The position numbers and the translations under genes are program-made. From an uncultured Ruminococcus sp. (lineage in GTDB: Bacteria; Bacillota; Clostridia; Oscillospirales; Ruminococcaceae), in the NCBI GenBank assembly GCA_902788785.1, contig CADALT010000005.1:1-64000 (forward strand): DNA of 64,000 nt, in the 5' to 3' direction. Below are positions 1 through 64,000 of this stretch, piece after piece. Every line of letters begins with the position of its first letter. Within the stretch, counting starts at the first letter, position 1. The notes beneath the pieces are model-generated. The model was given only the letters and a program-made list of their open reading frames with translations, had not been told where the DNA came from and did not search any database.

Positions 1-186
1 CTCAATGGAACTGCGCCGCCAAGTGACGATTGCACAAAGTTTCTTATGTCATTTTCTCAGATTGCAAATCCGTTGTTCGTAAGTGCAGCAGCTTTGGTTC
101 TCATTGTTCTCGGGAGCATACTTTTTATTAAAAAAGGTGTTTTACGTAATTATATTTACGAATTAAATAAAACGAAATCGAAGTGA
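1..186 (+). CDS. C-terminal end of a membrane protein (partial)
   Basis: The reading frame is open from the first base to a TGA at 184-186 and encodes 61 residues. A hydrophobic stretch of about 20 residues (NPLFVSAAALVLIVLGSILF) is followed by a short basic tail (ending NKTKSK), so this is a C-terminal membrane anchor with the tail probably in the cytoplasm. The start lies left of the window. Too little is visible to name a family. Confidence 0.6.
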   Translation, partial: LNGTAPPSDDCTKFLMSFSQIANPLFVSAAALVLIVLGSILFIKKGVLRNYIYELNKTKSK

Positions 187-227
187 CCGAAATTTCTGCT
201 TTATCTGAACATGAAAAAATAATACAA

Positions 228-259
228 TGCCCCGAGGCAATTTGAAATGCTTCGGGGCA
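228..259. terminator. Inverted repeat after the membrane-protein fragment
   Basis: TGCCCCGA at 228-235 is the exact complement of TCGGGGCA at 252-259. It lacks a long T run on the plus strand and probably stabilises or helps terminate the upstream transcript. Confidence 0.4.
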
Positions 260-271
260 AAACTTCTATAT

Positions 272-300
272 GGGCATCTGTCTGATGCCCTGCTTTTTTA
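272..300 (+). terminator. Rho-independent terminator
   Basis: GGGCATC (272-278) pairs with GATGCCC (284-290), and the stem is followed by TGCTTTTTT. It ends transcription of the gene at the left edge, before the aspS promoter. Confidence 0.7.
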
Positions 301-311
301 TTGTTTTTGTG

Positions 312-340
312 TTGACAAGACGAAGAAAAAGAGTTATAAT
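312..340 (+). promoter_or_regulatory. Consensus sigma-A promoter of aspS
   Basis: TTGACA at 312-317 and TATAAT at 335-340 are separated by exactly 17 bases. The leader runs about 55 nt to the aspS start. Confidence 0.85.
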
Positions 341-402
341 ATATCTGTATGTGAAATAAATGGGCGGATGAATGGTCATGGCGCCCGATCGGAGGAAAAG
401 AA

Positions 403-1737
403 ATGAACAGGACATACATTAAAGATGTTAAGGAGCATCTTGGCGAAAGCATCAAGGTGCAGGGCTTTATCGAGAATTTCAGAAATGCAAGAGCTATGGC
501 TTTTATCGTGGTAAAGGATATCACAGGCAAGCTGCAGCTGACCATCGAAAAGGAAAAGCTGCCCCAGTTCAATGAGATACTGGATCAGCTTACGGGTGAC
601 TCTGTTATCACTGTTACAGGTAAGGTATTCGAGAACGACTATGTAAAGCTGGGCGGTCTTGAAATGATACCCGAGGAGATCGTGGCTGAGAGCATAGCAG
701 ACCCTATACCAATCGCAAGAAAAGAGATCGCTGCCACTAAGAAGAAAAAGGCTGTTGAGCGTTCAAGCATCGACCAGAGGATCGACTACAGATGGATCGA
801 CCTGAGAACCGATGAGAACCAGCTGATGTTCAAGGTACAGACCACTATGGTCAATGCCATGAGACAGTTCCTGCTGGGCGAGAATTTCATTGAGATACAC
901 ACCCCAAAGCTCATCGGTGCTGCTTCCGAGAGCGGCTCGAACGTATTCGAGGTAAAGTATTTCGACAGGAACGCTTACCTTGCACAGAGCCCTCAGTTCT
1001 ATAAGCAGATGGCTATGGCAAGCGGCTTCGAGAGGATATTCGAGGTAGGACCCGTATTCAGAGCCGAAAAGAGCTTCACAAGCAAGCACACTACCGAGTT
1101 CACAGGCTTCGATCTGGAGTTCAGCTATATCGAGAGCTACAAGGACGTTATGGCTATGGAAGAGCAGCTGCTGAAGGCAGGGCTCACAGCTGTAAAGGAA
1201 AAGTACGGCGATGAGATCAAGGAACTGTTCGGTCAGGAAGTTATCATTCCCGAGACTCCTTTCCCTGTGGTAAAGCTGGCTGATCTGTATAAGGCACTGG
1301 AGGAAGAGTACGGCTATACTGTTCCCGATGAAGAAAAGGGCGACATGACTACCGACGCTGAAAAGCTCAGCTATGAGTGGGTAAAGAAGCACTATGGTCA
1401 CGAGTTCCTGTTTGTTACAGACTTCGATGCCGAGAAGAGAGCTTTCTATCATATGAGAGATGAAAAGGGCGTGCCCATGGGTTACGACCTGATCTGGAGA
1501 GGTGTTGAGATCACCACAGGCGCTCAGAGAGAGCACAGATACGAGGTACTCAAGGCACAGGCTGCTGAAAAAGGTCTGGATGAGGACGTTAAGTTCTATC
1601 TGGAATTCTTCAAGTACGGCTGCCCTCCTCACGGCGGTTTCGGTATCGGTGTGGACAGACTTACCATGCTGCTGCTGGGTCTGCACATCAAGGAAGCTAT
1701 GTTCATCTTCCGTGGTCCTAACAGACTTACACCGTAA
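403..1737 (+). CDS. aspS: Aspartyl-tRNA synthetase, archaeal/eukaryotic type
   Basis: It charges tRNA with aspartate in the cytoplasm. The 444 residues begin with an OB-fold anticodon-binding domain (about 15-105), followed by a class II catalytic core. Motif 2 is seen as FRAE (after QSPQFYKQ) and motif 3 as GFGIGVDRLTMLLLG, and the protein ends in GPNRLTP. The typical bacterial AspRS is about 590 residues with a large GAD insertion; this one lacks the insertion and reads like the archaeal enzymes (GVEITTGAQREH block). In bacteria such short enzymes are often non-discriminating and also make Asp-tRNA-Asn for GatCAB. That is an inference here, since no gat genes are in the window. The start has a GGAGGAAAAGAA leader and its own promoter at 312-340. 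Confidence 0.93.
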   Translation: MNRTYIKDVKEHLGESIKVQGFIENFRNARAMAFIVVKDITGKLQLTIEKEKLPQFNEILDQLTGDSVITVTGKVFENDYVKLGGLEMIPEEIVAESIADPIPIARKEIAATKKKKAVERSSIDQRIDYRWIDLRTDENQLMFKVQTTMVNAMRQFLLGENFIEIHTPKLIGAASESGSNVFEVKYFDRNAYLAQSPQFYKQMAMASGFERIFEVGPVFRAEKSFTSKHTTEFTGFDLEFSYIESYKDVMAMEEQLLKAGLTAVKEKYGDEIKELFGQEVIIPETPFPVVKLADLYKALEEEYGYTVPDEEKGDMTTDAEKLSYEWVKKHYGHEFLFVTDFDAEKRAFYHMRDEKGVPMGYDLIWRGVEITTGAQREHRYEVLKAQAAEKGLDEDVKFYLEFFKYGCPPHGGFGIGVDRLTMLLLGLHIKEAMFIFRGPNRLTP

Positions 1738-1760
1738 GCGATATTTTTCGGATAACACAA

Positions 1761-1797
1761 AAGGTTCAGTCCAAGAAAATGGACTGAACCTTTTTTA
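1761..1797. terminator. Bidirectional terminator between aspS and the minus-strand operon
   Basis: AAGGTTCAGTCCA (1761-1773) pairs with TGGACTGAACCTT (1780-1792). T runs follow on both strands, so it serves both convergent units. Confidence 0.85.
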
Positions 1798-2061
1798 TTT
1801 CTTTCTGTGTTCGATAATAAGCCGAATGCAGAAAACCGCAAGCGTGATAACACAGGTCAGCGCCAGTGCGATATTAACAGGGTCATGCAGGGCAAGGGTG
1901 CTTATCATATAATTTGCTGTCGGACCGTCAGCGCCGCCTATTATGGCTATATCGGACGGGCTTTCATCGCCATATGCTGTATGCACGATAAAGATGATAC
2001 GCAAAAACAACCCCACAGCGCTTACGACCGATATTATGGGCAATATTGTTCTTTTTCTCAT
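1795..2061 (-). CDS. Small membrane protein with an OadB-like GGADGPT motif
   Basis: This 88-residue protein has an N-terminal hydrophobic segment (about 8-28), the motif DIAIIGGADGPTANYM in the middle (about 37-52), and a second hydrophobic segment (about 58-82) ending in basic residues. GGADGPT is the signature of the beta subunit of Na+-translocating decarboxylases (OadB/GcdB), but that subunit has about 370 residues and many membrane spans, so this protein cannot be a working one. It lies 2 bp behind the esterase gene and is probably cotranscribed. Short proteins with this motif may form a family of their own; the function is unknown. Confidence 0.7.
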   Translation of the reverse strand: MRKRTILPIISVVSAVGLFLRIIFIVHTAYGDESPSDIAIIGGADGPTANYMISTLALHDPVNIALALTCVITLAVFCIRLIIEHRKK

Positions 2062-2063
2062 GC

Positions 2064-2801
2064 TTACATACCGATTGCGGAGATCATTTCTGCGGCAACA
2101 CGCTGTCTCAACTCGGGTGGGAACCAGTGACCAAGTCCGCTGAATACGGTGAGTTCGCAGTTTTTATAGGTCTTGACAAGCTCCAGCGAGTATGACGGAT
2201 CAACCACAGGATCAGCTCCGCCGTGCCATATTTTGACAGGGTTTTGGAATTCTGCCGCCTTTGCGACCACATCATATCTCGGCACACCGTCAAAGTACGC
2301 CCTTGTAAGCTTAACGCCCATGAAATCGAACTCGCCACTGATCTCTTCCTCTTTTTTGCCAAGCCAGTCGTGGGGGATGACAAAGGCAGGATACACAAGG
2401 AAAAGTCCCGAAAGCTCGGGATATTCGGGGGCTGTCAGCGCCGAAACGAAACCGCCCTGGCTCTCACCGTAAAGATAAAGCTTATCTGCATCTTCCCTGC
2501 CCTGAACATAAGCTATGACCGCACGCAGATCGTCCTGTTCGGTCAGAACGCTCATTTCAGTGGTCTTGCCCGTGCTTTTGCCTTTGTTTCCGCCGCCGCA
2601 GAAATCATAGCACAGCGCATATACGCCGTTTGCGGCTAAGGTCTTAGCCACGTCACAGACCTCGGCGGCACAGCTGTTGAAGCCGTGGCTCATTATCACC
2701 GCAGGGTGCTTGCCTGCGGTCACGGGGATAAATTCGGTGCAGGCTATTTTCTCCTTGCCCCTTGCGACAGATACTTCATTTGTGGTAAATTCTGATGACA
2801 T
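2064..2801 (-). CDS. Alpha/beta hydrolase, cinnamoyl/feruloyl-esterase-like
   Basis: The 245-residue protein has an alpha/beta-hydrolase fold and no signal peptide. The nucleophile is Ser114 in GESQG, the acid is probably Asp197 in GGADPVV, and the base is His225 in GLGHWF. An oxyanion-hole region (SHGFNS) follows the early strands, and a lid-like insert lies around 135-180. The layout matches the S33-like acyl esterases such as the cinnamoyl esterases of Butyrivibrio and lactobacilli, which would suit a plant-fibre degrader; the substrate cannot be read from sequence. GGAGGAAAAATA precedes the ATG. It sits between the acetyltransferase and the mini membrane protein in one operon. Confidence 0.85.
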   Translation of the reverse strand: MSSEFTTNEVSVARGKEKIACTEFIPVTAGKHPAVIMSHGFNSCAAEVCDVAKTLAANGVYALCYDFCGGGNKGKSTGKTTEMSVLTEQDDLRAVIAYVQGREDADKLYLYGESQGGFVSALTAPEYPELSGLFLVYPAFVIPHDWLGKKEEEISGEFDFMGVKLTRAYFDGVPRYDVVAKAAEFQNPVKIWHGGADPVVDPSYSLELVKTYKNCELTVFSGLGHWFPPELRQRVAAEMISAIGM

Positions 2802-2814
2802 TATTTTTCCTCCA

Positions 2815-3291
2815 TTATAATAAAGTGCATAGCATTATATATTCTTCTTCATTTTCGTCTATTATCTCAAAGCCGACTTTCTTATACATCCTGACAGCAT
2901 AGTTCTCCTTCTGTACTGCCAGAGATGCACGCTTATAGCCCTTATCACGCAAAAGCAGAAGCATTTGGCGCATAAGGTCGGTGCCGATGCCGTGACCACG
3001 GTATTCCTTTTTAAGTGAGATAGCAAAGGATGGTGTGTCATTGTCGATATGTCCGTAATCGTCCATGACCCTGACCCATACCGCACCCACACGCTTGCCT
3101 CCTACCTCAGCGCAAAGGCAGTAGTCATCGGGCTTTGTGCCGAAGTTTTCATAGTACAGGCGAAGCTCGGGCTGCTCAACTATTGAAAACGGCGGAGGTT
3201 CGACACCCTCGGGAAGATAGATGGCATCATACAGATGCTCCGAAAGTCCCTCATATTCATCGGGCCGCATATTTCTAATAATATAATCCAT
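2815..3291 (-). CDS. GNAT-family N-acetyltransferase
   Basis: The 158-residue protein carries the acetyl-CoA binding motif A as RGHGIGTDLMRQML and the motif B region ending VRMYKKVGFEIID. It should transfer an acetyl group to an unknown amine. AAGGAG lies 6 nt before the ATG. It is the first gene of a minus-strand operon (acetyltransferase, esterase, mini membrane protein) driven by the promoter at 3368-3396. Confidence 0.9.
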   Translation of the reverse strand: MDYIIRNMRPDEYEGLSEHLYDAIYLPEGVEPPPFSIVEQPELRLYYENFGTKPDDYCLCAEVGGKRVGAVWVRVMDDYGHIDNDTPSFAISLKKEYRGHGIGTDLMRQMLLLLRDKGYKRASLAVQKENYAVRMYKKVGFEIIDENEEEYIMLCTLL

Positions 3292-3367
3292 ATTTGTCTC
3301 CTTCCTCAGATCATCAGTATTTCGGGAAAATACCGATGAATTACACGATCTTATGTCGTTTAATATA

Positions 3368-3396
3368 ATTATAATGCATCACAAATAATATGTCAA
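3368..3396 (-). promoter_or_regulatory. Promoter of the acetyltransferase-esterase operon
   Basis: On the minus strand TTGACA (3391-3396) and TATAAT (3368-3373) lie 17 bases apart. The early leader contains a 20-base sequence (3353-3372) that recurs at 13681-13700. Confidence 0.85.
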
Positions 3397-3521
3397 GAAA
3401 TGTGCAGCTTTATCTTACCATTTATTGCGCTGATGAGTAAAATACATATTCATATTATTGTATTAGAATAATATATTTATATTTTCTGTCCCAAAATTCT
3501 CCCCACAAATCAAAAAGCTTG

Positions 3522-3678
3522 TGCTATAATATATGAGTCGGCAGAAAAACTCCATTCTGCCAAAGCCCCGAACGAAGTATATTTCGCTCGGGTTTCTCCC
3601 CAATTACTCCAAAATAATGTATTATTGCTTGTTTGTTTTTTTACCTGCATCGGTGAGAGGATGCAGGTATTTTTTTAT
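3522..3678 (+). ncRNA. Candidate small RNA with C-rich single-stranded loops
   Basis: An extended -10 box (TGC-TATAAT, 3522-3530) is followed by two stem-loops and a terminator, with no convincing start codon. Stem 1 is GGCAGAA (3540-3546) with TTCTGCC (3555-3561), its loop holding CTCC. Stem 2 is CCCGA (3567-3571) with TCGGG (3588-3592), with further inner pairs. Unpaired TTTCTCCCC and TTACTCC follow, then the terminator TACCTGCAT (3642-3650) with ATGCAGGTA (3661-3669) and seven Ts. Three CUCC tracts resemble anti-Shine-Dalgarno sequences of Firmicutes regulatory RNAs. No -35 box is obvious. Confidence 0.5.
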
Positions 3679-3680
3679 GC

Positions 3681-3709
3681 TTTACAATTGTATGAAAACA
3701 TGGTATAAT
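3681..3709 (+). promoter_or_regulatory. Promoter of the exonuclease III gene
   Basis: TTTACA (3681-3686), a 17-base spacer ending TGG, then TATAAT (3704-3709). It starts right behind the terminator of the candidate small RNA, so xth is transcribed separately. Confidence 0.8.
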
Positions 3710-3743
3710 ATTCCCATGAAAATGCTATTCGGAGGAATTTATT

Positions 3744-4496
3744 ATGAAGTTTATCTCATGGAACGTCAACGGGTTCAGGGCTTGCCTGACTAAGGGATTC
3801 GGGGATTTTTTCTCGGATATCGACGCTGACATCTTTTGCATACAGGAAACAAAAATGCAGCCAGACCAGGCGGATTTCTCGCCCGAGGGTTATCACAAAT
3901 ACTTCCACAGTGCCATAAAAAAAGGCTATTCGGGCACGGCGGTATACACAAAAAAAGAACCTTTGTCCGTAAGCTACGGGCTGAACGGCGAGCACATGGA
4001 CGAAGGCAGGGTCATTACCTGCGAGTACGAGGATTTCTATTTCGTATGCTGTTATGTGCCAAATGCGCAGAACGAACTCAAGCGCATAGACTACCGCATG
4101 GAATTTGAAGATGCCATGAGAGCATATCTCTCGGAACTGGACGAGAAAAAGCCCGTTGTCTACTGCGGCGATCTTAACGTGGCGCACAACGAGATCGACC
4201 TGAAAAATCCCAAGAGCAATGTGGGCAACGCAGGTTTCTCCGACCAGGAACGAGGCAAGTTCAACGAACTGCTGGGCGCAGGTTTTGCGGATACGTTCAG
4301 GCGGCTTTATCCCGATAAAGAGGGCATATATTCCTGGTGGTCGTACCGTTTCAATGCAAGAAAGAACAACGCAGGATGGCGTATCGACTATTTCATCGTA
4401 TCGGAAAGGCTGATGGAAAAGGTCAAGGATTCTAAGATACTTACCGATATTTTCGGCAGCGATCATTGTCCTGTGGAACTGGATATCGAGTTGTGA
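3744..4496 (+). CDS. xth: Exodeoxyribonuclease III / AP endonuclease
   Basis: The 250-residue protein belongs to the exonuclease III / APE1 family of base excision repair enzymes, which cut 5' to abasic sites in DNA. Visible active-site elements are N-terminal WNVNG, Glu35 in QETK, the block GDLNVAHNEID (about 142-152), the WWSYRF element and the terminal GSDHCPV with its catalytic His. The length is that of ordinary bacterial enzymes. GGAGGAATTTATT lies before the ATG. It has its own promoter and is followed within 14 bp by an interrupted small gene. Confidence 0.95.
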   Translation: MKFISWNVNGFRACLTKGFGDFFSDIDADIFCIQETKMQPDQADFSPEGYHKYFHSAIKKGYSGTAVYTKKEPLSVSYGLNGEHMDEGRVITCEYEDFYFVCCYVPNAQNELKRIDYRMEFEDAMRAYLSELDEKKPVVYCGDLNVAHNEIDLKNPKSNVGNAGFSDQERGKFNELLGAGFADTFRRLYPDKEGIYSWWSYRFNARKNNAGWRIDYFIVSERLMEKVKDSKILTDIFGSDHCPVELDIEL

Positions 4497-4509
4497 AAAA
4501 GGTGATAGT

Positions 4510-4962
4510 ATGAGCAGCTGTATCCAACTTTGGCGAAAGAATATAGCAAAGCGAACAGATGAAGAAGCTGTCAGTGAATTTATCGAAGCTGTTGCTCCCT
4601 GTGATTTTTACACAGAAAGCCATAACGCCACGCTTTAGCTAAGCAGAAATAACGAACTTTATTATCGGGTGATATATTATGACTGTATACGCTCACATGA
4701 AAAGGACGAAGCTTATCCCGAGGATGAAAACCTGATACGCAGCGAGCTGATAATGCGCTCTTTACAAGCATATCTGAAAAAATATCCCGATACGATCATA
4801 AATATCGACGGAGAACATAAGCTATACGACAAGCAGGATATCGAGGCGGCGGCTGCTTTGCCGATAACTGACGAATGGTTCTATGATATGGAGCCACATC
4901 TCACGACAGAGGTGGTAAGCCGCTCGGGGCCGTACATGGTATATCGTACAGGCGAGGTATAA
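4510..4962 (+). pseudogene. Small gene interrupted by an in-frame TAG
   Basis: From ATG 4510 one frame runs to TAA 4960-4962, broken only by TAG at 4636-4638 after 42 residues (MSSCIQLWRKN...). The second part can restart at GTG 4669 and gives 97 residues containing YLKKYPDTIINIDGEH. GGTGAT precedes the first ATG. Both halves are hydrophilic and lack recognisable motifs. Most likely it is a decayed gene of about 150 residues, or two short proteins; a sequencing error is also possible. It lies directly behind xth and may be cotranscribed with it. Confidence 0.5.
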
Positions 4963-4996
4963 TGGAATATAGACAGCGGCAGTGTGAGGTGGGTGC

Positions 4997-5110
4997 ATGA
5001 AGAAGAAATTTCCCGATAAAGAAGATATCAAGCGCATTTCAGGGCAGCTTGGCAGTATGCCGAACAAACTCGCAAAAAAGCTTTTGAAAAAACTAACAGG
5101 CAAAAAATAA
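4997..5110 (+). CDS. Small basic protein of 37 residues
   Basis: ATG 4997 follows GAGGTGGGTGC, and the frame ends with TAA at 5108-5110. The product (MKKKFPDKEDIKRISGQL...) has many lysines and looks like one amphipathic helix, ending LLKKLTGKK. A terminator follows immediately, which supports a real gene end. Its function is unknown. Confidence 0.45.
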   Translation: MKKKFPDKEDIKRISGQLGSMPNKLAKKLLKKLTGKK

Positions 5111-5147
5111 CAGTGTACGCCAATAACGTACACTGTTATTTTTTTAC
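5109..5147. terminator. Bidirectional terminator
   Basis: AACAGTGTACG (5109-5119) pairs with CGTACACTGTT (5128-5138), followed by TATTTTTTT. It serves the plus-strand small genes and the convergent dockerin gene. Confidence 0.8.
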
Positions 5148-6397
5148 TTCAAAGCATTGATGCCCTTAATGTGGGAAGCTATAACGGCTATATCGGAAAC
5201 ATTTATCTGTCCGTCGCCGTTTGCATCGGCATTCTTCTGACTATTGGAAGACAGGGCTTTTATGCCCTTGATGTGGGTGGCAATCAATGCAATATCAGTA
5301 ACATTTATGCTGCTGTCACCATTGACATCACCTTTGGATACCTTTACTGATTCCGTTATTATCTGATAAGGAAGATCGCTTTCTTTTGCGTACTTCTCAG
5401 CTTCACTGTTTTTATAACAGAGTATCTTGAAGCCATTTATCTTGCCGTTATCATAGAAGCCCATAGCATGATATGTGATCTTATTAACGCTTTTGGGTAT
5501 TTTTACTGTTCCCATTGCAACACATCCGTAAAAAGCGTCGTAATATATGGATTTCAGTCCTTCCGGCAGCTGAACTCTTGTAAGCTTTGTACAGCCTCTG
5601 AAAGCATCACCGCCTATACTTACAAGTTTCTTTGGGAATTTGACTATGGTAAGGCTAACACAATCAATAAAAGTATTATCATGTATTACTGTCATAGCAT
5701 CAGACAGGCTTACACTTTTAAGCTTTTTGCAATCCCAGAATGCATTGCTGCCCAGCTCTTTAACAGTTTCCGGTAAAGAAACGCTTTCAAGTGTATAGCA
5801 ATGAGCAAAGGCGTGTACGCCTATGTTTGTTACTCCCTTTGGTATGGTAACAGACTTTAGTGATTTGCAGCTTTCAAAGAAATATCCGGGTATAGTTTTT
5901 ATGTTTTTACTGAGAGTTACGCTTGTCATTGAAGCACAATCGGAAAAAACACCTGCTTCAACTGTCTTGACATTGTTCGTCATTGCAACAGATCTAAGGC
6001 TTGTACAATGACCGAAAGCATATTCCTTTATCTCCGTAACACTTGACGGTATGTTTATGCTTGTCATCTTGCTGCAATTCCAAAATGCATATTTACCTAT
6101 ACTCTTTATTGTGTTGGGTAGAACTACAGATGTCACAGGGGTAAATTGAAAAGCTTCTTCACCTATGCTTACAACAGTTTTATTAGCGATCTTTGCAGGT
6201 ACAGTCACTTTTCCGCCTGCACCCTTATATGCTGTTATCTCCACAGTGTTGTCCCCAAAAACTATGTATTCGTAATCACCTGATACATCAGCATTTGCGG
6301 TAATGACTGTGCTGTCGATGATCCCTGTGAACGGGCAAACTGCACCGCCAAACACCATAGTCAAAGCCATGATCGCCGCAATATATTTCTTATTCAT
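5144..6397 (-). CDS. Secreted leucine-rich-repeat protein with C-terminal dockerin
   Basis: The 417-residue protein starts with a signal peptide (MNKKYIAAIMALTMVFGG...) ending near ITANA. BspA-type (LRR_5) repeats of about 23 residues then follow from about 65 to 330, recognisable by units such as IPSSVTEIKEYAFGHCTSLRSV. At about 350-417 lies a type I dockerin with two calcium-binding loops (GDVNGDSSINVTD and DANGDGQINVSD), each followed by an AxHIKGI helix. It should dock on a cohesin of a cellulosome-like scaffold outside the cell, with the LRR part acting in adhesion or protein binding. A close relative follows at 6511-7551. Confidence 0.92.
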   Translation of the reverse strand: MNKKYIAAIMALTMVFGGAVCPFTGIIDSTVITANADVSGDYEYIVFGDNTVEITAYKGAGGKVTVPAKIANKTVVSIGEEAFQFTPVTSVVLPNTIKSIGKYAFWNCSKMTSINIPSSVTEIKEYAFGHCTSLRSVAMTNNVKTVEAGVFSDCASMTSVTLSKNIKTIPGYFFESCKSLKSVTIPKGVTNIGVHAFAHCYTLESVSLPETVKELGSNAFWDCKKLKSVSLSDAMTVIHDNTFIDCVSLTIVKFPKKLVSIGGDAFRGCTKLTRVQLPEGLKSIYYDAFYGCVAMGTVKIPKSVNKITYHAMGFYDNGKINGFKILCYKNSEAEKYAKESDLPYQIITESVKVSKGDVNGDSSINVTDIALIATHIKGIKALSSNSQKNADANGDGQINVSDIAVIASHIKGINALK

Positions 6398-6419
6398 ATG
6401 GTCTCCTCCTAAAAAAATA

Positions 6420-6463
6420 GGTATATTATATTACGATATTTTAAATATGTAATATAATATACC
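6420..6463. repeat. Perfect 15-bp inverted repeat over the -10 box and leader
   Basis: GGTATATTATATTAC (6420-6434) and GTAATATAATATACC (6449-6463) are exact complements with a 14-base AT-rich loop. The repeat overlaps the -10 and start region of the dockerin gene. It could be an operator or a hairpin at the 5' end of the mRNA. Confidence 0.6.
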
Positions 6464-6484
6464 ACATTTTCCATGATTTGTCAA
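6456..6484 (-). promoter_or_regulatory. Promoter of the first LRR-dockerin gene
   Basis: On the minus strand TTGACA (6479-6484) and TATATT (6456-6461) are 17 bases apart. The -10 box lies inside one arm of the inverted repeat at 6420-6463. Confidence 0.75.
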
Positions 6485-6510
6485 CATCTATTTTAATATG
6501 TTAAATAATT

Positions 6511-7551
6511 CTACTCAGTCTTATCCTCATCAGAAGTCGTAACTTCGTCGTCATCGGGTACATCCTCTGTCTGAACTATCGGCTTGATGCCCTTGATGTG
6601 AGATGCGATAACGGCAATGTCTGTTACATTTACACGGTTATCTTCATTGGCATCGGCTGACCAGAGATCATTGGTTTCCATAGCCTTTATGCCCTTTATA
6701 TGTGCTGCGATAACAGCTATATCCGAAACATCTATCTTCTTATCACCGTTGGTATCGCCCTTTAATGCGCCCTTGGGCTTGCTCACGGTAACGGGAGTGA
6801 ACTCATCTTCCTTATCGGGAGTCTGTGGATCGAGGATAACATAGTTTATGCCTGCATTTTCCGCATAATCGTGGGCGGCGGAATACTTATAGCACTTTAT
6901 GGTGAAATCACTATATACCGCATATACAGGGTCCTCACCGTCAGCCATATACATACCCAGCGCACCATCATAAATGCTTTTTACAGACTTTGGCACAGTT
7001 ATCTCTTTAAGTGCCGAACAGCCAAGGAAAGCATCGTTCCTGACAGACACCGCCTTATCGGGGAGGGTAACACTATTAAGCGCTGTACAGTCCTGGAAAG
7101 CCGCTTCGCAGATAGTATCAACACTAGCCGGTATGGTTATTTTAGTGAGGGCGGTACAGCCGCTGAAAGCACAGGGTCCTATGGCAGTAACGCTGTTCGG
7201 GATATTTATCGAAGTCATTTCTGTACACTCGAAAAATGCGCTGTCCTCTATGGAAAGTATCGTATCGGGCAGCCTTACGGAAGTTACGGCATCGCACTGG
7301 AAAAATGCATTTTCCGCAATGCCCACGACCTTTTTGCCGTTCAACTTATCGGGTACTGTAACATTTCCACCGTCGCCTATATATTCGGTGATAACAACGC
7401 CCGAATCAACACTGCTGAAACCAAAATCGCCGCTTTCCTCGGCAGAAGCTGAGATAACGCCCTGTTTAGCAAAGTTATAAGGCAGCACATTCAGGCAGCC
7501 GAATGACATTACAGCCGCAGCAAGGCAGGCTGTGAGTTTCATATACTTCAT
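6511..7551 (-). CDS. Secreted leucine-rich-repeat protein with dockerin and acidic tail
   Basis: This is a 346-residue relative of the neighbouring protein. A signal peptide (MKYMKLTACLAAAVMSFG...) ends near VISASA. Shorter BspA-type repeats follow (about 65-215), with units such as IPNSVTAIGPCAFSGC. The dockerin lies at about 262-325 with loops GDTNGDKKIDVSD and DANEDNRVNVTD. Unlike the first protein it carries about 20 further residues, strongly acidic (DVPDDDEVTTSDEDK). It is probably an extracellular, scaffold-docked binding protein. The two genes look like a tandem duplication that diverged, but each has its own promoter. Confidence 0.92.
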   Translation of the reverse strand: MKYMKLTACLAAAVMSFGCLNVLPYNFAKQGVISASAEESGDFGFSSVDSGVVITEYIGDGGNVTVPDKLNGKKVVGIAENAFFQCDAVTSVRLPDTILSIEDSAFFECTEMTSINIPNSVTAIGPCAFSGCTALTKITIPASVDTICEAAFQDCTALNSVTLPDKAVSVRNDAFLGCSALKEITVPKSVKSIYDGALGMYMADGEDPVYAVYSDFTIKCYKYSAAHDYAENAGINYVILDPQTPDKEDEFTPVTVSKPKGALKGDTNGDKKIDVSDIAVIAAHIKGIKAMETNDLWSADANEDNRVNVTDIAVIASHIKGIKPIVQTEDVPDDDEVTTSDEDKTE

Positions 7552-7611
7552 GATCGTCCTCCGTTTCGCTTTATAATACTGTAAGATACAGTCGTATGTT
7601 TTTGCTTTTTA

Positions 7612-7640
7612 ATTATACAATACACCAAAAGCCGTGTCAA
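7612..7640 (-). promoter_or_regulatory. Promoter of the second LRR-dockerin gene
   Basis: On the minus strand TTGACA (7635-7640) and TATAAT (7612-7617) lie 17 bases apart, with a leader of about 55 nt. Confidence 0.8.
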
Positions 7641-7746
7641 GCGTGATAAAATCCAAAGGCTCGCTAAAAATACAGCCAACACTTGTCAGATAAGTCAAAA
7701 ATATGCCCATAAACCTTGATATTATCAATTTACCATATCTTTTTTG

Positions 7747-7776
7747 TTGACACAACGAGATGATACGTGCTATAAT
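7747..7776 (+). promoter_or_regulatory. Promoter of the 121-residue hypothetical gene
   Basis: TTGACA (7747-7752) and TATAAT (7771-7776) are 18 bases apart, with only about 24 nt of leader before the ATG. Confidence 0.75.
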
Positions 7777-7806
7777 CATAGCATAAAAAGTGCAGGAGGG
7801 CAATAA

Positions 7807-8172
7807 ATGAAAAACATTACAGGTTACCGCATTTTTCACAGGTACCTTGAAATAATTTGGGAAACGGAAGAACACGATCTGCTTGGCGGACTGCTGGGCG
7901 GCATGAGTTTGCTGGATGACGGCAGTACGGCTGACCCTGCATACGGCCATGACTGGGATAATGCCGTGACAAAAGCCGATGATGAACCTTATCAGGCAGG
8001 AATATTTTTTCTGAAAAACTGGCTGGATATCGGCTATATCGAAGAGATCGGGCTGATACTCAAGGATATGGAAGACAGAAAGCGCCTTGATCTGTGGGAA
8101 AAAGCTGAATATGATGTGATACACGGTCTTGACGACCCACGGCTGAGATTTAAGGAAGATGACGGGGTCTAG
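7807..8172 (+). CDS. Hypothetical acidic protein, 121 residues
   Basis: I do not recognise the family. The protein is acidic, has no signal peptide or membrane span, and contains a Gly-rich LLGGLLGGMSLLDDG (about 25-39), an Asp/Trp-rich central part, and a helical second half (YIEEIGLILKDMEDRK). A good ribosome site (GCAGGAGGG) and a near-consensus promoter make it a real gene. It stands alone between the dockerin genes, facing away from the LRR pair. Confidence 0.75.
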   Translation: MKNITGYRIFHRYLEIIWETEEHDLLGGLLGGMSLLDDGSTADPAYGHDWDNAVTKADDEPYQAGIFFLKNWLDIGYIEEIGLILKDMEDRKRLDLWEKAEYDVIHGLDDPRLRFKEDDGV

Positions 8173-8186
8173 CTGTCGGACAGTGC

Positions 8187-8215
8187 TTGACAAACAGGCT
8201 TGATTGTTGTAAAAT
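8187..8215 (+). promoter_or_regulatory. Promoter of the third dockerin gene
   Basis: TTGACA (8187-8192), a 17-base spacer, then TAAAAT (8210-8215). It starts just after the stop codon of the preceding gene. Confidence 0.75.
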
Positions 8216-8272
8216 ATAACTACTGCGGATATTTGCAGTAAAGCGAAGATTTAAGATATTACGGAGGTTAGG

Positions 8273-9232
8273 ATGAGATCAACAAAATTTGTTTCGGCTT
8301 TGACCGCTGCTGTTTTAACAGGCAGCATGGCTGCATTTACAGCATCTGCCGAAAATAACGACATAAAGGCTGATATAGGACTTGCAAATAAAGACCTCAG
8401 CGTGCAGAGCTGGGCAAGAGATATAAACGTCACCGAGGGACAGAACACCCTCACCATCAGTCTGCCAAAGGATACAAAGGGCAATATAATGACCGTGGAC
8501 GGTATAGGTCTGCTGGTGGTGGATATGGAAGACTGCTTTGATGATGTGGGAAATGTTTCCGTAGACAAGCTGATGATAGATGATACGGAAGTTTCCGTGG
8601 ACGAGGACAAGGTCATCTTCGGTGCGGACGATGGTGCGGACAACAACAATTACCGCATCGAGCTGTACAGCATATTCGGCGATACCAAGGACTCCCCTGC
8701 TTTTGATGTTTCGGCTTATACGGTCAAGGAAAACATAAGCATAACCTTCAGCTTTGACCTCAGCGGATATGACGGCAAGGCAAGGATATATTCGGGTCAG
8801 GTCGTATCGAAAGACGCTGACGGCAAAAACACGGCTGTGAATGCTTCGGCAGTAACATTCTCTGACAGCAAGGGCGACATAGAATGCAATTTGGATAAGG
8901 ATAAATTCAGTGCCGAACTCACAAGAGGTACTTACGATGTAACAGTAGCGGCTGATGGCTATGTTACCAGAGTTTTCAAAGATCAGAAAGTGGGCAAACG
9001 TCTGCCTGACGAGATAAGAAAAACCGAACTTTACAAAAACGGCGATATAGACGGTAACGGCATGGTAAACGTTACAGACATAGCTAATCTGGCGGCACAC
9101 ATAAAGGGCATAAAAAGCATAAGCGATGAATACAGCGCTAAGACGGCTGACGTTAACGGGGACACCAAGCTCAATGTTACGGATATTGCCATGATAGCTG
9201 CACACATCAAGGGCATCAGGAGCCTGAAATAA
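8273..9232 (+). CDS. Secreted dockerin protein with beta-sandwich modules
   Basis: The 319-residue protein has a signal peptide (MRSTKFVSALTAAVLTGS...) ending near FTASA. About 30-175 is an acidic beta-rich module, possibly carbohydrate-binding, without a family I can name. About 175-245 looks like a carboxypeptidase-regulatory or PEGA-like beta-sandwich (FSAELTRGTYDVTVAADGY). The dockerin at 255-319 has loops GDIDGNGMVNVTD and DVNGDTKLNVTD. GGAGGTTAGG precedes the ATG. The stop overlaps the next start (TAATG), so the downstream protein is probably made in a fixed ratio with it. Confidence 0.9.
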   Translation: MRSTKFVSALTAAVLTGSMAAFTASAENNDIKADIGLANKDLSVQSWARDINVTEGQNTLTISLPKDTKGNIMTVDGIGLLVVDMEDCFDDVGNVSVDKLMIDDTEVSVDEDKVIFGADDGADNNNYRIELYSIFGDTKDSPAFDVSAYTVKENISITFSFDLSGYDGKARIYSGQVVSKDADGKNTAVNASAVTFSDSKGDIECNLDKDKFSAELTRGTYDVTVAADGYVTRVFKDQKVGKRLPDEIRKTELYKNGDIDGNGMVNVTDIANLAAHIKGIKSISDEYSAKTADVNGDTKLNVTDIAMIAAHIKGIRSLK

Positions 9233-9642
9233 TGGACGGCAAAACCTTGGCGCAGCTGTTCGACATGATAGCAGATGATTTTGAAGGCTGCACATGGAGC
9301 AAGGATACATGCATCGAATTCGGGAACACGCTGATAAAAATGGCAGCCTCGGTCAGTGACAAGGCTGTATGCGAAAGTATCCTGAATGCGCTGGCTACTC
9401 TTGTGGACTGCAAACAGCCTGTCGCAAAGGGGTTGAAGCTTGATATCCTCACAGATGATATGCAGGGCTTTGACTGTCAGTGTACCGAATATATTCTTGA
9501 GATATTATCCTTTACGGGCGATGAAAGGTACAGCGGTATTATCACCGAATGCTGTCGGAGGTTTACTTCACTTGATGCACGGGAATATTTGCAGGAACTT
9601 AAAAAACGCAGAGAGTTATACTCATCCACAAATAATTCTTAA
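9232..9642 (+). CDS. Hypothetical cytoplasmic helical protein, 136 residues
   Basis: The start codon overlaps the stop of the dockerin gene by one base, which points to translational coupling. The product has no signal peptide, six cysteines spread through it, and a helix-rich pattern like a HEAT-type or immunity-like fold (YILEILSFTGDERYSGIITECC). I cannot assign a family. It is odd to find a cytoplasmic protein coupled so tightly to a secreted one. Confidence 0.75.
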   Translation: MDGKTLAQLFDMIADDFEGCTWSKDTCIEFGNTLIKMAASVSDKAVCESILNALATLVDCKQPVAKGLKLDILTDDMQGFDCQCTEYILEILSFTGDERYSGIITECCRRFTSLDAREYLQELKKRRELYSSTNNS

Positions 9643-9671
9643 TGTAGTATAAAAAAATTCAAAAAAAGGTC

Positions 9672-9700
9672 TTGACAAATATCTCATGATGGTGTATAAT
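9672..9700 (+). promoter_or_regulatory. Consensus promoter of tRNA-Thr
   Basis: TTGACA (9672-9677) and TATAAT (9695-9700) lie 17 bases apart, 36 nt before the mature tRNA. Confidence 0.85.
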
Positions 9701-9736
9701 ATATAGGTCGGTTGAGAGAAAACTCACGACCGAAGT

Positions 9737-9809
9737 GCTGCTATGGCTCAGTTGGTAGAGCACATCCTTGGTAAGGATGAGGTCACCAGTTCAAATCTGG
9801 TTAGCAGCT
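9737..9809 (+). tRNA. tRNA-Thr (anticodon GGT)
   Basis: The cloverleaf is complete. The acceptor stem is GCTGCTA (9737-9743) with TAGCAGC (9802-9808). The D arm contains CAGTTGGTAGAG. The anticodon stem is CATCC/GGATG around TTGGTAA, so the anticodon is GGT. The T loop is TTCAAAT. CCA is not encoded. A terminator follows at once. Confidence 0.95.
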
Positions 9810-9812
9810 CTG

Positions 9813-9841
9813 GCCCCGAAATTTTTTCGGGGCTATAATTT
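9813..9841 (+). terminator. Terminator of tRNA-Thr
   Basis: GCCCCGAA pairs with TTCGGGGC around a short T-rich loop, and the stem is followed by TATAATTTT. Confidence 0.75.
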
Positions 9842-9851
9842 TATATCAAAC

Positions 9852-9945
9852 ATTGCAGGGGAACATAGGCGCTTTAGCCGTGTTGAGAAGACAGACGTCT
9901 GACCCTTTGAACCTGTCGGTCAACACCGTGGTAGGGAGCAAAGAT
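9852..9945 (+). promoter_or_regulatory. TPP riboswitch (THI element)
   Basis: The conserved THI-box elements are present in order: GGGGAAC at the 5' side, TTGAGAAG, then GACCCTTTGAACCTG, and GTAGGGAGC at the 3' side. The element binds thiamine pyrophosphate. It precedes a thiamine transporter gene, and the hairpin with T run at 9956-9985 suggests control by premature termination. Confidence 0.92.
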
Positions 9946-9955
9946 GAGGATAACT

Positions 9956-9985
9956 GCGCTTTCCTGTGGGGGCGCTTTTTCTTTT
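9956..9985 (+). terminator. Intrinsic terminator of the TPP riboswitch
   Basis: GCGC (9956-9959) pairs with GCGC (9972-9975), extended by G-U and C-G pairs in between, and is followed by TTTTTCTTTT. This is the likely expression platform in the OFF state. Confidence 0.7.
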
Positions 9986-10009
9986 GCATGACAGAAAGGA
10001 TAATGGAAT

Positions 10010-10591
10010 ATGAAACGTTCAAAGTTTCTGTGGATGGTCGAAGGTGCTGTAATGGTCGCACTGGCTACCGTACTCAGCCTTATCAAGGTCTACAAGCTGC
10101 CCTGGGGCGGTTCGATCACACTGCTCTCGATGCTGCCCATATGCATCTACAGCATAAAGTACGGGCTGAAAAAGGGTCTGGGTGTAGCTTTCGTTTATGC
10201 GCTGGTACAGATGTTCATTGATCTTGGCGAGGTGCTCAGCTGGGGACTTACCGCAGGTACGCTCATCGCTTGCCTGGTAATGGATTATCTGCTGGCATAC
10301 ACAGTTATAGGTCTTGCAGGTATACTGCGAAATAAGGGCATGGCTGGCTGGATAAGCGGTACGGTCATCGCACTGCTTTTAAGGCTGGGCAGCCATTTCG
10401 CCAGCGGCGTACTGATCTGGCAGAGCGCAGGCAAGCTGTGGGACGGTTTCGATACAGAGAACACTTATCTATACAGCCTGGTATACAACGGTTCGTACAT
10501 GGTGCCCGAGATCATCTTCTCGGTGATAGGTGCAGTGATACTGTTCTCGCTGCCCCAGACCAAAAAGCTGATACAGCCTGTAAAAGAATGA
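10010..10591 (+). CDS. thiT: Thiamine ECF transporter S component
   Basis: The 193-residue membrane protein has about six hydrophobic segments. The N-terminal MVEGAVMVALATVLSLIKV and PWGGSITLLSMLPI are typical of the ThiT family, which binds thiamine with very high affinity and works with the shared EcfA/A'/T module encoded elsewhere. The later segment LRLGSHFASGVLIW matches the conserved region near the binding site. The TPP riboswitch directly upstream agrees with this assignment. Confidence 0.95.
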   Translation: MKRSKFLWMVEGAVMVALATVLSLIKVYKLPWGGSITLLSMLPICIYSIKYGLKKGLGVAFVYALVQMFIDLGEVLSWGLTAGTLIACLVMDYLLAYTVIGLAGILRNKGMAGWISGTVIALLLRLGSHFASGVLIWQSAGKLWDGFDTENTYLYSLVYNGSYMVPEIIFSVIGAVILFSLPQTKKLIQPVKE

Positions 10592-10600
10592 TCGCAATAC

Positions 10601-10629
10601 TTGAATTTTTCCGCCTGGCATGGTATAAT
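10601..10629 (+). promoter_or_regulatory. Promoter of the GNAT gene, inside the thiT terminator
   Basis: TTGAAT (10601-10606), a 17-base spacer ending TGG, then TATAAT (10624-10629). The -10 box lies in the loop of the hairpin at 10611-10640. Confidence 0.75.
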
Positions 10630-10647
10630 ATGTCAGGCGGATTTTTT
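10611..10647 (+). terminator. Terminator of thiT
   Basis: CCGCCTG (10611-10617) pairs with CAGGCGG (10634-10640), followed by ATTTTTT. The 16-base loop contains the -10 box of the next gene. Confidence 0.75.
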
Positions 10648-10661
10648 AGGAGGATATACAT

Positions 10662-11129
10662 ATGATAAGACAGGCACTTGAAAAAGATATACCCGAGATG
10701 ATGTCACTTCTGCATCAGGTCTGCGATGTTCACGCTAAGGGCAGACCCGACCTGTTCAACGCAGGGCACACAAAATACAGTGAGGACGAGCTGAAAGCTA
10801 TCCTCAAAGATGAAAACAAGCCTATATTCGCTTTTTGTGATGAGAATGACAGTATGCTTGGCTATGCTTTCTGCGTTATAAAAACCTCTGACGGCACAGG
10901 TGCGGAGGCTGCCATAAAGACGCTTTACATAGATGACCTGTGCATTGATGAGAACTGTCGTGGGCAGCACATAGGCAGCAAGCTTTATGAGGCTGTTAAA
11001 GAATATGCTAAAAACAACGGCTTTTACAACATCACGCTGAATGTGTGGGAGTGCAACCCTTCTGCTAAAAAATTCTACGAAAGTCTGGGCATGAAGGTCC
11101 AGAAAACGGGTATGGAAGAAATATTATAA
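10662..11129 (+). CDS. GNAT-family N-acetyltransferase
   Basis: The 155-residue protein shows the acetyl-CoA motif CRGQHIGSKLYEAVKEYA and the C-terminal NVWECNPSAKKFYESLGM element typical of RimI-like GNATs that modify amines or protein N termini. The substrate is unknown. AGGAGG lies 8 nt upstream of the ATG. It has its own promoter at 10601-10629 and ends at a bidirectional terminator. Confidence 0.9.
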   Translation: MIRQALEKDIPEMMSLLHQVCDVHAKGRPDLFNAGHTKYSEDELKAILKDENKPIFAFCDENDSMLGYAFCVIKTSDGTGAEAAIKTLYIDDLCIDENCRGQHIGSKLYEAVKEYAKNNGFYNITLNVWECNPSAKKFYESLGMKVQKTGMEEIL

Positions 11130-11134
11130 GACAA

Positions 11135-11170
11135 AACAGCAGTCCGTTTAATTGGACTGCTGTTATTTTT
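11135..11170. terminator. Bidirectional terminator
   Basis: AACAGCAGTCC (11135-11145) pairs with GGACTGCTGTT (11154-11164), followed by ATTTTTT. It separates the GNAT gene from the convergent rtcB operon. Confidence 0.8.
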
Positions 11171-11337
11171 TACAGATATTCTCTGTTCTTATGCTTTACC
11201 TTGCGTGAATAAGCTTTGCCGTTGGGAACAGCCCTGGTCACGGGAGAGAGCCCGTCCCAGCTGCGGCGGCGCTTGGCGTCTATCTTGCGGCGTTCCTTGG
11301 GACTCAGCTTTTCGTAGGGTATAAATCTTTCAGCCAT
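11170..11337 (-). CDS. Small basic protein at the end of the rtcB operon, 55 residues
   Basis: The ATG is at 11337-11335 and the TAA at 11170-11172. The protein begins MAERFIPYEKLSPKERRKID and is rich in Arg and Lys (RRRSWDG, SRKVKHKNREY), so it could bind nucleic acid. A ribosome site (GGAGGG) precedes it and it begins 11 bp after the rtcB stop codon, so it is the third gene of the kinase-rtcB operon. I do not know its function; its basic nature next to an RNA ligase suggests an RNA-related role. Confidence 0.75.
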   Translation of the reverse strand: MAERFIPYEKLSPKERRKIDAKRRRSWDGLSPVTRAVPNGKAYSRKVKHKNREYL

Positions 11338-11348
11338 TTTCAGCCCTC

Positions 11349-12581
11349 CTATCTCTTTCTTGACCTGCCGTGGTCTTCGGACTCCCCTGCTTTGAAATTA
11401 TATATGGGCTTGATGACCTCCTCGACCGTACAGGTCTCGCCTATGTTCGAGGTTATGTCCTCAATATTCTTATAAGCCATGGGGCTTTCATCAATGGTGG
11501 CAGAGCTTACGGAAGTGCTGTAAATGCCCTGCATCTCACGCTTGAACTCGGTGAGTGTAAGCTGAGCCTTTGCCTGTGAACGTGAAAGCACTCGTCCTGC
11601 GCCGTGGGGTGCTGAACAGTTCCACTCGGCATTGCCCTTGCCTGTGCAGATAAGGCTGCCGTCCCTCATATTTATGGGGATGAGCAGAACTTCGCCCGCC
11701 TGCGCCGACACCGCACCCTTGCGCAGTATCATATTGTCGGTGTCGATGTAGTTGTGGATGGTCGTGAACTTTTCCTTTACGTGCAGGCTCATGCCGTCGA
11801 TTATCTCGTCCATCATTGCCTGACGGTTGAGCATGGCGAATTCCTGCACTATCTTCATATCGTGGATATACTGCTCAAAGAGCTCGCCCTCGGTATAAGC
11901 CAGCTGTTTTGGGATGTCGGTGCGCTTGGTGTTTTTAAGCTTTTTGAGCTCCTTTTCGATCTGCTTTTCCTTGCCCTCGGCACGGAGCTTCTGAGCCAGA
12001 GCATCGCATTCCTCACGGGAACAGCGGTTGAGCCTACGGTAAGCCTCCTCCTGATAGAACTTCGCTACCTCCAGTCCCAGGTGGCGTGAACCCGAGTGGA
12101 TAACTATATATATTGCACCATCGCTGCCCTTGTCAGCCTCGATGAAGTGGTTTCCGCCGCCCAGCGAGCCTAAGCTGTGGACTGCTTTATCATGGTCGAT
12201 ACGGTCAAAGCAGTAAAGCTTTGTCAGGTCTATCTTGCTGTTGAAGCGGTGAGGCTTCTTCCTTATATCAAAGCCCGAGGGTATGCAGCGGTAGATCAGC
12301 TTATCAAGCTGCTGCACCTCGATGTGTTTTTCCTTGAGCTTAACAGTTTCCATTCCGCAGCCGATATCTACGCCCACCAGATTGGGCACAGCCTTATCGG
12401 TTATAGTCATGGTCGTGCCAACCGTGCAGCCTGCGCCTGCGTGGACATCGGGCATGATGCGCACACGCTGACCCTCTGCCATGGGCTGGTTCATCAGCTC
12501 GATTATCTGTGAAACTGCCGTTTCGTCTATAATATCTGTATACACCTTTGCGGTGCCGTACTTGCCTTTTAATTCTAACAT
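11349..12581 (-). CDS. rtcB: RNA-splicing ligase RtcB
   Basis: The 410-residue protein is an RtcB ligase, which joins a 2',3'-cyclic or 3' phosphate to a 5' hydroxyl using GTP and manganese. Metal-binding elements are seen as PDVHAGAGCTVG, GVDIGCGME and SLGGGNHFIE plus VIHSGSRHLG, and the guanylylated histidine lies in APHGAGR. The length is normal for the short bacterial form. The ribosome site AAAGGAGAT lies within the last codons of the upstream kinase gene, one base separating stop and start, so the two are coupled. In bacteria RtcB is linked to repair of tRNA or rRNA cut by toxins. No archease gene is in the window. Confidence 0.95.
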   Translation of the reverse strand: MLELKGKYGTAKVYTDIIDETAVSQIIELMNQPMAEGQRVRIMPDVHAGAGCTVGTTMTITDKAVPNLVGVDIGCGMETVKLKEKHIEVQQLDKLIYRCIPSGFDIRKKPHRFNSKIDLTKLYCFDRIDHDKAVHSLGSLGGGNHFIEADKGSDGAIYIVIHSGSRHLGLEVAKFYQEEAYRRLNRCSREECDALAQKLRAEGKEKQIEKELKKLKNTKRTDIPKQLAYTEGELFEQYIHDMKIVQEFAMLNRQAMMDEIIDGMSLHVKEKFTTIHNYIDTDNMILRKGAVSAQAGEVLLIPINMRDGSLICTGKGNAEWNCSAPHGAGRVLSRSQAKAQLTLTEFKREMQGIYSTSVSSATIDESPMAYKNIEDITSNIGETCTVEEVIKPIYNFKAGESEDHGRSRKR

Positions 12582-12582
12582 A

Positions 12583-13410
12583 CTATCTCCTTTTTATCTC
12601 TCTTTTCCAGTTTTCTTCAAACTCGGCTACCGAACGATATCGCTTTTCTCTTTCGGGTGAGATCGCTTTCATAAGCACTTCAAAACAGCCTGCTGTTAGC
12701 GGGAAAACTTCCTGTGAACGGTCGCTGTCGGTAAAAAGTGAAAAGCCCATTTGTCCGAGAGTGAAAACATTTGTCACCTCATCAAGCGCTGCACCTTTCT
12801 CATATTCCTCGGGCGACAAAAATCTGCTGCTGCCCCACATACGCCCCATATCATTGAAAGCCGGCTGTTTTCTGAAATAGTCTATATCGCATATCGTCGT
12901 CTTTCCCGAAACAGTATCGTACATGATGCTGCCATCGTAAAAATCTATCGCCTGATAGCCTTGTGCTGCGGTAAATTTCAAAAAATCAATGACTGATGAG
13001 AATATCTTCGTTTTTTCTTCAACAGTCAGAGCCATTATCCTGCGATGGCTGTCCTCGTACATCCTGCCCATACATTCTCCGTCTGCCCAATCGAATATTG
13101 CTGCATGACCGCCGCCTATCTCCGTGGCATCTCTCAAATGGATAAGTGACGGATGGGCGAGTGCTTTGTAAAGATGCACAGCTGCTTTGAGCCTTTGTAC
13201 TGCATCTTCAGGTCTACCGTCGTATTCAGCCGTTTTTGCACCTGCGAATTTTATAAACAGCTTCCCGTTTTCACCCTCTGCACCAAAGCAGATATTGCCC
13301 GAATCCTGCTCGTCAAACACCTTGAAAACTCTGCCATATGCTGACAGGAAACCAAAGTCATATTCTTCCTGCATCTTGAAAGTGATACCGTCTATAGTTT
13401 GTGTCGTCAT
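12583..13410 (-). CDS. Degenerate serine/threonine kinase-like protein
   Basis: I place the start at the ATG 13410-13408 because GGAGGG lies 6 nt before it. The product is about 275 residues and has a protein-kinase fold: a Lys in the VAIK-like strand (KLFIKFAG), a catalytic-loop equivalent DFYDGSIMYD in place of HRDLKPxN, CDIDYF in place of DFG, and an APE-like element SSRFLSPEEY. The catalytic Asp and the metal Asp survive, but the loop Lys and Asn are replaced, so activity is uncertain. It is fused in one operon to rtcB with a single base between them, which suggests a role in sensing or controlling RNA damage repair. Confidence 0.8.
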   Translation of the reverse strand: MTTQTIDGITFKMQEEYDFGFLSAYGRVFKVFDEQDSGNICFGAEGENGKLFIKFAGAKTAEYDGRPEDAVQRLKAAVHLYKALAHPSLIHLRDATEIGGGHAAIFDWADGECMGRMYEDSHRRIMALTVEEKTKIFSSVIDFLKFTAAQGYQAIDFYDGSIMYDTVSGKTTICDIDYFRKQPAFNDMGRMWGSSRFLSPEEYEKGAALDEVTNVFTLGQMGFSLFTDSDRSQEVFPLTAGCFEVLMKAISPEREKRYRSVAEFEENWKREIKRR

Positions 13411-13435
13411 ATTCCCTCCATGCTGCCATGCAGAC

Positions 13436-13468
13436 AAAAAAGGCGTGCTCTCATAAAGAGAACACGCC
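13436..13468 (-). terminator. Terminator-like hairpin (possible attenuator) before the kinase-rtcB operon
   Basis: On the minus strand GGCGTG pairs with CACGCC (arms 13463-13468 and 13442-13447), with an inner stem and then six Ts. It lies only 25 nt before the kinase start, leaving no room for a promoter. Transcription must read through it, or it must be relieved. Confidence 0.6.
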
Positions 13469-13504
13469 CATGATATACTGATATCAACGACTTACAGCAA
13501 AATA

Positions 13505-13579
13505 TCAACGCTGTCCGCATCGGCAGGTCTCTTTGGTAAATATAAAATTGTTTATGCCCAGTATAAAATGCTTTTTCAT
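13505..13579 (-). CDS. Possible 24-residue leader peptide
   Basis: An ATG at 13579 behind GGACGGTGGGTCAG opens a short frame ending TGA at 13505-13507 (MKKHFILGINN..., ending CRCGQR). It lies just upstream of the terminator-like hairpin before the kinase-rtcB operon, as a leader peptide would. The region 13580-13992 holds no other gene I can support; it contains the repeated 20-mer at 13681-13700 and a plus-strand promoter. Confidence 0.3.
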   Translation of the reverse strand: MKKHFILGINNFIFTKETCRCGQR

Positions 13580-13908
13580 CTGACCCACCGTCCTTTCTTA
13601 TAAACGCCATTAAAATTTCTACATTACACATTTGTCGGAACTATGATACCTGTTTCGACGAGTGCGGAATGTACAGAAATATGTCGTTTAATATAATTAT
13701 CAATGTTAAAACTTATTATGCGATGTGCTATACATCACAATGGTATTATAACCGATGATCTTCGGTTTGTCAAGGGGTATGCGAAAATTTTTTTCTTATT
13801 GTCCGCAGCTTGCGTGTGCATGGAATAAGGTTTGCAAAAACCTCTGAAAGACCTATTATTAGACATAAAGATCGATCTTGACCTATATTTTTTTGTGCGA
13901 ATACATAA

Positions 13909-13937
13909 TTGACAATAGTTAAGGCTTGTGGTAATAT
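13909..13937 (+). promoter_or_regulatory. Promoter of the ABC exporter operon
   Basis: TTGACA (13909-13914) and TAATAT (13932-13937) are 17 bases apart, about 50 nt before the permease ATG. Confidence 0.75.
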
Positions 13938-13992
13938 ATATAAAGATGTTGCGCCTTGTATTGGCGCTGTCATTTCAAAGGTGAGGTAAAAA

Positions 13993-14778
13993 ATGTTAGA
14001 AAAACAAATAAATACTTTTAAGAAATACCGTTTCTTACTGGTCGAGCTGGTAAAAAAAGGCATTAAGCTGAAATACCGCCGTTCCTATCTGGGTATACTG
14101 TGGACGCTGCTGGAACCGCTGCTGACGACCTGTGTGCTTACACTGGTGTTCGGTACATTCTTCGGCAGGGACGACAAGACTTTCCCTGTATACATCCTTA
14201 CGGGACGTTTGCTTTACAGCTTCTTCTCGGGCGGCACAAAGGCTGCTATGAAGTCGATACGACAACACGCAGGCATGATAAAAAAGGTCTATGTGCCGAA
14301 ATACATCTACCCGCTGTCGAGCGTGCTTTTCAACTTCATAATCTTTGTGATATCTTTGATAGTGCTGGTGGGGGCTACGCTGGTATTCGGGGTGTACCCG
14401 AACAAGTGGGTGATAACTTCCCTGCTGCCGCTGGTAATGCTGCTGCTGCTGACACTGGGTGTGGGCATGATACTTTCGACCATGTCGGTATTTTTCAGAG
14501 ATCTTGAATATCTCTGGGACGTGGCGCTGATGCTTATCATGTACACCTGCGCTATCTTCTACAAGACAAAGACAATGGAAAAGACCGGTCATGCGTGGAT
14601 ATTCAAGCTTAATCCGCTGTATGCGATAATCAAGATATTCCGAGATGCCATCTATGGCAGGTCGATGTTTGCAGACCCCTACTGGGTGATAATGCCTGCG
14701 GTGGTCAGCGTGCTTTCGGTGCTGATAGGTGTAGCACTCTTCAAAAAACATCAGGATAATTTCATCCTGCATATTTAA
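13993..14778 (+). CDS. ABC-2 type polysaccharide exporter permease
   Basis: The 261-residue protein has about six membrane spans and the N-terminal KLKYRRSYLGILWTLLEPL that marks the Wzm/TagG/RfbA permease family, which exports lipid-linked O-antigen, teichoic acid or other surface glycans. A ribosome site (GGTGAGG) precedes the ATG. It pairs with the ATPase gene 64 bp downstream. No glycosyltransferase lies nearby, so the exported polymer cannot be inferred. Confidence 0.9.
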   Translation: MLEKQINTFKKYRFLLVELVKKGIKLKYRRSYLGILWTLLEPLLTTCVLTLVFGTFFGRDDKTFPVYILTGRLLYSFFSGGTKAAMKSIRQHAGMIKKVYVPKYIYPLSSVLFNFIIFVISLIVLVGATLVFGVYPNKWVITSLLPLVMLLLLTLGVGMILSTMSVFFRDLEYLWDVALMLIMYTCAIFYKTKTMEKTGHAWIFKLNPLYAIIKIFRDAIYGRSMFADPYWVIMPAVVSVLSVLIGVALFKKHQDNFILHI

Positions 14779-14790
14779 TATAGGATATAC

Positions 14791-14820
14791 GCCCTTTTTG
14801 CAGTCAATGCAGAAAGGGCT
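14791..14820. repeat. Inverted repeat between permease and ATPase genes
   Basis: GCCCTTTTTGCA (14791-14802) is complementary, with one mismatch, to TGCAGAAAGGGC (14808-14819). No T run follows, so it probably affects mRNA stability or the ratio between the two genes. Confidence 0.45.
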
Positions 14821-14842
14821 GTTATAAAGAAAGGTTTTTACA

Positions 14843-15580
14843 ATGGCAAAATATGCGATAGAAGTAAACAACGTTGGCATGAAGTTCAACCTCAGTCAGG
14901 AAAAGCTGGACAGCCTTAAAGAATATGTGATAAAGATGGTCAAGGGTGAGTTGAAGTACAACGAATTCTGGGCGCTCAAAAATGTCAGCTTCAAGGTGGA
15001 AAAGGGCGACCGTGTGGGCATACTTGGTCTTAATGGCGCAGGCAAGAGTACGCTTTTGAAAGTTATCGCAGGCGTGTTCAAGCCCACCGAAGGTCAGGTC
15101 ATCCGCCACGGCAGACTGGTACCTTTGCTGGAGCTGGGTGCAGGGTTTGACTCACAGTACACGGGTGCGGAAAACATCTACCTTTACAGCGCTGTGCTGG
15201 GGTATCCGAAATCTTTCGTTGACGAAAAGTTTGATGAGATCGTCAAGTTCGCTGAGCTTGAAAAGTTCATTGATGTGCCTATAAAGAACTACTCATCGGG
15301 TATGAAAACAAGACTTGGTTTTTCCATCGCAACACAGGTCGAGCCCGACATACTGATACTGGACGAGGTACTCTCCGTGGGCGATGCAAAGTTCCGCAAG
15401 AAGAGCGAAGCTAAGATAATGAGTATGTTCAAATCCGAGGTAACAGTGCTGTTCGTATCGCACTCGCTGGATCAGGTAAAGCGTCTTTGCAACAAAGCGA
15501 TACTCCTTGAACACGGTCAGCTGGTGGCAGCAGGCAGCATAGATGAGGTCGCTAAGATATACGAGGAAAAGACAAAATAA
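14843..15580 (+). CDS. ABC exporter ATP-binding subunit (Wzt/TagH-like)
   Basis: The 245-residue protein carries Walker A (GLNGAGKST), a Q-loop region, the signature YSSGMKTRLGF and Walker B with ILILDEVLSVGDAKF, the last being typical of the polysaccharide-export group. The N-terminal extension before the core also fits TagH/Wzt. It stops at the end of the nucleotide-binding domain and lacks the C-terminal sugar-binding domain of long Wzt proteins. It drives export together with the preceding permease. Confidence 0.92.
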   Translation: MAKYAIEVNNVGMKFNLSQEKLDSLKEYVIKMVKGELKYNEFWALKNVSFKVEKGDRVGILGLNGAGKSTLLKVIAGVFKPTEGQVIRHGRLVPLLELGAGFDSQYTGAENIYLYSAVLGYPKSFVDEKFDEIVKFAELEKFIDVPIKNYSSGMKTRLGFSIATQVEPDILILDEVLSVGDAKFRKKSEAKIMSMFKSEVTVLFVSHSLDQVKRLCNKAILLEHGQLVAAGSIDEVAKIYEEKTK

Positions 15581-15585
15581 GTACA

Positions 15586-15620
15586 AAAAAGAGGACAGTA
15601 AAAAACTGTCCTCTTTAAAT
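15586..15620. terminator. Bidirectional terminator
   Basis: GAGGACAGT (15591-15599) pairs with ACTGTCCTC (15605-15613), with A and T runs on either side. It separates the exporter operon from the convergent c-di-GMP genes. Confidence 0.8.
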
Positions 15621-15648
15621 ATATTTAACGGCATAAATATTGCATTTA

Positions 15649-17061
15649 TCAGCGGTATCTGCGCTCGGGGAAGCGTTTATAGTATTCTTCCTTATCGGCA
15701 TACATACGCTCGTCGGCTTCTTTCATATCTTCTCTGATATCATTTCTGCCGTTGTCATTGCAGCAGCCTATGGCAAAGCTGCCTGTGTCTTCGGTATAAG
15801 AATAGCTGCGGATACGCTCGATGGCGCTTTCAAACTTCGCATCATCCATATTTGAGATAATTAGCATGAACTCATCTCCGCCTGCACGGTATATCTCCTG
15901 ACCTCTGAACGCATCCTGCAAAGCCAGGGCTGCGCTTTTCAGCATCAGGTCACCTGCGTTATGACCGCTCTGGTCATTGACTTTTTTTAGTCCGTTCATG
16001 TCGGCAAATACCACTCTCAGACTATCGGGATATTTATCCTCGCCGCTTGTAAGCCTGATAACACGGTTGTTCATGGCATTGCGATTGCGCACACCTGTGA
16101 GCAGGTCGATAGAGCTTAATATCTCCAGCTGTTTTACCATCTGATAGTTGGCTATCTCGGAGGCTATGAAATATGTGGTAAGTTCAAGAGTCTCTCTGAT
16201 GGTGATGGTGTTCTCATCATCAAAATCAGTTACCCAGATATAGCCCTTTGTCTCGCCGTTATATCTCAGGGGGAACAGCACCAGCTTTTCCATATCATAC
16301 TGTTTCAGCGACTCGTACCACACGGGGTTGCGCTGTTTGAGCACCTGCATATCACGCTCGTTCTTTATCATGAGATAGTCGCTGCCTGCAAGAGTATCAT
16401 CCCATGTGACAACTATATCATAGAAAGATTCGTCGATAATATTCTCGATGGGTCCCAGCGGACCTTCAACAACATGGCTGTCACTGAGAAGTTCGCAGGT
16501 ACCGGCACTGAAATCGGTCAGCAGCAGACAGCATCTGTTTGCGTTGCACATCTTTCGGATATCCGAAACAACTTCGTCGATGGCGCTCTTGAAATCCGTC
16601 GCACCACGCAGCTTTATACAGGTCTGCAAAACATTCGATGCGATGTTCAGGGGGATATTGGACATAAGCCCTGTATCGGCATTCATGGTTATCTCGTAGG
16701 TATAGGTGCAGTAGCCTATATTCTCGTCATCGCTGACCACGGGCATGAAGAACAGGTTGAACCAGAAATTCACTCTCGGTGGCTGCACGTAGGTATGCAG
16801 TATCTCCTTCTTGACCGCTGCACGGTAGCAGAATTCCTCAAAGTTAAGATCCTCGGGAAAATACTTGGTATACAGCGAATTGGGCACAAAGACTTTCTCC
16901 TTGGCAAGTTCGGCCGCTTCGTCCGAATTGCGCTCGATAGAGTCTATATAAGCCTGATTACCCGTAACTATCCTTATATCGCCGTAGCCGTCGGGCTTTT
17001 TTTCAACTGACATTATGCAGGAAACGGAATCGCAATTATTGATAAAATTTTGAAGGTCCAT
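15649..17061 (-). CDS. Diguanylate cyclase with PAS-like and GAF-like sensor domains
   Basis: The 470-residue cytoplasmic protein begins with a PAS-like region (about 1-140, IVTGNQAYIDSIERN), continues with a GAF-like domain (about 150-310) and ends with a GGDEF domain. The active site RAGGDEFMLI is intact, and DLLTGVRNRNAMNNR begins the domain, so it should make c-di-GMP from two GTP. I see no RxxD inhibitory site where expected. It lies 9 bp behind the EAL gene, in one operon; a synthase and a hydrolase are thus expressed together. Confidence 0.9.
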   Translation of the reverse strand: MDLQNFINNCDSVSCIMSVEKKPDGYGDIRIVTGNQAYIDSIERNSDEAAELAKEKVFVPNSLYTKYFPEDLNFEEFCYRAAVKKEILHTYVQPPRVNFWFNLFFMPVVSDDENIGYCTYTYEITMNADTGLMSNIPLNIASNVLQTCIKLRGATDFKSAIDEVVSDIRKMCNANRCCLLLTDFSAGTCELLSDSHVVEGPLGPIENIIDESFYDIVVTWDDTLAGSDYLMIKNERDMQVLKQRNPVWYESLKQYDMEKLVLFPLRYNGETKGYIWVTDFDDENTITIRETLELTTYFIASEIANYQMVKQLEILSSIDLLTGVRNRNAMNNRVIRLTSGEDKYPDSLRVVFADMNGLKKVNDQSGHNAGDLMLKSAALALQDAFRGQEIYRAGGDEFMLIISNMDDAKFESAIERIRSYSYTEDTGSFAIGCCNDNGRNDIREDMKEADERMYADKEEYYKRFPERRYR

Positions 17062-17070
17062 CGTATTACC

Positions 17071-19089
17071 TCACTTTGTAGATTTATTTTCAGGTCCGTA
17101 TGCCTTTGAGAATGTCAGCACACCTTTGCTGACAAGTTCGCTAAGCTGTTCTTTCGGGACGGGTCTGCTAAAGAGATATCCCTGCGCCCTGCAGCAGCCT
17201 ATCTCTCGGAGAAACTCAAACTGCTCCTCGGTCTCAACGCCCTCGGTGAGAGATACCATGTTAAGCTGTTTTGTAAGTTCCACGATATTCTTCATTATGG
17301 GCAGTATCTTGTTATTCTCCCCGAAGCCCGCAAGGAACTTCATATCTATTTTTAGCACATCGAACTCATAATCTTTCAGTACATTCATCGACGAGTAGCC
17401 GCTGCCGAAATCATCGAGCCATATCTTATAGCCCGACCCGTGCAGTTTCGCCATCGCATCATTAAGAAGATCCTGCCGGTCATTGAGTGCGCTCTCGGTT
17501 ATCTCCACATCGAGAAATTCTTTCGGCACATCATAGCGTTTTGCCGTTTCTTTCAGGATACCGACTATGTCGCAAAGCTCAAAATCCAGCCTTGAAAAAT
17601 TCAGCGAAACGGGCACGACAGTTTTTCCGTCGTCAACAGCTTGTCTGTGGTCACGACATACCTGCTCGGTGATACAGATATCGAGCTTATGTATCTGCCT
17701 GTATTCTTCAAGGATATCAATGAACACACCGGGCGGCAGCAGTCCGTGGATAGGGTCCTGCCATCTTGCCAGAGCTTCAAGCCCCGTTACCTCACGGGTA
17801 GCTGTATCTATAACAGGCTGATAATAGACCTTGATATAGCCGTTATCTATGGCATTATCGAAATTATTCACGATATAATGCTTCAGCTTGAGCTTATCCT
17901 CCAGCTTCTTATCATACCAGCGCAGAGAATTATTATAATGCTTTTTGATCTCTGCACAGGCAAATCTTGCTCTGTCGCAGGCAAGGCTGGGGTCGCACTG
18001 TACATCCGCAGGTCTGTATGCGCCGCATTTGAGCTGCAAACTTACTTCGCCCTGCAGCTGAGTCACCTTGCGTGAAAGCGCCTCCGCCTTAGCTTCAAGG
18101 TCATCATCATAGGTCAGCACAACGAAATGGTCATCAGAAAACCTTGCTACCAGCGAATCGGGAAAAGCCTCGACCAGTATATGCGCCCAGTTTTTCAAAA
18201 GCTCATTGCCCATATGGAAACCGTATTTCTGGTTATAGGACTTGAAATTCTCGATATCGAAAAACAAATAGACCGCCTTTTCGCCAAGTGCTGCGGCTTC
18301 CATCTGCTTTTGTGCCTCCTGCCTGAAAAACACCATGTTGTTGATGCCTGTAAGCTCGTCCTCCATGGAGATGCGGCTGAGGTGAGAATTCATTTTTTCA
18401 AGGTTCTCGTCCTTTATCGCCTGGGACATGGTCTTATTGTAATTGGCGATACAGAACATCATCGTGGAGAGCCACATGGTAAAGCCGTTTATCTGTGTGG
18501 CGATGGTAAGTCCGCTTGTACCTGTGTTGAAGGCAGGCATATTATCTATCTTATAGAAAAAATAGAGATACGAACTCGTCAGCACCAGAAAGCCCGTAAC
18601 AGGTCGCCAGATAAGCAGGCAGACCACGAAAAGCTCCATGGTAAGGAATGTAAGTATCTGCTCGCCCTTTGCATAGTCCTGTGCAGAGATTGTTATGCCG
18701 AAGTATATACAGATGAATGAGAACACCCATTTTATCGTAAGCCCCAGCCACTTCTTATCACGCTTGCCAAGATTATACCTCACAGCATATATAAGCATAG
18801 CTGTACCTGCACCCAGCAGCATGAAATAGTTGGAGTAATACTTCTCGAACAGATGGGGCAGATCATCAATAAGATCATTCTTGACCACGGTGATAGTCAG
18901 CCTGATTATCATCCATACTTCAAGCACGATAACGACCACCGACATATATATACTGGCTTTCATATTCGCAGCAAAGAAATGTTCACGCACATAGCGGCTG
19001 TGCTTATTCAGACCAAGGCTGTTCTGCACAGCTCTGCCAATCTCTTTGAACCTGTTTTTGTCCATCACATCACCGCCATTCCCCTGCAT
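17071..19089 (-). CDS. Membrane c-di-GMP phosphodiesterase with degenerate GGDEF and EAL domains
   Basis: The 672-residue protein has about six membrane spans in the first 220 residues. A GGDEF-type domain follows (about 245-400), but its active site reads ARFSDDHF, so it cannot be a cyclase and may act as a regulatory GTP-binding domain. The EAL domain (about 410-655) is well conserved: LEALARW, LDDFGSGYSSM, DVLKIDMKFL and EGVETEEQ. It should hydrolyse c-di-GMP to pGpG. AAAGGATGTAA precedes the chosen ATG; a second ATG eight codons later is possible. It heads an operon with the cyclase gene. Confidence 0.9.
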   Translation of the reverse strand: MQGNGGDVMDKNRFKEIGRAVQNSLGLNKHSRYVREHFFAANMKASIYMSVVVIVLEVWMIIRLTITVVKNDLIDDLPHLFEKYYSNYFMLLGAGTAMLIYAVRYNLGKRDKKWLGLTIKWVFSFICIYFGITISAQDYAKGEQILTFLTMELFVVCLLIWRPVTGFLVLTSSYLYFFYKIDNMPAFNTGTSGLTIATQINGFTMWLSTMMFCIANYNKTMSQAIKDENLEKMNSHLSRISMEDELTGINNMVFFRQEAQKQMEAAALGEKAVYLFFDIENFKSYNQKYGFHMGNELLKNWAHILVEAFPDSLVARFSDDHFVVLTYDDDLEAKAEALSRKVTQLQGEVSLQLKCGAYRPADVQCDPSLACDRARFACAEIKKHYNNSLRWYDKKLEDKLKLKHYIVNNFDNAIDNGYIKVYYQPVIDTATREVTGLEALARWQDPIHGLLPPGVFIDILEEYRQIHKLDICITEQVCRDHRQAVDDGKTVVPVSLNFSRLDFELCDIVGILKETAKRYDVPKEFLDVEITESALNDRQDLLNDAMAKLHGSGYKIWLDDFGSGYSSMNVLKDYEFDVLKIDMKFLAGFGENNKILPIMKNIVELTKQLNMVSLTEGVETEEQFEFLREIGCCRAQGYLFSRPVPKEQLSELVSKGVLTFSKAYGPENKSTK

Positions 19090-19107
19090 TTACATCCTTT
19101 TATCTAC

Positions 19108-19136
19108 ATTATAATACAAGAATGGCAATTTGTCAA
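19108..19136 (-). promoter_or_regulatory. Promoter of the c-di-GMP operon
   Basis: On the minus strand TTGACA (19131-19136) and TATAAT (19108-19113) lie 17 bases apart, close to the start codon. Confidence 0.85.
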
Positions 19137-19212
19137 GTTTAATATAAATTTAAGCAATTAAACTTATTTTTTCGTGATAGTCAACTAATTGCGCAATGCG
19201 ATTTCATCAATT

Positions 19213-19710
19213 TTATCTATGCACATTTTTTTGACGCAGCAGCGCAGATGCGGCTATCATAAGCGAGATAAAGCAGGCAAGCAATACCCCTGTTGCAGCG
19301 CCGCAGGAGTCCACGACAACGTCCCTTATCATGCCTGCCCTGCCCGGCACGAACAGCTGATGGAACTCATCCGTGGCGGCATATACCACGCAGAAGATAA
19401 GCGCCGCAAAATACCTGGGCACGTACTTTTCTATCTTTATAAACGCACCGAATGCCAGCACGCCCATCAGTGCATATTCCGAGAAATGTGCGCCTTTACG
19501 CACCAGAACAGTCAGCAGACTTATGAGTGCCGACTGTTCGGGTAAGCTTTTTTTATCAAACTCATTGAAAAACAGCTTTATCAGCGTATCAACGATAAAG
19601 CCGCTCTGCTCGGAGGAATCGTCCGCAGGCATGGCAGAAAAGATAAATACGCCCACACACATCGCCCCAAGCAGTACCCACCTTATTATCAGCCCTGCCT
19701 TACTCTTCAT
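19213..19710 (-). CDS. VanZ-like membrane protein
   Basis: The protein has about 165 residues. I start it at the ATG 19710-19708 because AAAGGA lies 8 nt upstream; another ATG three codons earlier has no space for a ribosome site. About four membrane spans are seen. The block RKGAHFSEYALMGVLAF and the later YAATDEFHQLFVPGRAGMIRDVVVD are the hallmarks of the VanZ family, known for low-level teicoplanin resistance but mostly of unknown role. Its start overlaps the end of cca by 11 bp. Confidence 0.9.
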   Translation of the reverse strand: MKSKAGLIIRWVLLGAMCVGVFIFSAMPADDSSEQSGFIVDTLIKLFFNEFDKKSLPEQSALISLLTVLVRKGAHFSEYALMGVLAFGAFIKIEKYVPRYFAALIFCVVYAATDEFHQLFVPGRAGMIRDVVVDSCGAATGVLLACFISLMIAASALLRQKNVHR

Positions 19711-21037
19711 GGAAACCATCCTTTATGAACGCCAGCAGTGCGCTATGCTCATTTTCGACCTGCTCATCTATCACCGCAGAAAGCGCAAATTCCAGCGCAG
19801 ACTTTATAGCCCTGCCCTGATAACCCAGCGCCATCATATCATGACCGTTCACCGCAAGGTCGCCCACTTTAAGACAGCAGTTCTCCTGCTCGATCTCATA
19901 AGCTATCTCTTCCAGCTTATCAAGCTCCGCCATTTTTTCTGCCATCATATAGTCTGACTGCGCCGCCGTATCAGCACGCCTTACCTCCAGCCAGTCATAG
20001 AAGAAATCATGATCGTACTTCGACAGAAAGCGCTTTACGGAACGTCGGTTTGCAGGGATACGGTTATCATGCTCCTTGATAAGTGAGGTGACACGCAAAA
20101 GTGTACTGCGTGAGCTTTTCAGCCGCAGCAGTATCTCCTGCGCCATATCTGCACTTGCCAGCTGATGCAGCTTGAAATGGTCGATGCCGTTTTCGTCGGT
20201 GGTCTTTTTCCGAGGTTTGCCGATGTCATGGAAAAGCATGGTAAGGCGCAAATCTTCATCGGGCTCGATATATTCGACACTGCGGCAGATATGCTCATAC
20301 ACATCATAGCAGTGGTGGATATTATGCTGTTCACAGCCGATGCACGGTGCAAGCTCGGGGATTATCACCGTCATAAGGTCGCTGTAGTCAAGCATTATCC
20401 TGCGCACAGCCTTACCGCAGAGCAGTTTTTTCAATTCGGTGAATATCCTCTCCGCAGAGACCGCTGCAAGCAGATGGGACTTTTCCCTCATGGCTGCGGC
20501 AGTATCGGCTTCTATCTCAAAATCAAGTGTCGAGGCAAAGCGCAGCGCCCTCATGATTCGCAGAGCGTCCTCTTCAAATCGGTCAGCTGCACAGCCCACG
20601 CAGCGTATAACACCTTTTTCAAGGTCCTGCGCACCGTCAAACATATCCACCAGACCCTCATCGGGATTATAGCACATGGCATTCACTGTGAAATCACGGC
20701 GTTTCAGGTCTTCGCTGAGTTCACGCTCGAATTTTACGCTGTCGGGACGGCGGTGGTCGGTATACTCGCCATCACTGCGGTAGGTCGTGACCTCCACGGG
20801 CATATGCTCGGACATGACAGTTAGCGTGCCGTGTTTTAGCCCTGTTTCGATGGTATGGAAATCGCTGAATATCCTCACCATCTCTTCGGGGACACAGTCG
20901 GTGCACACGTCGTAATCGTGAGGTTTTTTGCCCATCAGCGCATCACGGACACAGCCGCCAACGGTATATGCCTGATAGCCGTTTTGTGTTAATCTATCAA
21001 TGACCGCTGTTACATAGGGCGGTATATTTATCTTCAT
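19700..21037 (-). CDS. cca: CCA-adding tRNA nucleotidyltransferase with HD domain
   Basis: The product of about 445 residues adds or repairs the CCA end of tRNA. The N-terminal polymerase-beta-like head has VGGCVRDALMGKKPHDYDVCTD, followed by the RRDFTVNAM block and the DRFEEDALRIMRALRFAS neck. An HD domain (HHCYDVYEHI, LFHDIGKP) follows, as in many Firmicutes enzymes. GGAGGT lies 5 nt before the chosen ATG at 21037; an earlier ATG overlapping the upstream stop has no ribosome site. It belongs to a minus-strand operon coaBC, galactosidase, cca, vanZ-like. Confidence 0.93.
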   Translation of the reverse strand: MKINIPPYVTAVIDRLTQNGYQAYTVGGCVRDALMGKKPHDYDVCTDCVPEEMVRIFSDFHTIETGLKHGTLTVMSEHMPVEVTTYRSDGEYTDHRRPDSVKFERELSEDLKRRDFTVNAMCYNPDEGLVDMFDGAQDLEKGVIRCVGCAADRFEEDALRIMRALRFASTLDFEIEADTAAAMREKSHLLAAVSAERIFTELKKLLCGKAVRRIMLDYSDLMTVIIPELAPCIGCEQHNIHHCYDVYEHICRSVEYIEPDEDLRLTMLFHDIGKPRKKTTDENGIDHFKLHQLASADMAQEILLRLKSSRSTLLRVTSLIKEHDNRIPANRRSVKRFLSKYDHDFFYDWLEVRRADTAAQSDYMMAEKMAELDKLEEIAYEIEQENCCLKVGDLAVNGHDMMALGYQGRAIKSALEFALSAVIDEQVENEHSALLAFIKDGFHEE

Positions 21038-21048
21038 TTTTACCTCCA

Positions 21049-23142
21049 TCAGATCTCTTCAAGCAAGAAAAGTCTTGCTGTATAAGGCTCGGGGAATTTA
21101 ACACTGAGCGAGCCTGTTTCACTGTTATATCTATAGTCAAATTCGTTGTATGACGGGTATATGCAGGATATGCGCACGGGCTTGCCTTTAAGGTGTGATA
21201 TGGGCAGCACGCAGGTATCCTCACCATCTCTGCGCCAGACAGCCACATAGCTGCGTTTGCCGCAGCGCAGTCCCAGAGATGACCACGAGTCCATAAAATT
21301 GGACTGACCTATGCTCCAGAAAGGCACGCTCTCACGAATATCGCCCCTTATCTTTTTATAGACGCTGATACCCTCTTTGACCAGCGCTTTGCTCTCATCG
21401 GAAAGATCAGCCAGATGACCGCTCTGGTGTATGCGCAGAAGCATTGCGCTGACCATATTGAACACGACCTCTTCCCTGCTGCCGCCCGTCATTGGGAACG
21501 ACCACACGGCTGCCTGTTCGGGACAAACCGCAGAGGGCGCATTTGCGGCGATGGAAGCATAAAGCTTATAGTCCTCCTGGTCAGAGGTGGACTGTAGCGA
21601 ATAGCGTGAAAGCATGGCATAGTCCATTCTCATGCCGCCGCTGGAGCAGTTCTCTATGACCAGCGACTTATGCCTTTTAAACACGCCCTCCAGCCAGCCG
21701 AGGTATGCCCTGTTATGTTCCAGCAGACCGTCACCGCAGCTGTCAGCATTTATCTCGGTGCCGAAGCTTGGTTCGATATTATAGTCCATCTTGATATAGC
21801 CGATGGCATAGTCCTTCACAAGCCTGTCGATGATAGCATCGCAGTGTTTGCGCACTTCGGGATTACGCATATCCAGCTGATACCTGCTCCTGTCGCAGAC
21901 ACGTTTGCCATGGCGCACGAAGAACATATCATCGGGCATTTCTTTTGCTATCGGACAGTTTATGCCCATGGACTCTATCTCCAGCCAAAGCCCGGGTATC
22001 ATGCCTTTTTGGCGGATATAGTCAGTGACCCTGCGAAGTCCCTCAGGGAAACGTTCGCTGCTTTCCTGCCACTCGCCAACGGTATCCCACCACTGACCTG
22101 CTGCATACCAGCCTGCATCAATGACGAAATATTCGCAGCCTGCCTCGGCAGCCGCATCTATCAGGGGATACTCCTTTTCAGCGGTGGGGTCGCCCCAGAG
22201 ACAGTTCATATAATCGTTGAAGATAACGGGCAGATCTCTGTTATCGTTATTGCGGCGGCGGATGAGCCTACGGTATCGGGTGAGGGCTGCCACGGCGCCG
22301 TCAAAGCCGCTGTTCACGGCACATACCGCACAGGCAGCAGACTCAAAATGTCCGCCTGCTTCAAGTTCCTTCGACCAGTGGGAATGGAGTTCATCGGGAC
22401 CCGAAATCGCCAGATACATATGTCCGCTGATGTCGGAGATCTCCCAGTGCCACGAGCCGTTATGCTCGATCTGCCATGCAAGCAGCGAGCCTGTTTCGGT
22501 ATTTTCCAGCGTGCCCATGGGAATATATTCCTTCGTTGACCAGCTGCCCGTGTTTGTCACATCAAAGACCTTTGACGAACGCTGCGCCAGTCCCATGCCC
22601 ACCTCATCGAGGCTGTAAAAGCGCCACTGTATCTCTTTCTGCCAGGCGTTATGGCAGACACCTATCCTGAGTTTTTCATCGGCTGTGCGCAAGCCCTCTT
22701 TTTCTATGCCCGACAGCATAAATGATGATACGTACTCAATTGTACGTTTTTCTGTACCGTTATTATATACATCGGTATAGCACCTCACTACGGGCAGACC
22801 TGTATAAAACTGCATATGCGACACAGTTTCCAGCCCTGTTTCGGGGTCAAAGCAGGTTATATCGAGCCTGCGCCCCTGAGAGTTGTTGGTGTCGCTGAAA
22901 GCCTTATACTTCATGCGTGTGCCGGGAGCTGTCTCGGCATACTTATTGCCGTGGCGTGCACCGCTCCTGTCCTCGCCGCTGACCTGTAGCTCGACCACAC
23001 GAAATCCTCTGTCACCATCGGGGGACGTTATATCATTCTCATCAAACTGCTGTGCCGAAAAATGCAGCAGCCTGATCTCATTATCATCGTTAATACCGAA
23101 AACGACGTTTATACCGTTCTCGAAGATGTGTATGTGTTTCAT
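21049..23142 (-). CDS. Alpha-galactosidase, glycoside hydrolase family 36
   Basis: The product of 697 residues lacks a signal peptide and should act inside the cell on raffinose-type sugars or galactosides. The barrel has EYFVIDAGWY and GLWLEIE, the nucleophile Asp in YIKMDYN, and the acid/base Asp in SDQEDY, in the usual GH36 order. The start is taken at the ATG 23142 since TGAGGAT lies before it; a GTG four codons earlier lacks space. It begins just after the coaBC stop codon, an unusual partnership between a glycosidase and a cofactor gene. Confidence 0.9.
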   Translation of the reverse strand: MKHIHIFENGINVVFGINDDNEIRLLHFSAQQFDENDITSPDGDRGFRVVELQVSGEDRSGARHGNKYAETAPGTRMKYKAFSDTNNSQGRRLDITCFDPETGLETVSHMQFYTGLPVVRCYTDVYNNGTEKRTIEYVSSFMLSGIEKEGLRTADEKLRIGVCHNAWQKEIQWRFYSLDEVGMGLAQRSSKVFDVTNTGSWSTKEYIPMGTLENTETGSLLAWQIEHNGSWHWEISDISGHMYLAISGPDELHSHWSKELEAGGHFESAACAVCAVNSGFDGAVAALTRYRRLIRRRNNDNRDLPVIFNDYMNCLWGDPTAEKEYPLIDAAAEAGCEYFVIDAGWYAAGQWWDTVGEWQESSERFPEGLRRVTDYIRQKGMIPGLWLEIESMGINCPIAKEMPDDMFFVRHGKRVCDRSRYQLDMRNPEVRKHCDAIIDRLVKDYAIGYIKMDYNIEPSFGTEINADSCGDGLLEHNRAYLGWLEGVFKRHKSLVIENCSSGGMRMDYAMLSRYSLQSTSDQEDYKLYASIAANAPSAVCPEQAAVWSFPMTGGSREEVVFNMVSAMLLRIHQSGHLADLSDESKALVKEGISVYKKIRGDIRESVPFWSIGQSNFMDSWSSLGLRCGKRSYVAVWRRDGEDTCVLPISHLKGKPVRISCIYPSYNEFDYRYNSETGSLSVKFPEPYTARLFLLEEI

Positions 23143-23150
23143 GTTTATCC

Positions 23151-24338
23151 TCACATTTTGCTAAGTTTATCCAGTATCCTGTGGGCGGCAGCTTCCTTGG
23201 TCATCAGCGGAAGCTCCTCTGCGCCGTCCTTGGTTATCATGGTGATGACATTGGTGTCCACGCCGAAGCCTGCGCCCTGTGTACGCAGAGAATTTGCGCA
23301 TATCATATCGCAGTTCTTTTTGTACAGTTTTTTGGACGAGTTTTCTATCACGTTGTCAGTCTCCATGGAGAAACCGCAGATGATCTGACCCGCACGCTTA
23401 TGTTCGCCCAGATAATGCAGTATATCTTTGGTGCGCTTTAATTCTATCTTCATATCATCGTCGGATTTTTTCAGCTTTGAGTCGGCAGTGGTCACGGGAG
23501 TGTAGTCCGCAACGGCGGCTGCCTTTATGATAATGTCCTGTTTTTCGGACAGTTGTGTTACTGCACCGAACATATCCTCAGCCGAAACAACGGGCACATA
23601 CCTTACAAAAGGCGGCAGCTGAGCCTCAACATGGCCTGCCACCAAAGTTACCTCTGCACCACGGAGCATTGCGGCTTTAGCGATGGCTATGCCCATTTTT
23701 CCGCTGGAATGGTTGGTGATGAAACGTACAGGGTCGATGGACTCTCTCGTTGCGCCTGCGGTAACAAGCACTTTTTTGCCAGCAAGGTCTTTCTCACAGG
23801 CTATCTCTTTGAGGATATACTCGTAAAGCACCTCGGGCTCGGGCATCCTGCCGTCACCCATATCGCCGTTTGCCAGCATACCGCTGTCAGGCTCGACAAT
23901 CTCATAGCCGAAGCTTTTGAGTTTTTTGATATTGTCCTGAACGATGGGATTATGGAACATATTATGGTTCATGGCAGGCGAGATGATCTTCCTGCAGGGG
24001 CAAGCCATGACGGTCGTGGTAAGCATATCGTCCGCTATGCCCGAGGCTATCTTGCCTATGACATTTGCCGAGGCAGGGGCTATCATGACGATGTCCGCAC
24101 GCTTGGCAAGCGCTACGTGCTCGACGCTGTACTGAAAATTCCTGTCGAAAGTGTCTATCAGGCACTTATTGCCCAGCAGACTTTCAAAGGTTATGGGATT
24201 TATAAAATTGCACGCATTTGCTGTCATGAGAATGACCACATCTGCCCCCTGTTTTTTGAGCATACGTGCAAGATTTGGTATCTTATATGCGGCAATGGAG
24301 CCTGTAACGCCGATAACTACTGTTTTTCCTGTAAGCAT
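23151..24338 (-). CDS. coaBC: Phosphopantothenoylcysteine synthase/decarboxylase
   Basis: The 395-residue bifunctional enzyme makes 4'-phosphopantetheine for coenzyme A. The N-terminal flavin decarboxylase half (CoaC) shows [10 protein letters not shown], the [19 protein letters not shown] block and PAMNHNM; the C-terminal ligase half (CoaB) begins near 185 with [20 protein letters not shown]. The decarboxylase Cys region reads [20 protein letters not shown] precedes the ATG. It heads the operon and has its own promoter. Confidence 0.95.
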
Positions 24339-24383
24339 AGGTTACCTCCTGTGTACGGATATATTTTTTGAATATCATATATT

Positions 24384-24412
24384 ATTATACCACATTATGC
24401 TCTTGTCCGCAA
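24384..24412 (-). promoter_or_regulatory. Promoter of the coaBC operon
   Basis: On the minus strand TTGCGG (24407-24412) and TATAAT (24384-24389) are 17 bases apart. Confidence 0.6.
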
Positions 24413-24521
24413 GTTCAAACATATGTTTCATTTTATCATCAAAATTCTGTACAGCTGTACTAAAAAATGTGCTTGTATTTGTGAGTGTCCAAAAAAAATC
24501 ATACTAAATTTCAAAAAACTC

Positions 24522-24550
24522 TTGAAATTTCGGGATAACTGTGTTATAAT
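24522..24550 (+). promoter_or_regulatory. Promoter of nrdR
   Basis: TTGAAA (24522-24527) and TATAAT (24545-24550) are 17 bases apart. Confidence 0.8.
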
Positions 24551-24615
24551 GATATTGTAAGAACAAAAAAATGCAGTTTACGCATTCCAATTTCTGACGG
24601 ATAGGAGTTTTACAT

Positions 24616-25062
24616 ATGAGATGTCCCTTTTGCAACCATGAAGATACAAGAGTCATTGACTCCAGACCCAGCGAGGGCAAAAAGCGCAGAAGGCGTGAGT
24701 GCCCCAAGTGCGGCAGACGATTCACAACATATGAGATAGTTGAAAAACCCATGCTCATGGTTTATAAGAAGGATGGTTCTTTCGAGCCTTTCGACAGACA
24801 GAAGCTTATAAAGGGACTCCAGAGCGCCATCAAAAAGCGCCCTGTAAGTGTCGAGCAGATAAGCTCTCTGGTCGATGACATCGAGAACACCTATGCCAAC
24901 AAGATGCAGACCGAGACTACCACCAGCGAGATAGGCGATATGGTACTGGGCGGACTCAAAAAGCTCGATAATGTGGCTTATGTGCGCTTTGCCTCGGTAT
25001 ACAAGGACTTCAACGATGTTGACTCCTTTATCCAGATAATTTCAGAATTATCCGTTAAATAA
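24616..25062 (+). CDS. nrdR: Transcriptional repressor NrdR
   Basis: The 148-residue protein has the N-terminal zinc ribbon MRCPFCNHEDTRVIDSR...CPKCGRRFTTYE, then an ATP-cone domain (about 49-139). It senses ATP and dATP and represses ribonucleotide reductase genes by binding NrdR boxes. Length and motifs match the family throughout. Its target genes are not in the window. Confidence 0.97.
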   Translation: MRCPFCNHEDTRVIDSRPSEGKKRRRRECPKCGRRFTTYEIVEKPMLMVYKKDGSFEPFDRQKLIKGLQSAIKKRPVSVEQISSLVDDIENTYANKMQTETTTSEIGDMVLGGLKKLDNVAYVRFASVYKDFNDVDSFIQIISELSVK

Positions 25063-25134
25063 ACTTGCCATATACTGATAGCGAAGCCTTGCCCTCATAA
25101 GAGAGTAAGGCTTTTGCATTGCACGGGAGATGAT

Positions 25135-25983
25135 ATGATGTTTTCAAGGCTCATTGATGATATAAACGCCGCAGGACTTTGTGTACACGGCATCGAGATC
25201 AGGCACGGCGGTAAGGTGATCGAAAGGCATTTTTTCCATGAGGATAAGCCCTACCCTGTTTACTCTGCCACAAAGTCGGTGACTTCGGCGGCGGTGATGG
25301 CTGCGGCGGACGAGGGCAGGCTCAGTCTCGATGATAAGCTGTACATTTATCTGGACACACAATATATGCCGCTTATGAAAGATGAGTTCAAAGCACTTTC
25401 TTTCCGTGACTTCATGACCATGACGGCTGCGCCTTATCCTTTCCGTCCCGAGGGCGATGACTGGATAAAAAGCATACTCGCCCTCGATGTGGACTACTCC
25501 GACAGAGCGCACCACTACTCAAACATACCTGCTTATCTGGTGGGGACTGCCTGCGAGAATGCGGTGGGTGAGCCGCTGATGGGTTACATCATGCGCAAGC
25601 TTTTTGCGCCCATGGGTATCCCCGAGCCCGAGTACAGGAGATCTCCCGAGGGGCATTTTTACGGGGCGACCGGTATGACCCTAAGTCTTGAAAACTTCGG
25701 CAGGCTGGGGCAGTTCTTTGCGGACAAGGGTTGTTATGACGGCAGACAGCTTATCTCGTGCGCACTTATCGAAGATGCCACGACCGAAAAAGTCAGGACA
25801 AAAAGCGGCGGATACGGCTACTTCTTCCCCACGGACAGTCTGGGCTTCTGCATAAGGGGCAAATGGGGACAGCGCAGCATGGTCTGCACCGAAAAGAATT
25901 TGGTCGTGACCTGCCTTGCCGATCTTCCCGAGCGCTGTGATGAGCTTTACGGGCTTTTGGACAATTATATAAATAACGCATAA
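25135..25983 (+). CDS. Serine hydrolase of the beta-lactamase class C family
   Basis: I start at the ATG 25135, which has GGGAG upstream; the product has about 282 residues and no signal peptide. The catalytic SxxK is seen as SATK (Ser44), and a Tyr-Ser-Asn motif in HHYSNIPAYL. The third motif is KWG rather than KTG. The family covers esterases, D-amino-acid peptidases and penicillin-binding-like proteins; lack of a signal peptide argues against a secreted beta-lactamase. The substrate is unknown. Confidence 0.85.
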   Translation: MMFSRLIDDINAAGLCVHGIEIRHGGKVIERHFFHEDKPYPVYSATKSVTSAAVMAAADEGRLSLDDKLYIYLDTQYMPLMKDEFKALSFRDFMTMTAAPYPFRPEGDDWIKSILALDVDYSDRAHHYSNIPAYLVGTACENAVGEPLMGYIMRKLFAPMGIPEPEYRRSPEGHFYGATGMTLSLENFGRLGQFFADKGCYDGRQLISCALIEDATTEKVRTKSGGYGYFFPTDSLGFCIRGKWGQRSMVCTEKNLVVTCLADLPERCDELYGLLDNYINNA

Positions 25984-25985
25984 AA

Positions 25986-26020
25986 AACGTCCCCGAAATG
26001 CCCGGGGACGTTCTGTTTGT
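25986..26020. terminator. Bidirectional terminator
   Basis: AACGTCCCC (25986-25994) pairs with GGGGACGTT (26004-26012). It ends the serine hydrolase gene and the long minus-strand fibre operon arriving from the right. Confidence 0.75.
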
Positions 26021-26021
26021 T

Positions 26022-26246
26022 TCACAGAGAGTTTAGCTTTTTCTGAAGCTCTATCATATGATTTCTGCAAGCTGTGATCTCGCCCGTGTACTTGTTGAAC
26101 CACTCAACGTCGTTCTCATCAGGCTCTTCCTGCAAAAGCACCGCCTGCACCAGCGCCGACTGCGATCTTGAACGCTTGCGCTCGATCTCCTCGATGGTCT
26201 GCCTGCATATCTTGATCTCTCTTTTGAGCTTACGCTTTTCGTTCAT
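26022..26246 (-). CDS. Small coiled-coil protein, 74 residues
   Basis: The protein is almost entirely heptad-like and highly charged (MNEKRKLKREIKICRQTIEEI), with a second helix near the end (NHMIELQKKLNSL). It has no membrane span. It is the last gene of the fibre-assembly operon, 18 bp behind the small membrane protein, and could bind the coiled-coil parts of that protein or of the 989-residue fusion. No family recognised. Confidence 0.65.
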   Translation of the reverse strand: MNEKRKLKREIKICRQTIEEIERKRSRSQSALVQAVLLQEEPDENDVEWFNKYTGEITACRNHMIELQKKLNSL

Positions 26247-26264
26247 AAAGCTTACCTCCCTCGC

Positions 26265-26717
26265 TTATCTTCCCTTTTTGTCCACCGACTCCACTATCGA
26301 ATCGGTCTCCTCATATCCCTTATCCAGATCGGCAATGATGTCGTCCAGAGCCTTTTTAAGCTCCTCCATCTTAGTGCTCATCTGTTCGGGATATTTTATC
26401 AGACAGGTGTTGATCTCGTTTATGGTCTTCTGTTCCTTTTCAAAATCATCTATTAGGAACGCATAGGAATTTGCACAGCTGACATATGTGTATATACGCT
26501 TGTACCTCAGCTCCAGATCGCCCTTGTTTTTGATGTAGGAGTCTATCTCCTTGCTTGCATGGGTAAGTTCTATGCGGAACTGCGCTCTGTACTGCCGCTG
26601 TACGCTGTTCTTGGCATCAATATAAAGACCTATGAATACAAGCAGTGCGATAAGTGTCAAGCCCCAGAGGACGAAGGCACTAATCATCCTTCGTTTCATT
26701 ATCTTGTCTTGATTCAT
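26265..26717 (-). CDS. Membrane-anchored coiled-coil protein, about 150 residues
   Basis: The ATG at 26717 has GAGGTG seven bases upstream; a GTG two codons earlier is too close. One membrane span (about 12-32, ISAFVLWGLTLIALLVFIGLY) is followed by about 115 extracytoplasmic or cytoplasmic residues with helical, coiled-coil character (MEELKKALDDIIADLDKGYEE). It overlaps the end of the DUF2357-peptidase fusion gene by 38 bp, so the two proteins are translated together. No family recognised. Confidence 0.75.
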   Translation of the reverse strand: MNQDKIMKRRMISAFVLWGLTLIALLVFIGLYIDAKNSVQRQYRAQFRIELTHASKEIDSYIKNKGDLELRYKRIYTYVSCANSYAFLIDDFEKEQKTINEINTCLIKYPEQMSTKMEELKKALDDIIADLDKGYEETDSIVESVDKKGR

Positions 26718-29649
26718 CCGCACTCACCTCTGTTTCTGCCTGATAATTTTCCTCCGCCAGCCTTTGCTTTTCTTTTTCGATGGCTTCACGGATGAGTTTT
26801 TGGCGCAGTTCTTCGTAGTCGTTCTCGTTCTTTTTAAGTTCGATACCGATCTTAGCCAGCGTCCTGAGTTCGTACACCGATACAGCGCCGATGGGTATTA
26901 TCACGAATATCATCAGCAGTTTCCTTGCATCTGCAAAGGTGCTCACCCAGATGAAGAACCTTGCTTTTCCGATATATTTGCCCACCACCTGATCGGGTCG
27001 TACCGTTATGCTGTCTTCCACAGGATTTGCGTCGCCCTTTGTGACGAAGGTGCCGTCATCATTGACTTTTACTATCCTGTGGGTGACCAGCATACCGTAG
27101 ATGTCGCTTTGTTCGGAATAGAACGAGATCACGTCACCGTCAGCAAGGGTCGAAGTATCGGTCTTTTCCACAAGTATATGGTCGCCCGTATGTATCGAGG
27201 GTTCCATGCTGCCCGTTACCACACGCAGCACGCTCTTACCGAATACGGATACTGCCTTGTTCCTTGCGGCGCTTATCATCACATAAGCTGTGAAGACTGC
27301 CAGCACCAGTATAAGTATGGTGACTATGATGCTTGCTATCCTGCCTGCACCGCTGTCCGACTTGATCTTGTCGGGGTCTTCGCCGTTCTCGATACGTCTT
27401 AGCAGTTCTCTTTCCTGCTCGTCCTGCTTATACTTGCGCTCTTCTTCTATCGAACGCCTTATCTCGGTGTACCTTCTGCTGATCTTTTGCGCAGGAGTTA
27501 CATGGTACTCTCTGTACAGGCGCTTCATCTCGTTGTCGATAGCCAGCTGTTCCTCGGGTGTTCTCTTGGGCGGAACAAATGTAGGCTTCGGCTTGTTCTT
27601 CATCTGCTGACGTCTGCGCTTCTTGAACTTATAGTCATCTATCGAACGCAGGAAACGGTATTTGAAAGTACGTGCATACTTCCTGTAGTAAGCTTCCATA
27701 GCGTCTCGCTTCTGACGTTCTTCCGCTTTGAGCCGCCTGCGCTCTTCAAGCTCGGCACGCTTTGCCTTGAATGCGGGGTTATCCGTATCCTCGGGGATAA
27801 TGCCGAATACCATAGCCAGTATATAGCGTATGAGTCTTGGTATTGCGTAGATGGGGTTATGTGAGTATTCTCTGTAGATGACCCAAAACGGCTTGCTCTC
27901 GAAATACTTGCGCTCGGCTTTGAGCCTTTGTGCTCGTTCAGCGTCACGCCGCTCTTTCTCCTGCTTTTGCTGTTCCACTTTGAGCCTTGCCGCAACAGCT
28001 CTGGGGTCCTCGAACACTTCCTGTTCTTCCTCGGCGTTTTCTTCCATGGAAGCCTTTACCTGTTCGATCTCCTCTTCTGTTACTTCCTCGTAAGCCTTCT
28101 TTTCCAGCTCTTCGTCGGACTCTTCCTTCTTCAGCTTCTCGCTGTCGATGCCCTCTGCCTCGCCCAGTTCGGCACGCATCTTGTTCTCGTTCTGTGCAAC
28201 ACGCTCACGCTCGGCAGCTATGCGCTCTTCTTCCTCTCGGCGGAGCCGCTCTTCTTCCTCACGCTTACGCATTTCTTCAAGTCTTGCAAGGCGCTCCTGC
28301 TCCTGACGCTCTCTTTCACGCTCTTCCTCTTCCTGCTCACGCCGCTTCTGTTCGAGCATTTCCTGTAGTCTGCGTTCTTCCTCCTCTTTCTGGAGGCGTA
28401 TGCGTTCGAGCTCGGCTTGTCTTGCTTCCTCGATCCTGCGCTGTTCTTCGAGCCTGCGTTCTTCCTCGATCCTGACCTGTTCGGCTTTGAGTCTCTCGGC
28501 TTCACGCTTGGCGATAAAGGCTTTCTCGATCTCGATGACATTGTTGACCTCATCGAACACCAGCCTTATATCCGCAGGCAGGCTCTTTTTCAGTTTGAAT
28601 TCGCCGTCGCCTGCCACATAGCCCGGCACAGCTTCGGCTATAACGCTGTAGTCGCCCGAGAGTTCCTCGCTGAAATGTTTGAGAAATCTCGGTGTCAGCT
28701 TTTTCTGCTTTTTGGTCTTGAGCTCCTCCATGTTCTCGCTGTTCTGCCCTGTGTAGGAACGGAAAAGCAGGAGGTTCAGCACAACTATCTTATAGAAATC
28801 CTCGATGTAGTCCTGCTCGGGCTTCACCGCAGAGTTCTCCACGTTTATCTCGTAGCCCACCTTGTCGTAGCTCTCGATATACTGCCAAAGTGCAAGGCAC
28901 GCCTTGAGCTCAACATTCTTCATGATGGCGTTCGTCCTCATGATGGGCGGTCTGACATAGGTATTGCCCAGCGCCGTGCAAAGCTCCGAGCCCTTATAGC
29001 CTTCGATGGCTTTTTTCAGCTTCTCCACCCTCTGCCATACGGTGAAGCCGCTTTTATCGTACGAGTCAAGGCTCGATGTAGATTCGAGCTTGACCTCTAT
29101 CTTCATCTTGCCGCCTGCGCCGTCATCAAGGAAGGTATCGTATCCCAGCGAGAAAACTTCCTCGTCCCTTGCTACCTGCGCCAGCTTCTCATACCTTGTG
29201 TTTATGAATATATAGAGTCTGTCCACCAGGGTGTTGATGAACTTGTTCTCATAGGTCATAAGGCTTTCTTCCTTATGAACATTGAGGATCTTTGACGGAG
29301 TTATCTTGCCCGACTTTTTGTCGATGCTCTGTATAAGGTCGGTATGCTGAGCCAGGTGCTTGACCGACTCAACGGTTATCTTCCTTGACAGGGCGATGGG
29401 TACGACCTCTTCAACGTCCTCGATGGTCCTGCTAGGGCTTCTGAGCACGTTATCCAGATGTACCAGACCGTTCTCGATAGCCTCTACCCATGTGACATCT
29501 ATCGCCTTCGCCATAAGTTTGCGGTTCATGGCGAACGTATTTTTACTTGAATGGAGCAGGTTATCCAGCGAACCGAAAAGCTCGTCATCGTCCATCAGAC
29601 CTGCTGACTCCTTAAAATCCTCATACCATTTGCCGTACAAGCTACTCAA
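26680..29649 (-). CDS. Fusion of a DUF2357/McrC-like domain, coiled coil and SipW-type signal peptidase
   Basis: The 989-residue protein starts at a TTG with AGGTGAT upstream. About 1-370 resembles DUF2357, the family that accompanies McrB-type ATPases (ILNVHKEESLMTYENKFINTLVDRLY). About 380-600 is a long run rich in Glu, Arg and Gln that should form a coiled coil. A hydrophobic patch follows (YAIPRLIRYILAMVFGIIP), then a basic region, a membrane span near 800, and a signal peptidase I domain with the Ser in TGSMEPSIHTGD and a His in VTHRIVKV. The His instead of Lys marks the SipW/endoplasmic-reticulum type. A last membrane span and a charged tail follow. I see no clear PD-(D/E)xK nuclease site. 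This combination is new to me. The adjacent McrB-like ATPase is the likely partner. Confidence 0.85.
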   Translation of the reverse strand: MSSLYGKWYEDFKESAGLMDDDELFGSLDNLLHSSKNTFAMNRKLMAKAIDVTWVEAIENGLVHLDNVLRSPSRTIEDVEEVVPIALSRKITVESVKHLAQHTDLIQSIDKKSGKITPSKILNVHKEESLMTYENKFINTLVDRLYIFINTRYEKLAQVARDEEVFSLGYDTFLDDGAGGKMKIEVKLESTSSLDSYDKSGFTVWQRVEKLKKAIEGYKGSELCTALGNTYVRPPIMRTNAIMKNVELKACLALWQYIESYDKVGYEINVENSAVKPEQDYIEDFYKIVVLNLLLFRSYTGQNSENMEELKTKKQKKLTPRFLKHFSEELSGDYSVIAEAVPGYVAGDGEFKLKKSLPADIRLVFDEVNNVIEIEKAFIAKREAERLKAEQVRIEEERRLEEQRRIEEARQAELERIRLQKEEEERRLQEMLEQKRREQEEEERERERQEQERLARLEEMRKREEEERLRREEEERIAAERERVAQNENKMRAELGEAEGIDSEKLKKEESDEELEKKAYEEVTEEEIEQVKASMEENAEEEQEVFEDPRAVAARLKVEQQKQEKERRDAERAQRLKAERKYFESKPFWVIYREYSHNPIYAIPRLIRYILAMVFGIIPEDTDNPAFKAKRAELEERRRLKAEERQKRDAMEAYYRKYARTFKYRFLRSIDDYKFKKRRRQQMKNKPKPTFVPPKRTPEEQLAIDNEMKRLYREYHVTPAQKISRRYTEIRRSIEEERKYKQDEQERELLRRIENGEDPDKIKSDSGAGRIASIIVTILILVLAVFTAYVMISAARNKAVSVFGKSVLRVVTGSMEPSIHTGDHILVEKTDTSTLADGDVISFYSEQSDIYGMLVTHRIVKVNDDGTFVTKGDANPVEDSITVRPDQVVGKYIGKARFFIWVSTFADARKLLMIFVIIPIGAVSVYELRTLAKIGIELKKNENDYEELRQKLIREAIEKEKQRLAEENYQAETEVSADESRQDNETKDD

Positions 29650-29684
29650 TCGCCATCACCTGCCTTTTTCAATGAGGATATTTT

Positions 29685-30461
29685 TTACTGTTTCTTACTA
29701 ACAAATGCGATCCACGCAGGAAGTGCCGCCATTGGGTTTTCCTTCGGGTCATTTATATTTTTAAGTTCCTGTTCGGTCTTAGTCTGCAATTCCTGATAAG
29801 TGTACCAGAACGACGCATCGACCGCAGGCAGCTCAGCCAGCTCTGTCACCATAAATCCTGCCCTGACCTGTGCATTCAGAAGATCCTGGATACGCCAGTG
29901 AAGATGGGGCAATACATCGTGATAGGATTTCACGATCTGCGGAGCTTTGTAGGCTTCACATGAAAAGGGACGAGTAAACGGGTGAATATCGTATTGGATG
30001 AGCATACCGCCTTTTTTCAGCACTCGTGCAAAATTGCGGTACATACTTTCAATATCGTTTATCCACGACAGTGTTCCGTTGGAGGTATAAACAAGGTCAT
30101 AGGTATCATCGCCGATATTTGAAAGCGTCATCGTATCATCGCAGACAAACCGTATATCAAGCCCTCGCTCTTTTGCGATCTTTTCTGCATTTTCAAGCTG
30201 TCTTTCGCTTATATCCGCAGATGTAACAACGGCTCCCATGAGGGCAAATGCGAAAACTGCATGATTATCTCCGCTCGATGGCAGCAGCACCCGCAAATCT
30301 TTCAGTACAGGTGTATGTGTGCGTATCTGCCTCATTACCTCGGGATGGAAAGCACGCTCCGGCTCTGCGAACAATGCGTCTATCTTTTCACTGCTCCTGA
30401 GCGAACGGTACCACTGTGAATCCGAAACGCCGTTCCAATGCTCTTTTATCTCATCGATCAT
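29685..30461 (-). CDS. SAM-dependent methyltransferase
   Basis: The 258-residue protein has a class I methyltransferase fold. Motif I is weak (LRVLLPSSGDNHAVFAFALMG), followed by VTSADISERQLENAEKIA, and the acidic loop YDLVYTSNGTLSWINDIESMYRNFARVLKKGG is typical of the Methyltransf_11 group. The target is unknown. It overlaps the DUF998-like gene by four bases (ATGA) and lies in the fibre-assembly operon, where it may be a passenger or may modify a component. Confidence 0.85.
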   Translation of the reverse strand: MIDEIKEHWNGVSDSQWYRSLRSSEKIDALFAEPERAFHPEVMRQIRTHTPVLKDLRVLLPSSGDNHAVFAFALMGAVVTSADISERQLENAEKIAKERGLDIRFVCDDTMTLSNIGDDTYDLVYTSNGTLSWINDIESMYRNFARVLKKGGMLIQYDIHPFTRPFSCEAYKAPQIVKSYHDVLPHLHWRIQDLLNAQVRAGFMVTELAELPAVDASFWYTYQELQTKTEQELKNINDPKENPMAALPAWIAFVSKKQ

Positions 30462-31063
30462 ATTTTCACCTTATCATTCCGTTCTGTCGCATCGGTGTAT
30501 CTTTCCATGATAAGCGCCAGAAGCAGCAGTATTATAAACATTATCTCGTATACGAAAAACGCCTTGAACAGCACTTTCGCTCCCGTAAAATACAGTGCGA
30601 CAAATATCAACGCATAGGCTATCGAGAACAGTGCCGTTACACGCTGTCTTTTGACCTTTGCTGTCACCGCCGTGATGATGAAGCCTATCAGCGTAAACAG
30701 CATCAGGGCTATGGCAAAGCCGTTATGCAGGTCGATGGTGATAGGTGTGGGTGCCTCGCTGAATGTATTGAAAGGGAAAAACGCCGTCCCGAAAATGCAC
30801 ATGAGCACCAGTGCATAAAACACCTTTTTCACCCTCGCCATTCGTATCTTCGCTGCATAATATCCCAGTGCGGGCACCATCAGCACAGCCGAGATAAAGT
30901 ACACCACAGATGTCCATCTGAAAAGTCCCACATACGATGAAAATGATATTGTCAGATCAAAGCGGTGTACGCCCTTTATCCAGGCGTAGCCCACAGCCGT
31001 TACTGCGTTTATCATAAAGAGCATACCTGCCATGAAAGGCAGTTTATTCTTGTGTTTTTTCAT
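30458..31063 (-). CDS. DUF998-like membrane protein
   Basis: The 201-residue protein has about six membrane spans. The pattern of a second span near FRWTSVVYFISAVLMVPALGYY and a fifth near LHNGFAIALMLFTLIGFII is like DUF998/Frag1-type proteins. The function is unknown. It is translationally coupled to the following methyltransferase and starts 13 bp after the stop of the McrB-like ATPase gene. Confidence 0.8.
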   Translation of the reverse strand: MKKHKNKLPFMAGMLFMINAVTAVGYAWIKGVHRFDLTISFSSYVGLFRWTSVVYFISAVLMVPALGYYAAKIRMARVKKVFYALVLMCIFGTAFFPFNTFSEAPTPITIDLHNGFAIALMLFTLIGFIITAVTAKVKRQRVTALFSIAYALIFVALYFTGAKVLFKAFFVYEIMFIILLLLALIMERYTDATERNDKVKI

Positions 31064-31076
31064 AACTGTCCGATTA

Positions 31077-32657
31077 TCAGTACAGTTTCTGCAATCTTTC
31101 CAGATAAGCTATGGACTCGCCCATCTTGTTCTTGCCGAAGGATTTGTTCATGTAGACCACCAGCTCACGCAGTTCGTCACGGAGCATTGCAAGGTTCAGC
31201 GACTCGAACTTACGGAATATCTTGGTAGCCAGCACGTAGTCGATGCCGTCCAGCTCATCGCCGCCGCAAGCCACATATACGGGCACGAACAGACCCATCT
31301 GCTTCAGGATACGGTTACCGAAAGCCACACGCAGTTTCTCGATGACCCACAAGTCAAGCTGCTGTATCTTCTTCAAATTCTCTGCCGAGATGGGGTACTT
31401 GTCGAAAGCTTCCTTGAAAAGCTGATCCAGGTGGTCGAAGCCCAGGTTCATGGGCGGAGTATCGGGTGCATCGAATGCGATACCCTTTGCGTCTAGGTTG
31501 ATAGGCTGGGCACGGTCGTAGACCTTATCGGATATAGCGTATGTGGAGTCATCGTTATTCGCTGTACCGATGTACCATACGTTCTGAGGAATGACCAGCT
31601 TGCCACGGTCGAGCTTTTCGGGGTCGGTGCTCCATACATTGGGCACCAGGTCAAGCTCCCACTCATCGGCATTTGGCATTTCAAGTATGGAGAGCATCTC
31701 GGCGAAGTAATACTCGACTCTCGCAATGTTCATCTCGTCCAGCAGTATCAGGTTGATATCGTTGTTATAGCTGGATGAGTATATCCTCTTCAAGACCTCT
31801 GTCTCGTTGAAGTTCTTGGTAAATTCATTGAAGTAGCCGAAAAGCTCGGTACGGTCACGCCACGAAGGCTGTACCGAAGCGATGGTGGTATCCACCTGCA
31901 AAAACTTACCGAATGAGTACGGCAGCGAGGTCTTACCTGTACCGGAGATACCCTGTAAGATAATGAGCTTTGTGGAAGCCATGCCTGCCATAAACAGCCA
32001 TATGGTCTTGGGCTCATAATACAGGTGCATTCTCGAGCAAGCAAAGTTCCTGTACGCATCGCATATGCCTGCCAGAGTTATCTCGTTATCGTACTGAGGC
32101 GGTTCATAGGTCTTATAGAAGTTATCAACTTCCATAAGTCTTGAAAATCTGTGGTCGGTGGTATGGATAACGCCGTCGGTATCCAGCTCGCCTGCCGCAG
32201 CGCCCTCACCCTCAGCACCCTCTGCGCCAAATGCCGCCATACTTCCGTCTGCCAGTGAGAGTGCCGTGCCTGTGGGAAGTCCCATCTGTGCGACCTTCAT
32301 CGCCATGATCTCGTCTTTTTCCTTGGTCATTTTAAGTACCTGACGCTGCAGATCTGCTATTTCTTCCAGCAGGTCCTCATTGCTGACGATGGAGTGCCTG
32401 AAGCGGATATATTTACGCACAGCAAGCACGATCATCAGACCGATCAGGAAAAATACCGCTGCGACCAGTATTATCGCCAGTACAGACAGTATCCAGCCCA
32501 GTGCGCCGAAATCTTTTGAATAGGTCTTGAAGATCTCTATGTAATTTTTAATGTTGAATATCTGCTTTATCCCGTTCCAAAGTCCCGTAAATATCATTGC
32601 GAAGCCTTTGAGCATTTCCGAGATAAAGACAAAGAACCATTTCAAAAATGTATTCAT
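31077..32657 (-). CDS. Membrane-anchored McrB-like AAA+ ATPase
   Basis: The 526-residue protein has N-terminal amphipathic and membrane segments (a clear span at about 55-80), a coiled-coil linker (about 92-122), a Gly/Ala-rich low-complexity stretch (about 138-160), then an AAA+ module: Walker A GISGTGKT (236-243), Walker B INLILLDEMN (301-310), a sensor-1 Asn in GTANND and an Arg in YDRAQP. The NLILLDEMN block is McrB-like (as in the GTP-using restriction subunit), but McrB itself is soluble. The partner is probably the DUF2357-peptidase fusion. It may drive assembly or extraction of membrane-tethered subunits. Confidence 0.85.
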   Translation of the reverse strand: MNTFLKWFFVFISEMLKGFAMIFTGLWNGIKQIFNIKNYIEIFKTYSKDFGALGWILSVLAIILVAAVFFLIGLMIVLAVRKYIRFRHSIVSNEDLLEEIADLQRQVLKMTKEKDEIMAMKVAQMGLPTGTALSLADGSMAAFGAEGAEGEGAAAGELDTDGVIHTTDHRFSRLMEVDNFYKTYEPPQYDNEITLAGICDAYRNFACSRMHLYYEPKTIWLFMAGMASTKLIILQGISGTGKTSLPYSFGKFLQVDTTIASVQPSWRDRTELFGYFNEFTKNFNETEVLKRIYSSSYNNDINLILLDEMNIARVEYYFAEMLSILEMPNADEWELDLVPNVWSTDPEKLDRGKLVIPQNVWYIGTANNDDSTYAISDKVYDRAQPINLDAKGIAFDAPDTPPMNLGFDHLDQLFKEAFDKYPISAENLKKIQQLDLWVIEKLRVAFGNRILKQMGLFVPVYVACGGDELDGIDYVLATKIFRKFESLNLAMLRDELRELVVYMNKSFGKNKMGESIAYLERLQKLY

Positions 32658-32680
32658 AGTCTTCTCCTATTATTGTTTCA

Positions 32681-33331
32681 TCATCCCTCGGCACCGCCGT
32701 CACCGCTGCTGTCCTTTTTCTGGCTTGCGAGGTATTCTTCTATTGCACGCTTCTTGATCTCTTCCTCGTCATCAGCGGTAAGCTGGGGCTTTTTGAGCTC
32801 TACCAGTGTCACGATGAACTTATAAAGTTCAACAAGGAAGAATATTGCCATGGGGATAACTATGCAGATGAAGAAGCCTGTCTTTGTTCTGAGGAAGTTC
32901 ATGACCTTGCCAAAACCGTTAAGCTTCACGTCTGTCCACTTGCCTATGATATCCCCTGCGTATGCAGGAAGTGTGTCGTCCTGATTATTGTTATCGCCTC
33001 GTGTAACGAAGCTTCTTGTGCCTTCAAACTCGTTTACTGTCACTATTCTATGGGTGTTCTTGACTTTCTTGCCGTCGATTATCGTCCAGAATGTTATTAC
33101 ATCGCCCTCTTTAAGATCGTAGATGTCGTCCACCTCTTTACAGATGATAAGGTCATCTTTCGAGAACGTGGGCTTCATGGAGTCCGACTCGACCGTCATG
33201 GGGATATAGCCCAGCAGATTTGCCACACCGTTGTTTCTGCCTGACGAGAATACCATTATTGTTATAAGCAGTGCTAAAATAAGAACTATCCAGACAATAA
33301 CGTTCAAAACAACTTTCAATACTTTTTTCAT
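32681..33331 (-). CDS. sipW: SipW-type signal peptidase I
   Basis: The 216-residue protein has an N-terminal membrane span (about 7-28), the catalytic Ser51 in SDSMKPTF, and His94 in NTHRIV where bacterial type I peptidases carry Lys. A second span lies at about 150-175 and the C-terminal tail is acidic. The Ser-His pair is characteristic of Bacillus SipW, which processes the matrix proteins TasA and TapA. Several neighbouring proteins carry SipW-type signal segments. AGGAGAAAG precedes the ATG. Confidence 0.9.
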   Translation of the reverse strand: MKKVLKVVLNVIVWIVLILALLITIMVFSSGRNNGVANLLGYIPMTVESDSMKPTFSKDDLIICKEVDDIYDLKEGDVITFWTIIDGKKVKNTHRIVTVNEFEGTRSFVTRGDNNNQDDTLPAYAGDIIGKWTDVKLNGFGKVMNFLRTKTGFFICIVIPMAIFFLVELYKFIVTLVELKKPQLTADDEEEIKKRAIEEYLASQKKDSSGDGGAEG

Positions 33332-33371
33332 ACAAACTTTCTCCTAACTTTAATAGAATTTTTTCCGCTAT

Positions 33372-34145
33372 TTAAGTAGTTTCCACGATCTTGAAGTCCA
33401 TACCCAGCTTCAAAGTACCGCCTATGAGTTCATCGGTACAGTCGGGGTCGTTGCCCTCGAGCCAGATGACCACGGTATACTTATCTTTCTCCTGCGGTTC
33501 AAAGCCTTCATGATGCGAGGTCATTACCACGGTCGATGAGGTGAACTCCTTATCGCAGTCGCTCTCTTTGCCCGTTCCGTTGGACTTCGTCTTCCCGTAT
33601 ATCGTCTTTTCGCCGTTGATATACACAGCCACTCGCACGGCTTCATCGACGCTGTTCGTCACATTCTCGATGGTCATTTCGCCGTCATAGCTGATGGTAT
33701 CGTCGCCGGCGTTTATCAGGTAGAATGTATAGGCGATATAGCTCTCACCGTTATGACTGCCGTTTACCATGTCGATATTATCGGGCAGGTCTTCACCGCT
33801 GATATTGGTCATATCGTAGACGATATCCGCATTGAGCACGGAATTGTTCCTGTCGAAATCAGGTACTTCCGAGAGCGTCAGTCCCTGTCTCATCATATCA
33901 TACTTGCTTATCTTCACTGTAAAGCTTCCGTACTTGTCGTAGAAATACGATATTGCGTAAGCTATGGCGATGATAGCGATAAGTATGATCGCAAGCAAGC
34001 CCAGTATCCTCATAACCACAACGTGCCGTTTGACCTCTTTGGCTGTCCTTCGCAATGTCAGGACGTCCACAAAATTGGCAGACTCATGGGGCTTGGTCTC
34101 TTCCGCTGCCGAATTTTCAGTTTTCTTCTTATCCCTCTTAGCCAA
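33372..34145 (-). CDS. Membrane-anchored TasA-like protein
   Basis: I start at TTG 34145 (MAKRDKKKTENS) because GGAGG lies 8 nt upstream and the only nearby ATG is out of frame. The product has about 257 residues: a charged cytoplasmic N terminus of about 45, one span (MRILGLLAIILIAIIAIAYA), and an outer domain. Its last part, YTVVIWLEGNDPDCTDELIG, matches YTIRVWLEGEDQDCWNATAG at the same position in the fibre subunit at 35145-36275, so the two share a C-terminal fold. It may be the membrane base or adaptor of the fibre. It precedes sipW in one operon. Confidence 0.8.
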   Translation of the reverse strand: MAKRDKKKTENSAAEETKPHESANFVDVLTLRRTAKEVKRHVVVMRILGLLAIILIAIIAIAYAISYFYDKYGSFTVKISKYDMMRQGLTLSEVPDFDRNNSVLNADIVYDMTNISGEDLPDNIDMVNGSHNGESYIAYTFYLINAGDDTISYDGEMTIENVTNSVDEAVRVAVYINGEKTIYGKTKSNGTGKESDCDKEFTSSTVVMTSHHEGFEPQEKDKYTVVIWLEGNDPDCTDELIGGTLKLGMDFKIVETT

Positions 34146-34177
34146 ACATAACACCTCCTTATACGCATGATAAAGCG

Positions 34178-34933
34178 TTATTCATCTGCTTTCCTTCTGA
34201 CATATCTTTCTGCCATATACTTTCCTGCCAGTTCGCCTGCGCAGTAATTACACTCAAATTCAAACAGTGTTTCAGCCTGTTTGATATTGGAAACTCCGTC
34301 GCCTATAGGTTCTGCACCGAGACCGCTCACAAAGTCTATCAGCGATTTCACGGCACTGTCGGAACGCTCGTCCCTGCCGATATAGCGTGTCACCTCGGGG
34401 CTGAACATCACGTAGTCCACCTCGAACTCCGAGAGCTTCATTATCGGGCTGCTAATGCTGCCGAAATCGGTCATCATGAAATGGAAACCACGTCGGCGCA
34501 GCTTGGTGATATTCTCCGAGACTATCGGCTCGGTCTCCTCAAAAAGCTTTTCCGAAAGGGCAAAGCAGATGGAAGTCGTCGCCGTCTGAAATCTGTCGCA
34601 TACCTCCAGCAGTCTGCGTTCTGCGGAAATATCACGCAAAAATTTCGCAGGCATATAAACGCTCACCCAGCCGAAGTTCAGCTCACGCTCGTTGAATTTG
34701 TTCACGCCCTCAATAGCCTGCACAAGTTCAAGCTCGAACAGGTTGATGCATTGCTGAGTTATCTCGGAAACGTCCCTGAAATTCTCGGGCATCAGCGTAC
34801 CGAGCCCTGGGGTGTTCAGCCTGGTCTGCGACTGGTAAAAAGCGCAGCTGCCGGCAGAGATATTCCTAATGACCCTGTAATAAAGCTCCACCGCACGCAT
34901 TCCGTCAACGGTAGTCATGTTATTATCAGCCAT
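34178..34933 (-). CDS. Degenerate EAL-domain protein
   Basis: The ATG at 34933 has GGAGGT nine bases upstream. The product of 251 residues resembles an EAL domain in which MTDFGSISSPIMKL replaces LDDFGSGYSSLxxL, DYVMFSP replaces DxLKID and GDGVSNIKQAETL replaces AEGVExxxQ. The Glu of EAL is missing and several metal ligands are changed, so hydrolysis is unlikely. Binding of c-di-GMP or a protein is possible. It is the first gene of the fibre-assembly operon under the promoter at 34972-35000, which would let c-di-GMP influence the system. Confidence 0.8.
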   Translation of the reverse strand: MADNNMTTVDGMRAVELYYRVIRNISAGSCAFYQSQTRLNTPGLGTLMPENFRDVSEITQQCINLFELELVQAIEGVNKFNERELNFGWVSVYMPAKFLRDISAERRLLEVCDRFQTATTSICFALSEKLFEETEPIVSENITKLRRRGFHFMMTDFGSISSPIMKLSEFEVDYVMFSPEVTRYIGRDERSDSAVKSLIDFVSGLGAEPIGDGVSNIKQAETLFEFECNYCAGELAGKYMAERYVRRKADE

Positions 34934-34971
34934 CAGCAGCACCTCCTTGACCATACTATTTCCTCTATTTT

Positions 34972-35000
34972 ATTATACAACATTTTTCAGTTAATGTCAA
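34972..35000 (-). promoter_or_regulatory. Promoter of the fibre-assembly operon
   Basis: On the minus strand TTGACA (34995-35000) and TATAAT (34972-34977) are 17 bases apart. The unit probably runs to the terminator at 25986-26020. Confidence 0.85.
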
Positions 35001-35058
35001 TGAAAATTAGATATATTTTATAATTTTATTTGTTAACCAAAGGAAGAAATAATCCCGT

Positions 35059-35090
35059 AAAAAAAGCTCCCCCTCACGAAGAGGGGGAAC
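35059..35090 (-). terminator. Strong terminator of the TasA-like subunit gene
   Basis: On the minus strand TCCCCCTC and GAGGGGGA form an 8-bp GC-rich stem with a TTCGT loop (arms 35082-35089 and 35068-35075), followed by GC and seven Ts. Such a strong signal suits a highly expressed single gene. Confidence 0.9.
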
Positions 35091-35144
35091 TCCATTCGGG
35101 AAGTTTTTATGAAAAAAGATTGGTGTGTGTTAGTAAAGATTTAG

Positions 35145-36275
35145 TTACGGGGTATTCTGTGCGGGATAGCCATCGCCAGAAGGATTAGAGAATTTCAAAG
35201 CAATCTTCCAATCCTGACCTGCTGTAGCGTTCCAACAATCCTGATCTTCGCCTTCGAGCCATACACGAATTGTATACTGTTTAGCTGTGCCATAACCATT
35301 ATTATCCTGAGCTGCTGCAGTTACCTCAATTGTATCTGTTGCAGTAGTACCAATCAAAGCCTGACCATAAGTATCAGCAGATGCACCTGTGCCGGCAGCC
35401 TTAACTGCATTAGCACTAGCACTCACTCTGTTATAATAGTTGCCTGTTATTGCAGTACCAGTTCCAAATCCAGTATCGGTCAAAGGAATAATCTTAGAAA
35501 CAGTACTTGTAGCGTCGGCATTAAGTACAGCAACTCTAACTGCCTTTCTCAATTCTTCTGTAACACCGTCAAGAGCTGTAGTGGAATTTGCAACCTTATT
35601 AGCATTAGTATCTCCTGCCAGAACATATCCTTGAACTTGAAGGTTTACAGTATCCTTACTCGAAGTTCTAAACCAAACAGGAATATCAATGTAGTAACCA
35701 TCGTCCTTAGTTGTATTCCAACCAGTATTCTTTGTATAGCCACTCCACTCATCAGCAGCTACCGATGCACCGTCTTTAGTCTGATAGGTATGTGCAGTTG
35801 CCTGATAAGATTTAGATTCACTATCACTTCCGCCATTCGCCTTATAATAAACAGCACTGCTCTTTACAGTTTTACCAACGCCGTCAGCATCAGGTGTAAA
35901 GAATACATTTGCTCCATCTGTAGAGGAAGCTGGAATCAGACGACCAAACTCATAATACTTACCAATATCAGCTGTATTAGACCAGTCAGTATCCTTAACA
36001 GGAGCGCTTGCAGTCGAAGCCTTTGCAGTTGTTGCAGGTAAAGTACCGGTGTTTAGATTGAGTTCACCACCAGTTAAAGCACCTAAAGAAATCTGGAGAT
36101 CTTCAGGAACAGTAGCTACCATCTGGATATTCTGAACCTCAACCTCACGGCTCATTGTGAACCAAGCGTATGTAGATGTTGCCAGCATAACAGCCGAAAT
36201 ACTCAGCATACCGGCAGCGGGGACGATCTTCCTCATCGTCGTGTTCTTCTTGTTGTTTGTAATATTAGCTTTCAT
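35145..36275 (-). CDS. Secreted TasA/camelysin-like fibre subunit with SipW-type signal
   Basis: The product of about 376 residues starts at ATG 36275 (AAGGA eight bases upstream; an ATG two codons earlier is the alternative). A basic N terminus and a hydrophobic stretch end in STYAWFTMSREVEVQNI, the kind of segment cut by SipW peptidases. The mature part is rich in Thr, Ser, Ala and Gly, with strands and the C-terminal motif YTIRVWLEGEDQDCWNATAG shared with the membrane protein at 33372. By position and composition it should be a major polymer-forming subunit. It has its own consensus promoter and strong terminator, unlike the other genes in the locus. Confidence 0.85.
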   Translation of the reverse strand: MKANITNNKKNTTMRKIVPAAGMLSISAVMLATSTYAWFTMSREVEVQNIQMVATVPEDLQISLGALTGGELNLNTGTLPATTAKASTASAPVKDTDWSNTADIGKYYEFGRLIPASSTDGANVFFTPDADGVGKTVKSSAVYYKANGGSDSESKSYQATAHTYQTKDGASVAADEWSGYTKNTGWNTTKDDGYYIDIPVWFRTSSKDTVNLQVQGYVLAGDTNANKVANSTTALDGVTEELRKAVRVAVLNADATSTVSKIIPLTDTGFGTGTAITGNYYNRVSASANAVKAAGTGASADTYGQALIGTTATDTIEVTAAAQDNNGYGTAKQYTIRVWLEGEDQDCWNATAGQDWKIALKFSNPSGDGYPAQNTP

Positions 36276-36382
36276 ACTCATTTTCCTTTCATAAATTATT
36301 TCGGCTTACCACGTTGCCGATGGGGTCGTTAAACTTCCACGAAACATCTAAAAACTTGCCAAATGTTTCTTAACTTGTATAC

Positions 36383-36411
36383 ATTATAGCTTATTTACTC
36401 CCGATTGTCAA
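36383..36411 (-). promoter_or_regulatory. Promoter of the TasA-like subunit gene
   Basis: On the minus strand TTGACA (36406-36411) and TATAAT (36383-36388) are 17 bases apart, giving a leader of about 100 nt. The rest of the gap 36412-36770 holds no gene I can support, but contains a GC-rich patch at 36667-36740. Confidence 0.85.
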
Positions 36412-36770
36412 TGGGTTTCAAAATTTATTCATAATTGCAGAACCAACTTTAGTCAAATGCACAAAACTAAATACTCCCTTTAGACACTTTTACCAGTTAA
36501 ACGCTTTCGTTAATGTCTTTATCTTACAACTGTGAGTTATTTTAACAAAATATCTCCCACCCCGAGCACAGGTGCATTTTGTTAAATGTGTTGTTTTGAT
36601 ATTTACTATTCATTCATATTTGCATTTTGAACCCTGTTTTGGCGTTCAAATTATGAACAGTTTGTGCGAACCTCGGGTGCGCTTGCCGAGGTCTGTGTGC
36701 GCCTGCGTGCTACGGAGCTTTGCGCCCCGAGGACGGTCAAACACATACTGCAAAATGAGATAGTATAAAC

Positions 36771-36804
36771 AAAAAGACACGGCTCTCGTAATGAGAACCG
36801 TGCC
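36771..36804 (-). terminator. Terminator after the giant surface-protein gene
   Basis: On the minus strand GGCACGGTTCTC pairs with GAGAGCCGTGTC (one G-U pair) around a short loop, followed by TTTTTG. It closes the transcription unit that begins near 50347. Confidence 0.8.
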
Positions 36805-36844
36805 TTAGTTTAGAACGGTTTCTGTATTCGGTTGTCAGCTCGCT

Positions 36845-39800
36845 TTAGTCTATCAGTGTTGGGAAAATCTTAGCATTGGTGTAGATAACATAATCACTGA
36901 TGCTGCTGTTTTCGACAACCTTTTCCTGATTGTTATCGTCGGTGTAGACCAGTTCCGTTCTCAGCGTCACCATATAGTTTGCGTATTCATGGAAGTTTAC
37001 ACCTGTTTTAGCCTTGAAACCGATACCAATACTGTAGATATTGTCCTCATTTTCACACTCTTCGATCGGGATCTTCACAACAAGCGATGAGGAATTTTCA
37101 TCTATTTTATGTGTTTCTCCGTTGCCTCCTGTTCCATACTTTGAGCCGGATGTAATCAGAACTTGATTATCAAGATAGTTTAAAAGATTTGATATTTGCG
37201 CATACTCAACACCCGTTACAGTATCGTCTTCATATTTATCGGTCTTTTTACTCAGCGAGATCGTCAGCTTCAGTTCCTTAGCTTTTGCAAGATCTGTTTC
37301 TGAAATAGCCGATACGTTGTACTTAGCTTCCGTATTGATCGGCATATATTCATTCTGATAGCAATCGGGACTATAGCCGTTTATGCCCAGCCGTGACTGG
37401 TTCTTGCTCACCTTACCGATCTTGTCGAACGCATCAGGTTCTGTTACAGAAGTGTAATCGAGCTTTGCAGCGTTTACCGATTCTCTGTAATAGTAGTGAC
37501 CATCTGAGGCAAAAGGAACAGACATACTTGTATAGGCTAATCTGCTTTCATCATATGCAAGATTTGATGTTGCCGAAACATTTACACCTATCGTATTCTC
37601 TGAGCTTTTTTCAGGGAATTCAGCTTCGAGCTTGTTTTCATCGAAATCCATTTCAATGTAGGAAGACACCACTAAGGGCTGCCTATTATTCGAAGCTGTA
37701 ATTAGGTCGCTCATTATATTAGCAGTTTCAATATTCAGATAATTTGTCTGAAGGTCTTTCTTAAGCACTGGATCACTGTTTTCATCAGCCTTTGAACCTA
37801 TACTGTAGGTTGCTTTGATTCTGGTCGTATCATCGCTGTCTCCAAGACCTATGATATCATTATATACTCCCGACTCTGTGTATCTGTTCAAGGTAAGGTC
37901 AAATGAATGATACAGATTTTTACCGACGAGATGCGATCTTGCGTTTACATTGTTGATAGTTATAGAAGTGGAAGCCTCTACAGATATCTTCTTATTTGTA
38001 GCATTGACTTGCTGATCTTCCGGAGCAACGCTCATCCTGTTTATTGTATTCTGAGTATACAGGTCTGCAACAAGAACATTATATATATTTTTGCAGTTGA
38101 CCGTAGCAGTCTTTCGACCCGTCAGCTCTGTCGGACTGTAGATCGTATAGTAGTACAGTTCATTATTATAGTCTGCTTCTTTGGGAACATACATACTGAT
38201 GTAGTAATCCTCATTAACGTTTTCATTAATAGAAAGATCACTGTCTCCATTTCCTTCGGGAGTATATTTGTAATAATGAACTTTATTGCTGTTATCTATC
38301 CTGTAAACATCGTACTTGGTAGTCGGTGTTGCCTCTACAAGTTCAGTAACATCTTTGTATAACCCGGTATTATCGTTATTTTTTGAATAATTGATGTATC
38401 TTGCTATAACAGCCTTCAGGTCCTGCACCTTAAAATTATCCGCTCCATCTTTGAACTTATTAAGATCAATTTTCCAACAAGCTTTGCCATCAGATTTATT
38501 ATAAGTATCAAAGTCCTCGGCATGAGCATAATACTCTTTATCTCCGTTTCCATTTGGGTCGATAAGCACCATAAATGTACCGTCCGGCAATCGTGCCTCT
38601 GTATTTCCTCCTGCCTGTTGAGTATCAAAGTTCACATATTTTTCATGATTCCAATCCAAATTTCCTCCCTGGAGCAAAGCGTTAAGATCGCCATAATTAT
38701 AGGTGAATCGGATGTACTGTGTCACCCATGTCTCAAGGCTGTCGATGTGTGTTTGGTTTTCTGTAGTATCCATCAATGACGAATATTCGTTTGAAGGAGT
38801 ACCTTCGATGTATGAAACAGAACCCGAACCAGTCTTTACTGCCGAGTAGAAATCAACCTCCATCTGCTTTATTGTGTACACCGGAACATAAAGGTGATAT
38901 GCTATTTTGCTTGTATTAAACGGATCCTTGAATTGAACGTCAACGAGGGTAAATGTATCTGTAGTATTGTTTGAATCAGCGTAGCTGCCATTCAGATCAA
39001 ATTTTCCGCCCGAGAAAGTCAAACCATGATTTGTAGTATTGTCTATTACAAAATCAGTTCCGTTAAACTTACAAGTCTTAATATCTATCGAATAATATAT
39101 ACTTGTAGTTGTGTAATCCGTAGCGGTATTCGTAACAAGCTGAATATAGCTGTTAATAAGAGCAGTTGTTTCGTCCTCGGTTTGATTAGCAATTACTACT
39201 ACAGCAAAGTCTTTAACGTTGCTTGAGGGTAACTCGCCTTTCTCGGTTCTATAGGTCGAGATTTTATCTCCATCAGTTCCGGGTAAGACATTAAGATAAT
39301 CTTCGATCTTTTTACCGTCATAGAGCACAGCGTTCTTATCGAATGTAGTATAGCGTCTTGTATTGGTTCTGTCGCTAAGATCAGCATATATCTTAGCTGC
39401 CATAGTTTTGTCAGCCGTCTTTCCGCTGAAACCAGTAACACTACTGCCATACAACGCCGCTCCATCACCGGAGATGATCTCATTTGCACCTATGTCAGAC
39501 TGAGGATTGATGTTCACATAGGGGTATTTTGGCATTTCAACGTGTGTTGAAGTACTATAATTGCTGAAGCCCGAAATGTCTGTTGGATACTCAGTAGAGC
39601 TTACCCCTGTTTCGCTGTCGGTCGTTTGTGTGCCGTTACATTTACCAGTGTAATCGGCGAAGACGAAGGAGGCGTTTGAGAAGTTTGTTCTATTACCAAC
39701 ATTCTGAGTAAAGTTACCTCCATAGACTGTCATTCCTGAAAATTGAATCGAAGTATTGTTATCGTCAGAAGCAACATTTCCAATCCAAGCTCCTTTTCTG

Positions 39801-42800
39801 TTTGAACTTGGACTTGTAACATTGTAAAGCTTGATATTGTAACCTAATATCTTGTTTTCGTCGTGTTTTTTTATACCGCCAATAATACCGCCTGCATAAT
39901 CCACACTACCGGATTGACCTATAATACAGTTCTCCACTGAACTATCATGGATATAGCAAGTAATGCTATTATTATTTGCTCGACAATAACCAATGAAGCC
40001 ACCTGAGTAGCCGTCTTTTGCAGAACTTATGGTATAGTTTGATACTTTACTGTCAACAATACGAATGTTATAATCATCGCCATTTCTTGTCTGTACAAAC
40101 GCCCACGCAATAAATCCGCCAGCATAAGTTTTAGCTGTAATTGTATTATTAACGGTGTTATTTCCAATCAATGAACAATTGATTATTTCAATCTTATATG
40201 GATTATAGTTTTTATACTCCCACTTACCGCCATATAAACCACCTGCACATTGACCAGCAATATTTATGTTTTCTATAGTGCAATTCTTAAAAACTGCCAA
40301 ACAGTCAGTATCACCGTCAGTAGATGGTTGCATAGCTCCTACTATACCTCCTACAAAGGATGTACCACTATTCAACCCAATCGTAACAGCAGAATCATAT
40401 GAACAGATTTTCATATCATAAGCTTGGCAGCCATTGCCTGCATATCCAACCAAGCCTCCTGATGCCACACGATAATCCCCAGTTGAAACTCCAAAACCAT
40501 ATGATTTTATTTTAACTGTTGAAAACTTAGTAATATCACTGTTATTTTCCTTTTGGGAAGTGCCATAAACAATGGCAGCGCCCTCGTGAACCTTACCAAC
40601 AAAGCAACCCATAGCATTTCTAGTCTTTTTGGCATCAGTATCACCATAATAGGCAGATGACATTTTAACAGAGATATTATTTGCACTACACTCAGTAATA
40701 GTTATTTTTTTTGTCTTTGAACGCATTCCAGAATATGCCAATAGTCCACCCACAAAGTTATCACCGCACAAAGAAAGATTATCAAGTGTGATTTTATTAA
40801 ACGATATCCCTTGCTGATGGCTTGCATCGTTGTCTGCAGCACCTCGGCTCCATCCAACAACGCCACTAACACTCAACCAAGACGCCTTAGCACCCGAAGC
40901 AGTAAATACCTCTTCCTGTCCGCTATCCTTATATGTATTGCTATACATTTCTGTATTCACAGATCCAGTTAGCACAAAGTTACTGATTGTATTGGTAGCA
41001 TCTTTTGAAATAATACTATCAAATAATCCGATACCGTGGTTGTCAGTATTGGTATTTGTACTATAAGTTCCGGTATTTGACTTTACTTCTTGGTTTGTGC
41101 CTTTATGCATGACATCGAAATAATTATCTGATTTAAATTTATTCAGATAAATATCCTCATCAATCATACAATTATTGCCGTTAAAAACATCCACTTTCAT
41201 GCTGAATTTATTATTTAGCAGTGTTGACTCGCAATCATAATTTCCTACACTACCAATCCCTCTGAAACTATCAGGAAGCTGATAGGTATAGGAGTCTACA
41301 GAATAGGTTGCCTTTCCGGTCAGGTAAATATCATAATATCCTAAAGTGCTTGTTACACAGCGTGCATTATGATTTGTGCAGTAGCGATCAATAATATATG
41401 GCGTAGCAGAGTTTGCCGTTGTATCATTGCTTGCGAGCACAAAATCAGAATCTGTATTATCAGTTGCTGAGCCAACATTAGTATAGTCTGCATTACGGCT
41501 CATACCGTAAACAGTGTCTACGTTGTTTATTTTGTTTGTGCCATAAGAGAGCGAATTGGCATAATCTCCGCTTGCTCCCTGAGCTGTTCCGGCACAAGAC
41601 TGTGTGATAAGCGAGAGAATAAAGAAAGCCTGAGAATTTGGAATATTGATTGTTCCATCAGAAGATGCGCTTGCAGGAACCGCACTAACATCCAGTTTGT
41701 TTGTTTCATTCTTGTTTATGTCTGCTATCGAATAATGCTTTGTGCCGTTTTTCAGGGTATGCTGAATAGTGGCTGCTGATCTTGCAGTTCTTCCCTCATC
41801 GTGATATTTGCCGTCCTCGGTAACGGAGAACTGCTGAACCTTTTTTCCGTCAGCATCAAGAGCATTGCCACCTGTTTCGTTGACAGCATAACCGTTTATA
41901 ACACGACCTACTATCGGGTTGACATAGATAGCCGCCCAGTCCTCCGGCTTATCATTATCAGCAAGATTTTCGGTTTTGCCCATATAGATAACATTCAGCC
42001 TTGTTTTTGAAACGGTGGTCTTTAGTGCGTCCATATTCTTGAAGATCAGTCCGCCGAACACGACCACGCCAACATAGCCGCCGACAGGCACGATCGTTCC
42101 ACTGCCGTTAGTGCCTGTGAGAGTGACCTTTTTGTCGCTTGCGAATTTCACATAGCTGTTGTCGATGATGTTGTCGCCGCCCATGATCTCGCCGATGATG
42201 CCGCCGTAATATTTGCACTGTGAAGCATAACCAAAGTAAGCATTGTTATATCCGTTAGTGCCCTGATCCAAAGAAATATCAGCGCCTACCTCTATAATGA
42301 TATCCTTGACGACACAGCCGTTGGAGACTTTGATAAAAGGATTGCTACTGTTATTAGTGATAGTATATTTCGGAGAACCGTCCGAATTTTTCTCACCTAC
42401 AATAACACCACGGAATGCAAGATTAGCCTCTAAACCGCCAAGACCGACAAATCCGGTAGATATATCGCCAGAAAGCTTGATATCACCATCTATTTTGTAA
42501 TATGCATTTGCAAGATAATACTGAACATTTTTAATCTCCCATGAAATGCTTCCATTTTCATAAGCAGTTTTTCCACTATTCGGAGCAAAATCGGCATGAT
42601 AGCCAGTGCCTTCCTTATCTGTACACCAACGTGAACCGGAGGCATTTTCGGCAATATTATCAAAATTATCCTTAGCTTTTGGAAGTGTTATCTTTGAAAG
42701 CTCATCGGTTGACCCTGTGGAAATGAATCTTGCCACAGCTGTGAGCTGTTTACCGTCATTTATCACATAGGGATCATTATACGTTCCACAGCCTTCGGTA

Positions 42801-45800
42801 AGTCCATCCGCAGTCACGTTTACTTTTAATTCTCTGTAGTAGATACTATTAGCCTGTGAAGCAGTAAAGGGTTCAGCGACATAAGGAAGAAAGCCCGTGC
42901 CGAAATCATAGGCAGAGTTGCTATGCCAATTTACTGGATGTGTATAATAGCTGCTTCCATCATATTTCTGTTCCAGTTTTTGATACTCTTTAGAATCCTT
43001 TACCTCTTTACCATAGGTGACCCACCTTTCACCATCAGTGCCATCTGAACCCCAGTCCTCGTTTTCGGAATAATAGTATTTCAGTTGTGCTTTATCATCA
43101 GTTTTGATAGAAGCAAGAAGTGTAGAGGTGCTGAAGATCGAACGGGTGGTACCGTATGCTTTATTCAAAGCTGTATTGGCTGTACTGTCAGAAAGCGCAT
43201 TCGTCCTTGAATCCAGCTTTATTTTTGAAAATTCAATATTAAGATTTGCACCTGAAGCTGCGCCAAGCAAACTCTTTGCAACGATCGTATCAGACTCATA
43301 ATTTTTTGTACTTATACCTTCAAGATATATCTTTATATCATCTTTTGAATCAACACTGTTTATCCTTGTAATGTTATTTACAAGAAGATAGCCATCGCTA
43401 TAATCTCTATTCTGAGTAGTTTTAGCTACCAGTTCATCCAGAACCAGTTTACTGTCAGAAGATGATATAATACTTCCGTTTGATGTTTTGCTGACCAAAA
43501 CACCTGAAACAGAAGCATTGCTAAGCTCAAGAAAATTGCCCTTAAAGGTGTTAGTCCCACTGATCGTTATTGTATTTGCATTTGACAGATTAGTAAACAG
43601 ACCCGAGTGCATAAGATAGTGCTGATTTTCAACTCCGGGATCACGCACATAACTGTCATTCGGATTATACGTGCCAAATTTACTTTCTGCATCATATACT
43701 CCACTGTAATCCATAGTCAGGTTCAGACCGCTGATATTATAACTATTTGCATTAATCGGATAAAACGACAGTCCTTCCAGATCGGCATTACCGCTGAGAG
43801 TAGTATTCAAGGTTGTACCAAAATCGTGAGTTTCAGTATGTACAAATTCTCCGTTTATATCTGAATGGGCATACTTACTCAAGCTCCACAGAACCAGATT
43901 CTGCCCGGCGTCCGAGGAACTCATCTTATCCACATTATAATAGTATCTTGCATTAGAATTTGCCTTCAAATCATCAGAAACACTCATTTTGTTCTGATAA
44001 GTTCCTGTTGTTTTGAAATTGGCATTGTTAGTATCTCTGCTCTCATTCATATTGATAGAGATAACACCTGCACCGCCGTTTATCACATTTGGAGCAGAGT
44101 ATGCTGCGATCTCATCAAATATTCCTGTAGCTTGTTCGGGCGCAGTTGTTCCGTTAAGGCTGTAGCCTGCATTCAGTACATCAAGATAAAGCGCACCTGT
44201 CACTTCGTTCTTGTCATTTAATGAATATGCCTTGTTGACGATCATACCAAGCGAAGTTGTGCCGCCTGCGGACATAGTAAGCCCGTTGATCGAAAGGCTG
44301 TCAACTTTCATCTTACCGGTTGAGCTGTACAGCATAACGCCAACATTTCCTGCTGTTTTGTTATTTGCCGTATTATTTATAGTACCGTTTGTCACGGTCA
44401 CACCATTTACATTCGTTGTGGTATTCAGCCACGCATAGCCGAGGAATCCGCCGCCGTTCGTGCTTGCAGCATTGCCGATTGTACAGTTGCTGATCTCAAG
44501 GTTATTGATGTTTACCTGACGTTTTGCGTAGCTACCTGCATTTGTGATATATCCTATAAGTCCGCCGCTGTCGCTGTTTGCGCCTACATTAGTGATATCC
44601 GATATATCAGTAGTCAGACTGTTTGTCAGCTTATTAGCATTATCGCCCTTTGTACCGATTTTTACTGTAAACTCACCGGCTGTGATCTTGCCGATAGCAC
44701 CGCCGTATACATTCCAGCTCTCATGAGAACCTTTGAGGTTGAATGTTGCACCGATAGAGCTGACACCATTTATTGTAATAGTTCCTTTTGTGCCGACAAA
44801 GCCTATATATCCGCCGATATTCTTGCCTTCGTCTGAAACAGAAACCTTTGCGCTTTCATTATAGTTGACGGTCTCTTTGGCAATAACATTTGTAAGCGTG
44901 ATATCTCCGTTGTTGCGTGAGGCGATTCCGCCGATATTCATTCCGTCAACGCAGTTGCTTACATTGATCGTTCCTGCGATAGTGAGGTCTTCTACTGTTC
45001 CTGCAAGAACAGCAAACAGACCGTTGTGCTGATGACGGTATATCTGACCGACGCCCTCACTGTTTGTAGACGCATTTACTCCGTTGCCATATTTTTCACC
45101 TATCGCAAGTGTTATAGTATGACCATTTCCGTCAAAAGTTCCGGTGAAGCTGTCGATAGAATTTACAGCACCGCCGTCACGCATAAAGCCCGTTATACCT
45201 GTCCCTGCAAGAGAAATATCTGCACTTAAAGACAGACCTGTTCCGAGCAGATAAGAACGTGTATTGTTTCCGCTTGTGAATTTCAGACAATCATAATCGC
45301 CGCCCTGATTGAGCTGAATATTGAGAGCCGTCTTTGCAAAGTCAGCAGCCGATCCCATAGAAGTTTCGGCAGCCTTTAAAGTCACGGTATGTGCTGTACT
45401 GTCAACTGTAACGATATCCGATTCAGCAACACGCACTACCTCGCCCCATGTGCCGAGATCATCGGTCATAGCACCGTTTGAACGGTTGAATGTCCAGCCG
45501 CTTGCAGCATAGGTGAGCACGTTGTTATTGTCACCCACAAGCTGACCGCAGTTTGTGGCACTTGCAGGCTTGGCATTTGTCATTGTGGTAGTTCCGCTAA
45601 GGCGAAGTACACCGTTATTGAACAGACCGACAACGCCGCCGCCCTTAAAATTCTCACTGCCTGTGTTCAGTGTGAAGTTTTCGAGGTCAACGAACACGCC
45701 ACGATCTGCCGATGTTGCACCGACAAGACCGCCGAAATAGTTAGCCTTTGTTGTTCCCGATGCAGTAACACTCATGGTACCGGTAGTCTGCACATAAGCC

Positions 45801-47236
45801 GCAGGATCAACAATACCTATTGCTCCGCCAAAAGCACTGTAGGTCGCATTTGCGGTTGCTGTCAGTGTCAATCCATCAAATACCAGACTGTTCGAAAGGG
45901 CATTTGTTGTATACTTACCAGCGATACCGCCGAAATAGCCATCTGTATTGCCAGTTGTTCCCGAATTGACGGTAAGAGTTCCTGCACCGGTGTTCTTGAC
46001 AGTAAGCGCTGTACTGTTTTCAAGCACACCGAAAACACCGCCGCAGAACTGACCATCTACGGTAGCTGTATTATTATAATCTATCAGATCAAATTCGGTC
46101 TCAGAGTTGGTATAGTGACCGAACAGACCGCCTGCACCTGCATCACTTGTAATGCTTCCGCTTACAGGAATAGCAGAACCGGTCTGATTGGTGATCGTTG
46201 CCTGTGAGGTCAGCTCACCGACAAGACCGCCTGCATAAGCAGATGTTGACTCGGCACTTAGTGATACCGACGGCATAGTTTTGACAGTCAGACTTGCATT
46301 GTCGATCATAGTGCCTACAAGACCGCCCGCATTGCCGCCTGATGAAGTGATACTGTGAGCGCTTGTGGCAGAATAAGTCAGTTCAATGGACGAGCCGTCC
46401 TTCATCGTTCCGCAGATCTCGCCAACAGAGGAAACAGAAGCTAAATTAGCTGATGATTCGTTGGTGTAATCAAGCTTTACCGAAGCTCCGCTTTCGATCT
46501 CGCCTATAACGCCTGAATATGAGTTACTGCTTGCCGAAGACAATGTAACTTTCCAATCTGCCGTTCCGCCATTATGTACCACCTGATCTGCGAGCAGCGG
46601 CAAAGATTCCCCATCAGGCACATCTGATAATCTGACGAGAATAAGCTCTATTTGCTGATTAGTCGCATCACTCTGCAATTGGACTGAATCCGTAACAGCA
46701 CCAAAGAACGCCCTGTGTGCCTTAATAGTAAATGATTCATTGCCGCTAAATTTAACTGTACCGTCAAACGGAATTGATGGGGTACCAAGTCCCTCATAGG
46801 TATTTGGTATAGTTCCACGAACACCTGATTCATCGTTTGTAAGAGAGAGATCAAGTTCATCATTCTTATGCCTGTCTGCAAATCCATCGTTATATTTATA
46901 ATGCCAGCAATAATCAAGAAACCAGGTAATGTTAGGGAATGTGATAGAATAATTATTTGTATCCGAATTATAACTGACATAAGCATTATCATTTTCAAAT
47001 TCCGAAGATTGTTTTGTCACTGTATACGGCTCAGCATCCAGCTTGAGAGCATTTACCTGTGTCAGTTCGTCCGTTGTTACTTCATCGACTGCATCGACTG
47101 CCTTTGCATTCAGTGAGACCAAAGGCAATACTCTATCAGATAAACCTCCCAGCGGAACTGCATTAGCCATAATAGCAAAAGCAGTAGTGAAGCTTATGAT
47201 CCTCTGCTTTGCTTTTTTATTGAAAGATAATTTCAT
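36845..47236 (-). CDS. Giant secreted protein with GLUG-like repeats (3463 residues)
   Basis: A signal peptide (MKLSFNKKAKQRIISFTTAFAI...) ends near LNAKA. From about residue 250 to about 2500 at least 20 short motifs of the form GG-hydrophobic-hydrophobic-G occur (AGGLVGTM, GGLFGHYT, GGVFGVLE, GGFIGYC, GGIIGGI), each set in 40-100 residues of Asn-, Thr- and Ser-rich strands. This GLUG-like pattern points to a long right-handed beta-helix, as in adhesins. The last 800 residues are different, with beta-sandwich character. No LPxTG motif, dockerin or terminal membrane span is seen, so attachment must be through other proteins. The three small membrane proteins upstream in the same unit are the obvious candidates. 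Confidence 0.9.
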   Translation of the reverse strand: MKLSFNKKAKQRIISFTTAFAIMANAVPLGGLSDRVLPLVSLNAKAVDAVDEVTTDELTQVNALKLDAEPYTVTKQSSEFENDNAYVSYNSDTNNYSITFPNITWFLDYCWHYKYNDGFADRHKNDELDLSLTNDESGVRGTIPNTYEGLGTPSIPFDGTVKFSGNESFTIKAHRAFFGAVTDSVQLQSDATNQQIELILVRLSDVPDGESLPLLADQVVHNGGTADWKVTLSSASSNSYSGVIGEIESGASVKLDYTNESSANLASVSSVGEICGTMKDGSSIELTYSATSAHSITSSGGNAGGLVGTMIDNASLTVKTMPSVSLSAESTSAYAGGLVGELTSQATITNQTGSAIPVSGSITSDAGAGGLFGHYTNSETEFDLIDYNNTATVDGQFCGGVFGVLENSTALTVKNTGAGTLTVNSGTTGNTDGYFGGIAGKYTTNALSNSLVFDGLTLTATANATYSAFGGAIGIVDPAAYVQTTGTMSVTASGTTKANYFGGLVGATSADRGVFVDLENFTLNTGSENFKGGGVVGLFNNGVLRLSGTTTMTNAKPASATNCGQLVGDNNNVLTYAASGWTFNRSNGAMTDDLGTWGEVVRVAESDIVTVDSTAHTVTLKAAETSMGSAADFAKTALNIQLNQGGDYDCLKFTSGNNTRSYLLGTGLSLSADISLAGTGITGFMRDGGAVNSIDSFTGTFDGNGHTITLAIGEKYGNGVNASTNSEGVGQIYRHQHNGLFAVLAGTVEDLTIAGTINVSNCVDGMNIGGIASRNNGDITLTNVIAKETVNYNESAKVSVSDEGKNIGGYIGFVGTKGTITINGVSSIGATFNLKGSHESWNVYGGAIGKITAGEFTVKIGTKGDNANKLTNSLTTDISDITNVGANSDSGGLIGYITNAGSYAKRQVNINNLEISNCTIGNAASTNGGGFLGYAWLNTTTNVNGVTVTNGTINNTANNKTAGNVGVMLYSSTGKMKVDSLSINGLTMSAGGTTSLGMIVNKAYSLNDKNEVTGALYLDVLNAGYSLNGTTAPEQATGIFDEIAAYSAPNVINGGAGVISINMNESRDTNNANFKTTGTYQNKMSVSDDLKANSNARYYYNVDKMSSSDAGQNLVLWSLSKYAHSDINGEFVHTETHDFGTTLNTTLSGNADLEGLSFYPINANSYNISGLNLTMDYSGVYDAESKFGTYNPNDSYVRDPGVENQHYLMHSGLFTNLSNANTITISGTNTFKGNFLELSNASVSGVLVSKTSNGSIISSSDSKLVLDELVAKTTQNRDYSDGYLLVNNITRINSVDSKDDIKIYLEGISTKNYESDTIVAKSLLGAASGANLNIEFSKIKLDSRTNALSDSTANTALNKAYGTTRSIFSTSTLLASIKTDDKAQLKYYYSENEDWGSDGTDGERWVTYGKEVKDSKEYQKLEQKYDGSSYYTHPVNWHSNSAYDFGTGFLPYVAEPFTASQANSIYYRELKVNVTADGLTEGCGTYNDPYVINDGKQLTAVARFISTGSTDELSKITLPKAKDNFDNIAENASGSRWCTDKEGTGYHADFAPNSGKTAYENGSISWEIKNVQYYLANAYYKIDGDIKLSGDISTGFVGLGGLEANLAFRGVIVGEKNSDGSPKYTITNNSSNPFIKVSNGCVVKDIIIEVGADISLDQGTNGYNNAYFGYASQCKYYGGIIGEIMGGDNIIDNSYVKFASDKKVTLTGTNGSGTIVPVGGYVGVVVFGGLIFKNMDALKTTVSKTRLNVIYMGKTENLADNDKPEDWAAIYVNPIVGRVINGYAVNETGGNALDADGKKVQQFSVTEDGKYHDEGRTARSAATIQHTLKNGTKHYSIADINKNETNKLDVSAVPASASSDGTINIPNSQAFFILSLITQSCAGTAQGASGDYANSLSYGTNKINNVDTVYGMSRNADYTNVGSATDNTDSDFVLASNDTTANSATPYIIDRYCTNHNARCVTSTLGYYDIYLTGKATYSVDSYTYQLPDSFRGIGSVGNYDCESTLLNNKFSMKVDVFNGNNCMIDEDIYLNKFKSDNYFDVMHKGTNQEVKSNTGTYSTNTNTDNHGIGLFDSIISKDATNTISNFVLTGSVNTEMYSNTYKDSGQEEVFTASGAKASWLSVSGVVGWSRGAADNDASHQQGISFNKITLDNLSLCGDNFVGGLLAYSGMRSKTKKITITECSANNISVKMSSAYYGDTDAKKTRNAMGCFVGKVHEGAAIVYGTSQKENNSDITKFSTVKIKSYGFGVSTGDYRVASGGLVGYAGNGCQAYDMKICSYDSAVTIGLNSGTSFVGGIVGAMQPSTDGDTDCLAVFKNCTIENINIAGQCAGGLYGGKWEYKNYNPYKIEIINCSLIGNNTVNNTITAKTYAGGFIAWAFVQTRNGDDYNIRIVDSKVSNYTISSAKDGYSGGFIGYCRANNNSITCYIHDSSVENCIIGQSGSVDYAGGIIGGIKKHDENKILGYNIKLYNVTSPSSNRKGAWIGNVASDDNNTSIQFSGMTVYGGNFTQNVGNRTNFSNASFVFADYTGKCNGTQTTDSETGVSSTEYPTDISGFSNYSTSTHVEMPKYPYVNINPQSDIGANEIISGDGAALYGSSVTGFSGKTADKTMAAKIYADLSDRTNTRRYTTFDKNAVLYDGKKIEDYLNVLPGTDGDKISTYRTEKGELPSSNVKDFAVVVIANQTEDETTALINSYIQLVTNTATDYTTTSIYYSIDIKTCKFNGTDFVIDNTTNHGLTFSGGKFDLNGSYADSNNTTDTFTLVDVQFKDPFNTSKIAYHLYVPVYTIKQMEVDFYSAVKTGSGSVSYIEGTPSNEYSSLMDTTENQTHIDSLETWVTQYIRFTYNYGDLNALLQGGNLDWNHEKYVNFDTQQAGGNTEARLPDGTFMVLIDPNGNGDKEYYAHAEDFDTYNKSDGKACWKIDLNKFKDGADNFKVQDLKAVIARYINYSKNNDNTGLYKDVTELVEATPTTKYDVYRIDNSNKVHYYKYTPEGNGDSDLSINENVNEDYYISMYVPKEADYNNELYYYTIYSPTELTGRKTATVNCKNIYNVLVADLYTQNTINRMSVAPEDQQVNATNKKISVEASTSITINNVNARSHLVGKNLYHSFDLTLNRYTESGVYNDIIGLGDSDDTTRIKATYSIGSKADENSDPVLKKDLQTNYLNIETANIMSDLITASNNRQPLVVSSYIEMDFDENKLEAEFPEKSSENTIGVNVSATSNLAYDESRLAYTSMSVPFASDGHYYYRESVNAAKLDYTSVTEPDAFDKIGKVSKNQSRLGINGYSPDCYQNEYMPINTEAKYNVSAISETDLAKAKELKLTISLSKKTDKYEDDTVTGVEYAQISNLLNYLDNQVLITSGSKYGTGGNGETHKIDENSSSLVVKIPIEECENEDNIYSIGIGFKAKTGVNFHEYANYMVTLRTELVYTDDNNQEKVVENSSISDYVIYTNAKIFPTLID

Positions 47237-47293
47237 AGTATCACCACTCTTGTAAAATTGAAAAGTTATATATGAGATACTGACCTATCATCG

Positions 47294-48391
47294 TTAATTT
47301 GATTGGTTAAAGTAACAGGCGATATAATTTGTCGCTGCATTGTCTCCTGTATAGGAAACTCCGTTCAGAGAATTTGTTGCTGTCTTATACAGCTGAAGTT
47401 CATACCTGTTTTTACTATTATTGCCGGAACCGACGCTAAGCGTGATCTTATTCCAGCCAACATATTTCCCATCATACTTTCCGCTGCCATACTGTGTATC
47501 AGAATTATCAATTTTTGTTGGCTCATTATTATTGTCAACAAATGTGTTATTTGAAAGCTCTGTATCAAAGAAAAATTCATTTATCCTAAATTTTTGCGGA
47601 TCCCATAAAATATCAACAGTTCCTGCACCACTGCCTGTGATAACATAATTATAGAAGTCATAATCGACAGTAGCACAGTTTTCCTCTATAATCTTTCCTG
47701 TCCATGTAGCTGTATCTGTTACAGCTGCAGCACCATACAATCTTGTCTCGATAAGACTTAAATTGCTTGGCGCTGAAGGCTCTGCCCAGACATGGACATA
47801 AATATCTGTGTTTGCAGCATTGATCGAGGTCGGATCGATCTCTACCTTATACTTGTCAACAGACGAATGCTGAGCTGCGAGGGAATCGGCTGCGAGCATT
47901 ACAGAAAAGCCGTTGCCAACAGTAAATTTATTCTCTGGTGCTGTAACCGTTCCGGTTGCATCGTCTTCGGTCTTGTATATGGAGTATTTTGTTGCTTTAT
48001 TTAAATAATCTGTATATTTCGCACTTGACTGATCAAGAGTATTAAGGTATGTTACCAGCTTTGTATAATTATCTCCCTGCTTGATCTGAAGCTCGGCGTG
48101 AAGTGTATAGCTGATAGTTGAAGGATTATATATCGTCGGCTTATCCTGATCGAAGTTACATACTGTTACGCTGTATTCGGCAGAAGAAAGCCGCCTGCTC
48201 GAAATATCGGGACGCATACAGTTTGATGAGAACATCTCAACAGGTGCAGCCTGCGTTGAAACAACACGTTTTACCGAGGAAACCTCTGTATATACCGCAT
48301 AGGTCACATAAATACCGCCTGACATAAGCAAAATGGCGATCAGCCATACTCTCGTCCAATGCTTTCTTAACGTTTTCAGTATTTTATTCAT
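47294..48391 (-). CDS. Membrane-anchored surface protein with SipW-like signal segment
   Basis: I start at ATG 48391, six bases behind GAGGTG. The 365-residue product has a basic N terminus, a span (VWLIAILLMSGGIYVTYAVY) and an outer domain of about 330 residues rich in strands, with three cysteines (NCMRP, TVCNFD, ENCATVD). The segment YVTYAVYTEVSS resembles, but is not identical to, the AWF signal ends of its neighbours. It lies 58 bp upstream of the giant gene in the same unit and may be a minor pilin-like subunit or anchor. No exact family is recognised. Confidence 0.75.
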   Translation of the reverse strand: MNKILKTLRKHWTRVWLIAILLMSGGIYVTYAVYTEVSSVKRVVSTQAAPVEMFSSNCMRPDISSRRLSSAEYSVTVCNFDQDKPTIYNPSTISYTLHAELQIKQGDNYTKLVTYLNTLDQSSAKYTDYLNKATKYSIYKTEDDATGTVTAPENKFTVGNGFSVMLAADSLAAQHSSVDKYKVEIDPTSINAANTDIYVHVWAEPSAPSNLSLIETRLYGAAAVTDTATWTGKIIEENCATVDYDFYNYVITGSGAGTVDILWDPQKFRINEFFFDTELSNNTFVDNNNEPTKIDNSDTQYGSGKYDGKYVGWNKITLSVGSGNNSKNRYELQLYKTATNSLNGVSYTGDNAATNYIACYFNQSN

Positions 48392-48410
48392 GACCTTCAC
48401 CTCGTTTTCA

Positions 48411-49199
48411 TCAGCTTACGCCTCGGCTTGCTGTAATATATATCATATCTGTTTCTTTATTATTCTCCGCTTTATTCCATTTTGTAAAATTGGGTGCAGC
48501 GGCTTCGCTGTCCCATTTTATTTCCAGAATAAAATAATCATATGTGTCCTCGCCCTTATCAGACGGAGTGATCGTTTCAGATTTGAGATATTTGGGAACA
48601 GCATATATTTCCGCATCATCATCATTAGCATAAGTTTTATTATAGAAGCCATCGTTTTTCTTAGCGATCTCTCTGCCATAATAAGTTTCATTAGCAGAAT
48701 CTGCATTCAGTGGGATTAAACTAACCGCATCACCTTTCTGATAGTAAAATGTTGTTCCGTCTGTTGTAGGATCATTTGGATCTTTATAGATCGGCTTATA
48801 GGGAACGGTATTCTCTCCGGACGAATCAACTTCCTCTGCATGATATATCGAATACTTGAATGGAATATTAGTTGTATGTGCGAGCTGTAAAACATATGGT
48901 ATTTTATAATTTCCTGCACTGACACTAAAGACACGATATTCGATCTTTCCATTCTTATCCATATCTTCAATGTTGATATCACTTAGTTCAAAATTGATTA
49001 TAGAATGATAGTGTCCTGCTCTGATATCAAGGTTTTCGGGCTCTTTTACCTTTGTCATGGTTTCCATTTTATTAACACTCGAAAACCATGCATAAACAGG
49101 CATTCCCACCATAAGCGCCAACGTGAACAGTGATGCAAGTATAAACTCTACCTTTTGAACATTATTCAGTTTATTGAATCTTTGAAGGATCTTTTTCAC
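48411..49199 (-). CDS. Surface protein with AWF signal segment, 262 residues
   Basis: A GTG at 49199 lies six bases after GGGGAGTG and is the best start; another GTG three codons earlier overlaps that site. A basic N terminus (VKKILQRFNKLNN) and a hydrophobic stretch end in MPVYAWFSSVNKMETM, matching SipW-type signals. The remaining 220 residues are strand-rich with many Tyr, Asp and Asn. It is translationally coupled to the upstream 356-residue protein. Probably a fibre or adaptor subunit. Confidence 0.75.
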   Translation of the reverse strand: MKKILQRFNKLNNVQKVEFILASLFTLALMVGMPVYAWFSSVNKMETMTKVKEPENLDIRAGHYHSIINFELSDINIEDMDKNGKIEYRVFSVSAGNYKIPYVLQLAHTTNIPFKYSIYHAEEVDSSGENTVPYKPIYKDPNDPTTDGTTFYYQKGDAVSLIPLNADSANETYYGREIAKKNDGFYNKTYANDDDAEIYAVPKYLKSETITPSDKGEDTYDYFILEIKWDSEAAAPNFTKWNKAENNKETDMIYITASRGVS

Positions 49200-49204
49200 C
49201 TGTA

Positions 49205-50275
49205 TCACTCCCCGGATGACGATACTTCTGACACAGACATTTTCAGCAGAATGAAGTCTACCCCCATTCCTATCTCATTATCTGCCTGATCGTAGTAATC
49301 GCCGTATTTATCGTAATCAGTCACTATTGCCGTCTCGGCAAGCCTGTCATTTACATTAGCCGGACGGGTCACGCCTTTAAAATAATAGTCCGGATATGTT
49401 GTAATGTTTTCAACTACTTCATGGTAAGCATTTGTACTTGTAAACGGTGATTCAGAAACTGTGACCTTTTGACACGTTCTTGCATCTATCAATTTGCTGA
49501 GGGTCATGGGCCATACCCAATATATATCGACCCGTGTCGGTTCGTCATTTGCATTTTTTGTATATTTATTGCTGCTTATGACCCGCTGCATATCAGCATT
49601 TGAAAGAATAGGCTTGCTGTAAACGTAATCATCTTTTGTAGTACCTGTTCTTTCTTCAAAAAGAAGAATATGTCCGTTCAGAAAACGGGCAGGAGACTCT
49701 TTTTCATCGAGCAGTTCCATATTATCTGCATTGTTTGCAGCATTTTCGTCATAGCTATATCCTAATATTTCAAAATCATAACTAAGATATATATTATCAA
49801 CATACGGCTTGACATTAAAAGAGATTTTCCCACAAGAACCGGGTTTTATCCCTCCATTCTGCTCCTCCGTATTATCAGAATTATCAGAATTGTAGTTTCC
49901 AAAGTTTGATTCATCAGTCATCAGCCATACGATAGCATCTGATCCTGTTTCTTCACGAACATTCTTATGATACGGATCATACCATAAACCTTTAAAACCG
50001 TTTTCATCAATGGAAGATAGCTCAAAGTTCATCCCCTGAGCTTTCATACCTATCTCCTCTGTATCCACTTCCCTGTTCATAGTAAACCACGCAATAGTTG
50101 AAAACGCAATGAGGACAGCGAGCAGGATCAGCATACTTGTGAGCTTTATCAGACTTTTTTTCTGTTTGCGCTTATTCTCGGCGTTTTCTTTTTTCATCTC
50201 GGAAAGTATGAGCTCCGCCTGTTCTTCAGCCAGTTTCATCATCTGTTCTGACGGCTTATTTTCGCTGTAATTCAT
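49205..50275 (-). CDS. Surface protein with long cytoplasmic tail and AWF signal segment
   Basis: ATG 50275 follows GAGGTG by six bases. The product of 356 residues has a charged N-terminal region of about 45 residues (LAEEQAELILSEMKKENAENK), a hydrophobic span (LIKLTSMLILLAVLIAFS) and the segment STIAWFTMNREVDTEEIGM, nearly the same as STYAWFTMSREVEVQNIQM of the main subunit at 35145. The outer domain of about 290 residues is strand-rich. The long tail is unusual for a cleaved signal. It is the first gene after the operon promoter at 50347-50375. Confidence 0.8.
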   Translation of the reverse strand: MNYSENKPSEQMMKLAEEQAELILSEMKKENAENKRKQKKSLIKLTSMLILLAVLIAFSTIAWFTMNREVDTEEIGMKAQGMNFELSSIDENGFKGLWYDPYHKNVREETGSDAIVWLMTDESNFGNYNSDNSDNTEEQNGGIKPGSCGKISFNVKPYVDNIYLSYDFEILGYSYDENAANNADNMELLDEKESPARFLNGHILLFEERTGTTKDDYVYSKPILSNADMQRVISSNKYTKNANDEPTRVDIYWVWPMTLSKLIDARTCQKVTVSESPFTSTNAYHEVVENITTYPDYYFKGVTRPANVNDRLAETAIVTDYDKYGDYYDQADNEIGMGVDFILLKMSVSEVSSSGE

Positions 50276-50346
50276 GGTTTTCACCTCACTTGCGAAGTTT
50301 CATATGTTCGGGACGAAGTTTTCCCCGCCCCATATTACTCTTCTAT

Positions 50347-50375
50347 ATTATAACATTTTCGTGGAATTTTTACAA
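50347..50375 (-). promoter_or_regulatory. Promoter of the surface-protein operon
   Basis: On the minus strand TTGTAA (50370-50375) and TATAAT (50347-50352) are 17 bases apart. The same -35 (TTGTAA) occurs in the promoter of the LytR-CpsA-Psr gene at 52840-52868. Confidence 0.7.
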
Positions 50376-50396
50376 TCAGCATTTTTGACAAATTTG

Positions 50397-50456
50397 TACA
50401 ATAACTATTGTATAGTTTAAGTGAGTGTTTGTAGTTTTGTTACATATGTTACAAAA
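50397..50456. promoter_or_regulatory. Inverted repeats upstream of the surface-protein promoter
   Basis: TACAATAACTATTGTA (50397-50412) is a repeat with 7-base arms. TTTTGT (50435-50440) and ACAAAA (50451-50456) flank ACATATGT. Both lie upstream of the -35 box, where an activator would bind. The remaining gap to 50755 is AT-rich and holds no gene I can support. Confidence 0.4.
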
Positions 50457-50755
50457 TTAGCCCGCATTGTTACAAAGATATTACCGTAAAGCTCTCCGTG
50501 ATATTAAGGCAGTTTTTACTTATATAACGTGTTTAAAATCCTGATTTTACGAGGTTTTATGCATCATATGACATTCAGGCTCTCCTATGTCGGGCACAAC
50601 TTTTGGGAAGATAGGCAAAACCAAATCGGACACAATACACAAAAAGTTCAATTATTTTTCATTGTTATCAAGATTGCACAAAGATGAGGTTTCATAGCAG
50701 CGGCAAAATCGAATCCCAAACACCCATCACTCGCCGAAATAAGAGGGAGAGAAAC

Positions 50756-50787
50756 AAAAAAGAGGGCAGTTTATTCAACTGTCCTCT
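50756..50787 (-). terminator. Terminator of the LytR-CpsA-Psr gene
   Basis: On the minus strand AGAGGACAGTT pairs with AACTGCCCTCT (one G-U pair) and is followed by TTTTTTG. Confidence 0.8.
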
Positions 50788-50805
50788 CTGAGTTATCATA
50801 TTATT

Positions 50806-52761
50806 TTACCACCAGTAATTAGGCGGTTCGATGCCGTTTTTCTCGTAGAAAGTACCGTCAGCCAACTCGCTCTCATACTGTTGGGCTGCCTCTTCGGAAG
50901 TCTTGCAGTCGCCGTAGATAACGTAGTTCATGATAGCCGTGTTCGCCTGGAAATCCATGGGTCCCAGCGACAGGCAGCTCTGGCTGAAAATGATCGCATC
51001 GGTATAATAGCCGTCAGCAGGGATCCTGAGCTGCTGGATGGAATAATCCATATAATCGAAAGCGTTCAGCAGCAGGTCAGCGACCTCGTCGTCCTCGATA
51101 TCGGTCTCGACCTCGGGCAACACCTTGTTCATAAGGGCATCAAGCTGCACAAGACTGAGCTTTTTCGCCTTCTTGACGATCTCCTGGATAACTTCTCGCT
51201 GGCGCATCGTTCTGCCGTAGTCATCACCGCAGCCGTAACGTATTCTCGCATAAGCAAGCGACTGGTTGCCGTTGAGGTGCATTTTTATGACCTCTTCATC
51301 GGGCGAACCATACTCTACCCACTCATTTTCCTGATTGTACTGTGAGACGTCCACCAGATCCTGATCCCAATCATTGCCGAGGTAATAGTTCTGCTCTCCC
51401 AGAGGGTCTTCTATCGCCTTGGCTTCGTTATATGAGACTTCAAGATCAAGTCCGCCCACGGCTTCAACTATGTCGATAAACTGCAGGAAATTGACCTTAA
51501 CGGTCCTGTCGATCTTGATGTTGAAGTAGTCCTGGATAACTTCCGAAAGATAATCCGCACCACCGTACCAGTAAGCGTGGTTGAGCTTATCATTAACATC
51601 GAATTTATTCATATATACCCAGGTATCACGCATCAGCGAAGTGAGAGTGATCGTCCTGTTCTTGCGGTTTATGGAGATGAGCATCATGACATCGGTCATA
51701 CCACGGTCCTCATTGGCTGTATCACGAATATCCTCACCAATCAGCAGCACGTTCATGACATCGCCGCTGGAGATCATCTTGGAATGCTGCTGTAATTTTT
51801 CACGGAGTTCCTTCTCCTTTTCAGCCTCATCCATAGTGTCCTCGCCGTCAACGATATCTCGGCTGTCAACAGGCGGTTTTTCGGTATTTATCGAAGTATC
51901 CGTGGGCTTGAGAAGACCGAAATAATGATAGAAGATAAATATCACCGCAGCCATCGCCAGAACAAGCACCAGGAAGATTATGCCCAGAGCGATGCCCGTC
52001 TTCTGACCGCCGCTGCGCTTATATTTTTTCTTCTTTTTATTCGACTTTTTCTTGCTGCCCGAGCTTGTTTCGGAAGAAATTTTTTTCTTGCTCTTTTTCT
52101 TTTCAGATGAAGCTTTATCGGACTTTTTAGGTTCATCATAAAGCTTTTTGCCCGAGTCTTTCCATTCATCCTTATCAAAAGCAGTTTCAGAAAGATGTTT
52201 TTCTGCTATCACAGGTGATGCATGGGAAGTTTTATTCGGCGCAGCATTGTTCTTTGCCGCCGCTATCCTGTCTGTCAATCCATCAGGCTTGACATCTTTC
52301 GGTTTGAAAGAAATGTCGGGAACGCTGTCAAGTTCTTTACTTTTCTGCATTGCAAGAGATATCCTGCCTGTCAAGCCATCGGGCTTTTCAGTGATCACAT
52401 CAGCACTATCCTCACCATGTTCCCTGCTGTTTATGACAGCCTTGGTTATCCTGTCCGTAAGTCCCTCAGGCTTATCCTTGGGCGTATCAGCAGCTCCATC
52501 AAGATTTTTGCAGTTGATAGCCTGTGAGATACTTTCGGACAATCCCGTGGGACTGTCCAGCGGAGATACATCTTCATCCTCGTTTGCATCACCCGCATCA
52601 GCAGAACTGCTCCTGCTGCGCTCCATAGCCTGTGTTATCCGCTCCGTCAGACCCTCAAGCCTGTCCAGAGCACCGACAGATCCCTCAGCGCCTGCCTCCG
52701 CAGTACCATCTACATTATTAAGTTCCTCGGAAGCATCGGTATGATCTGTATTATTACTCAT
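50806..52761 (-). CDS. LytR-CpsA-Psr family protein with cytoplasmic repeats
   Basis: The 651-residue protein has an unusual N-terminal cytoplasmic part of about 250 residues. It contains five copies of a motif like EGLTDRITKAV, at about 35, 75, 102, 130 and 160, then a Lys/Ser-rich stretch. One membrane span (about 258-282) precedes an LCP domain: VMNVLLIGEDIRD, TSLMRDTWVYMN, DKLNHAYWYGG and LAYARIRYGCGDDYGRTMRQ. LCP enzymes attach glycopolymers from lipid carriers to peptidoglycan. It has its own promoter and terminator just upstream of the surface-protein operon. It may anchor the locus products or a glycan to the wall. Confidence 0.92.
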   Translation of the reverse strand: MSNNTDHTDASEELNNVDGTAEAGAEGSVGALDRLEGLTERITQAMERSRSSSADAGDANEDEDVSPLDSPTGLSESISQAINCKNLDGAADTPKDKPEGLTDRITKAVINSREHGEDSADVITEKPDGLTGRISLAMQKSKELDSVPDISFKPKDVKPDGLTDRIAAAKNNAAPNKTSHASPVIAEKHLSETAFDKDEWKDSGKKLYDEPKKSDKASSEKKKSKKKISSETSSGSKKKSNKKKKKYKRSGGQKTGIALGIIFLVLVLAMAAVIFIFYHYFGLLKPTDTSINTEKPPVDSRDIVDGEDTMDEAEKEKELREKLQQHSKMISSGDVMNVLLIGEDIRDTANEDRGMTDVMMLISINRKNRTITLTSLMRDTWVYMNKFDVNDKLNHAYWYGGADYLSEVIQDYFNIKIDRTVKVNFLQFIDIVEAVGGLDLEVSYNEAKAIEDPLGEQNYYLGNDWDQDLVDVSQYNQENEWVEYGSPDEEVIKMHLNGNQSLAYARIRYGCGDDYGRTMRQREVIQEIVKKAKKLSLVQLDALMNKVLPEVETDIEDDEVADLLLNAFDYMDYSIQQLRIPADGYYTDAIIFSQSCLSLGPMDFQANTAIMNYVIYGDCKTSEEAAQQYESELADGTFYEKNGIEPPNYWW

Positions 52762-52839
52762 TATACTATCCTCTTTTCACAAGAAAGGAATTTATCAACA
52801 CGTTTATACTGCGCTCATACGCACAGTAACACATTTAAT

Positions 52840-52868
52840 ATTATAACTTAATTCAGGTCAAATTACAA
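52840..52868 (-). promoter_or_regulatory. Promoter of the LytR-CpsA-Psr gene
   Basis: On the minus strand TTGTAA (52863-52868) and TATAAT (52840-52845) are 17 bases apart. Confidence 0.7.
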
Positions 52869-52922
52869 CGCACAAATCATACGAATTCACTGCAGCTTTG
52901 ACCGATATTTTCAGCGCATTGG

Positions 52923-52940
52923 ATAAATCAGCTGATTTAT
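52923..52940. repeat. Perfect 18-bp palindrome upstream of the LCP promoter
   Basis: ATAAATCAGCTGATTTAT reads the same on both strands and lies about 55 bp upstream of the -35 box of the LCP gene. It is a candidate protein-binding site. Apart from this, the LCP promoter and the terminator at 52988-53021, nothing else is seen in 52762-53078. Confidence 0.45.
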
Positions 52941-52987
52941 AGCCCAATTTTTGGTACAGAAAAAGTAACTAATCCGGCTAAGTTATG

Positions 52988-53021
52988 CAAAAACACCTCT
53001 GCCGTGATACAGCAGAAGTGT
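52988..53021 (-). terminator. Terminator of the bioY-DUF1284 operon
   Basis: On the minus strand ACACTTCTGC pairs with GCAGAGGTGT (one G-U pair), followed by five Ts. Confidence 0.75.
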
Positions 53022-53078
53022 CTTAATAAAACTTCTTTACAGAGCCTGCACGCTCCTGTTATCTTATTATATGCTTGT

Positions 53079-53456
53079 TTATAGCTTCGAGCAGATATAG
53101 TTCCAGCTGCAATCTCCGCAGACCTCTTCCAGCTTATTTTCGCTGAGTATCCTGCTGTCTACCAGTTTTGAAAATCTGCTCCAGCGCAAAGAGTCGCCAT
53201 CATTCAGTCCGCAGAGTTCGAGCACCTTTTCGTCATAAGCTGTAACTTTGCCCTGCGTCACGCAGGCGCCGTCCTCATTATTCGGGCAGGCTTTACAGAT
53301 AACGTCCGTACCCTTCACAAGCTTGACCACGGGGTCATTGCGTTTGAGCATCGCCACGATGTAGCTCATATTGCGGTTGAACTCATCACTATAGCCCTTT
53401 CCTCCGAAAAATCCTATACAAAGCCCATGATGCGGGCGCAGCTCATATTCTGACAC
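53079..53456 (-). CDS. DUF1284 family cysteine-rich protein
   Basis: The 125-residue protein begins RPHHGLCIGFFGGKGYSDEF and has later cysteines in ICKACPNNEDGACV and EVCGDCSWNYIC. This is the pattern of DUF1284, a small family thought to bind an iron-sulfur cluster or metal. It overlaps the end of bioY by 14 bp and is cotranscribed with it. The function is unknown; a link to biotin is only by position. Confidence 0.85.
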   Translation of the reverse strand: MSEYELRPHHGLCIGFFGGKGYSDEFNRNMSYIVAMLKRNDPVVKLVKGTDVICKACPNNEDGACVTQGKVTAYDEKVLELCGLNDGDSLRWSRFSKLVDSRILSENKLEEVCGDCSWNYICSKL

Positions 53457-54018
53457 GTTTCTTCAATGCCTCCGAAATAACTACTGACAGGAAAATTTTG
53501 CCTGCGTCCCACAACAGAAAAGGTATCACGCACCATTTCAGGGCTGTCATAAGATCTATCTTATCATTGCTTTTTGAGTAGACTTCCATGAACCATGCGG
53601 TGCCGAATGCATAGCACAGTGCAAGTCCGATGACCATGGATATTATCCTCACGACCAGGCCGTCGCCCAGCAACTTTTCAGTCAGCCAATAGAAACCTGC
53701 GGACAATATAAAGCCCAGTATGTATCCGCCCGTAGTACCCAGAAGCACGCCTATACCGCCTGTAAATCCTGCGAAAACAGGCACGCCAACTGCGCCCAGC
53801 AGCACGTATACCAGCACTGCGAAAAATCCACGCTTGCCGCCCAGCACACCCAGTGCGCAGAACACCGCAAAGGTCTGCAGGGTAAAGGGCACCTGTGTCG
53901 GTATGGATATCCACGAGCACACAGCCATAAGCACTGCAAACATGGCGATAAGCGTCATATCCTTGGTGGAGAAGATATTCTTCTGCCCGACTGTATTTGT
54001 ATCAACTTCATTTGTCAT
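53443..54018 (-). CDS. bioY: Biotin ECF transporter S component
   Basis: ATG 54018 follows GGAGGTATACAAT. The product of 191 residues has six membrane spans with the BioY hallmarks TLIAMFAVLMAVCSWISIP, PFTLQTFAVFCALGVLGGKRG and VPVFAGFTGGIGVLLGTTGGYI. BioY binds biotin and works with the shared ECF module. The promoter and an inverted repeat near it suggest control by biotin through BirA, which I cannot confirm. Confidence 0.95.
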   Translation of the reverse strand: MTNEVDTNTVGQKNIFSTKDMTLIAMFAVLMAVCSWISIPTQVPFTLQTFAVFCALGVLGGKRGFFAVLVYVLLGAVGVPVFAGFTGGIGVLLGTTGGYILGFILSAGFYWLTEKLLGDGLVVRIISMVIGLALCYAFGTAWFMEVYSKSNDKIDLMTALKWCVIPFLLWDAGKIFLSVVISEALKKRVRI

Positions 54019-54098
54019 ATTGTATACCTCCAACTATCTGAGTCGGTAGACATTATAACACACAAAGCAAAAATTGTCAACCCCAAAAGGTATACATT
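54019..54098 (-). promoter_or_regulatory. bioY promoter flanked by inverted half-sites
   Basis: On the minus strand TTGACA (54075-54080) and TATAAT (54052-54057) are 17 bases apart. ATTGTATACC (54019-54028) and GGTATACATT (54089-54098), nearly complementary, flank the promoter. They could be operator half-sites for a biotin repressor, although the spacing is wider than usual. Confidence 0.6.
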
Positions 54099-54111
54099 AC
54101 GTAAACTATCG

Positions 54112-54363
54112 TCACCAGCGCTTGATTTCTCCCGGGCAGTAGGACGCAGGCTTCAGCGCCCTCAGCTGCACATAGCAGCCGCAGACAGCGCACATACCGT
54201 CCGCCAGCTTATCGCAGCCTTTGCACTCATCAAGGCGGCGCTGATACTCCTCATCGTCCACACGCTGATCCTCGGGGACAGCAGCGATATATTCCATCAG
54301 CTTTTCGGTATAGGCATCACGGTCGATATCCTCAAGCAGACATCTTTTGCATATGATCTTCAT
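54112..54363 (-). CDS. Small cysteine-rich protein, 83 residues (DUF6171-like)
   Basis: The protein has eight cysteines in pairs: ICKRCLLED at the N terminus, CKGCDKLADGMCAVCGC in the middle and YCPGEI near the end, typical of a metal-binding protein. The likely family is DUF6171; I am not certain of that name. It lies between the bioY promoter and the PAP2 gene on the same strand. The function is unknown. Confidence 0.75.
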   Translation of the reverse strand: MKIICKRCLLEDIDRDAYTEKLMEYIAAVPEDQRVDDEEYQRRLDECKGCDKLADGMCAVCGCYVQLRALKPASYCPGEIKRW

Positions 54364-54421
54364 ATGACCATCTCACATTTCCTAAATATATGAGCGTAAA
54401 ATACTCCGCAAACAGCACAGA

Positions 54422-55369
54422 TCAGTGCTTACGAGCTTCGATCTTAGTAAAAATAAGCGGTGTGAAAAATAAAACGCAAAAATACAAGATAGCACTCTGT
54501 GCAAATGCAGACAACCATTTAATAGGAAGCAGTGAACAGAGAGCCGCAGAAATAATCGCTGAAATAAAATACAGTACGATACCGATCACTGCTCTCACTA
54601 TTCTTTTTGATAATTTTAAATCATCTGTACCAAACTCAATATACTTTTCTTCCAACATCAGTGCCATAAACACGCCTATCAGCAAGCCTGCCTTGGAAGT
54701 AAAAGACGATACCGCATTAGAAGGCTCGATAAGGATATTACCTGCTGTATCATAGTCAATAGGATAATTTTTCAGGCACATAAATATCATGACCAGCAGC
54801 GTTACAACTATAGATACTATATAAAAAATACGGTTGTCCTTATCCGAGCTTTCAGACTTCTTCTGAATTGCATTTATAAGGAAGATCACAACTGCCGATA
54901 CCAGCATACCCACCAAAACATCCTGCGGTGTATGAACGCCCAGGTAGTTTCTGGAAAATGCTACCAGCAACACCAGACAGATACAAGGTATCATGATAAG
55001 CTTCTTTTTGCGGTATACAAAAGCAATAGAACCAAACGATGAAGCACTTCCCTGTGTATGGCTGCTTGGGAAAGAATATCCGCCTGCGCCTTTGATCGCT
55101 TTTTCGGTCGGTGTTATGAGTTCTGATCTCATCCAAGGTCTGTAAACGCAGAATAAATTCTTGATGAATACATTTAAAGCAGATGCGATAGGCAGCGAGA
55201 TCAAAACAAATTTGCCTTTTTTCTTATCTATGCAGAAAAAAATCATCATCGGAATCAGAATTATCAGAATTCCTCCGGCTACATCGGTGATGAACTGTAT
55301 AAGGTCGTTGAACCATTCGGGCGCACTTTCCCTTATACCCTGCAAAAAATGCAAATATTTGATATCCAT
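54422..55369 (-). CDS. PAP2-family membrane phosphatase
   Basis: ATG 55369 is preferred to a TTG two codons earlier because GGGGAA then has proper spacing. The protein of 315 residues has about eight membrane spans and the three PAP2 motifs: KNLFCVYRP, YSFPSSHTQGS and SRNYLGVHTPQDV. It should remove phosphate from a lipid phosphate, such as undecaprenyl diphosphate or phosphatidic acid. The C-terminal half (about 180-315) adds extra spans beyond the core. Confidence 0.92.
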   Translation of the reverse strand: MDIKYLHFLQGIRESAPEWFNDLIQFITDVAGGILIILIPMMIFFCIDKKKGKFVLISLPIASALNVFIKNLFCVYRPWMRSELITPTEKAIKGAGGYSFPSSHTQGSASSFGSIAFVYRKKKLIMIPCICLVLLVAFSRNYLGVHTPQDVLVGMLVSAVVIFLINAIQKKSESSDKDNRIFYIVSIVVTLLVMIFMCLKNYPIDYDTAGNILIEPSNAVSSFTSKAGLLIGVFMALMLEEKYIEFGTDDLKLSKRIVRAVIGIVLYFISAIISAALCSLLPIKWLSAFAQSAILYFCVLFFTPLIFTKIEARKH

Positions 55370-55460
55370 TTTCAATTCCCCAAAAAATCACTTTTTCTTT
55401 CCTTACTCTAATTCTTTTAAAAAAAAGCCGTGTGAGCGCTCTCTCAGCTTTCGGAGTTTA

Positions 55461-55489
55461 ATTGTAACATAGTTTTAAAGTGCTGTCAA
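55461..55489 (-). promoter_or_regulatory. Promoter of the PAP2 gene
   Basis: On the minus strand TTGACA (55484-55489) and TACAAT (55461-55466) lie 17 bases apart. Confidence 0.75.
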
Positions 55490-55640
55490 GATACAGGGTA
55501 ATAGATTGGTTAATATTTATAATTATCCAGGATTTGTAAAAAAGGATTAATTATGTATTGCCAATCATCTAATCCGCAGCGATGAGACTGTATATTTTTG
55601 TCGGGAAAGTCTTATACATAAGTACATGAAAATGAAAATA

Positions 55641-55761
55641 AAAAAATGTAGTCGGCTCTAGCTGAATACGACCGACTACATACCATACACTATAAATCAC
55701 TGTGAATTACTCTCACGGTTTACAGTGATTACAGTGTATCATAAATTTTAGGTTTTGTCAA
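55641..55761 (-). ncRNA. Candidate small RNA next to the tRNA-Pro terminator
   Basis: On the minus strand TTGACA (55756-55761) and TACACT (55733-55738) are 17 bases apart. The transcript would start near 55726, form a long hairpin (CACTGTAAACC with its partner near 55695-55705) and end at GTAGTCGG/CCGACTAC (55648-55655 and 55672-55679) followed by ATTTTTTT. No reading frame is present. It is about 85 nt long. Confidence 0.4.
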
Positions 55762-55764
55762 GTA

Positions 55765-55792
55765 TAAAAGACCGCCCATATGGACGGTCTTT
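55765..55792 (-). terminator. Terminator of the disrupted tRNA-Pro gene
   Basis: On the minus strand AAAGACCG pairs with CGGTCTTT around a short loop and runs into TTTTATACTT. It is the host signal that once followed the tRNA. Confidence 0.8.
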
Positions 55793-55802
55793 CGTGCATA
55801 GA

Positions 55803-55844
55803 TCGAGGTGACAAGATTTGAACTTGCGGCCTCTACGTCCCGAA
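55803..55844 (-). other. 3' half of tRNA-Pro(CGG): prophage attachment-site remnant
   Basis: On the minus strand the sequence from the anticodon loop (TTCGGGA) on is tRNA: the 3' anticodon-stem arm CGTAG, variable loop, T arm GCAAG-TTCAAAT-CTTGT, acceptor arm CACCTCG and discriminator A. The anticodon would be CGG. Upstream of the loop the sequence no longer pairs (CGACT instead of CTACG) and no D arm or 5' acceptor arm is present. So the element to the right crossed over at the anticodon loop, and the intact tRNA should lie beyond the right edge of the window. Confidence 0.8.
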
Positions 55845-56200
55845 AGTCGAAAATGTCCCCCCACACGGACAGCATACCGTCAGCGTGGGTGCAGGGCTCA
55901 CACCCTCGGCTAGTGCTCCATTGTGCCCCCTGCTCTTCGAGGGCAGGAGACACGGGCGCATCACTCTAGCCCCTTGGGGCGCAGAGTAAGCCCGTGTATC
56001 ATCTGCCCGAGTTCTTCTTAAAGTGAGCACGGGGTGCACAATGGGCTGTTTCCAGCCTATGCCGATGGTGTAGCCCTCTGCTCCGCCCTAGCAAACTGCT
56101 CACCCTCAAAGCAAGCAAGCGTGAGCGCGCAGAGCCTTTACAGTTCCGTGTGATTGCGGTAGCTCCTTATGTTGCTTGTGAACGACCTATAGCGCAATGA
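55845..56200. other. GC-rich, highly structured non-coding region of the prophage
   Basis: ACACGGGC (55950-55957) pairs with GCCCGTGT (55990-55997), enclosing GCCCC-TT-GGGGC (55969-55980). Other stems include a CCTGC/GCAGG pair just before it, and ATTGTGC (55919-55925) with GCACAAT (56036-56042). No gene is supported. In a single-stranded DNA phage such a region would be the place of a replication origin, packaging signal or minus-strand start. The rest of the gap up to 56495 is AT-rich with two further inverted repeats. Confidence 0.6.
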
Positions 56201-56369
56201 TAACGCAACTACCATGTAATAAAAAAGCAAGTTCAGATCATGTCAAAAAATCTATGCACAAAGATGCAAGCACCGTCAAAACAAGTTCCCGAGGATTTTT
56301 GGGAAACAATTTATTTTTCATCAATAATAAAAAAAATAAATTGGTTCACAAAAAAGGCAATGGAACGAA

Positions 56370-56461
56370 AAATAATAAAATTCAATCAGGAATAAAGAAT
56401 TTTATTATTTTTTGGTCGCTTGCCGTTCCTGCCACAGCGTAAGCCGTGGCAAGAGGGAACG
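56370..56461. repeat. Two hairpins in the prophage left intergenic region
   Basis: AAATAATAAAATTC (56370-56383) and GAATTTTATTATTT (56397-56410) are exact complements. Next to them GTTCC-TGCCAC (56425-56435) pairs with GTGGCA and GGAAC (56446-56460). They end close to the stop of the minus-strand regulator and may act as its terminator. Confidence 0.6.
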
Positions 56462-56495
56462 AAAAAGAAAAGCAAATGTGACAAATAAATCACAT

Positions 56496-56705
56496 TCAAT
56501 CTTTAATATTTATCGTTTGTGTACTTTCATCATGTGATGAAATGTTGTAAGTTTGATTTGAATTTTCATATTCTTCAACATATTTCCGCAAAATATATTC
56601 AATTTGAGCATTTTTGCTCCTTTGTTCTTTAATTGCAATTTTTTTTAATTTTTCATTTATTTCTTCGTCTATTCTTATTTGTAATTGCTGTTTCTCGATT
56701 TTCAT
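56496..56705 (-). CDS. Ribbon-helix-helix repressor of the prophage
   Basis: The 69-residue protein has an N-terminal strand followed by two helices (QQLQIRIDEEINEKLKKIAI), the layout of Arc/CopG-type DNA-binding proteins. GGAGGTGATAC precedes the ATG. It is divergent from the phage structural operon, and three palindromic sites lie in the shared promoter region, so it probably represses both directions and keeps the phage quiet. Confidence 0.8.
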   Translation of the reverse strand: MKIEKQQLQIRIDEEINEKLKKIAIKEQRSKNAQIEYILRKYVEEYENSNQTYNISSHDESTQTINIKD

Positions 56706-56754
56706 TTAGTATCACCTCCATAGCAATATGATACCACATTTTGCATAAAAATTC

Positions 56755-56835
56755 TAGTAGCATTTTGTTACTATTGCCGATTGATTTTTTAGTAGCAATA
56801 TGCTACTATATAACTACAGTAGCAAAGTGCTACTA
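56755..56835. promoter_or_regulatory. Three operator palindromes and the phage structural promoter
   Basis: Sites of the form TAGTAGCA-N3-TGCTACTA occur at 56755-56773 (imperfect), 56790-56808 (perfect) and 56817-56835. A plus-strand promoter TTGATT (56781-56786), 17 bases, TACTAT (56804-56809) has its spacer and -10 inside the middle site. A repressor bound there would block the structural operon. Confidence 0.75.
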
Positions 56836-56882
56836 AAGTTCTATAAGCCAAGCGGAAAAGGCAAGAACCGCAGAAAGGACGA

Positions 56883-57221
56883 ATGAAAATGAAAAACAGT
56901 ACAAAAATCGTAGGTTGGACAAAGAAGAAAGCGTTTGACGGAGTAATTGACGGAAGGCATATAACAAGCCCTGAAAAGGTCGTGTTCCATCTGCTCCAGA
57001 CGATAGATAATCCCGAATATCACGGTCAGACGGTAGATACACTGAAAATCCCCGTAGAACAGGCAATCGCCATAAATAACGGCTCGGAAGAATTCAGTAA
57101 TCTCATCGGCTGTAATGTAAGGCTTGACTATCAGCTTATCAATAACCGTCCTCAGCTTGTGGATATAACGATATTCAATGCTGACGGTACGGAATTTGTC
57201 AAGAATAAAGATAAAAAGTAA
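56883..57221 (+). CDS. Phage protein in gene V position (putative ssDNA-binding)
   Basis: The 112-residue protein is the first gene of the structural operon, with AAAGGA upstream. It is soluble and strand-rich (LIGCNVRLDYQLINNRPQLVDITIF), which suits an OB-fold, and ends in basic residues. In f1 the gene in this place encodes the single-strand binding protein pV that coats the genome. I infer the role from position and fold only. Confidence 0.65.
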   Translation: MKMKNSTKIVGWTKKKAFDGVIDGRHITSPEKVVFHLLQTIDNPEYHGQTVDTLKIPVEQAIAINNGSEEFSNLIGCNVRLDYQLINNRPQLVDITIFNADGTEFVKNKDKK

Positions 57222-57235
57222 GGCGGTGAAAAACC

Positions 57236-57424
57236 ATGTATGATGATTTCGTTGCATGGGGTCAAGCCTATGGCTTGTGGGCTACAATAGCTTTGCTCTG
57301 CCTTATATGTATAACCCAGTATATGGAAAATGCACGGCTGAAAAAGGCTCTTGAAGAAAGCCGAAAAGAAACACAAAGCTATTCTAAGATAGTAAATGAG
57401 GTGTGCGAAGATGCACATAATTAG
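57236..57424 (+). CDS. Small phage membrane protein (gene VII/IX position)
   Basis: The 62-residue protein has one membrane span (about 12-31, YGLWATIALLCLICITQY), followed by a charged helical tail. GGCGGTGAAAAACC precedes the ATG. In f1 the minor coat proteins pVII and pIX, of 32-33 residues with one span, occupy this place. Its end overlaps the next gene. Confidence 0.7.
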   Translation: MYDDFVAWGQAYGLWATIALLCLICITQYMENARLKKALEESRKETQSYSKIVNEVCEDAHN

Positions 57425-57638
57425 TCTCGCAGAAAATGAGGTTGTCGTTAATTATAATCCTCAAAGCGATACTGTAACGACCGATGAAACTACTACATCG
57501 GAAATGCTAAAATCCATTGAAAAAAACACTGAACATATCGCACAAGGTATAGATCATATCTTTGTTGTCGGACTGCTGTTGATTGTCTGGCTCGGTATAA
57601 TGAAAGTGTTCGGCAAATGGTATTTCGGTGGTGTATAA
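57411..57638 (+). CDS. Second small phage membrane protein (gene VII/IX position)
   Basis: I start at ATG 57411, which follows GAGGTG; an ATG five codons earlier has no ribosome site. The 75-residue product has an acidic, Thr-rich N terminus and one span near the C terminus (IFVVGLLLIVWLGIMKVF). It overlaps the upstream gene by 14 bp. It probably is a minor coat or assembly protein. Confidence 0.7.
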   Translation: MHIISLAENEVVVNYNPQSDTVTTDETTTSEMLKSIEKNTEHIAQGIDHIFVVGLLLIVWLGIMKVFGKWYFGGV

Positions 57639-57643
57639 CGAGA

Positions 57644-57679
57644 TAGCCGTGACGGCTAGCTGACCACCTGTGATATAAT
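57644..57679 (+). promoter_or_regulatory. Hairpin and extended -10 promoter before the coat gene
   Basis: TAGCCG (57644-57649) pairs with CGGCTA (57653-57658). It is followed by TGA-TATAAT (57671-57679). The -35 region is poor, as is usual with extended -10 promoters. A separate promoter would raise coat-protein synthesis. Confidence 0.55.
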
Positions 57680-57702
57680 TAAATATGAAAGGAGTTCTTG
57701 AA

Positions 57703-57897
57703 ATGCTTGATGTTCTGACAGTTGTTGGTGCTGATGCTCCCGTTACCTACCTGCCTAATGCAATTACTGGTGTTGATTTTTCGCAGGTGCTGAACGAGAT
57801 TACAGCAGTTGCCCCCTCACTTCTGCCTGTTGCGGTAGCGTGTATCGCATTCCGTAAGGGTATAAGTTTCATTTTCAGCATCCTGCGTGGTGCGTAA
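57703..57897 (+). CDS. Major coat protein candidate (pVIII-like)
   Basis: The start at ATG 57703 follows AAAGGAG by seven bases. The 64-residue protein has an amphipathic, mildly acidic N-terminal half (ADAPVTYLPNAITGVDF), a hydrophobic span (APSLLPVAVACIAF) and a basic end (RKGISFIFSILRGA). This acidic-hydrophobic-basic layout is that of filamentous-phage coat proteins, whose basic end faces the DNA. No classical signal peptide is seen; the N-terminal MLDVLTVVGADA is weakly hydrophobic. A terminator follows directly, as after gene VIII of f1. Confidence 0.7.
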   Translation: MLDVLTVVGADAPVTYLPNAITGVDFSQVLNEITAVAPSLLPVAVACIAFRKGISFIFSILRGA

Positions 57898-57905
57898 GCA
57901 GCGAA

Positions 57906-57937
57906 GAGGATGGACTAAAAATCCATCCTCTTTTTTT
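57906..57937 (+). terminator. Central phage terminator after the coat gene
   Basis: GAGGATGGA (57906-57914) pairs with TCCATCCTC (57922-57930) and is followed by seven Ts. Its place between coat and adsorption genes equals that of the central terminator in f1. Confidence 0.9.
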
Positions 57938-57955
57938 ATCGAAAGTTGGTGAAAT

Positions 57956-60037
57956 ATGAAAAAACTTTTTACTATTTTAACAGCACTTGTTTTGTGCTGT
58001 TTTGTTGCACTTCCTGCAAGTGCCGTTACTCCCTCTGGTGGCGGTGCAAATGCGCCTGATTGGGAAGGCGAAAATTATAATGGTTTTGCCTATGATGAAA
58101 TGGTGTTTCAGTCTCACCCTAGTTTACCAGATAATTATATAAATGCTTTTGCTGTTGTTAGTTCGTCCTCTACAGGGCTTTATTCTATCAGTGAGAGTGT
58201 CCCATATTTAAACGGCAAAATTGTTAATAATCGTTTGCTTTTGTCTCTTCCTGATGGTTTTTCTTCTGATTATTATCTTTGTAGTGTTAATTATAGGTCT
58301 GACGGTACTACTTTTGTAACTTCATCTCATCAAAATACCTTTCCATCTACTTTAACTATAAATTCCAACTCTTGCCTTTATGGTTATATCCCTATAAAAA
58401 TGGAAGATGGTTCGTATTTATCTAATCCTGCTAATTCAGATGGTATTTTTTCTTTACGTGGCTATATGGATAGTAGATATAATTTTCATTATGAACTTGA
58501 TTCTAATCGTTCTGATACTAATTTCCGTGTGTACTGGTTTTTGGTAGCTGAGAAACCCTCTATTGGATTAGGACAGGAATTTGATACAAGTTATCTTTAT
58601 AACGCTAGTGTCGATATAGATGAAACTGTCAATGATATTACATCGGATTTTGCAAGTACTGTTTTTGGTGTTGAACATTCTACCGATGCTTTTGCATCCA
58701 GTACAAAATTTTTACTTTCTGAATCTAACGGAAAATATGGTACTGGTGACACACAACTATCTGATCTATTATCCCATGCTTTGCCTTTTGGTAAACAAAA
58801 TGTTCTCGCCCGTCCCAAATCACCTTTATCAACCTATACTTTCTCTTTGACTAATTACTATTATCAGATGAAACGTTATAATTATCCTGCGGATATATCT
58901 GTCGTTTGTGCTGTCTATGGTAATAAGTATGTTGATAATCAAAATAAAACGGGTCTGTTGTCTGTTATGTATCATCATCTTCCTGTTAATGCTATTCTGG
59001 GCACTAAACCTAATCAGTCTCTTTATGATTATAAAGATACCGATTCTATTTGGACGGGTGAAGATACTGAAAATCCCTCTTTTTCTGGCAGTGTTGAAGA
59101 TATAACTAGCCTTTCCGACTTTGCAAAGTTTCTTGCCCGCTATTGGGAATGTCAAATGTCTAACCTTGCTATCATGCTTAATAATATGACCCTTAATATT
59201 CGTGAACAAATTGAGAGCATCAATTGGCATGATGTTGTCGGTACTGGTGTCGGTGATTATTTTCGTGAACTTGTCTTTTATTTAGACCATGTTTTTCGCA
59301 CCTATGAACTAGATACTGACTATGATCTAATGTCCCTCGTTCGTGAAATAACTCCGCTATTAGAAAATAGCGGTGGTTTTCCCGAACTGCCTGACTTGAC
59401 AGGTGCATTTGCTCCTGTGCTTGCAAGTGCCGACCTTAATCCCACGGGTAACTTTGTACCTCATCTTGACGGGCTTTTTGATAGTCTCGGTGATGGCTTT
59501 GACCTCTCTTTAGGCGATTTAAGTACACAGCTTACACCGTTTTTCGGTGATACTACACTTTCCCTCGGCGGTATCAATACACAGCTTGGAGACTTAAATA
59601 ATAAACTTACACCGTACTTCGGTGATACAACACTAGCCCTCGGAGACATAAACACTCAACTCGGTGATTTAGCGGTTCAAGTCGGTGAGATCTCCACGGA
59701 AATTGATGTCAATACCCGTGCCGTTCTTTTACCTGATACCGATGCAATCGATGCACGTATACAGCTATCAGATAATAAGCTTAAACAGAAGTTTACTTTT
59801 GTCGGTGATGTAAAAGACAGTATGGACGATATACGTGATACTATTGCAGATAGTTCTGCTGCTCCCCCTGATTGGCATTTTACTTGGAAAGGTAAAACTA
59901 TGTATATGGTTGATTGGTCGGGCTTTGCTCCTCATCGAACGAAAATACATCATATCTTGCTTGCTATTGCTTATGTGCTCTTAGGTAAGTATATATTTAA
60001 AACTCTCCCTGGTACTCTCGGAGGTGGTGACAATTGA
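57956..60037 (+). CDS. Phage adsorption protein candidate (pIII-like)
   Basis: The 693-residue protein has a signal peptide (MKKLFTILTALVLCC...) ending near ASAV and a C-terminal membrane span (about 665-685). The large outer part is rich in Ser, Tyr and Asn, with receptor-binding character. At about 510-590 two repeats of a motif TPxFGDTTLxLG-xINTQLGDL are followed by a coiled-coil-like stretch, probably a stalk. Domain layout and position match pIII, which binds the host and ends phage assembly. The host receptor cannot be predicted. Confidence 0.8.
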   Translation: MKKLFTILTALVLCCFVALPASAVTPSGGGANAPDWEGENYNGFAYDEMVFQSHPSLPDNYINAFAVVSSSSTGLYSISESVPYLNGKIVNNRLLLSLPDGFSSDYYLCSVNYRSDGTTFVTSSHQNTFPSTLTINSNSCLYGYIPIKMEDGSYLSNPANSDGIFSLRGYMDSRYNFHYELDSNRSDTNFRVYWFLVAEKPSIGLGQEFDTSYLYNASVDIDETVNDITSDFASTVFGVEHSTDAFASSTKFLLSESNGKYGTGDTQLSDLLSHALPFGKQNVLARPKSPLSTYTFSLTNYYYQMKRYNYPADISVVCAVYGNKYVDNQNKTGLLSVMYHHLPVNAILGTKPNQSLYDYKDTDSIWTGEDTENPSFSGSVEDITSLSDFAKFLARYWECQMSNLAIMLNNMTLNIREQIESINWHDVVGTGVGDYFRELVFYLDHVFRTYELDTDYDLMSLVREITPLLENSGGFPELPDLTGAFAPVLASADLNPTGNFVPHLDGLFDSLGDGFDLSLGDLSTQLTPFFGDTTLSLGGINTQLGDLNNKLTPYFGDTTLALGDINTQLGDLAVQVGEISTEIDVNTRAVLLPDTDAIDARIQLSDNKLKQKFTFVGDVKDSMDDIRDTIADSSAAPPDWHFTWKGKTMYMVDWSGFAPHRTKIHHILLAIAYVLLGKYIFKTLPGTLGGGDN

Positions 60038-60273
60038 TTTGGAATACTTTAATAAATTTCCTTTGCAATGTCTTTGATAACATGATTAGTTATGTTCCTG
60101 ATGTTACATACTCTATCCCTGACGGTGCTATAGATGGTTTAAAGACCCTCTGTAAAAATATAGGGTATGTCCTGCCTATAACTGATTTGCTTGTTGTCTT
60201 TGACTTGTGGGTTGCATACATGAGCTTTCGGCTCGGTGTGCAGTTTTATAAGAACCGTATAAAAATTCATTAA
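60034..60273 (+). CDS. Phage membrane protein in gene VI position
   Basis: The 79-residue protein starts at a TTG that overlaps the stop of the adsorption gene (TTGA) and has GGAGGT nine bases upstream. It has an N-terminal amphipathic segment and a hydrophobic span (about 48-70, VLPITDLLVVFDLWVAYM), then a basic end. pVI of f1 lies between pIII and pI and caps the same end of the particle as pIII. Confidence 0.7.
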   Translation: MIWNTLINFLCNVFDNMISYVPDVTYSIPDGAIDGLKTLCKNIGYVLPITDLLVVFDLWVAYMSFRLGVQFYKNRIKIH

Positions 60274-60291
60274 CTGAAAGGATGCTGAAAA

Positions 60292-61173
60292 ATGAACTTA
60301 TTTGGAACTTTTGTAAAACTCGTGCTGACCTTTGTTATTCTTGTAATGAAATGGTTGGTCTATCTTCTTATTCCCTTTGGTCTTATGTGCCTTGTATTTT
60401 TTATTTACTATCGTGCAAGAGGTAAGAAAATACCTAAAAAGAAGTATGAAAGTACATTCAAACAAAGAAATATCCTGCTCCGTCTTTTCTGGGACTTTCC
60501 GAAACGTTTTATAAAAGACCTTTATGAGCGTGACCCCGATGAATTTCCCATTGATGGTCTGCATCTGTTTGCAGGTGAACAGGGCAGCGGAAAATCTATT
60601 GCAAGCGTTGAATTTTGCTTGCGTATGAAAAGGCAATATCCTAACTGCCGTCTGCGTTCAAATATAAATCTTGCCTTTCAAGACGAAAAGCTTGAGGGTT
60701 GGGAACAGATCGTTTTCGATGATAACGGCTCGTTCGGAGATATTGCATATATTGACGAAGTTCAAAACTGGTTCAACTCTGCCGATAGTAAGAACTTCCC
60801 GCCTGAAATGATACAGGAAATATGTCAGCTGCGTAAGCAGAAAAAATGTATCATCGGTACATCACAGGTCTTTGCCCGTGTTGCTAAGCCTATCCGTGAG
60901 CAGGTCAGAGTGCTGTATAAGCCCATTACTGTCCTTGGGTGTCTTACCATCGTAAGGGCTTATAAGCCTGTTATAAAGCAGGACGGTACAATTGATAAAC
61001 TCCGAAAGATAAAGACCTATTTCTTTGTTCATACGGACGAACTAAGAAATGCATATGATACTTACGAAAAAGTTCAAAGGCTTGCGTTGTGCGGTTTTAA
61101 GCCCCTCAGTGAAAGAATTGGTGACAATTTGGGTGATGCTGTATCAACAATAGCGGATAGCGCCAAAAAGTAA
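60292..61173 (+). CDS. Zot/pI-type phage assembly ATPase
   Basis: The 293-residue protein is the phage morphogenesis motor. Two hydrophobic stretches lie at about 5-40, followed by the P-loop domain: Walker A GEQGSGKS (95-102) and Walker B IAYIDEVQNWF (151-161). The family is named for the zonula occludens toxin of the cholera phage. Here the membrane segment is at the N terminus, whereas pI of f1 carries it after the ATPase domain. AAAGGA lies upstream of the ATG. It should drive extrusion of the phage through the single membrane. Confidence 0.9.
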   Translation: MNLFGTFVKLVLTFVILVMKWLVYLLIPFGLMCLVFFIYYRARGKKIPKKKYESTFKQRNILLRLFWDFPKRFIKDLYERDPDEFPIDGLHLFAGEQGSGKSIASVEFCLRMKRQYPNCRLRSNINLAFQDEKLEGWEQIVFDDNGSFGDIAYIDEVQNWFNSADSKNFPPEMIQEICQLRKQKKCIIGTSQVFARVAKPIREQVRVLYKPITVLGCLTIVRAYKPVIKQDGTIDKLRKIKTYFFVHTDELRNAYDTYEKVQRLALCGFKPLSERIGDNLGDAVSTIADSAKK

Positions 61174-61247
61174 GCCCGAGCGCCTGCGCCTTGGGCGCAG
61201 GCTCGGGCGCACTTTGGCGCTGTGGCTATTACTTGATATTAGCCACA
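61174..61247. other. Two stable hairpins before rep (origin candidate)
   Basis: GCCCGAG (61174-61180) pairs with CTCGGGC (61202-61208), extended by CCTGCGCC with GGGCGCAGG, making one long stem with a TT loop. TGTGGCTA (61221-61228) pairs with TAGCCACA (61240-61247), its loop reading TTACTTGATAT. HUH Rep proteins nick at such hairpins next to their own gene. The first stem could equally be a terminator of the structural operon, but no T run follows. Confidence 0.55.
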
Positions 61248-61281
61248 AAATGTACTCAATACTTTCTGGGGGTGATACCCT

Positions 61282-62313
61282 TTGCAGACAAACGTTGCGA
61301 GAGAATACGCAAAAAATGTATTGCATAATACGAAAGTCAAGGTTTATCCCGATGGTTCGTATGTGCTTATTCGCTGCAACAAGAAGATATTCAAATCTAA
61401 GTTCTTTGAAACGTCCGAGACAAAGAACACCGAACAAATCGAACTTTATTCTATTTGGTCTGATCTTTTTACTTCTTTGGACGAAAATGTAATAACGTTT
61501 CGTGATGATGATGGTGTGCCTTTTAAGTTCTGGGACGTGTCAAAAGATGAGCAGTTTAAACCACGTAAAGAGTTTAAAGAGTGCGTTGTCCGTGAGGATA
61601 GTGTTAAACGTGCTAAAGATGCGATCTTTGATATTGTATATATGAATGAATGGAAATACTTTATAACGATTACTTTTAGTAAAGAAGAAGTTGACCGTAC
61701 TGATCCAAAAGAGATTATTAAAAAGCTTAGTAAATGGCTTAATAATCGTAATGTTCGTAAAGGTCTAGCATATGTCCTAGTACCCGAGTTTCATGATAAA
61801 GGCGGTATTCATTGCCACGCTCTTATAAATGATTGTGACCTTGGCTATGTCGATAGCGGTACACGTTTGATAAAAGGCTTTTCCAAACCTGTCCGCTTGA
61901 CTACTATCAGAGACAAACATCTTTGTGAGCGTGCAGATATTACCGAGGACGATTTGAAACTGGTCTATAATATTACTGATTGGAAATATGGCTTTTCTAC
62001 AGCTATTGAGACTTACGGTGAACCCTCGCAGCTTGCCTATTATGTTACTAAGTATATTACTAAGGACGTTAAGAAGATATTCGGTAAATTCTATTGGTCT
62101 AGCAAGAATATAAAGCGAAAGCCTGAAATGATATATGCAAATACGGACTTCGATGATAAATTACCCTGTTATGATATGCCCGAGATAAACAGAAAATATC
62201 AGTATGAAAGTTCGCATACTTTTGATAACTCCGGGTCTGATGAGGATAACCGAAAAAAGATGCGTGCTCTTTGTGAGGAACTCGGCATTGACTATGATAA
62301 ATATATGGAGTGA
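61282..62313 (+). CDS. Rolling-circle replication initiator (HUH Rep, gene II-like)
   Basis: The 343-residue protein starts at TTG with GGGGGTGAT upstream. Motif 1 is YFITITFS (126-133). The HUH motif is H177-C178-H179 in GGIHCHALIN. The nicking Tyr lies in AYYVTKYITKD (Tyr253, 254 or 258). The enzyme nicks the phage origin and stays bound to the 5' end to start rolling-circle replication. Its stop overlaps the integrase region, so both are in one unit. Confidence 0.88.
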   Translation: MQTNVAREYAKNVLHNTKVKVYPDGSYVLIRCNKKIFKSKFFETSETKNTEQIELYSIWSDLFTSLDENVITFRDDDGVPFKFWDVSKDEQFKPRKEFKECVVREDSVKRAKDAIFDIVYMNEWKYFITITFSKEEVDRTDPKEIIKKLSKWLNNRNVRKGLAYVLVPEFHDKGGIHCHALINDCDLGYVDSGTRLIKGFSKPVRLTTIRDKHLCERADITEDDLKLVYNITDWKYGFSTAIETYGEPSQLAYYVTKYITKDVKKIFGKFYWSSKNIKRKPEMIYANTDFDDKLPCYDMPEINRKYQYESSHTFDNSGSDEDNRKKMRALCEELGIDYDKYME

Positions 62314-62318
62314 TAAAA

Positions 62319-63212
62319 ATGAAATTTTATGATTGGTATAAGCACTTTTTCAATATCTACATTGATGGTTCTGTGACCTATGATAAGGCGGTGGACTATA
62401 AATGTATCGTTGATAAGTGCTTTTTTGATATATTTGATATGGAACTTGATGATATTAAGCCGATGGACGTACAAGCTTGTATGAAGTACGCCAGACGCTA
62501 TAGCAATACACGTCAGCGTGATGCTTACTTTCTTATTCGCAGAATGTTCCGTGAAGCAGTTAATAATGAACTGTGCAGCCGAAATCCTGTTGTGTCACTT
62601 AAACCACCTAAGAAAATCCGTAAAGATGCGCAGGTGTTTGAACCGTCCATGATCTATAAGCTTTTTGATACGGATAGCTTTTTAGGTCTTATGTTCAAAT
62701 TCGATTTGTATACTGGACTTCGTCGGGGTGAACTTCTTGCCCTTACATGGGATAACGTGGATATGAATAACCGCTTGTTGTTCGTTCGTCAGACCCTTGT
62801 ACATACTGCCGATGGTGATGTGATAGTTGATACAACTAAGGGTCGTAGAGATAGAGTTGTACCCTTGCATGAGATAGCTTTTGATTGCCTTTGTCGTGTA
62901 GCCCCTCAAAATGAGCGTACAGGCTTTGTGTGGACACTTTCCGATAAAGATACACCCATATCACTAAGGGGCTATAATCGGCTTTATATTTCGTTTTATG
63001 AGGGTCAGAAATTAAAACACCCTGATGTTACATATTTGTCACCTCATAAACTGCGCCATACGTTCGCAACTTACCTTTTGCAGAATGGCGCAGATATTGA
63101 CACCCTGCGTGCAATTCTCGGTCATACTGATATAGCTACTACACAGCGTTATGTTCATAGTAATATCCGATCTATGCGTGATGCTGTTAATAATTTGAAT
63201 TTTGGAGGTTAA
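62319..63212 (+). CDS. int: Tyrosine recombinase / phage integrase
   Basis: The start is ATG 62319, which follows GGAGTGAT; a GTG three codons upstream overlaps the rep stop. The 297-residue protein has an N-terminal core-binding domain and a catalytic domain with Arg135 (TGLRRGE), His243 and Arg246 (PHKLRHTFATYL), His269 (LGHTD) and Tyr278 (QRYVHS). All catalytic residues are present, so it should be active in integrating the phage at tRNA-Pro. Confidence 0.95.
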   Translation: MKFYDWYKHFFNIYIDGSVTYDKAVDYKCIVDKCFFDIFDMELDDIKPMDVQACMKYARRYSNTRQRDAYFLIRRMFREAVNNELCSRNPVVSLKPPKKIRKDAQVFEPSMIYKLFDTDSFLGLMFKFDLYTGLRRGELLALTWDNVDMNNRLLFVRQTLVHTADGDVIVDTTKGRRDRVVPLHEIAFDCLCRVAPQNERTGFVWTLSDKDTPISLRGYNRLYISFYEGQKLKHPDVTYLSPHKLRHTFATYLLQNGADIDTLRAILGHTDIATTQRYVHSNIRSMRDAVNNLNFGG

Positions 63213-63216
63213 TGTT

Positions 63217-63381
63217 ATGGAAGATTATATTTATTGTCGTGAATGTATGTATTGTGAAGATGAGGGTGGTTTTGGTCTTTTTTGTCCTCTTTTTTCAGCT
63301 TGGACGTATGAAACTTGTGGTTGTTATGAATATCAGATAGAAGAACAGTTAGCCCACGTTTATGATGATGAGGGGGTGTAA
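63217..63381 (+). CDS. Small cysteine-rich protein, 54 residues
   Basis: ATG 63217 follows GGAGGTTAATGTT, only 4 bp after the integrase stop. Six cysteines form pairs (YCRECMYCED, ETCGCYEY), and the rest is acidic, so it probably binds zinc. The function is unknown; its place behind int suggests a phage regulator or excision accessory. Confidence 0.7.
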   Translation: MEDYIYCRECMYCEDEGGFGLFCPLFSAWTYETCGCYEYQIEEQLAHVYDDEGV

Positions 63382-63383
63382 CT

Positions 63384-63515
63384 ATGTTCTATGAAGTTTG
63401 CTCCTGCTGTGGTAAGCCGTGTGATGATGGGTCCTTTGTTTCTGGTGAATGGTTCTGTCTGGATTGCCTTGACATTGCAGAGGATATGTTAAATTGGGTC
63501 GATGTTCCGTTCTAA
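63384..63515 (+). CDS. Small zinc-ribbon-like protein, 43 residues
   Basis: ATG 63384 follows GAGGGGGTGTAACT, two bases after the previous stop. Cysteines lie in CSCCGKPC and CLDC, a treble-clef or zinc-ribbon pattern. The acidic C terminus ends in NWVDVPF. It is the last gene of the rep-int unit and is followed by a terminator. Confidence 0.7.
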   Translation: MFYEVCSCCGKPCDDGSFVSGEWFCLDCLDIAEDMLNWVDVPF

Positions 63516-63520
63516 TAGAA

Positions 63521-63546
63521 AAAGCAGGGGTTTAGTCCCCTGCTTT
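63521..63546. terminator. Bidirectional terminator
   Basis: AAAGCAGGGG (63521-63530) pairs with CCCCTGCTTT (63537-63546). It separates the rep-int unit from the convergent regulator. Confidence 0.75.
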
Positions 63547-63714
63547 GTTCATATCATCGGCTATGAGTTTGTTAATGTATGCGTTTAGGCTTAGTCCTTT
63601 GCTTTCTGCGTAGGCTTTTATTTTATCTCGTTCGCCTTTCTTTACATTAACTCTTAATTGGTCGTATGTTTTAGCATTCCATTTGTTTTTAGTTGCTGTT
63701 TGTGGTTTTCCCAT
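63532..63714 (-). CDS. Second ribbon-helix-helix regulator
   Basis: The 60-residue protein has a basic N terminus, a strand (YDQLRVNVKKGERD) and two helices (IKAYAESKGLSLNAYINKLI), as in Arc-like phage repressors. GGAGGTGATACG precedes the ATG. It is divergent from a gene at the window edge, with palindromes TTGTACAA between them. It differs in sequence from the regulator at 56496. Confidence 0.8.
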   Translation of the reverse strand: MGKPQTATKNKWNAKTYDQLRVNVKKGERDKIKAYAESKGLSLNAYINKLIADDMNKAGD

Positions 63715-63752
63715 CGTATCACCTCCGAGTTTATTATATCACATTTTTGTGT

Positions 63753-63839
63753 GTTGTACAAGTATACAACTTTCACAAAATACTTGTACAAGATTTATAT
63801 ATAATGCGAATTGAAATAGTTGTACAACTATGCTATAAT
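63753..63839. promoter_or_regulatory. Operator palindromes and promoter of the last gene
   Basis: GTTGTACA-AG-TATACAAC (63753-63770, one mismatch), CTTGTACAAG (63783-63792) and TAGTTGTACAACTA (63817-63830) are palindromes. The promoter TTGAAA (63811-63816), 17 bases, TATAAT (63834-63839) with an extended TG has the last palindrome filling its spacer. Confidence 0.8.
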
Positions 63840-63890
63840 ATATACAGAGATAAGGGAAAGCCCCTTATAAAGATTGAAAGGATGTTGTTT

Positions 63891-64000
63891 ATGTATAGTT
63901 ATCAGAAATTTGTTGAAATGCTTAATTATGGTATTGCTAATCGTCTAGTTCAAAGTGATGAAGCTGTTTATCTTCTGTGTCGTGAAATGCCTTTGACCTT
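63891..64000 (+). CDS. Start of an unknown gene (partial)
   Basis: ATG 63891 follows AAAGGATGTTGTTT and the promoter at 63811-63839. A small hairpin (ATAAGGG/CCCTTAT) lies in the leader. The visible 36 residues are helical (QKFVEMLNYGIANRLVQS). The gene continues beyond the window. No family can be named. Confidence 0.7.
   Translation, partial: MYSYQKFVEMLNYGIANRLVQSDEAVYLLCREMPLT

Follow-up and report, generated by a model that had tools for sequence, protein, structure and literature searches.

The closest described systems come from two directions: bacterial surface fibres matured by SipW-type signal peptidases and McrB-like ATPases. In the portion of the account of the Bacillus subtilis tapA-sipW-tasA locus used here (PMC9674648), TasA assembles by donor-strand exchange and no AAA+ or DUF2357 gene is named. 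For the Clostridium perfringens sipW-bsaABCRSD locus, the corresponding portion of PMC7395162 describes a clostridium in which SipW is required for both the secretion and the polymerisation of a surface fibre protein, reports that BsaA made in E. coli polymerises by itself, places the system under two-component control and mentions no AAA protein. As far as these portions of the two accounts go, neither the TasA nor the BsaA fibre has a named motor (PMC9674648, PMC7395162). From the other direction, Bell et al. 2024 (eLife, PMC11090510) gave the name CoCoPALM to systems combining an NxD-class McrB with signal peptidases, without details in the text available. The features given there are an NxD McrB-type domain, an FtsB-like transmembrane and coiled-coil part fused to it, and a McrC homologue that usually has a coiled coil; a link to the assembly of surface structures is suspected there too.

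The locus described below has in common with tapA-sipW-tasA a SipW-type peptidase and similar signal segments, and no similarity between mature domains was found. With CoCoPALM it shares the NxD McrB-type domain, a transmembrane segment fused to it and the associated signal peptidase family proteins. It was first singled out as probably undescribed, which holds only in part, since the combination received its name in 2024; it was named without details, and the available CoCoPALM text lacks the substrates, a peptidase fused to the McrC partner, the proteins called here Tas1 and AWF, and a link to c-di-GMP, of which the supplement may hold more.

The gene cluster

The window analysed here is the whole stretch of 64,000 nucleotides from an uncultured Ruminococcus sp. 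The cluster lies on its minus strand from 26265 to 52761, and every gene that the sequence-only reading had placed on one strand, including the 3463-residue protein, was found there. The gene set at the locus is confirmed and reads as follows.

26265..26723, minus strand: sm152, a small protein with one N-terminal transmembrane segment (13-31), closing the core
26680..29649, minus strand: FUS, a DUF2357 domain (McrC N-terminal type), a long charged region and the membrane peptidase domain SipW2
29685..31063, minus strand: methyltransferase and membrane protein pair, between AAA and FUS, judged outside the system
31077..32657, minus strand: AAA, membrane-anchored McrB-like ATPase/GTPase of the NxD class
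32681..33331, minus strand: SipW1, SipW/archaeal-type signal peptidase
33372..34154, minus strand: Tas1, membrane-anchored (transmembrane segment 50-68), candidate fibre anchor
34178..34954, minus strand: degenerate EAL-domain protein (PF00563, 2.7e-28)
35145..36281, minus strand: AWF1, candidate SipW substrate or fibre subunit, with YAWF at 38-41
36845..47236, minus strand: REP, 3463 amino acids, recurring cargo
47294..48400, minus strand: Tas2, membrane-anchored cargo (transmembrane segment 18-36)
48411..49208, minus strand: AWF2, with an AWF segment, candidate SipW substrate
49205..50284, minus strand: AWF3, with an AWF segment, candidate SipW substrate
50806..52761, minus strand: LCP gene, judged outside the system

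A membrane-tied McrB-like ATPase, its partner and two peptidases

The description of AAA as a membrane-anchored McrB-like AAA+ protein held up. No Pfam family matched it above its cut-off, and a nine-row AAA profile run against the PDB ranked McrB entries first (6hz4 at 6.2e-6). The protein carries a strong transmembrane segment at residues 59-77 and a weak one at 8-26, followed by Walker A (236-243), Walker B (303-310) and the motif GTANNDDST (364-372), which is present in 80 of 80 named AAA homologues. We assign this motif to the NxD class, although NNDD also formally fits NxxD, because all 28 relatives outside the module read GT[VI]NxD[ED]. The heptad signal behind the segment 59-77 is weak, 233 of 2000 shuffles being equally good.

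FUS matches DUF2357 (PF09823, 4e-8), PF10502 (2.4e-5) and the signal peptidase model TIGR02228 (4.9e-28), with the motifs TYENKF (132-137), GSMEP (813-817) and THRI (856-859); its residues 386-545 are 62% charged, contain two Pro/Gly and show no heptad pattern, 830 of 2000 shuffles scoring as well. The heptad analysis of AAA and FUS did not bear out a classical coiled coil. SipW1 is a SipW-type peptidase, as had been read from the sequence: TIGR02228 matches it at 9.3e-27, above the cut-off, and the Bacillus SipW model NF046067 at 7.3e-30, but its 103.9 bits fall short of that model's cut-off of 190; the SipW1 motifs are DSMKP (50-54) and THRI (93-96). The fusion of a second peptidase to the DUF2357 protein, claimed from this one locus, is real in the window and fails as a general rule: of 63 named loci, 38 encode the two as separate genes and 25 as a single fused gene, and in a quick AAA tree the fusion state changed at least four times.

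With McrBC the pair shares the McrB AAA+ core and the DUF2357 partner; it differs in the membrane segment before the AAA domain, in the NxD motif and in a partner that matches no nuclease family. Ordinary McrBC restriction was rejected on the Pfam result, that is, at the level of sequence families, no fold having been seen. Pfam recognised DUF2357 in 26 of 31 members of the partner family, and the 14 window genes scanned with Pfam include neither HEPN nor any other nuclease of the sort that, in CoCoNuT systems, lies beside an McrC lacking its own. When the whole DUF2357 alignment was searched against the PDB, it drew charged-helix matches to unrelated proteins, McrC being absent from them.

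A membrane-bound anti-phage system, in which infection would be sensed by the McrB/DUF2357 pair, with the peptidases or surface proteins as effectors or simply as neighbours, has to be considered at this point. It would fit with the match of AAA to the PADLOC candidate defence family PDC-M26A (1.7e-37) and with the nearest AAA relatives outside the module, which are NxD McrB-like proteins similar mainly in the AAA domain and followed immediately by a DUF2357 match in 9 of 28 cases. No SipW lies near any of these 28 in the roughly 1.5 kb scanned on each side of the match, the gene itself occupying part of that span. Against the anti-phage explanation, which we regard as improbable, speaks the lack of any nuclease family among the Pfam matches (E up to 0.001) of the 31 DUF2357 members, together with three observations given in the following sections: how commonly the genus carries the module, its association with AWF proteins and the riboswitches at the cluster in relatives.

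A conserved core with variable cargo

The expectation that the genes stay together in other genomes was borne out. Counting, among 80 named loci, only those with enough DNA, AAA is accompanied by SipW1 in 72 of 72, by DUF2357 in 70 of 70 and by SipW2 in 63 of 63 (60 by motif and three fused genes, L123, L137 and L141, by eye). The order SipW1-AAA-DUF2357-SipW2 holds without exception in the examined loci that have enough DNA, including 16 of 16 fetched loci of the same genus, and the surrounding genes mostly vary. Upstream of AAA, Tas1 is found within 2.5 kb in 61 of 66 loci and the degenerate EAL gene within 3.5 kb in 57 of 62; on the downstream side, 51 of the 56 named loci that have enough DNA carry a homologue of sm152, the misses being the divergent L149, L150, L151, L153 and L154. 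A chance neighbourhood was rejected in view of the core order conserved across loci. These comparisons set apart a fixed core, made up of the degenerate EAL protein, Tas1, SipW1, AAA, the DUF2357 protein, SipW2 and sm152, from variable cargo.

Across 100 relatives, SipW1 (E<1e-25) is found in 31 of 31 genomes with AAA versus 1 of 69 without, and DUF2357 in 30 of 31 versus 0 of 69, at thresholds chosen after the lists had been seen. For the N-terminal profile of AWF1, with a threshold set in the same way, the corresponding figures are 30 of 31 and 6 of 69; most of the loci behind this profile carry the module, which biases it towards module genomes. The module is present in 25 of the 29 genomes of the window's genus, closer to a standing trait than to the patchy island an anti-phage system would suggest, and also in Ruminococcus albus and Ruminococcus flavefaciens.

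One genome, G033, carries SipW and AWF genes, but DUF2357 has no match in it and its only McrB-like protein, encoded on a different contig, is a more distant one; the module is therefore not always needed. This genome fits with a quality-control role, in which AWF precursors that stay uncut or get stuck, and signal segments left behind, are pulled out by the AAA+ pair or degraded with its help, with SipW2 as a second clipper and a fibre that assembles by itself. AAA+ proteins often unfold membrane proteins, which suits such a role, as does the donor-strand exchange of TasA, described with no motor named in the part of PMC9674648 considered. No finding here tells quality control apart from a fibre-building machine; we hold it to be unlikely, if less so than defence.

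At least three proteins with SipW-type AWF signal segments had been predicted, and the literal AWF after a hydrophobic stretch occurs in exactly AWF1, AWF2 and AWF3 among the 109 window ORFs of at least 100 amino acids; under the looser rule [ATSG][WYF][FY], five further ORFs pass, Tas1 included. The Tas1 profile matches the C-terminal part of AWF1 (probability 97.4 over 131 columns). The AWF1-AWF3 profile match of 100 was not used, because some proteins belong to both sets and the match is therefore not independent. In hhalign comparisons with 15 PF12389 (TasA/CalY) proteins, the signal segments of AWF1-3 reach 76-87 over 30-35 columns, a likeness partly built in because both sides were chosen by the signal motif; five of 20 loci had been left out of the PF12389 set as they offered no ORF satisfying the signal rule. 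Tas1 was compared with the same set and reached a probability of 36, and Pfam detected PF12389 neither at the locus nor elsewhere in its own genome. The earlier designation of Tas1 as TasA-like was thus not upheld by sequence, and homology of the mature AWF and Tas1 domains to TasA was rejected, Pfam, PDB sequences and the hhalign comparison with the 15 proteins having given no convincing link.

Among the cargo, REP has no Pfam family at E 1 and phmmer matches to 12 ORFs of more than 900 amino acids in the fetched loci, while tblastn finds Tas2 in 5, AWF2 in 14 and AWF3 in 8 of the 116 fetched pieces. A hand-made AWF rule run over the loci selected 140 of 1901 ORFs, 76 of them with A[WY]F; the figure is illustrative only, since for some genomes the set contains both a named and an unnamed copy, and some Tas1 and chance matches are in it as well. 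Two neighbours were rejected as parts of the system: the LCP gene, which the sequence-only reading had included and which is present at the locus, has no match in the 116 pieces, and the methyltransferase and membrane protein pair has no tblastn match at 1e-20 in the same pieces.

c-di-GMP and the proposed surface machine

The EAL protein is degenerate, as had been noticed: the Glu of the EAL motif, an Asn and a Lys are replaced in 58 of 58 homologues. Six genomes outside the genus yielded 18 c-di-GMP-I riboswitches, of which 9 precede AAA by at most 18 kb on the same strand, against an expectation of 0.08. At L150 and L153, a single direction of reading gives riboswitch, EAL, Tas1, AWF, SipW1, AAA, DUF2357, SipW2 and an EAL-domain gene, the last being GGDEF-EAL by Pfam at L150; GGDEF-EAL genes often lie downstream of the cluster outside the genus. 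No riboswitch was found in the window between 33000 and 53500 at E up to 1, nor at 13 other scanned loci of Ruminococcus/Eubacterium type; the divergent G080 yielded none and G097 two, neither at the cluster. GGDEF-EAL genes also exist near the window, and these were not counted as evidence.

The degenerate EAL and the riboswitches, together with the presence of two peptidases of which one is often fused to the AAA partner, would also fit regulated proteolysis, in which NTP-driven movement of DUF2357 switches SipW2 to cut Tas1 or a surface protein, sending or stopping a signal while the degenerate EAL reports c-di-GMP. Many loci carry several AWF proteins and giant surface proteins, which suit a structural role better, and we regard signalling of this kind as highly improbable.

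The surface-polymer reading of the McrB/DUF2357 pair is strengthened by the riboswitches, and we consider it reasonably probable that the locus encodes a c-di-GMP-controlled membrane machine for SipW-type surface fibres and not a restriction system. The data suggest that a defence machine has been recruited for building surface fibres or setting them free, because an McrBC-related pair is here tied to the membrane and placed beside signal peptidases and surface proteins. The sequence-only reading had already put this pair at the membrane in the service of a surface polymer; that remains the best reading, given the kept gene order and the riboswitches, and the assembling or releasing step would be as follows. 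The AAA+ ring would sit under the membrane and be engaged by the DUF2357 domain as McrB is by McrC, and the DUF2357-SipW2 protein would carry the effect of NTP hydrolysis across to the outer face. AWF precursors would be cut by SipW1, SipW2 or both, and the cleaved proteins added to, or released from, a fibre rooted on Tas1. At loci that have the riboswitch, c-di-GMP would set the timing of fibre production, and the degenerate EAL may serve as a reporter of c-di-GMP or make contact with the ring. The motor role, the polymerisation and any TasA-like fold are inferred. More tentatively, and as a possibility to which we give somewhat less than even weight, this would be a new class of pilus-like assembly machine, in which an McrBC-type NTP ring works a signal peptidase from inside, so that the cytoplasm, under c-di-GMP control, supplies the energy and sets the timing for peptide cleavage and for the growth or release of the fibre at the outer face.

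The association of c-di-GMP-I riboswitches with the cluster outside the genus is new. CoCoPALM, little more than a name in the available text of PMC11090510, gains concrete parts, candidate substrates and a regulator in c-di-GMP, and direct tests thereby become possible. If the proposal is true, SipW-type fibres, for which the parts of the TasA and BsaA accounts used here name no motor, would gain an energised version, and a restriction-type motor would have been turned into a surface-building machine. The gene set is kept by some gut and rumen Clostridia, among them R. albus and R. flavefaciens, species for which attachment to plant fibre matters.

Gene set of the locus and its domain content

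The sequence-only reading had placed the genes that it listed for this putative surface-fibre locus on one strand; they are indeed present, and the full set occupies the minus strand, from 52761 down to 26265, in the order given here (labels such as Tas1, AWF1 and sm152 were coined in this analysis):

From 52761, minus strand: LCP protein gene
Next, minus strand: AWF3, then AWF2, candidate SipW substrates
Next, minus strand: Tas2, membrane-anchored protein
Next, minus strand: REP, cargo protein of 3463 residues
Next, minus strand: AWF1, candidate SipW substrate
Next, minus strand: degenerate EAL protein
33372-34154, minus strand: Tas1, membrane-anchored protein
32681-33331, minus strand: SipW1, peptidase
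31077-32657, minus strand: AAA, McrB-like AAA+ ATPase
29685-31063, minus strand: membrane protein, then methyltransferase
26680-29649, minus strand: FUS, DUF2357-SipW2 fusion
26265-26723, minus strand: sm152, small membrane protein

The window's own genome has 2.9 Mb and is taken to be a Ruminococcus relative, since its ATPase shares 88% identity with the closest named one, from Ruminococcus albus 8. SipW1 and the end of FUS score above cut-off against TIGR02228, the archaeal-type signal peptidase model, and below cut-off against the Bacillus SipW model (7.3e-30 and 7.8e-26, respectively); both contain the motifs SM[KE]P and THRI, which we take to carry the catalytic Ser and His. Among named loci from the best 80 of at least 534 AAA relatives, SM.P was found in 69/72 SipW1 and 57/60 SipW2 and [TS]HR[IVL] in 72/72 and 51/60, and many of the exceptions to these strict motifs retain the Ser, or HRI preceded by a different letter. 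By Pfam, DUF2357 is matched in FUS at 4e-8 and by 26 of 31 homologues, and none of the 31 matched a nuclease family. AAA matched no Pfam family above cut-off; the top matches of a nine-row AAA profile were the McrB entries of the PDB (6.2e-6), and a single strong transmembrane segment (59-77) lies N-terminal to its AAA domain. Elsewhere in the window (60292-61170), a Zot-like protein (PF05707, 5.7e-7) may be of phage or other mobile-element origin, and elsewhere in the genome (G000:C6:69174-70536) there are three adjacent PF00717 (signal-peptidase/S24-like) matches, one under the family's cut-off.

Co-occurrence and gene order in relatives

AAA was found at E <1e-80 in 31 of 100 relatives, the own genome included, the weaker matches in G033 and G046 being other McrB-like proteins. 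The search for joint occurrence suggested by the earlier reading shows that ATPase, SipW1, DUF2357 and AWF proteins go together: SipW1 (E <1e-25) was present in 31/31 genomes with AAA versus 1/69 without (G033), the DUF2357 part in 30/31 versus 0/69 and AWF proteins in 30/31 versus 6/69 (G011, G033, G047, G055, G081, G099). The sole AAA genome without a DUF2357 match, G019, is fragmented and 76% complete, and the one without an AWF match, G025, is 80% complete. These comparisons used Fisher tests in which same-genus genomes are not independent, with thresholds chosen after the lists had been seen; at 1e-3, signal peptidases match in 60/100 relatives. With one vote per genus, SipW1 was found in 6/6 versus 1/60 and DUF2357 in 6/6 versus 0/60. 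In G033 (C51:2318-5650), SipW and two AWF matches occur with no DUF2357 match, the sole McrB-like protein being distantly related and encoded on a different contig; this locus is perhaps a motor-less version that provides a natural control.

The expectation that the genes stay together in related genomes also held. The order EAL-Tas1-SipW1-AAA-DUF2357 is identical in all 16 same-genus loci fetched (from 24 other genus genomes with AAA), and sm152 lies downstream in 15 of them, the sixteenth (L048) reaching its contig end. A scan of named genomes gave at least 534 AAA relatives; the best 80, taken further, include R. albus, R. flavefaciens, Eubacterium ruminantium, E. uniforme, E. xylanophilum, Lachnospiraceae and other Clostridia, and are counted separately from the unnamed loci, since the two sets come partly from the same genomes. 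Among these best 80, and restricted to loci with enough DNA (limits set in this analysis), SipW1 was present in 72/72, DUF2357 in 70/70, SipW2 in 63/63 (60 by motif, three by eye), Tas1 within 2.5 kb of AAA in 61/66, EAL within 3.5 kb in 57/62 and sm152 in 51/56. The Tas1/EAL misses are L146, L147, L150, L151 and L154. Both genes do occur in L146 and L150, farther upstream and with cargo genes intervening. DUF2357 and SipW2 form one gene in 25/63 loci and two in 38/63, with at least four changes of state on a quick ATPase tree.

A tblastn search of the 116 fetched pieces at 1e-20 left most of the window's other ORFs of at least 150 aa without a match; seven had matches in 1-5 pieces and a GGDEF-EAL gene in 15. 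The latter adjoins a GGDEF gene, and the two (15652-19089) share the strand of the core, some 7-11 kb downstream of it. Neither the LCP gene, which we therefore no longer count in the locus, nor the methyltransferase and its membrane partner had any match in this search, and the pair at 29685-31063, between AAA and FUS, has thus probably been inserted into a gene order that is fixed apart from it. The ATPases of ten Lachnospiraceae and Eubacterium loci (L112, L114, L125, L127, L128, L130, L131, L133, L140, L144) are 74-79% identical to the window's, and those of five genomes from other families of its own order 44-64%; transfer among rumen bacteria is possible.

Cyclic di-GMP genes and riboswitches

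The EAL-motif Glu, the Asn and the Lys are absent from 58/58 core EAL proteins and retained in 7/7 larger EAL proteins of the same loci, in a comparison that covered these three residues, the EGVE motif not being located. In all six divergent named loci with DNA beyond SipW2 (L146, L149, L150, L151, L153, L154), this gene is followed by one of 746-787 aa with an EAL domain, confirmed as GGDEF-EAL by Pfam in the four scanned (L146, L149, L150, L154); such a gene also follows in L056, and none was recognised in L055, L057 or L058.

Outside the genus, a c-di-GMP-I riboswitch immediately precedes the degenerate EAL gene in L146, L150 and, as a tandem of two, L153, and one stands before a SipW gene in L056; L055 has two, the second before an AWF gene, and L071 and L072 have further copies. 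None was found in L057 and L058, nor in L145, L147, L148, L149, L151, L152 and L154, several of which are short or begin inside the cluster. In six non-genus genomes, all with AAA, 9 of the 18 riboswitches found lie at most 18 kb upstream of AAA on the same strand, with 0.08 expected, tandem copies not being independent and the totals perhaps low since only part of the first-look candidates was scored in four genomes. The nine are distributed as 4/6 in G063, 3/3 in G079, 1/3 in G088, 1/4 in G472 and 0/2 in G097, and G080 has no riboswitch. Within the genus, no riboswitch stands at the cluster: the window, L039, L043, L050, L052, L075, L077, L079, L093, L097, L110 and L120 gave none at gathering score, the Eubacterium loci L131 and L140 likewise none, and positions 33000-53500 of the window none even at E up to 1. 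With 59 candidates scored per genome, riboswitches were found in 8 of 29 genus genomes, all on contigs other than that of AAA or about 1 Mb off (G022).

Cargo, kinship of the ATPase and a possible machine

An alignment of 18 N-termini, selected for their AWF, shows this motif without exception, and identity to the window's drops to 24-66% across these 100 residues. In a comparison of disjoint sets, hhalign matches the C-terminal part of Tas1 to that of AWF1 (97.4 over 131 columns), and the shared part includes the motif WLEG.D.DC. The likeness of AWF1-3 to PF12389 proteins is confined to the signal segment (76-87, 30-35 columns) and is partly by construction, and Tas1 gave no convincing match to them (36), so that sequence lends no support to a TasA-like protein. 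By phmmer, REP has matches to 12 large ORFs from the fetched loci; of the four other giants scanned, that of L049 has SpaA-like and other domains, that of L057 Listeria-Bacteroides repeats, and those of L055 and L056 gave no domains.

The sensor motif GTANNDDST occurs in all 80 AAA homologues (best 80 of at least 534). A search of 398 genomes of the phylum found AAA matches in 56. The match spans the full length in two, the own genome and G472, and falls mainly or partly within the AAA domain in the other 54. All 28 loci listed among these AAA-domain matches have GT[VI]NxD[ED], nine have a DUF2357 match directly downstream and none has SipW within about 1.5 kb either side of the match. The motif and the DUF2357 neighbours lead us to place AAA in the NxD branch that Bell et al. 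describe (PMC11090510). Titles and abstract openings in the open PMC library showed no account of the module other than the two versions of that paper. We thus take it as a new form of a kind that the paper names CoCoPALM and leaves uncharacterised, so that "probably undescribed" is partly right.

The membrane segments suggest that AAA and DUF2357 lie inside and the peptidase domain outside. McrC's DUF2357 engages and stimulates McrB rings, according to PMC11090510. In the simplest machine that we can infer beyond the domain facts, an AAA ring beneath the membrane would act through DUF2357 on SipW2 on the outer side; AWF precursors would be cleaved there and added to a fibre rooted on Tas1. 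The strongest rival is that such a machine serves quality control instead of assembly. As for assembly itself, two reports describe growth of TasA fibres by donor-strand exchange (PMC9674648) and polymerisation of BsaA made in E. coli (PMC7395162), so a motor would not be needed for the chemistry and would serve timing, extraction or release instead.
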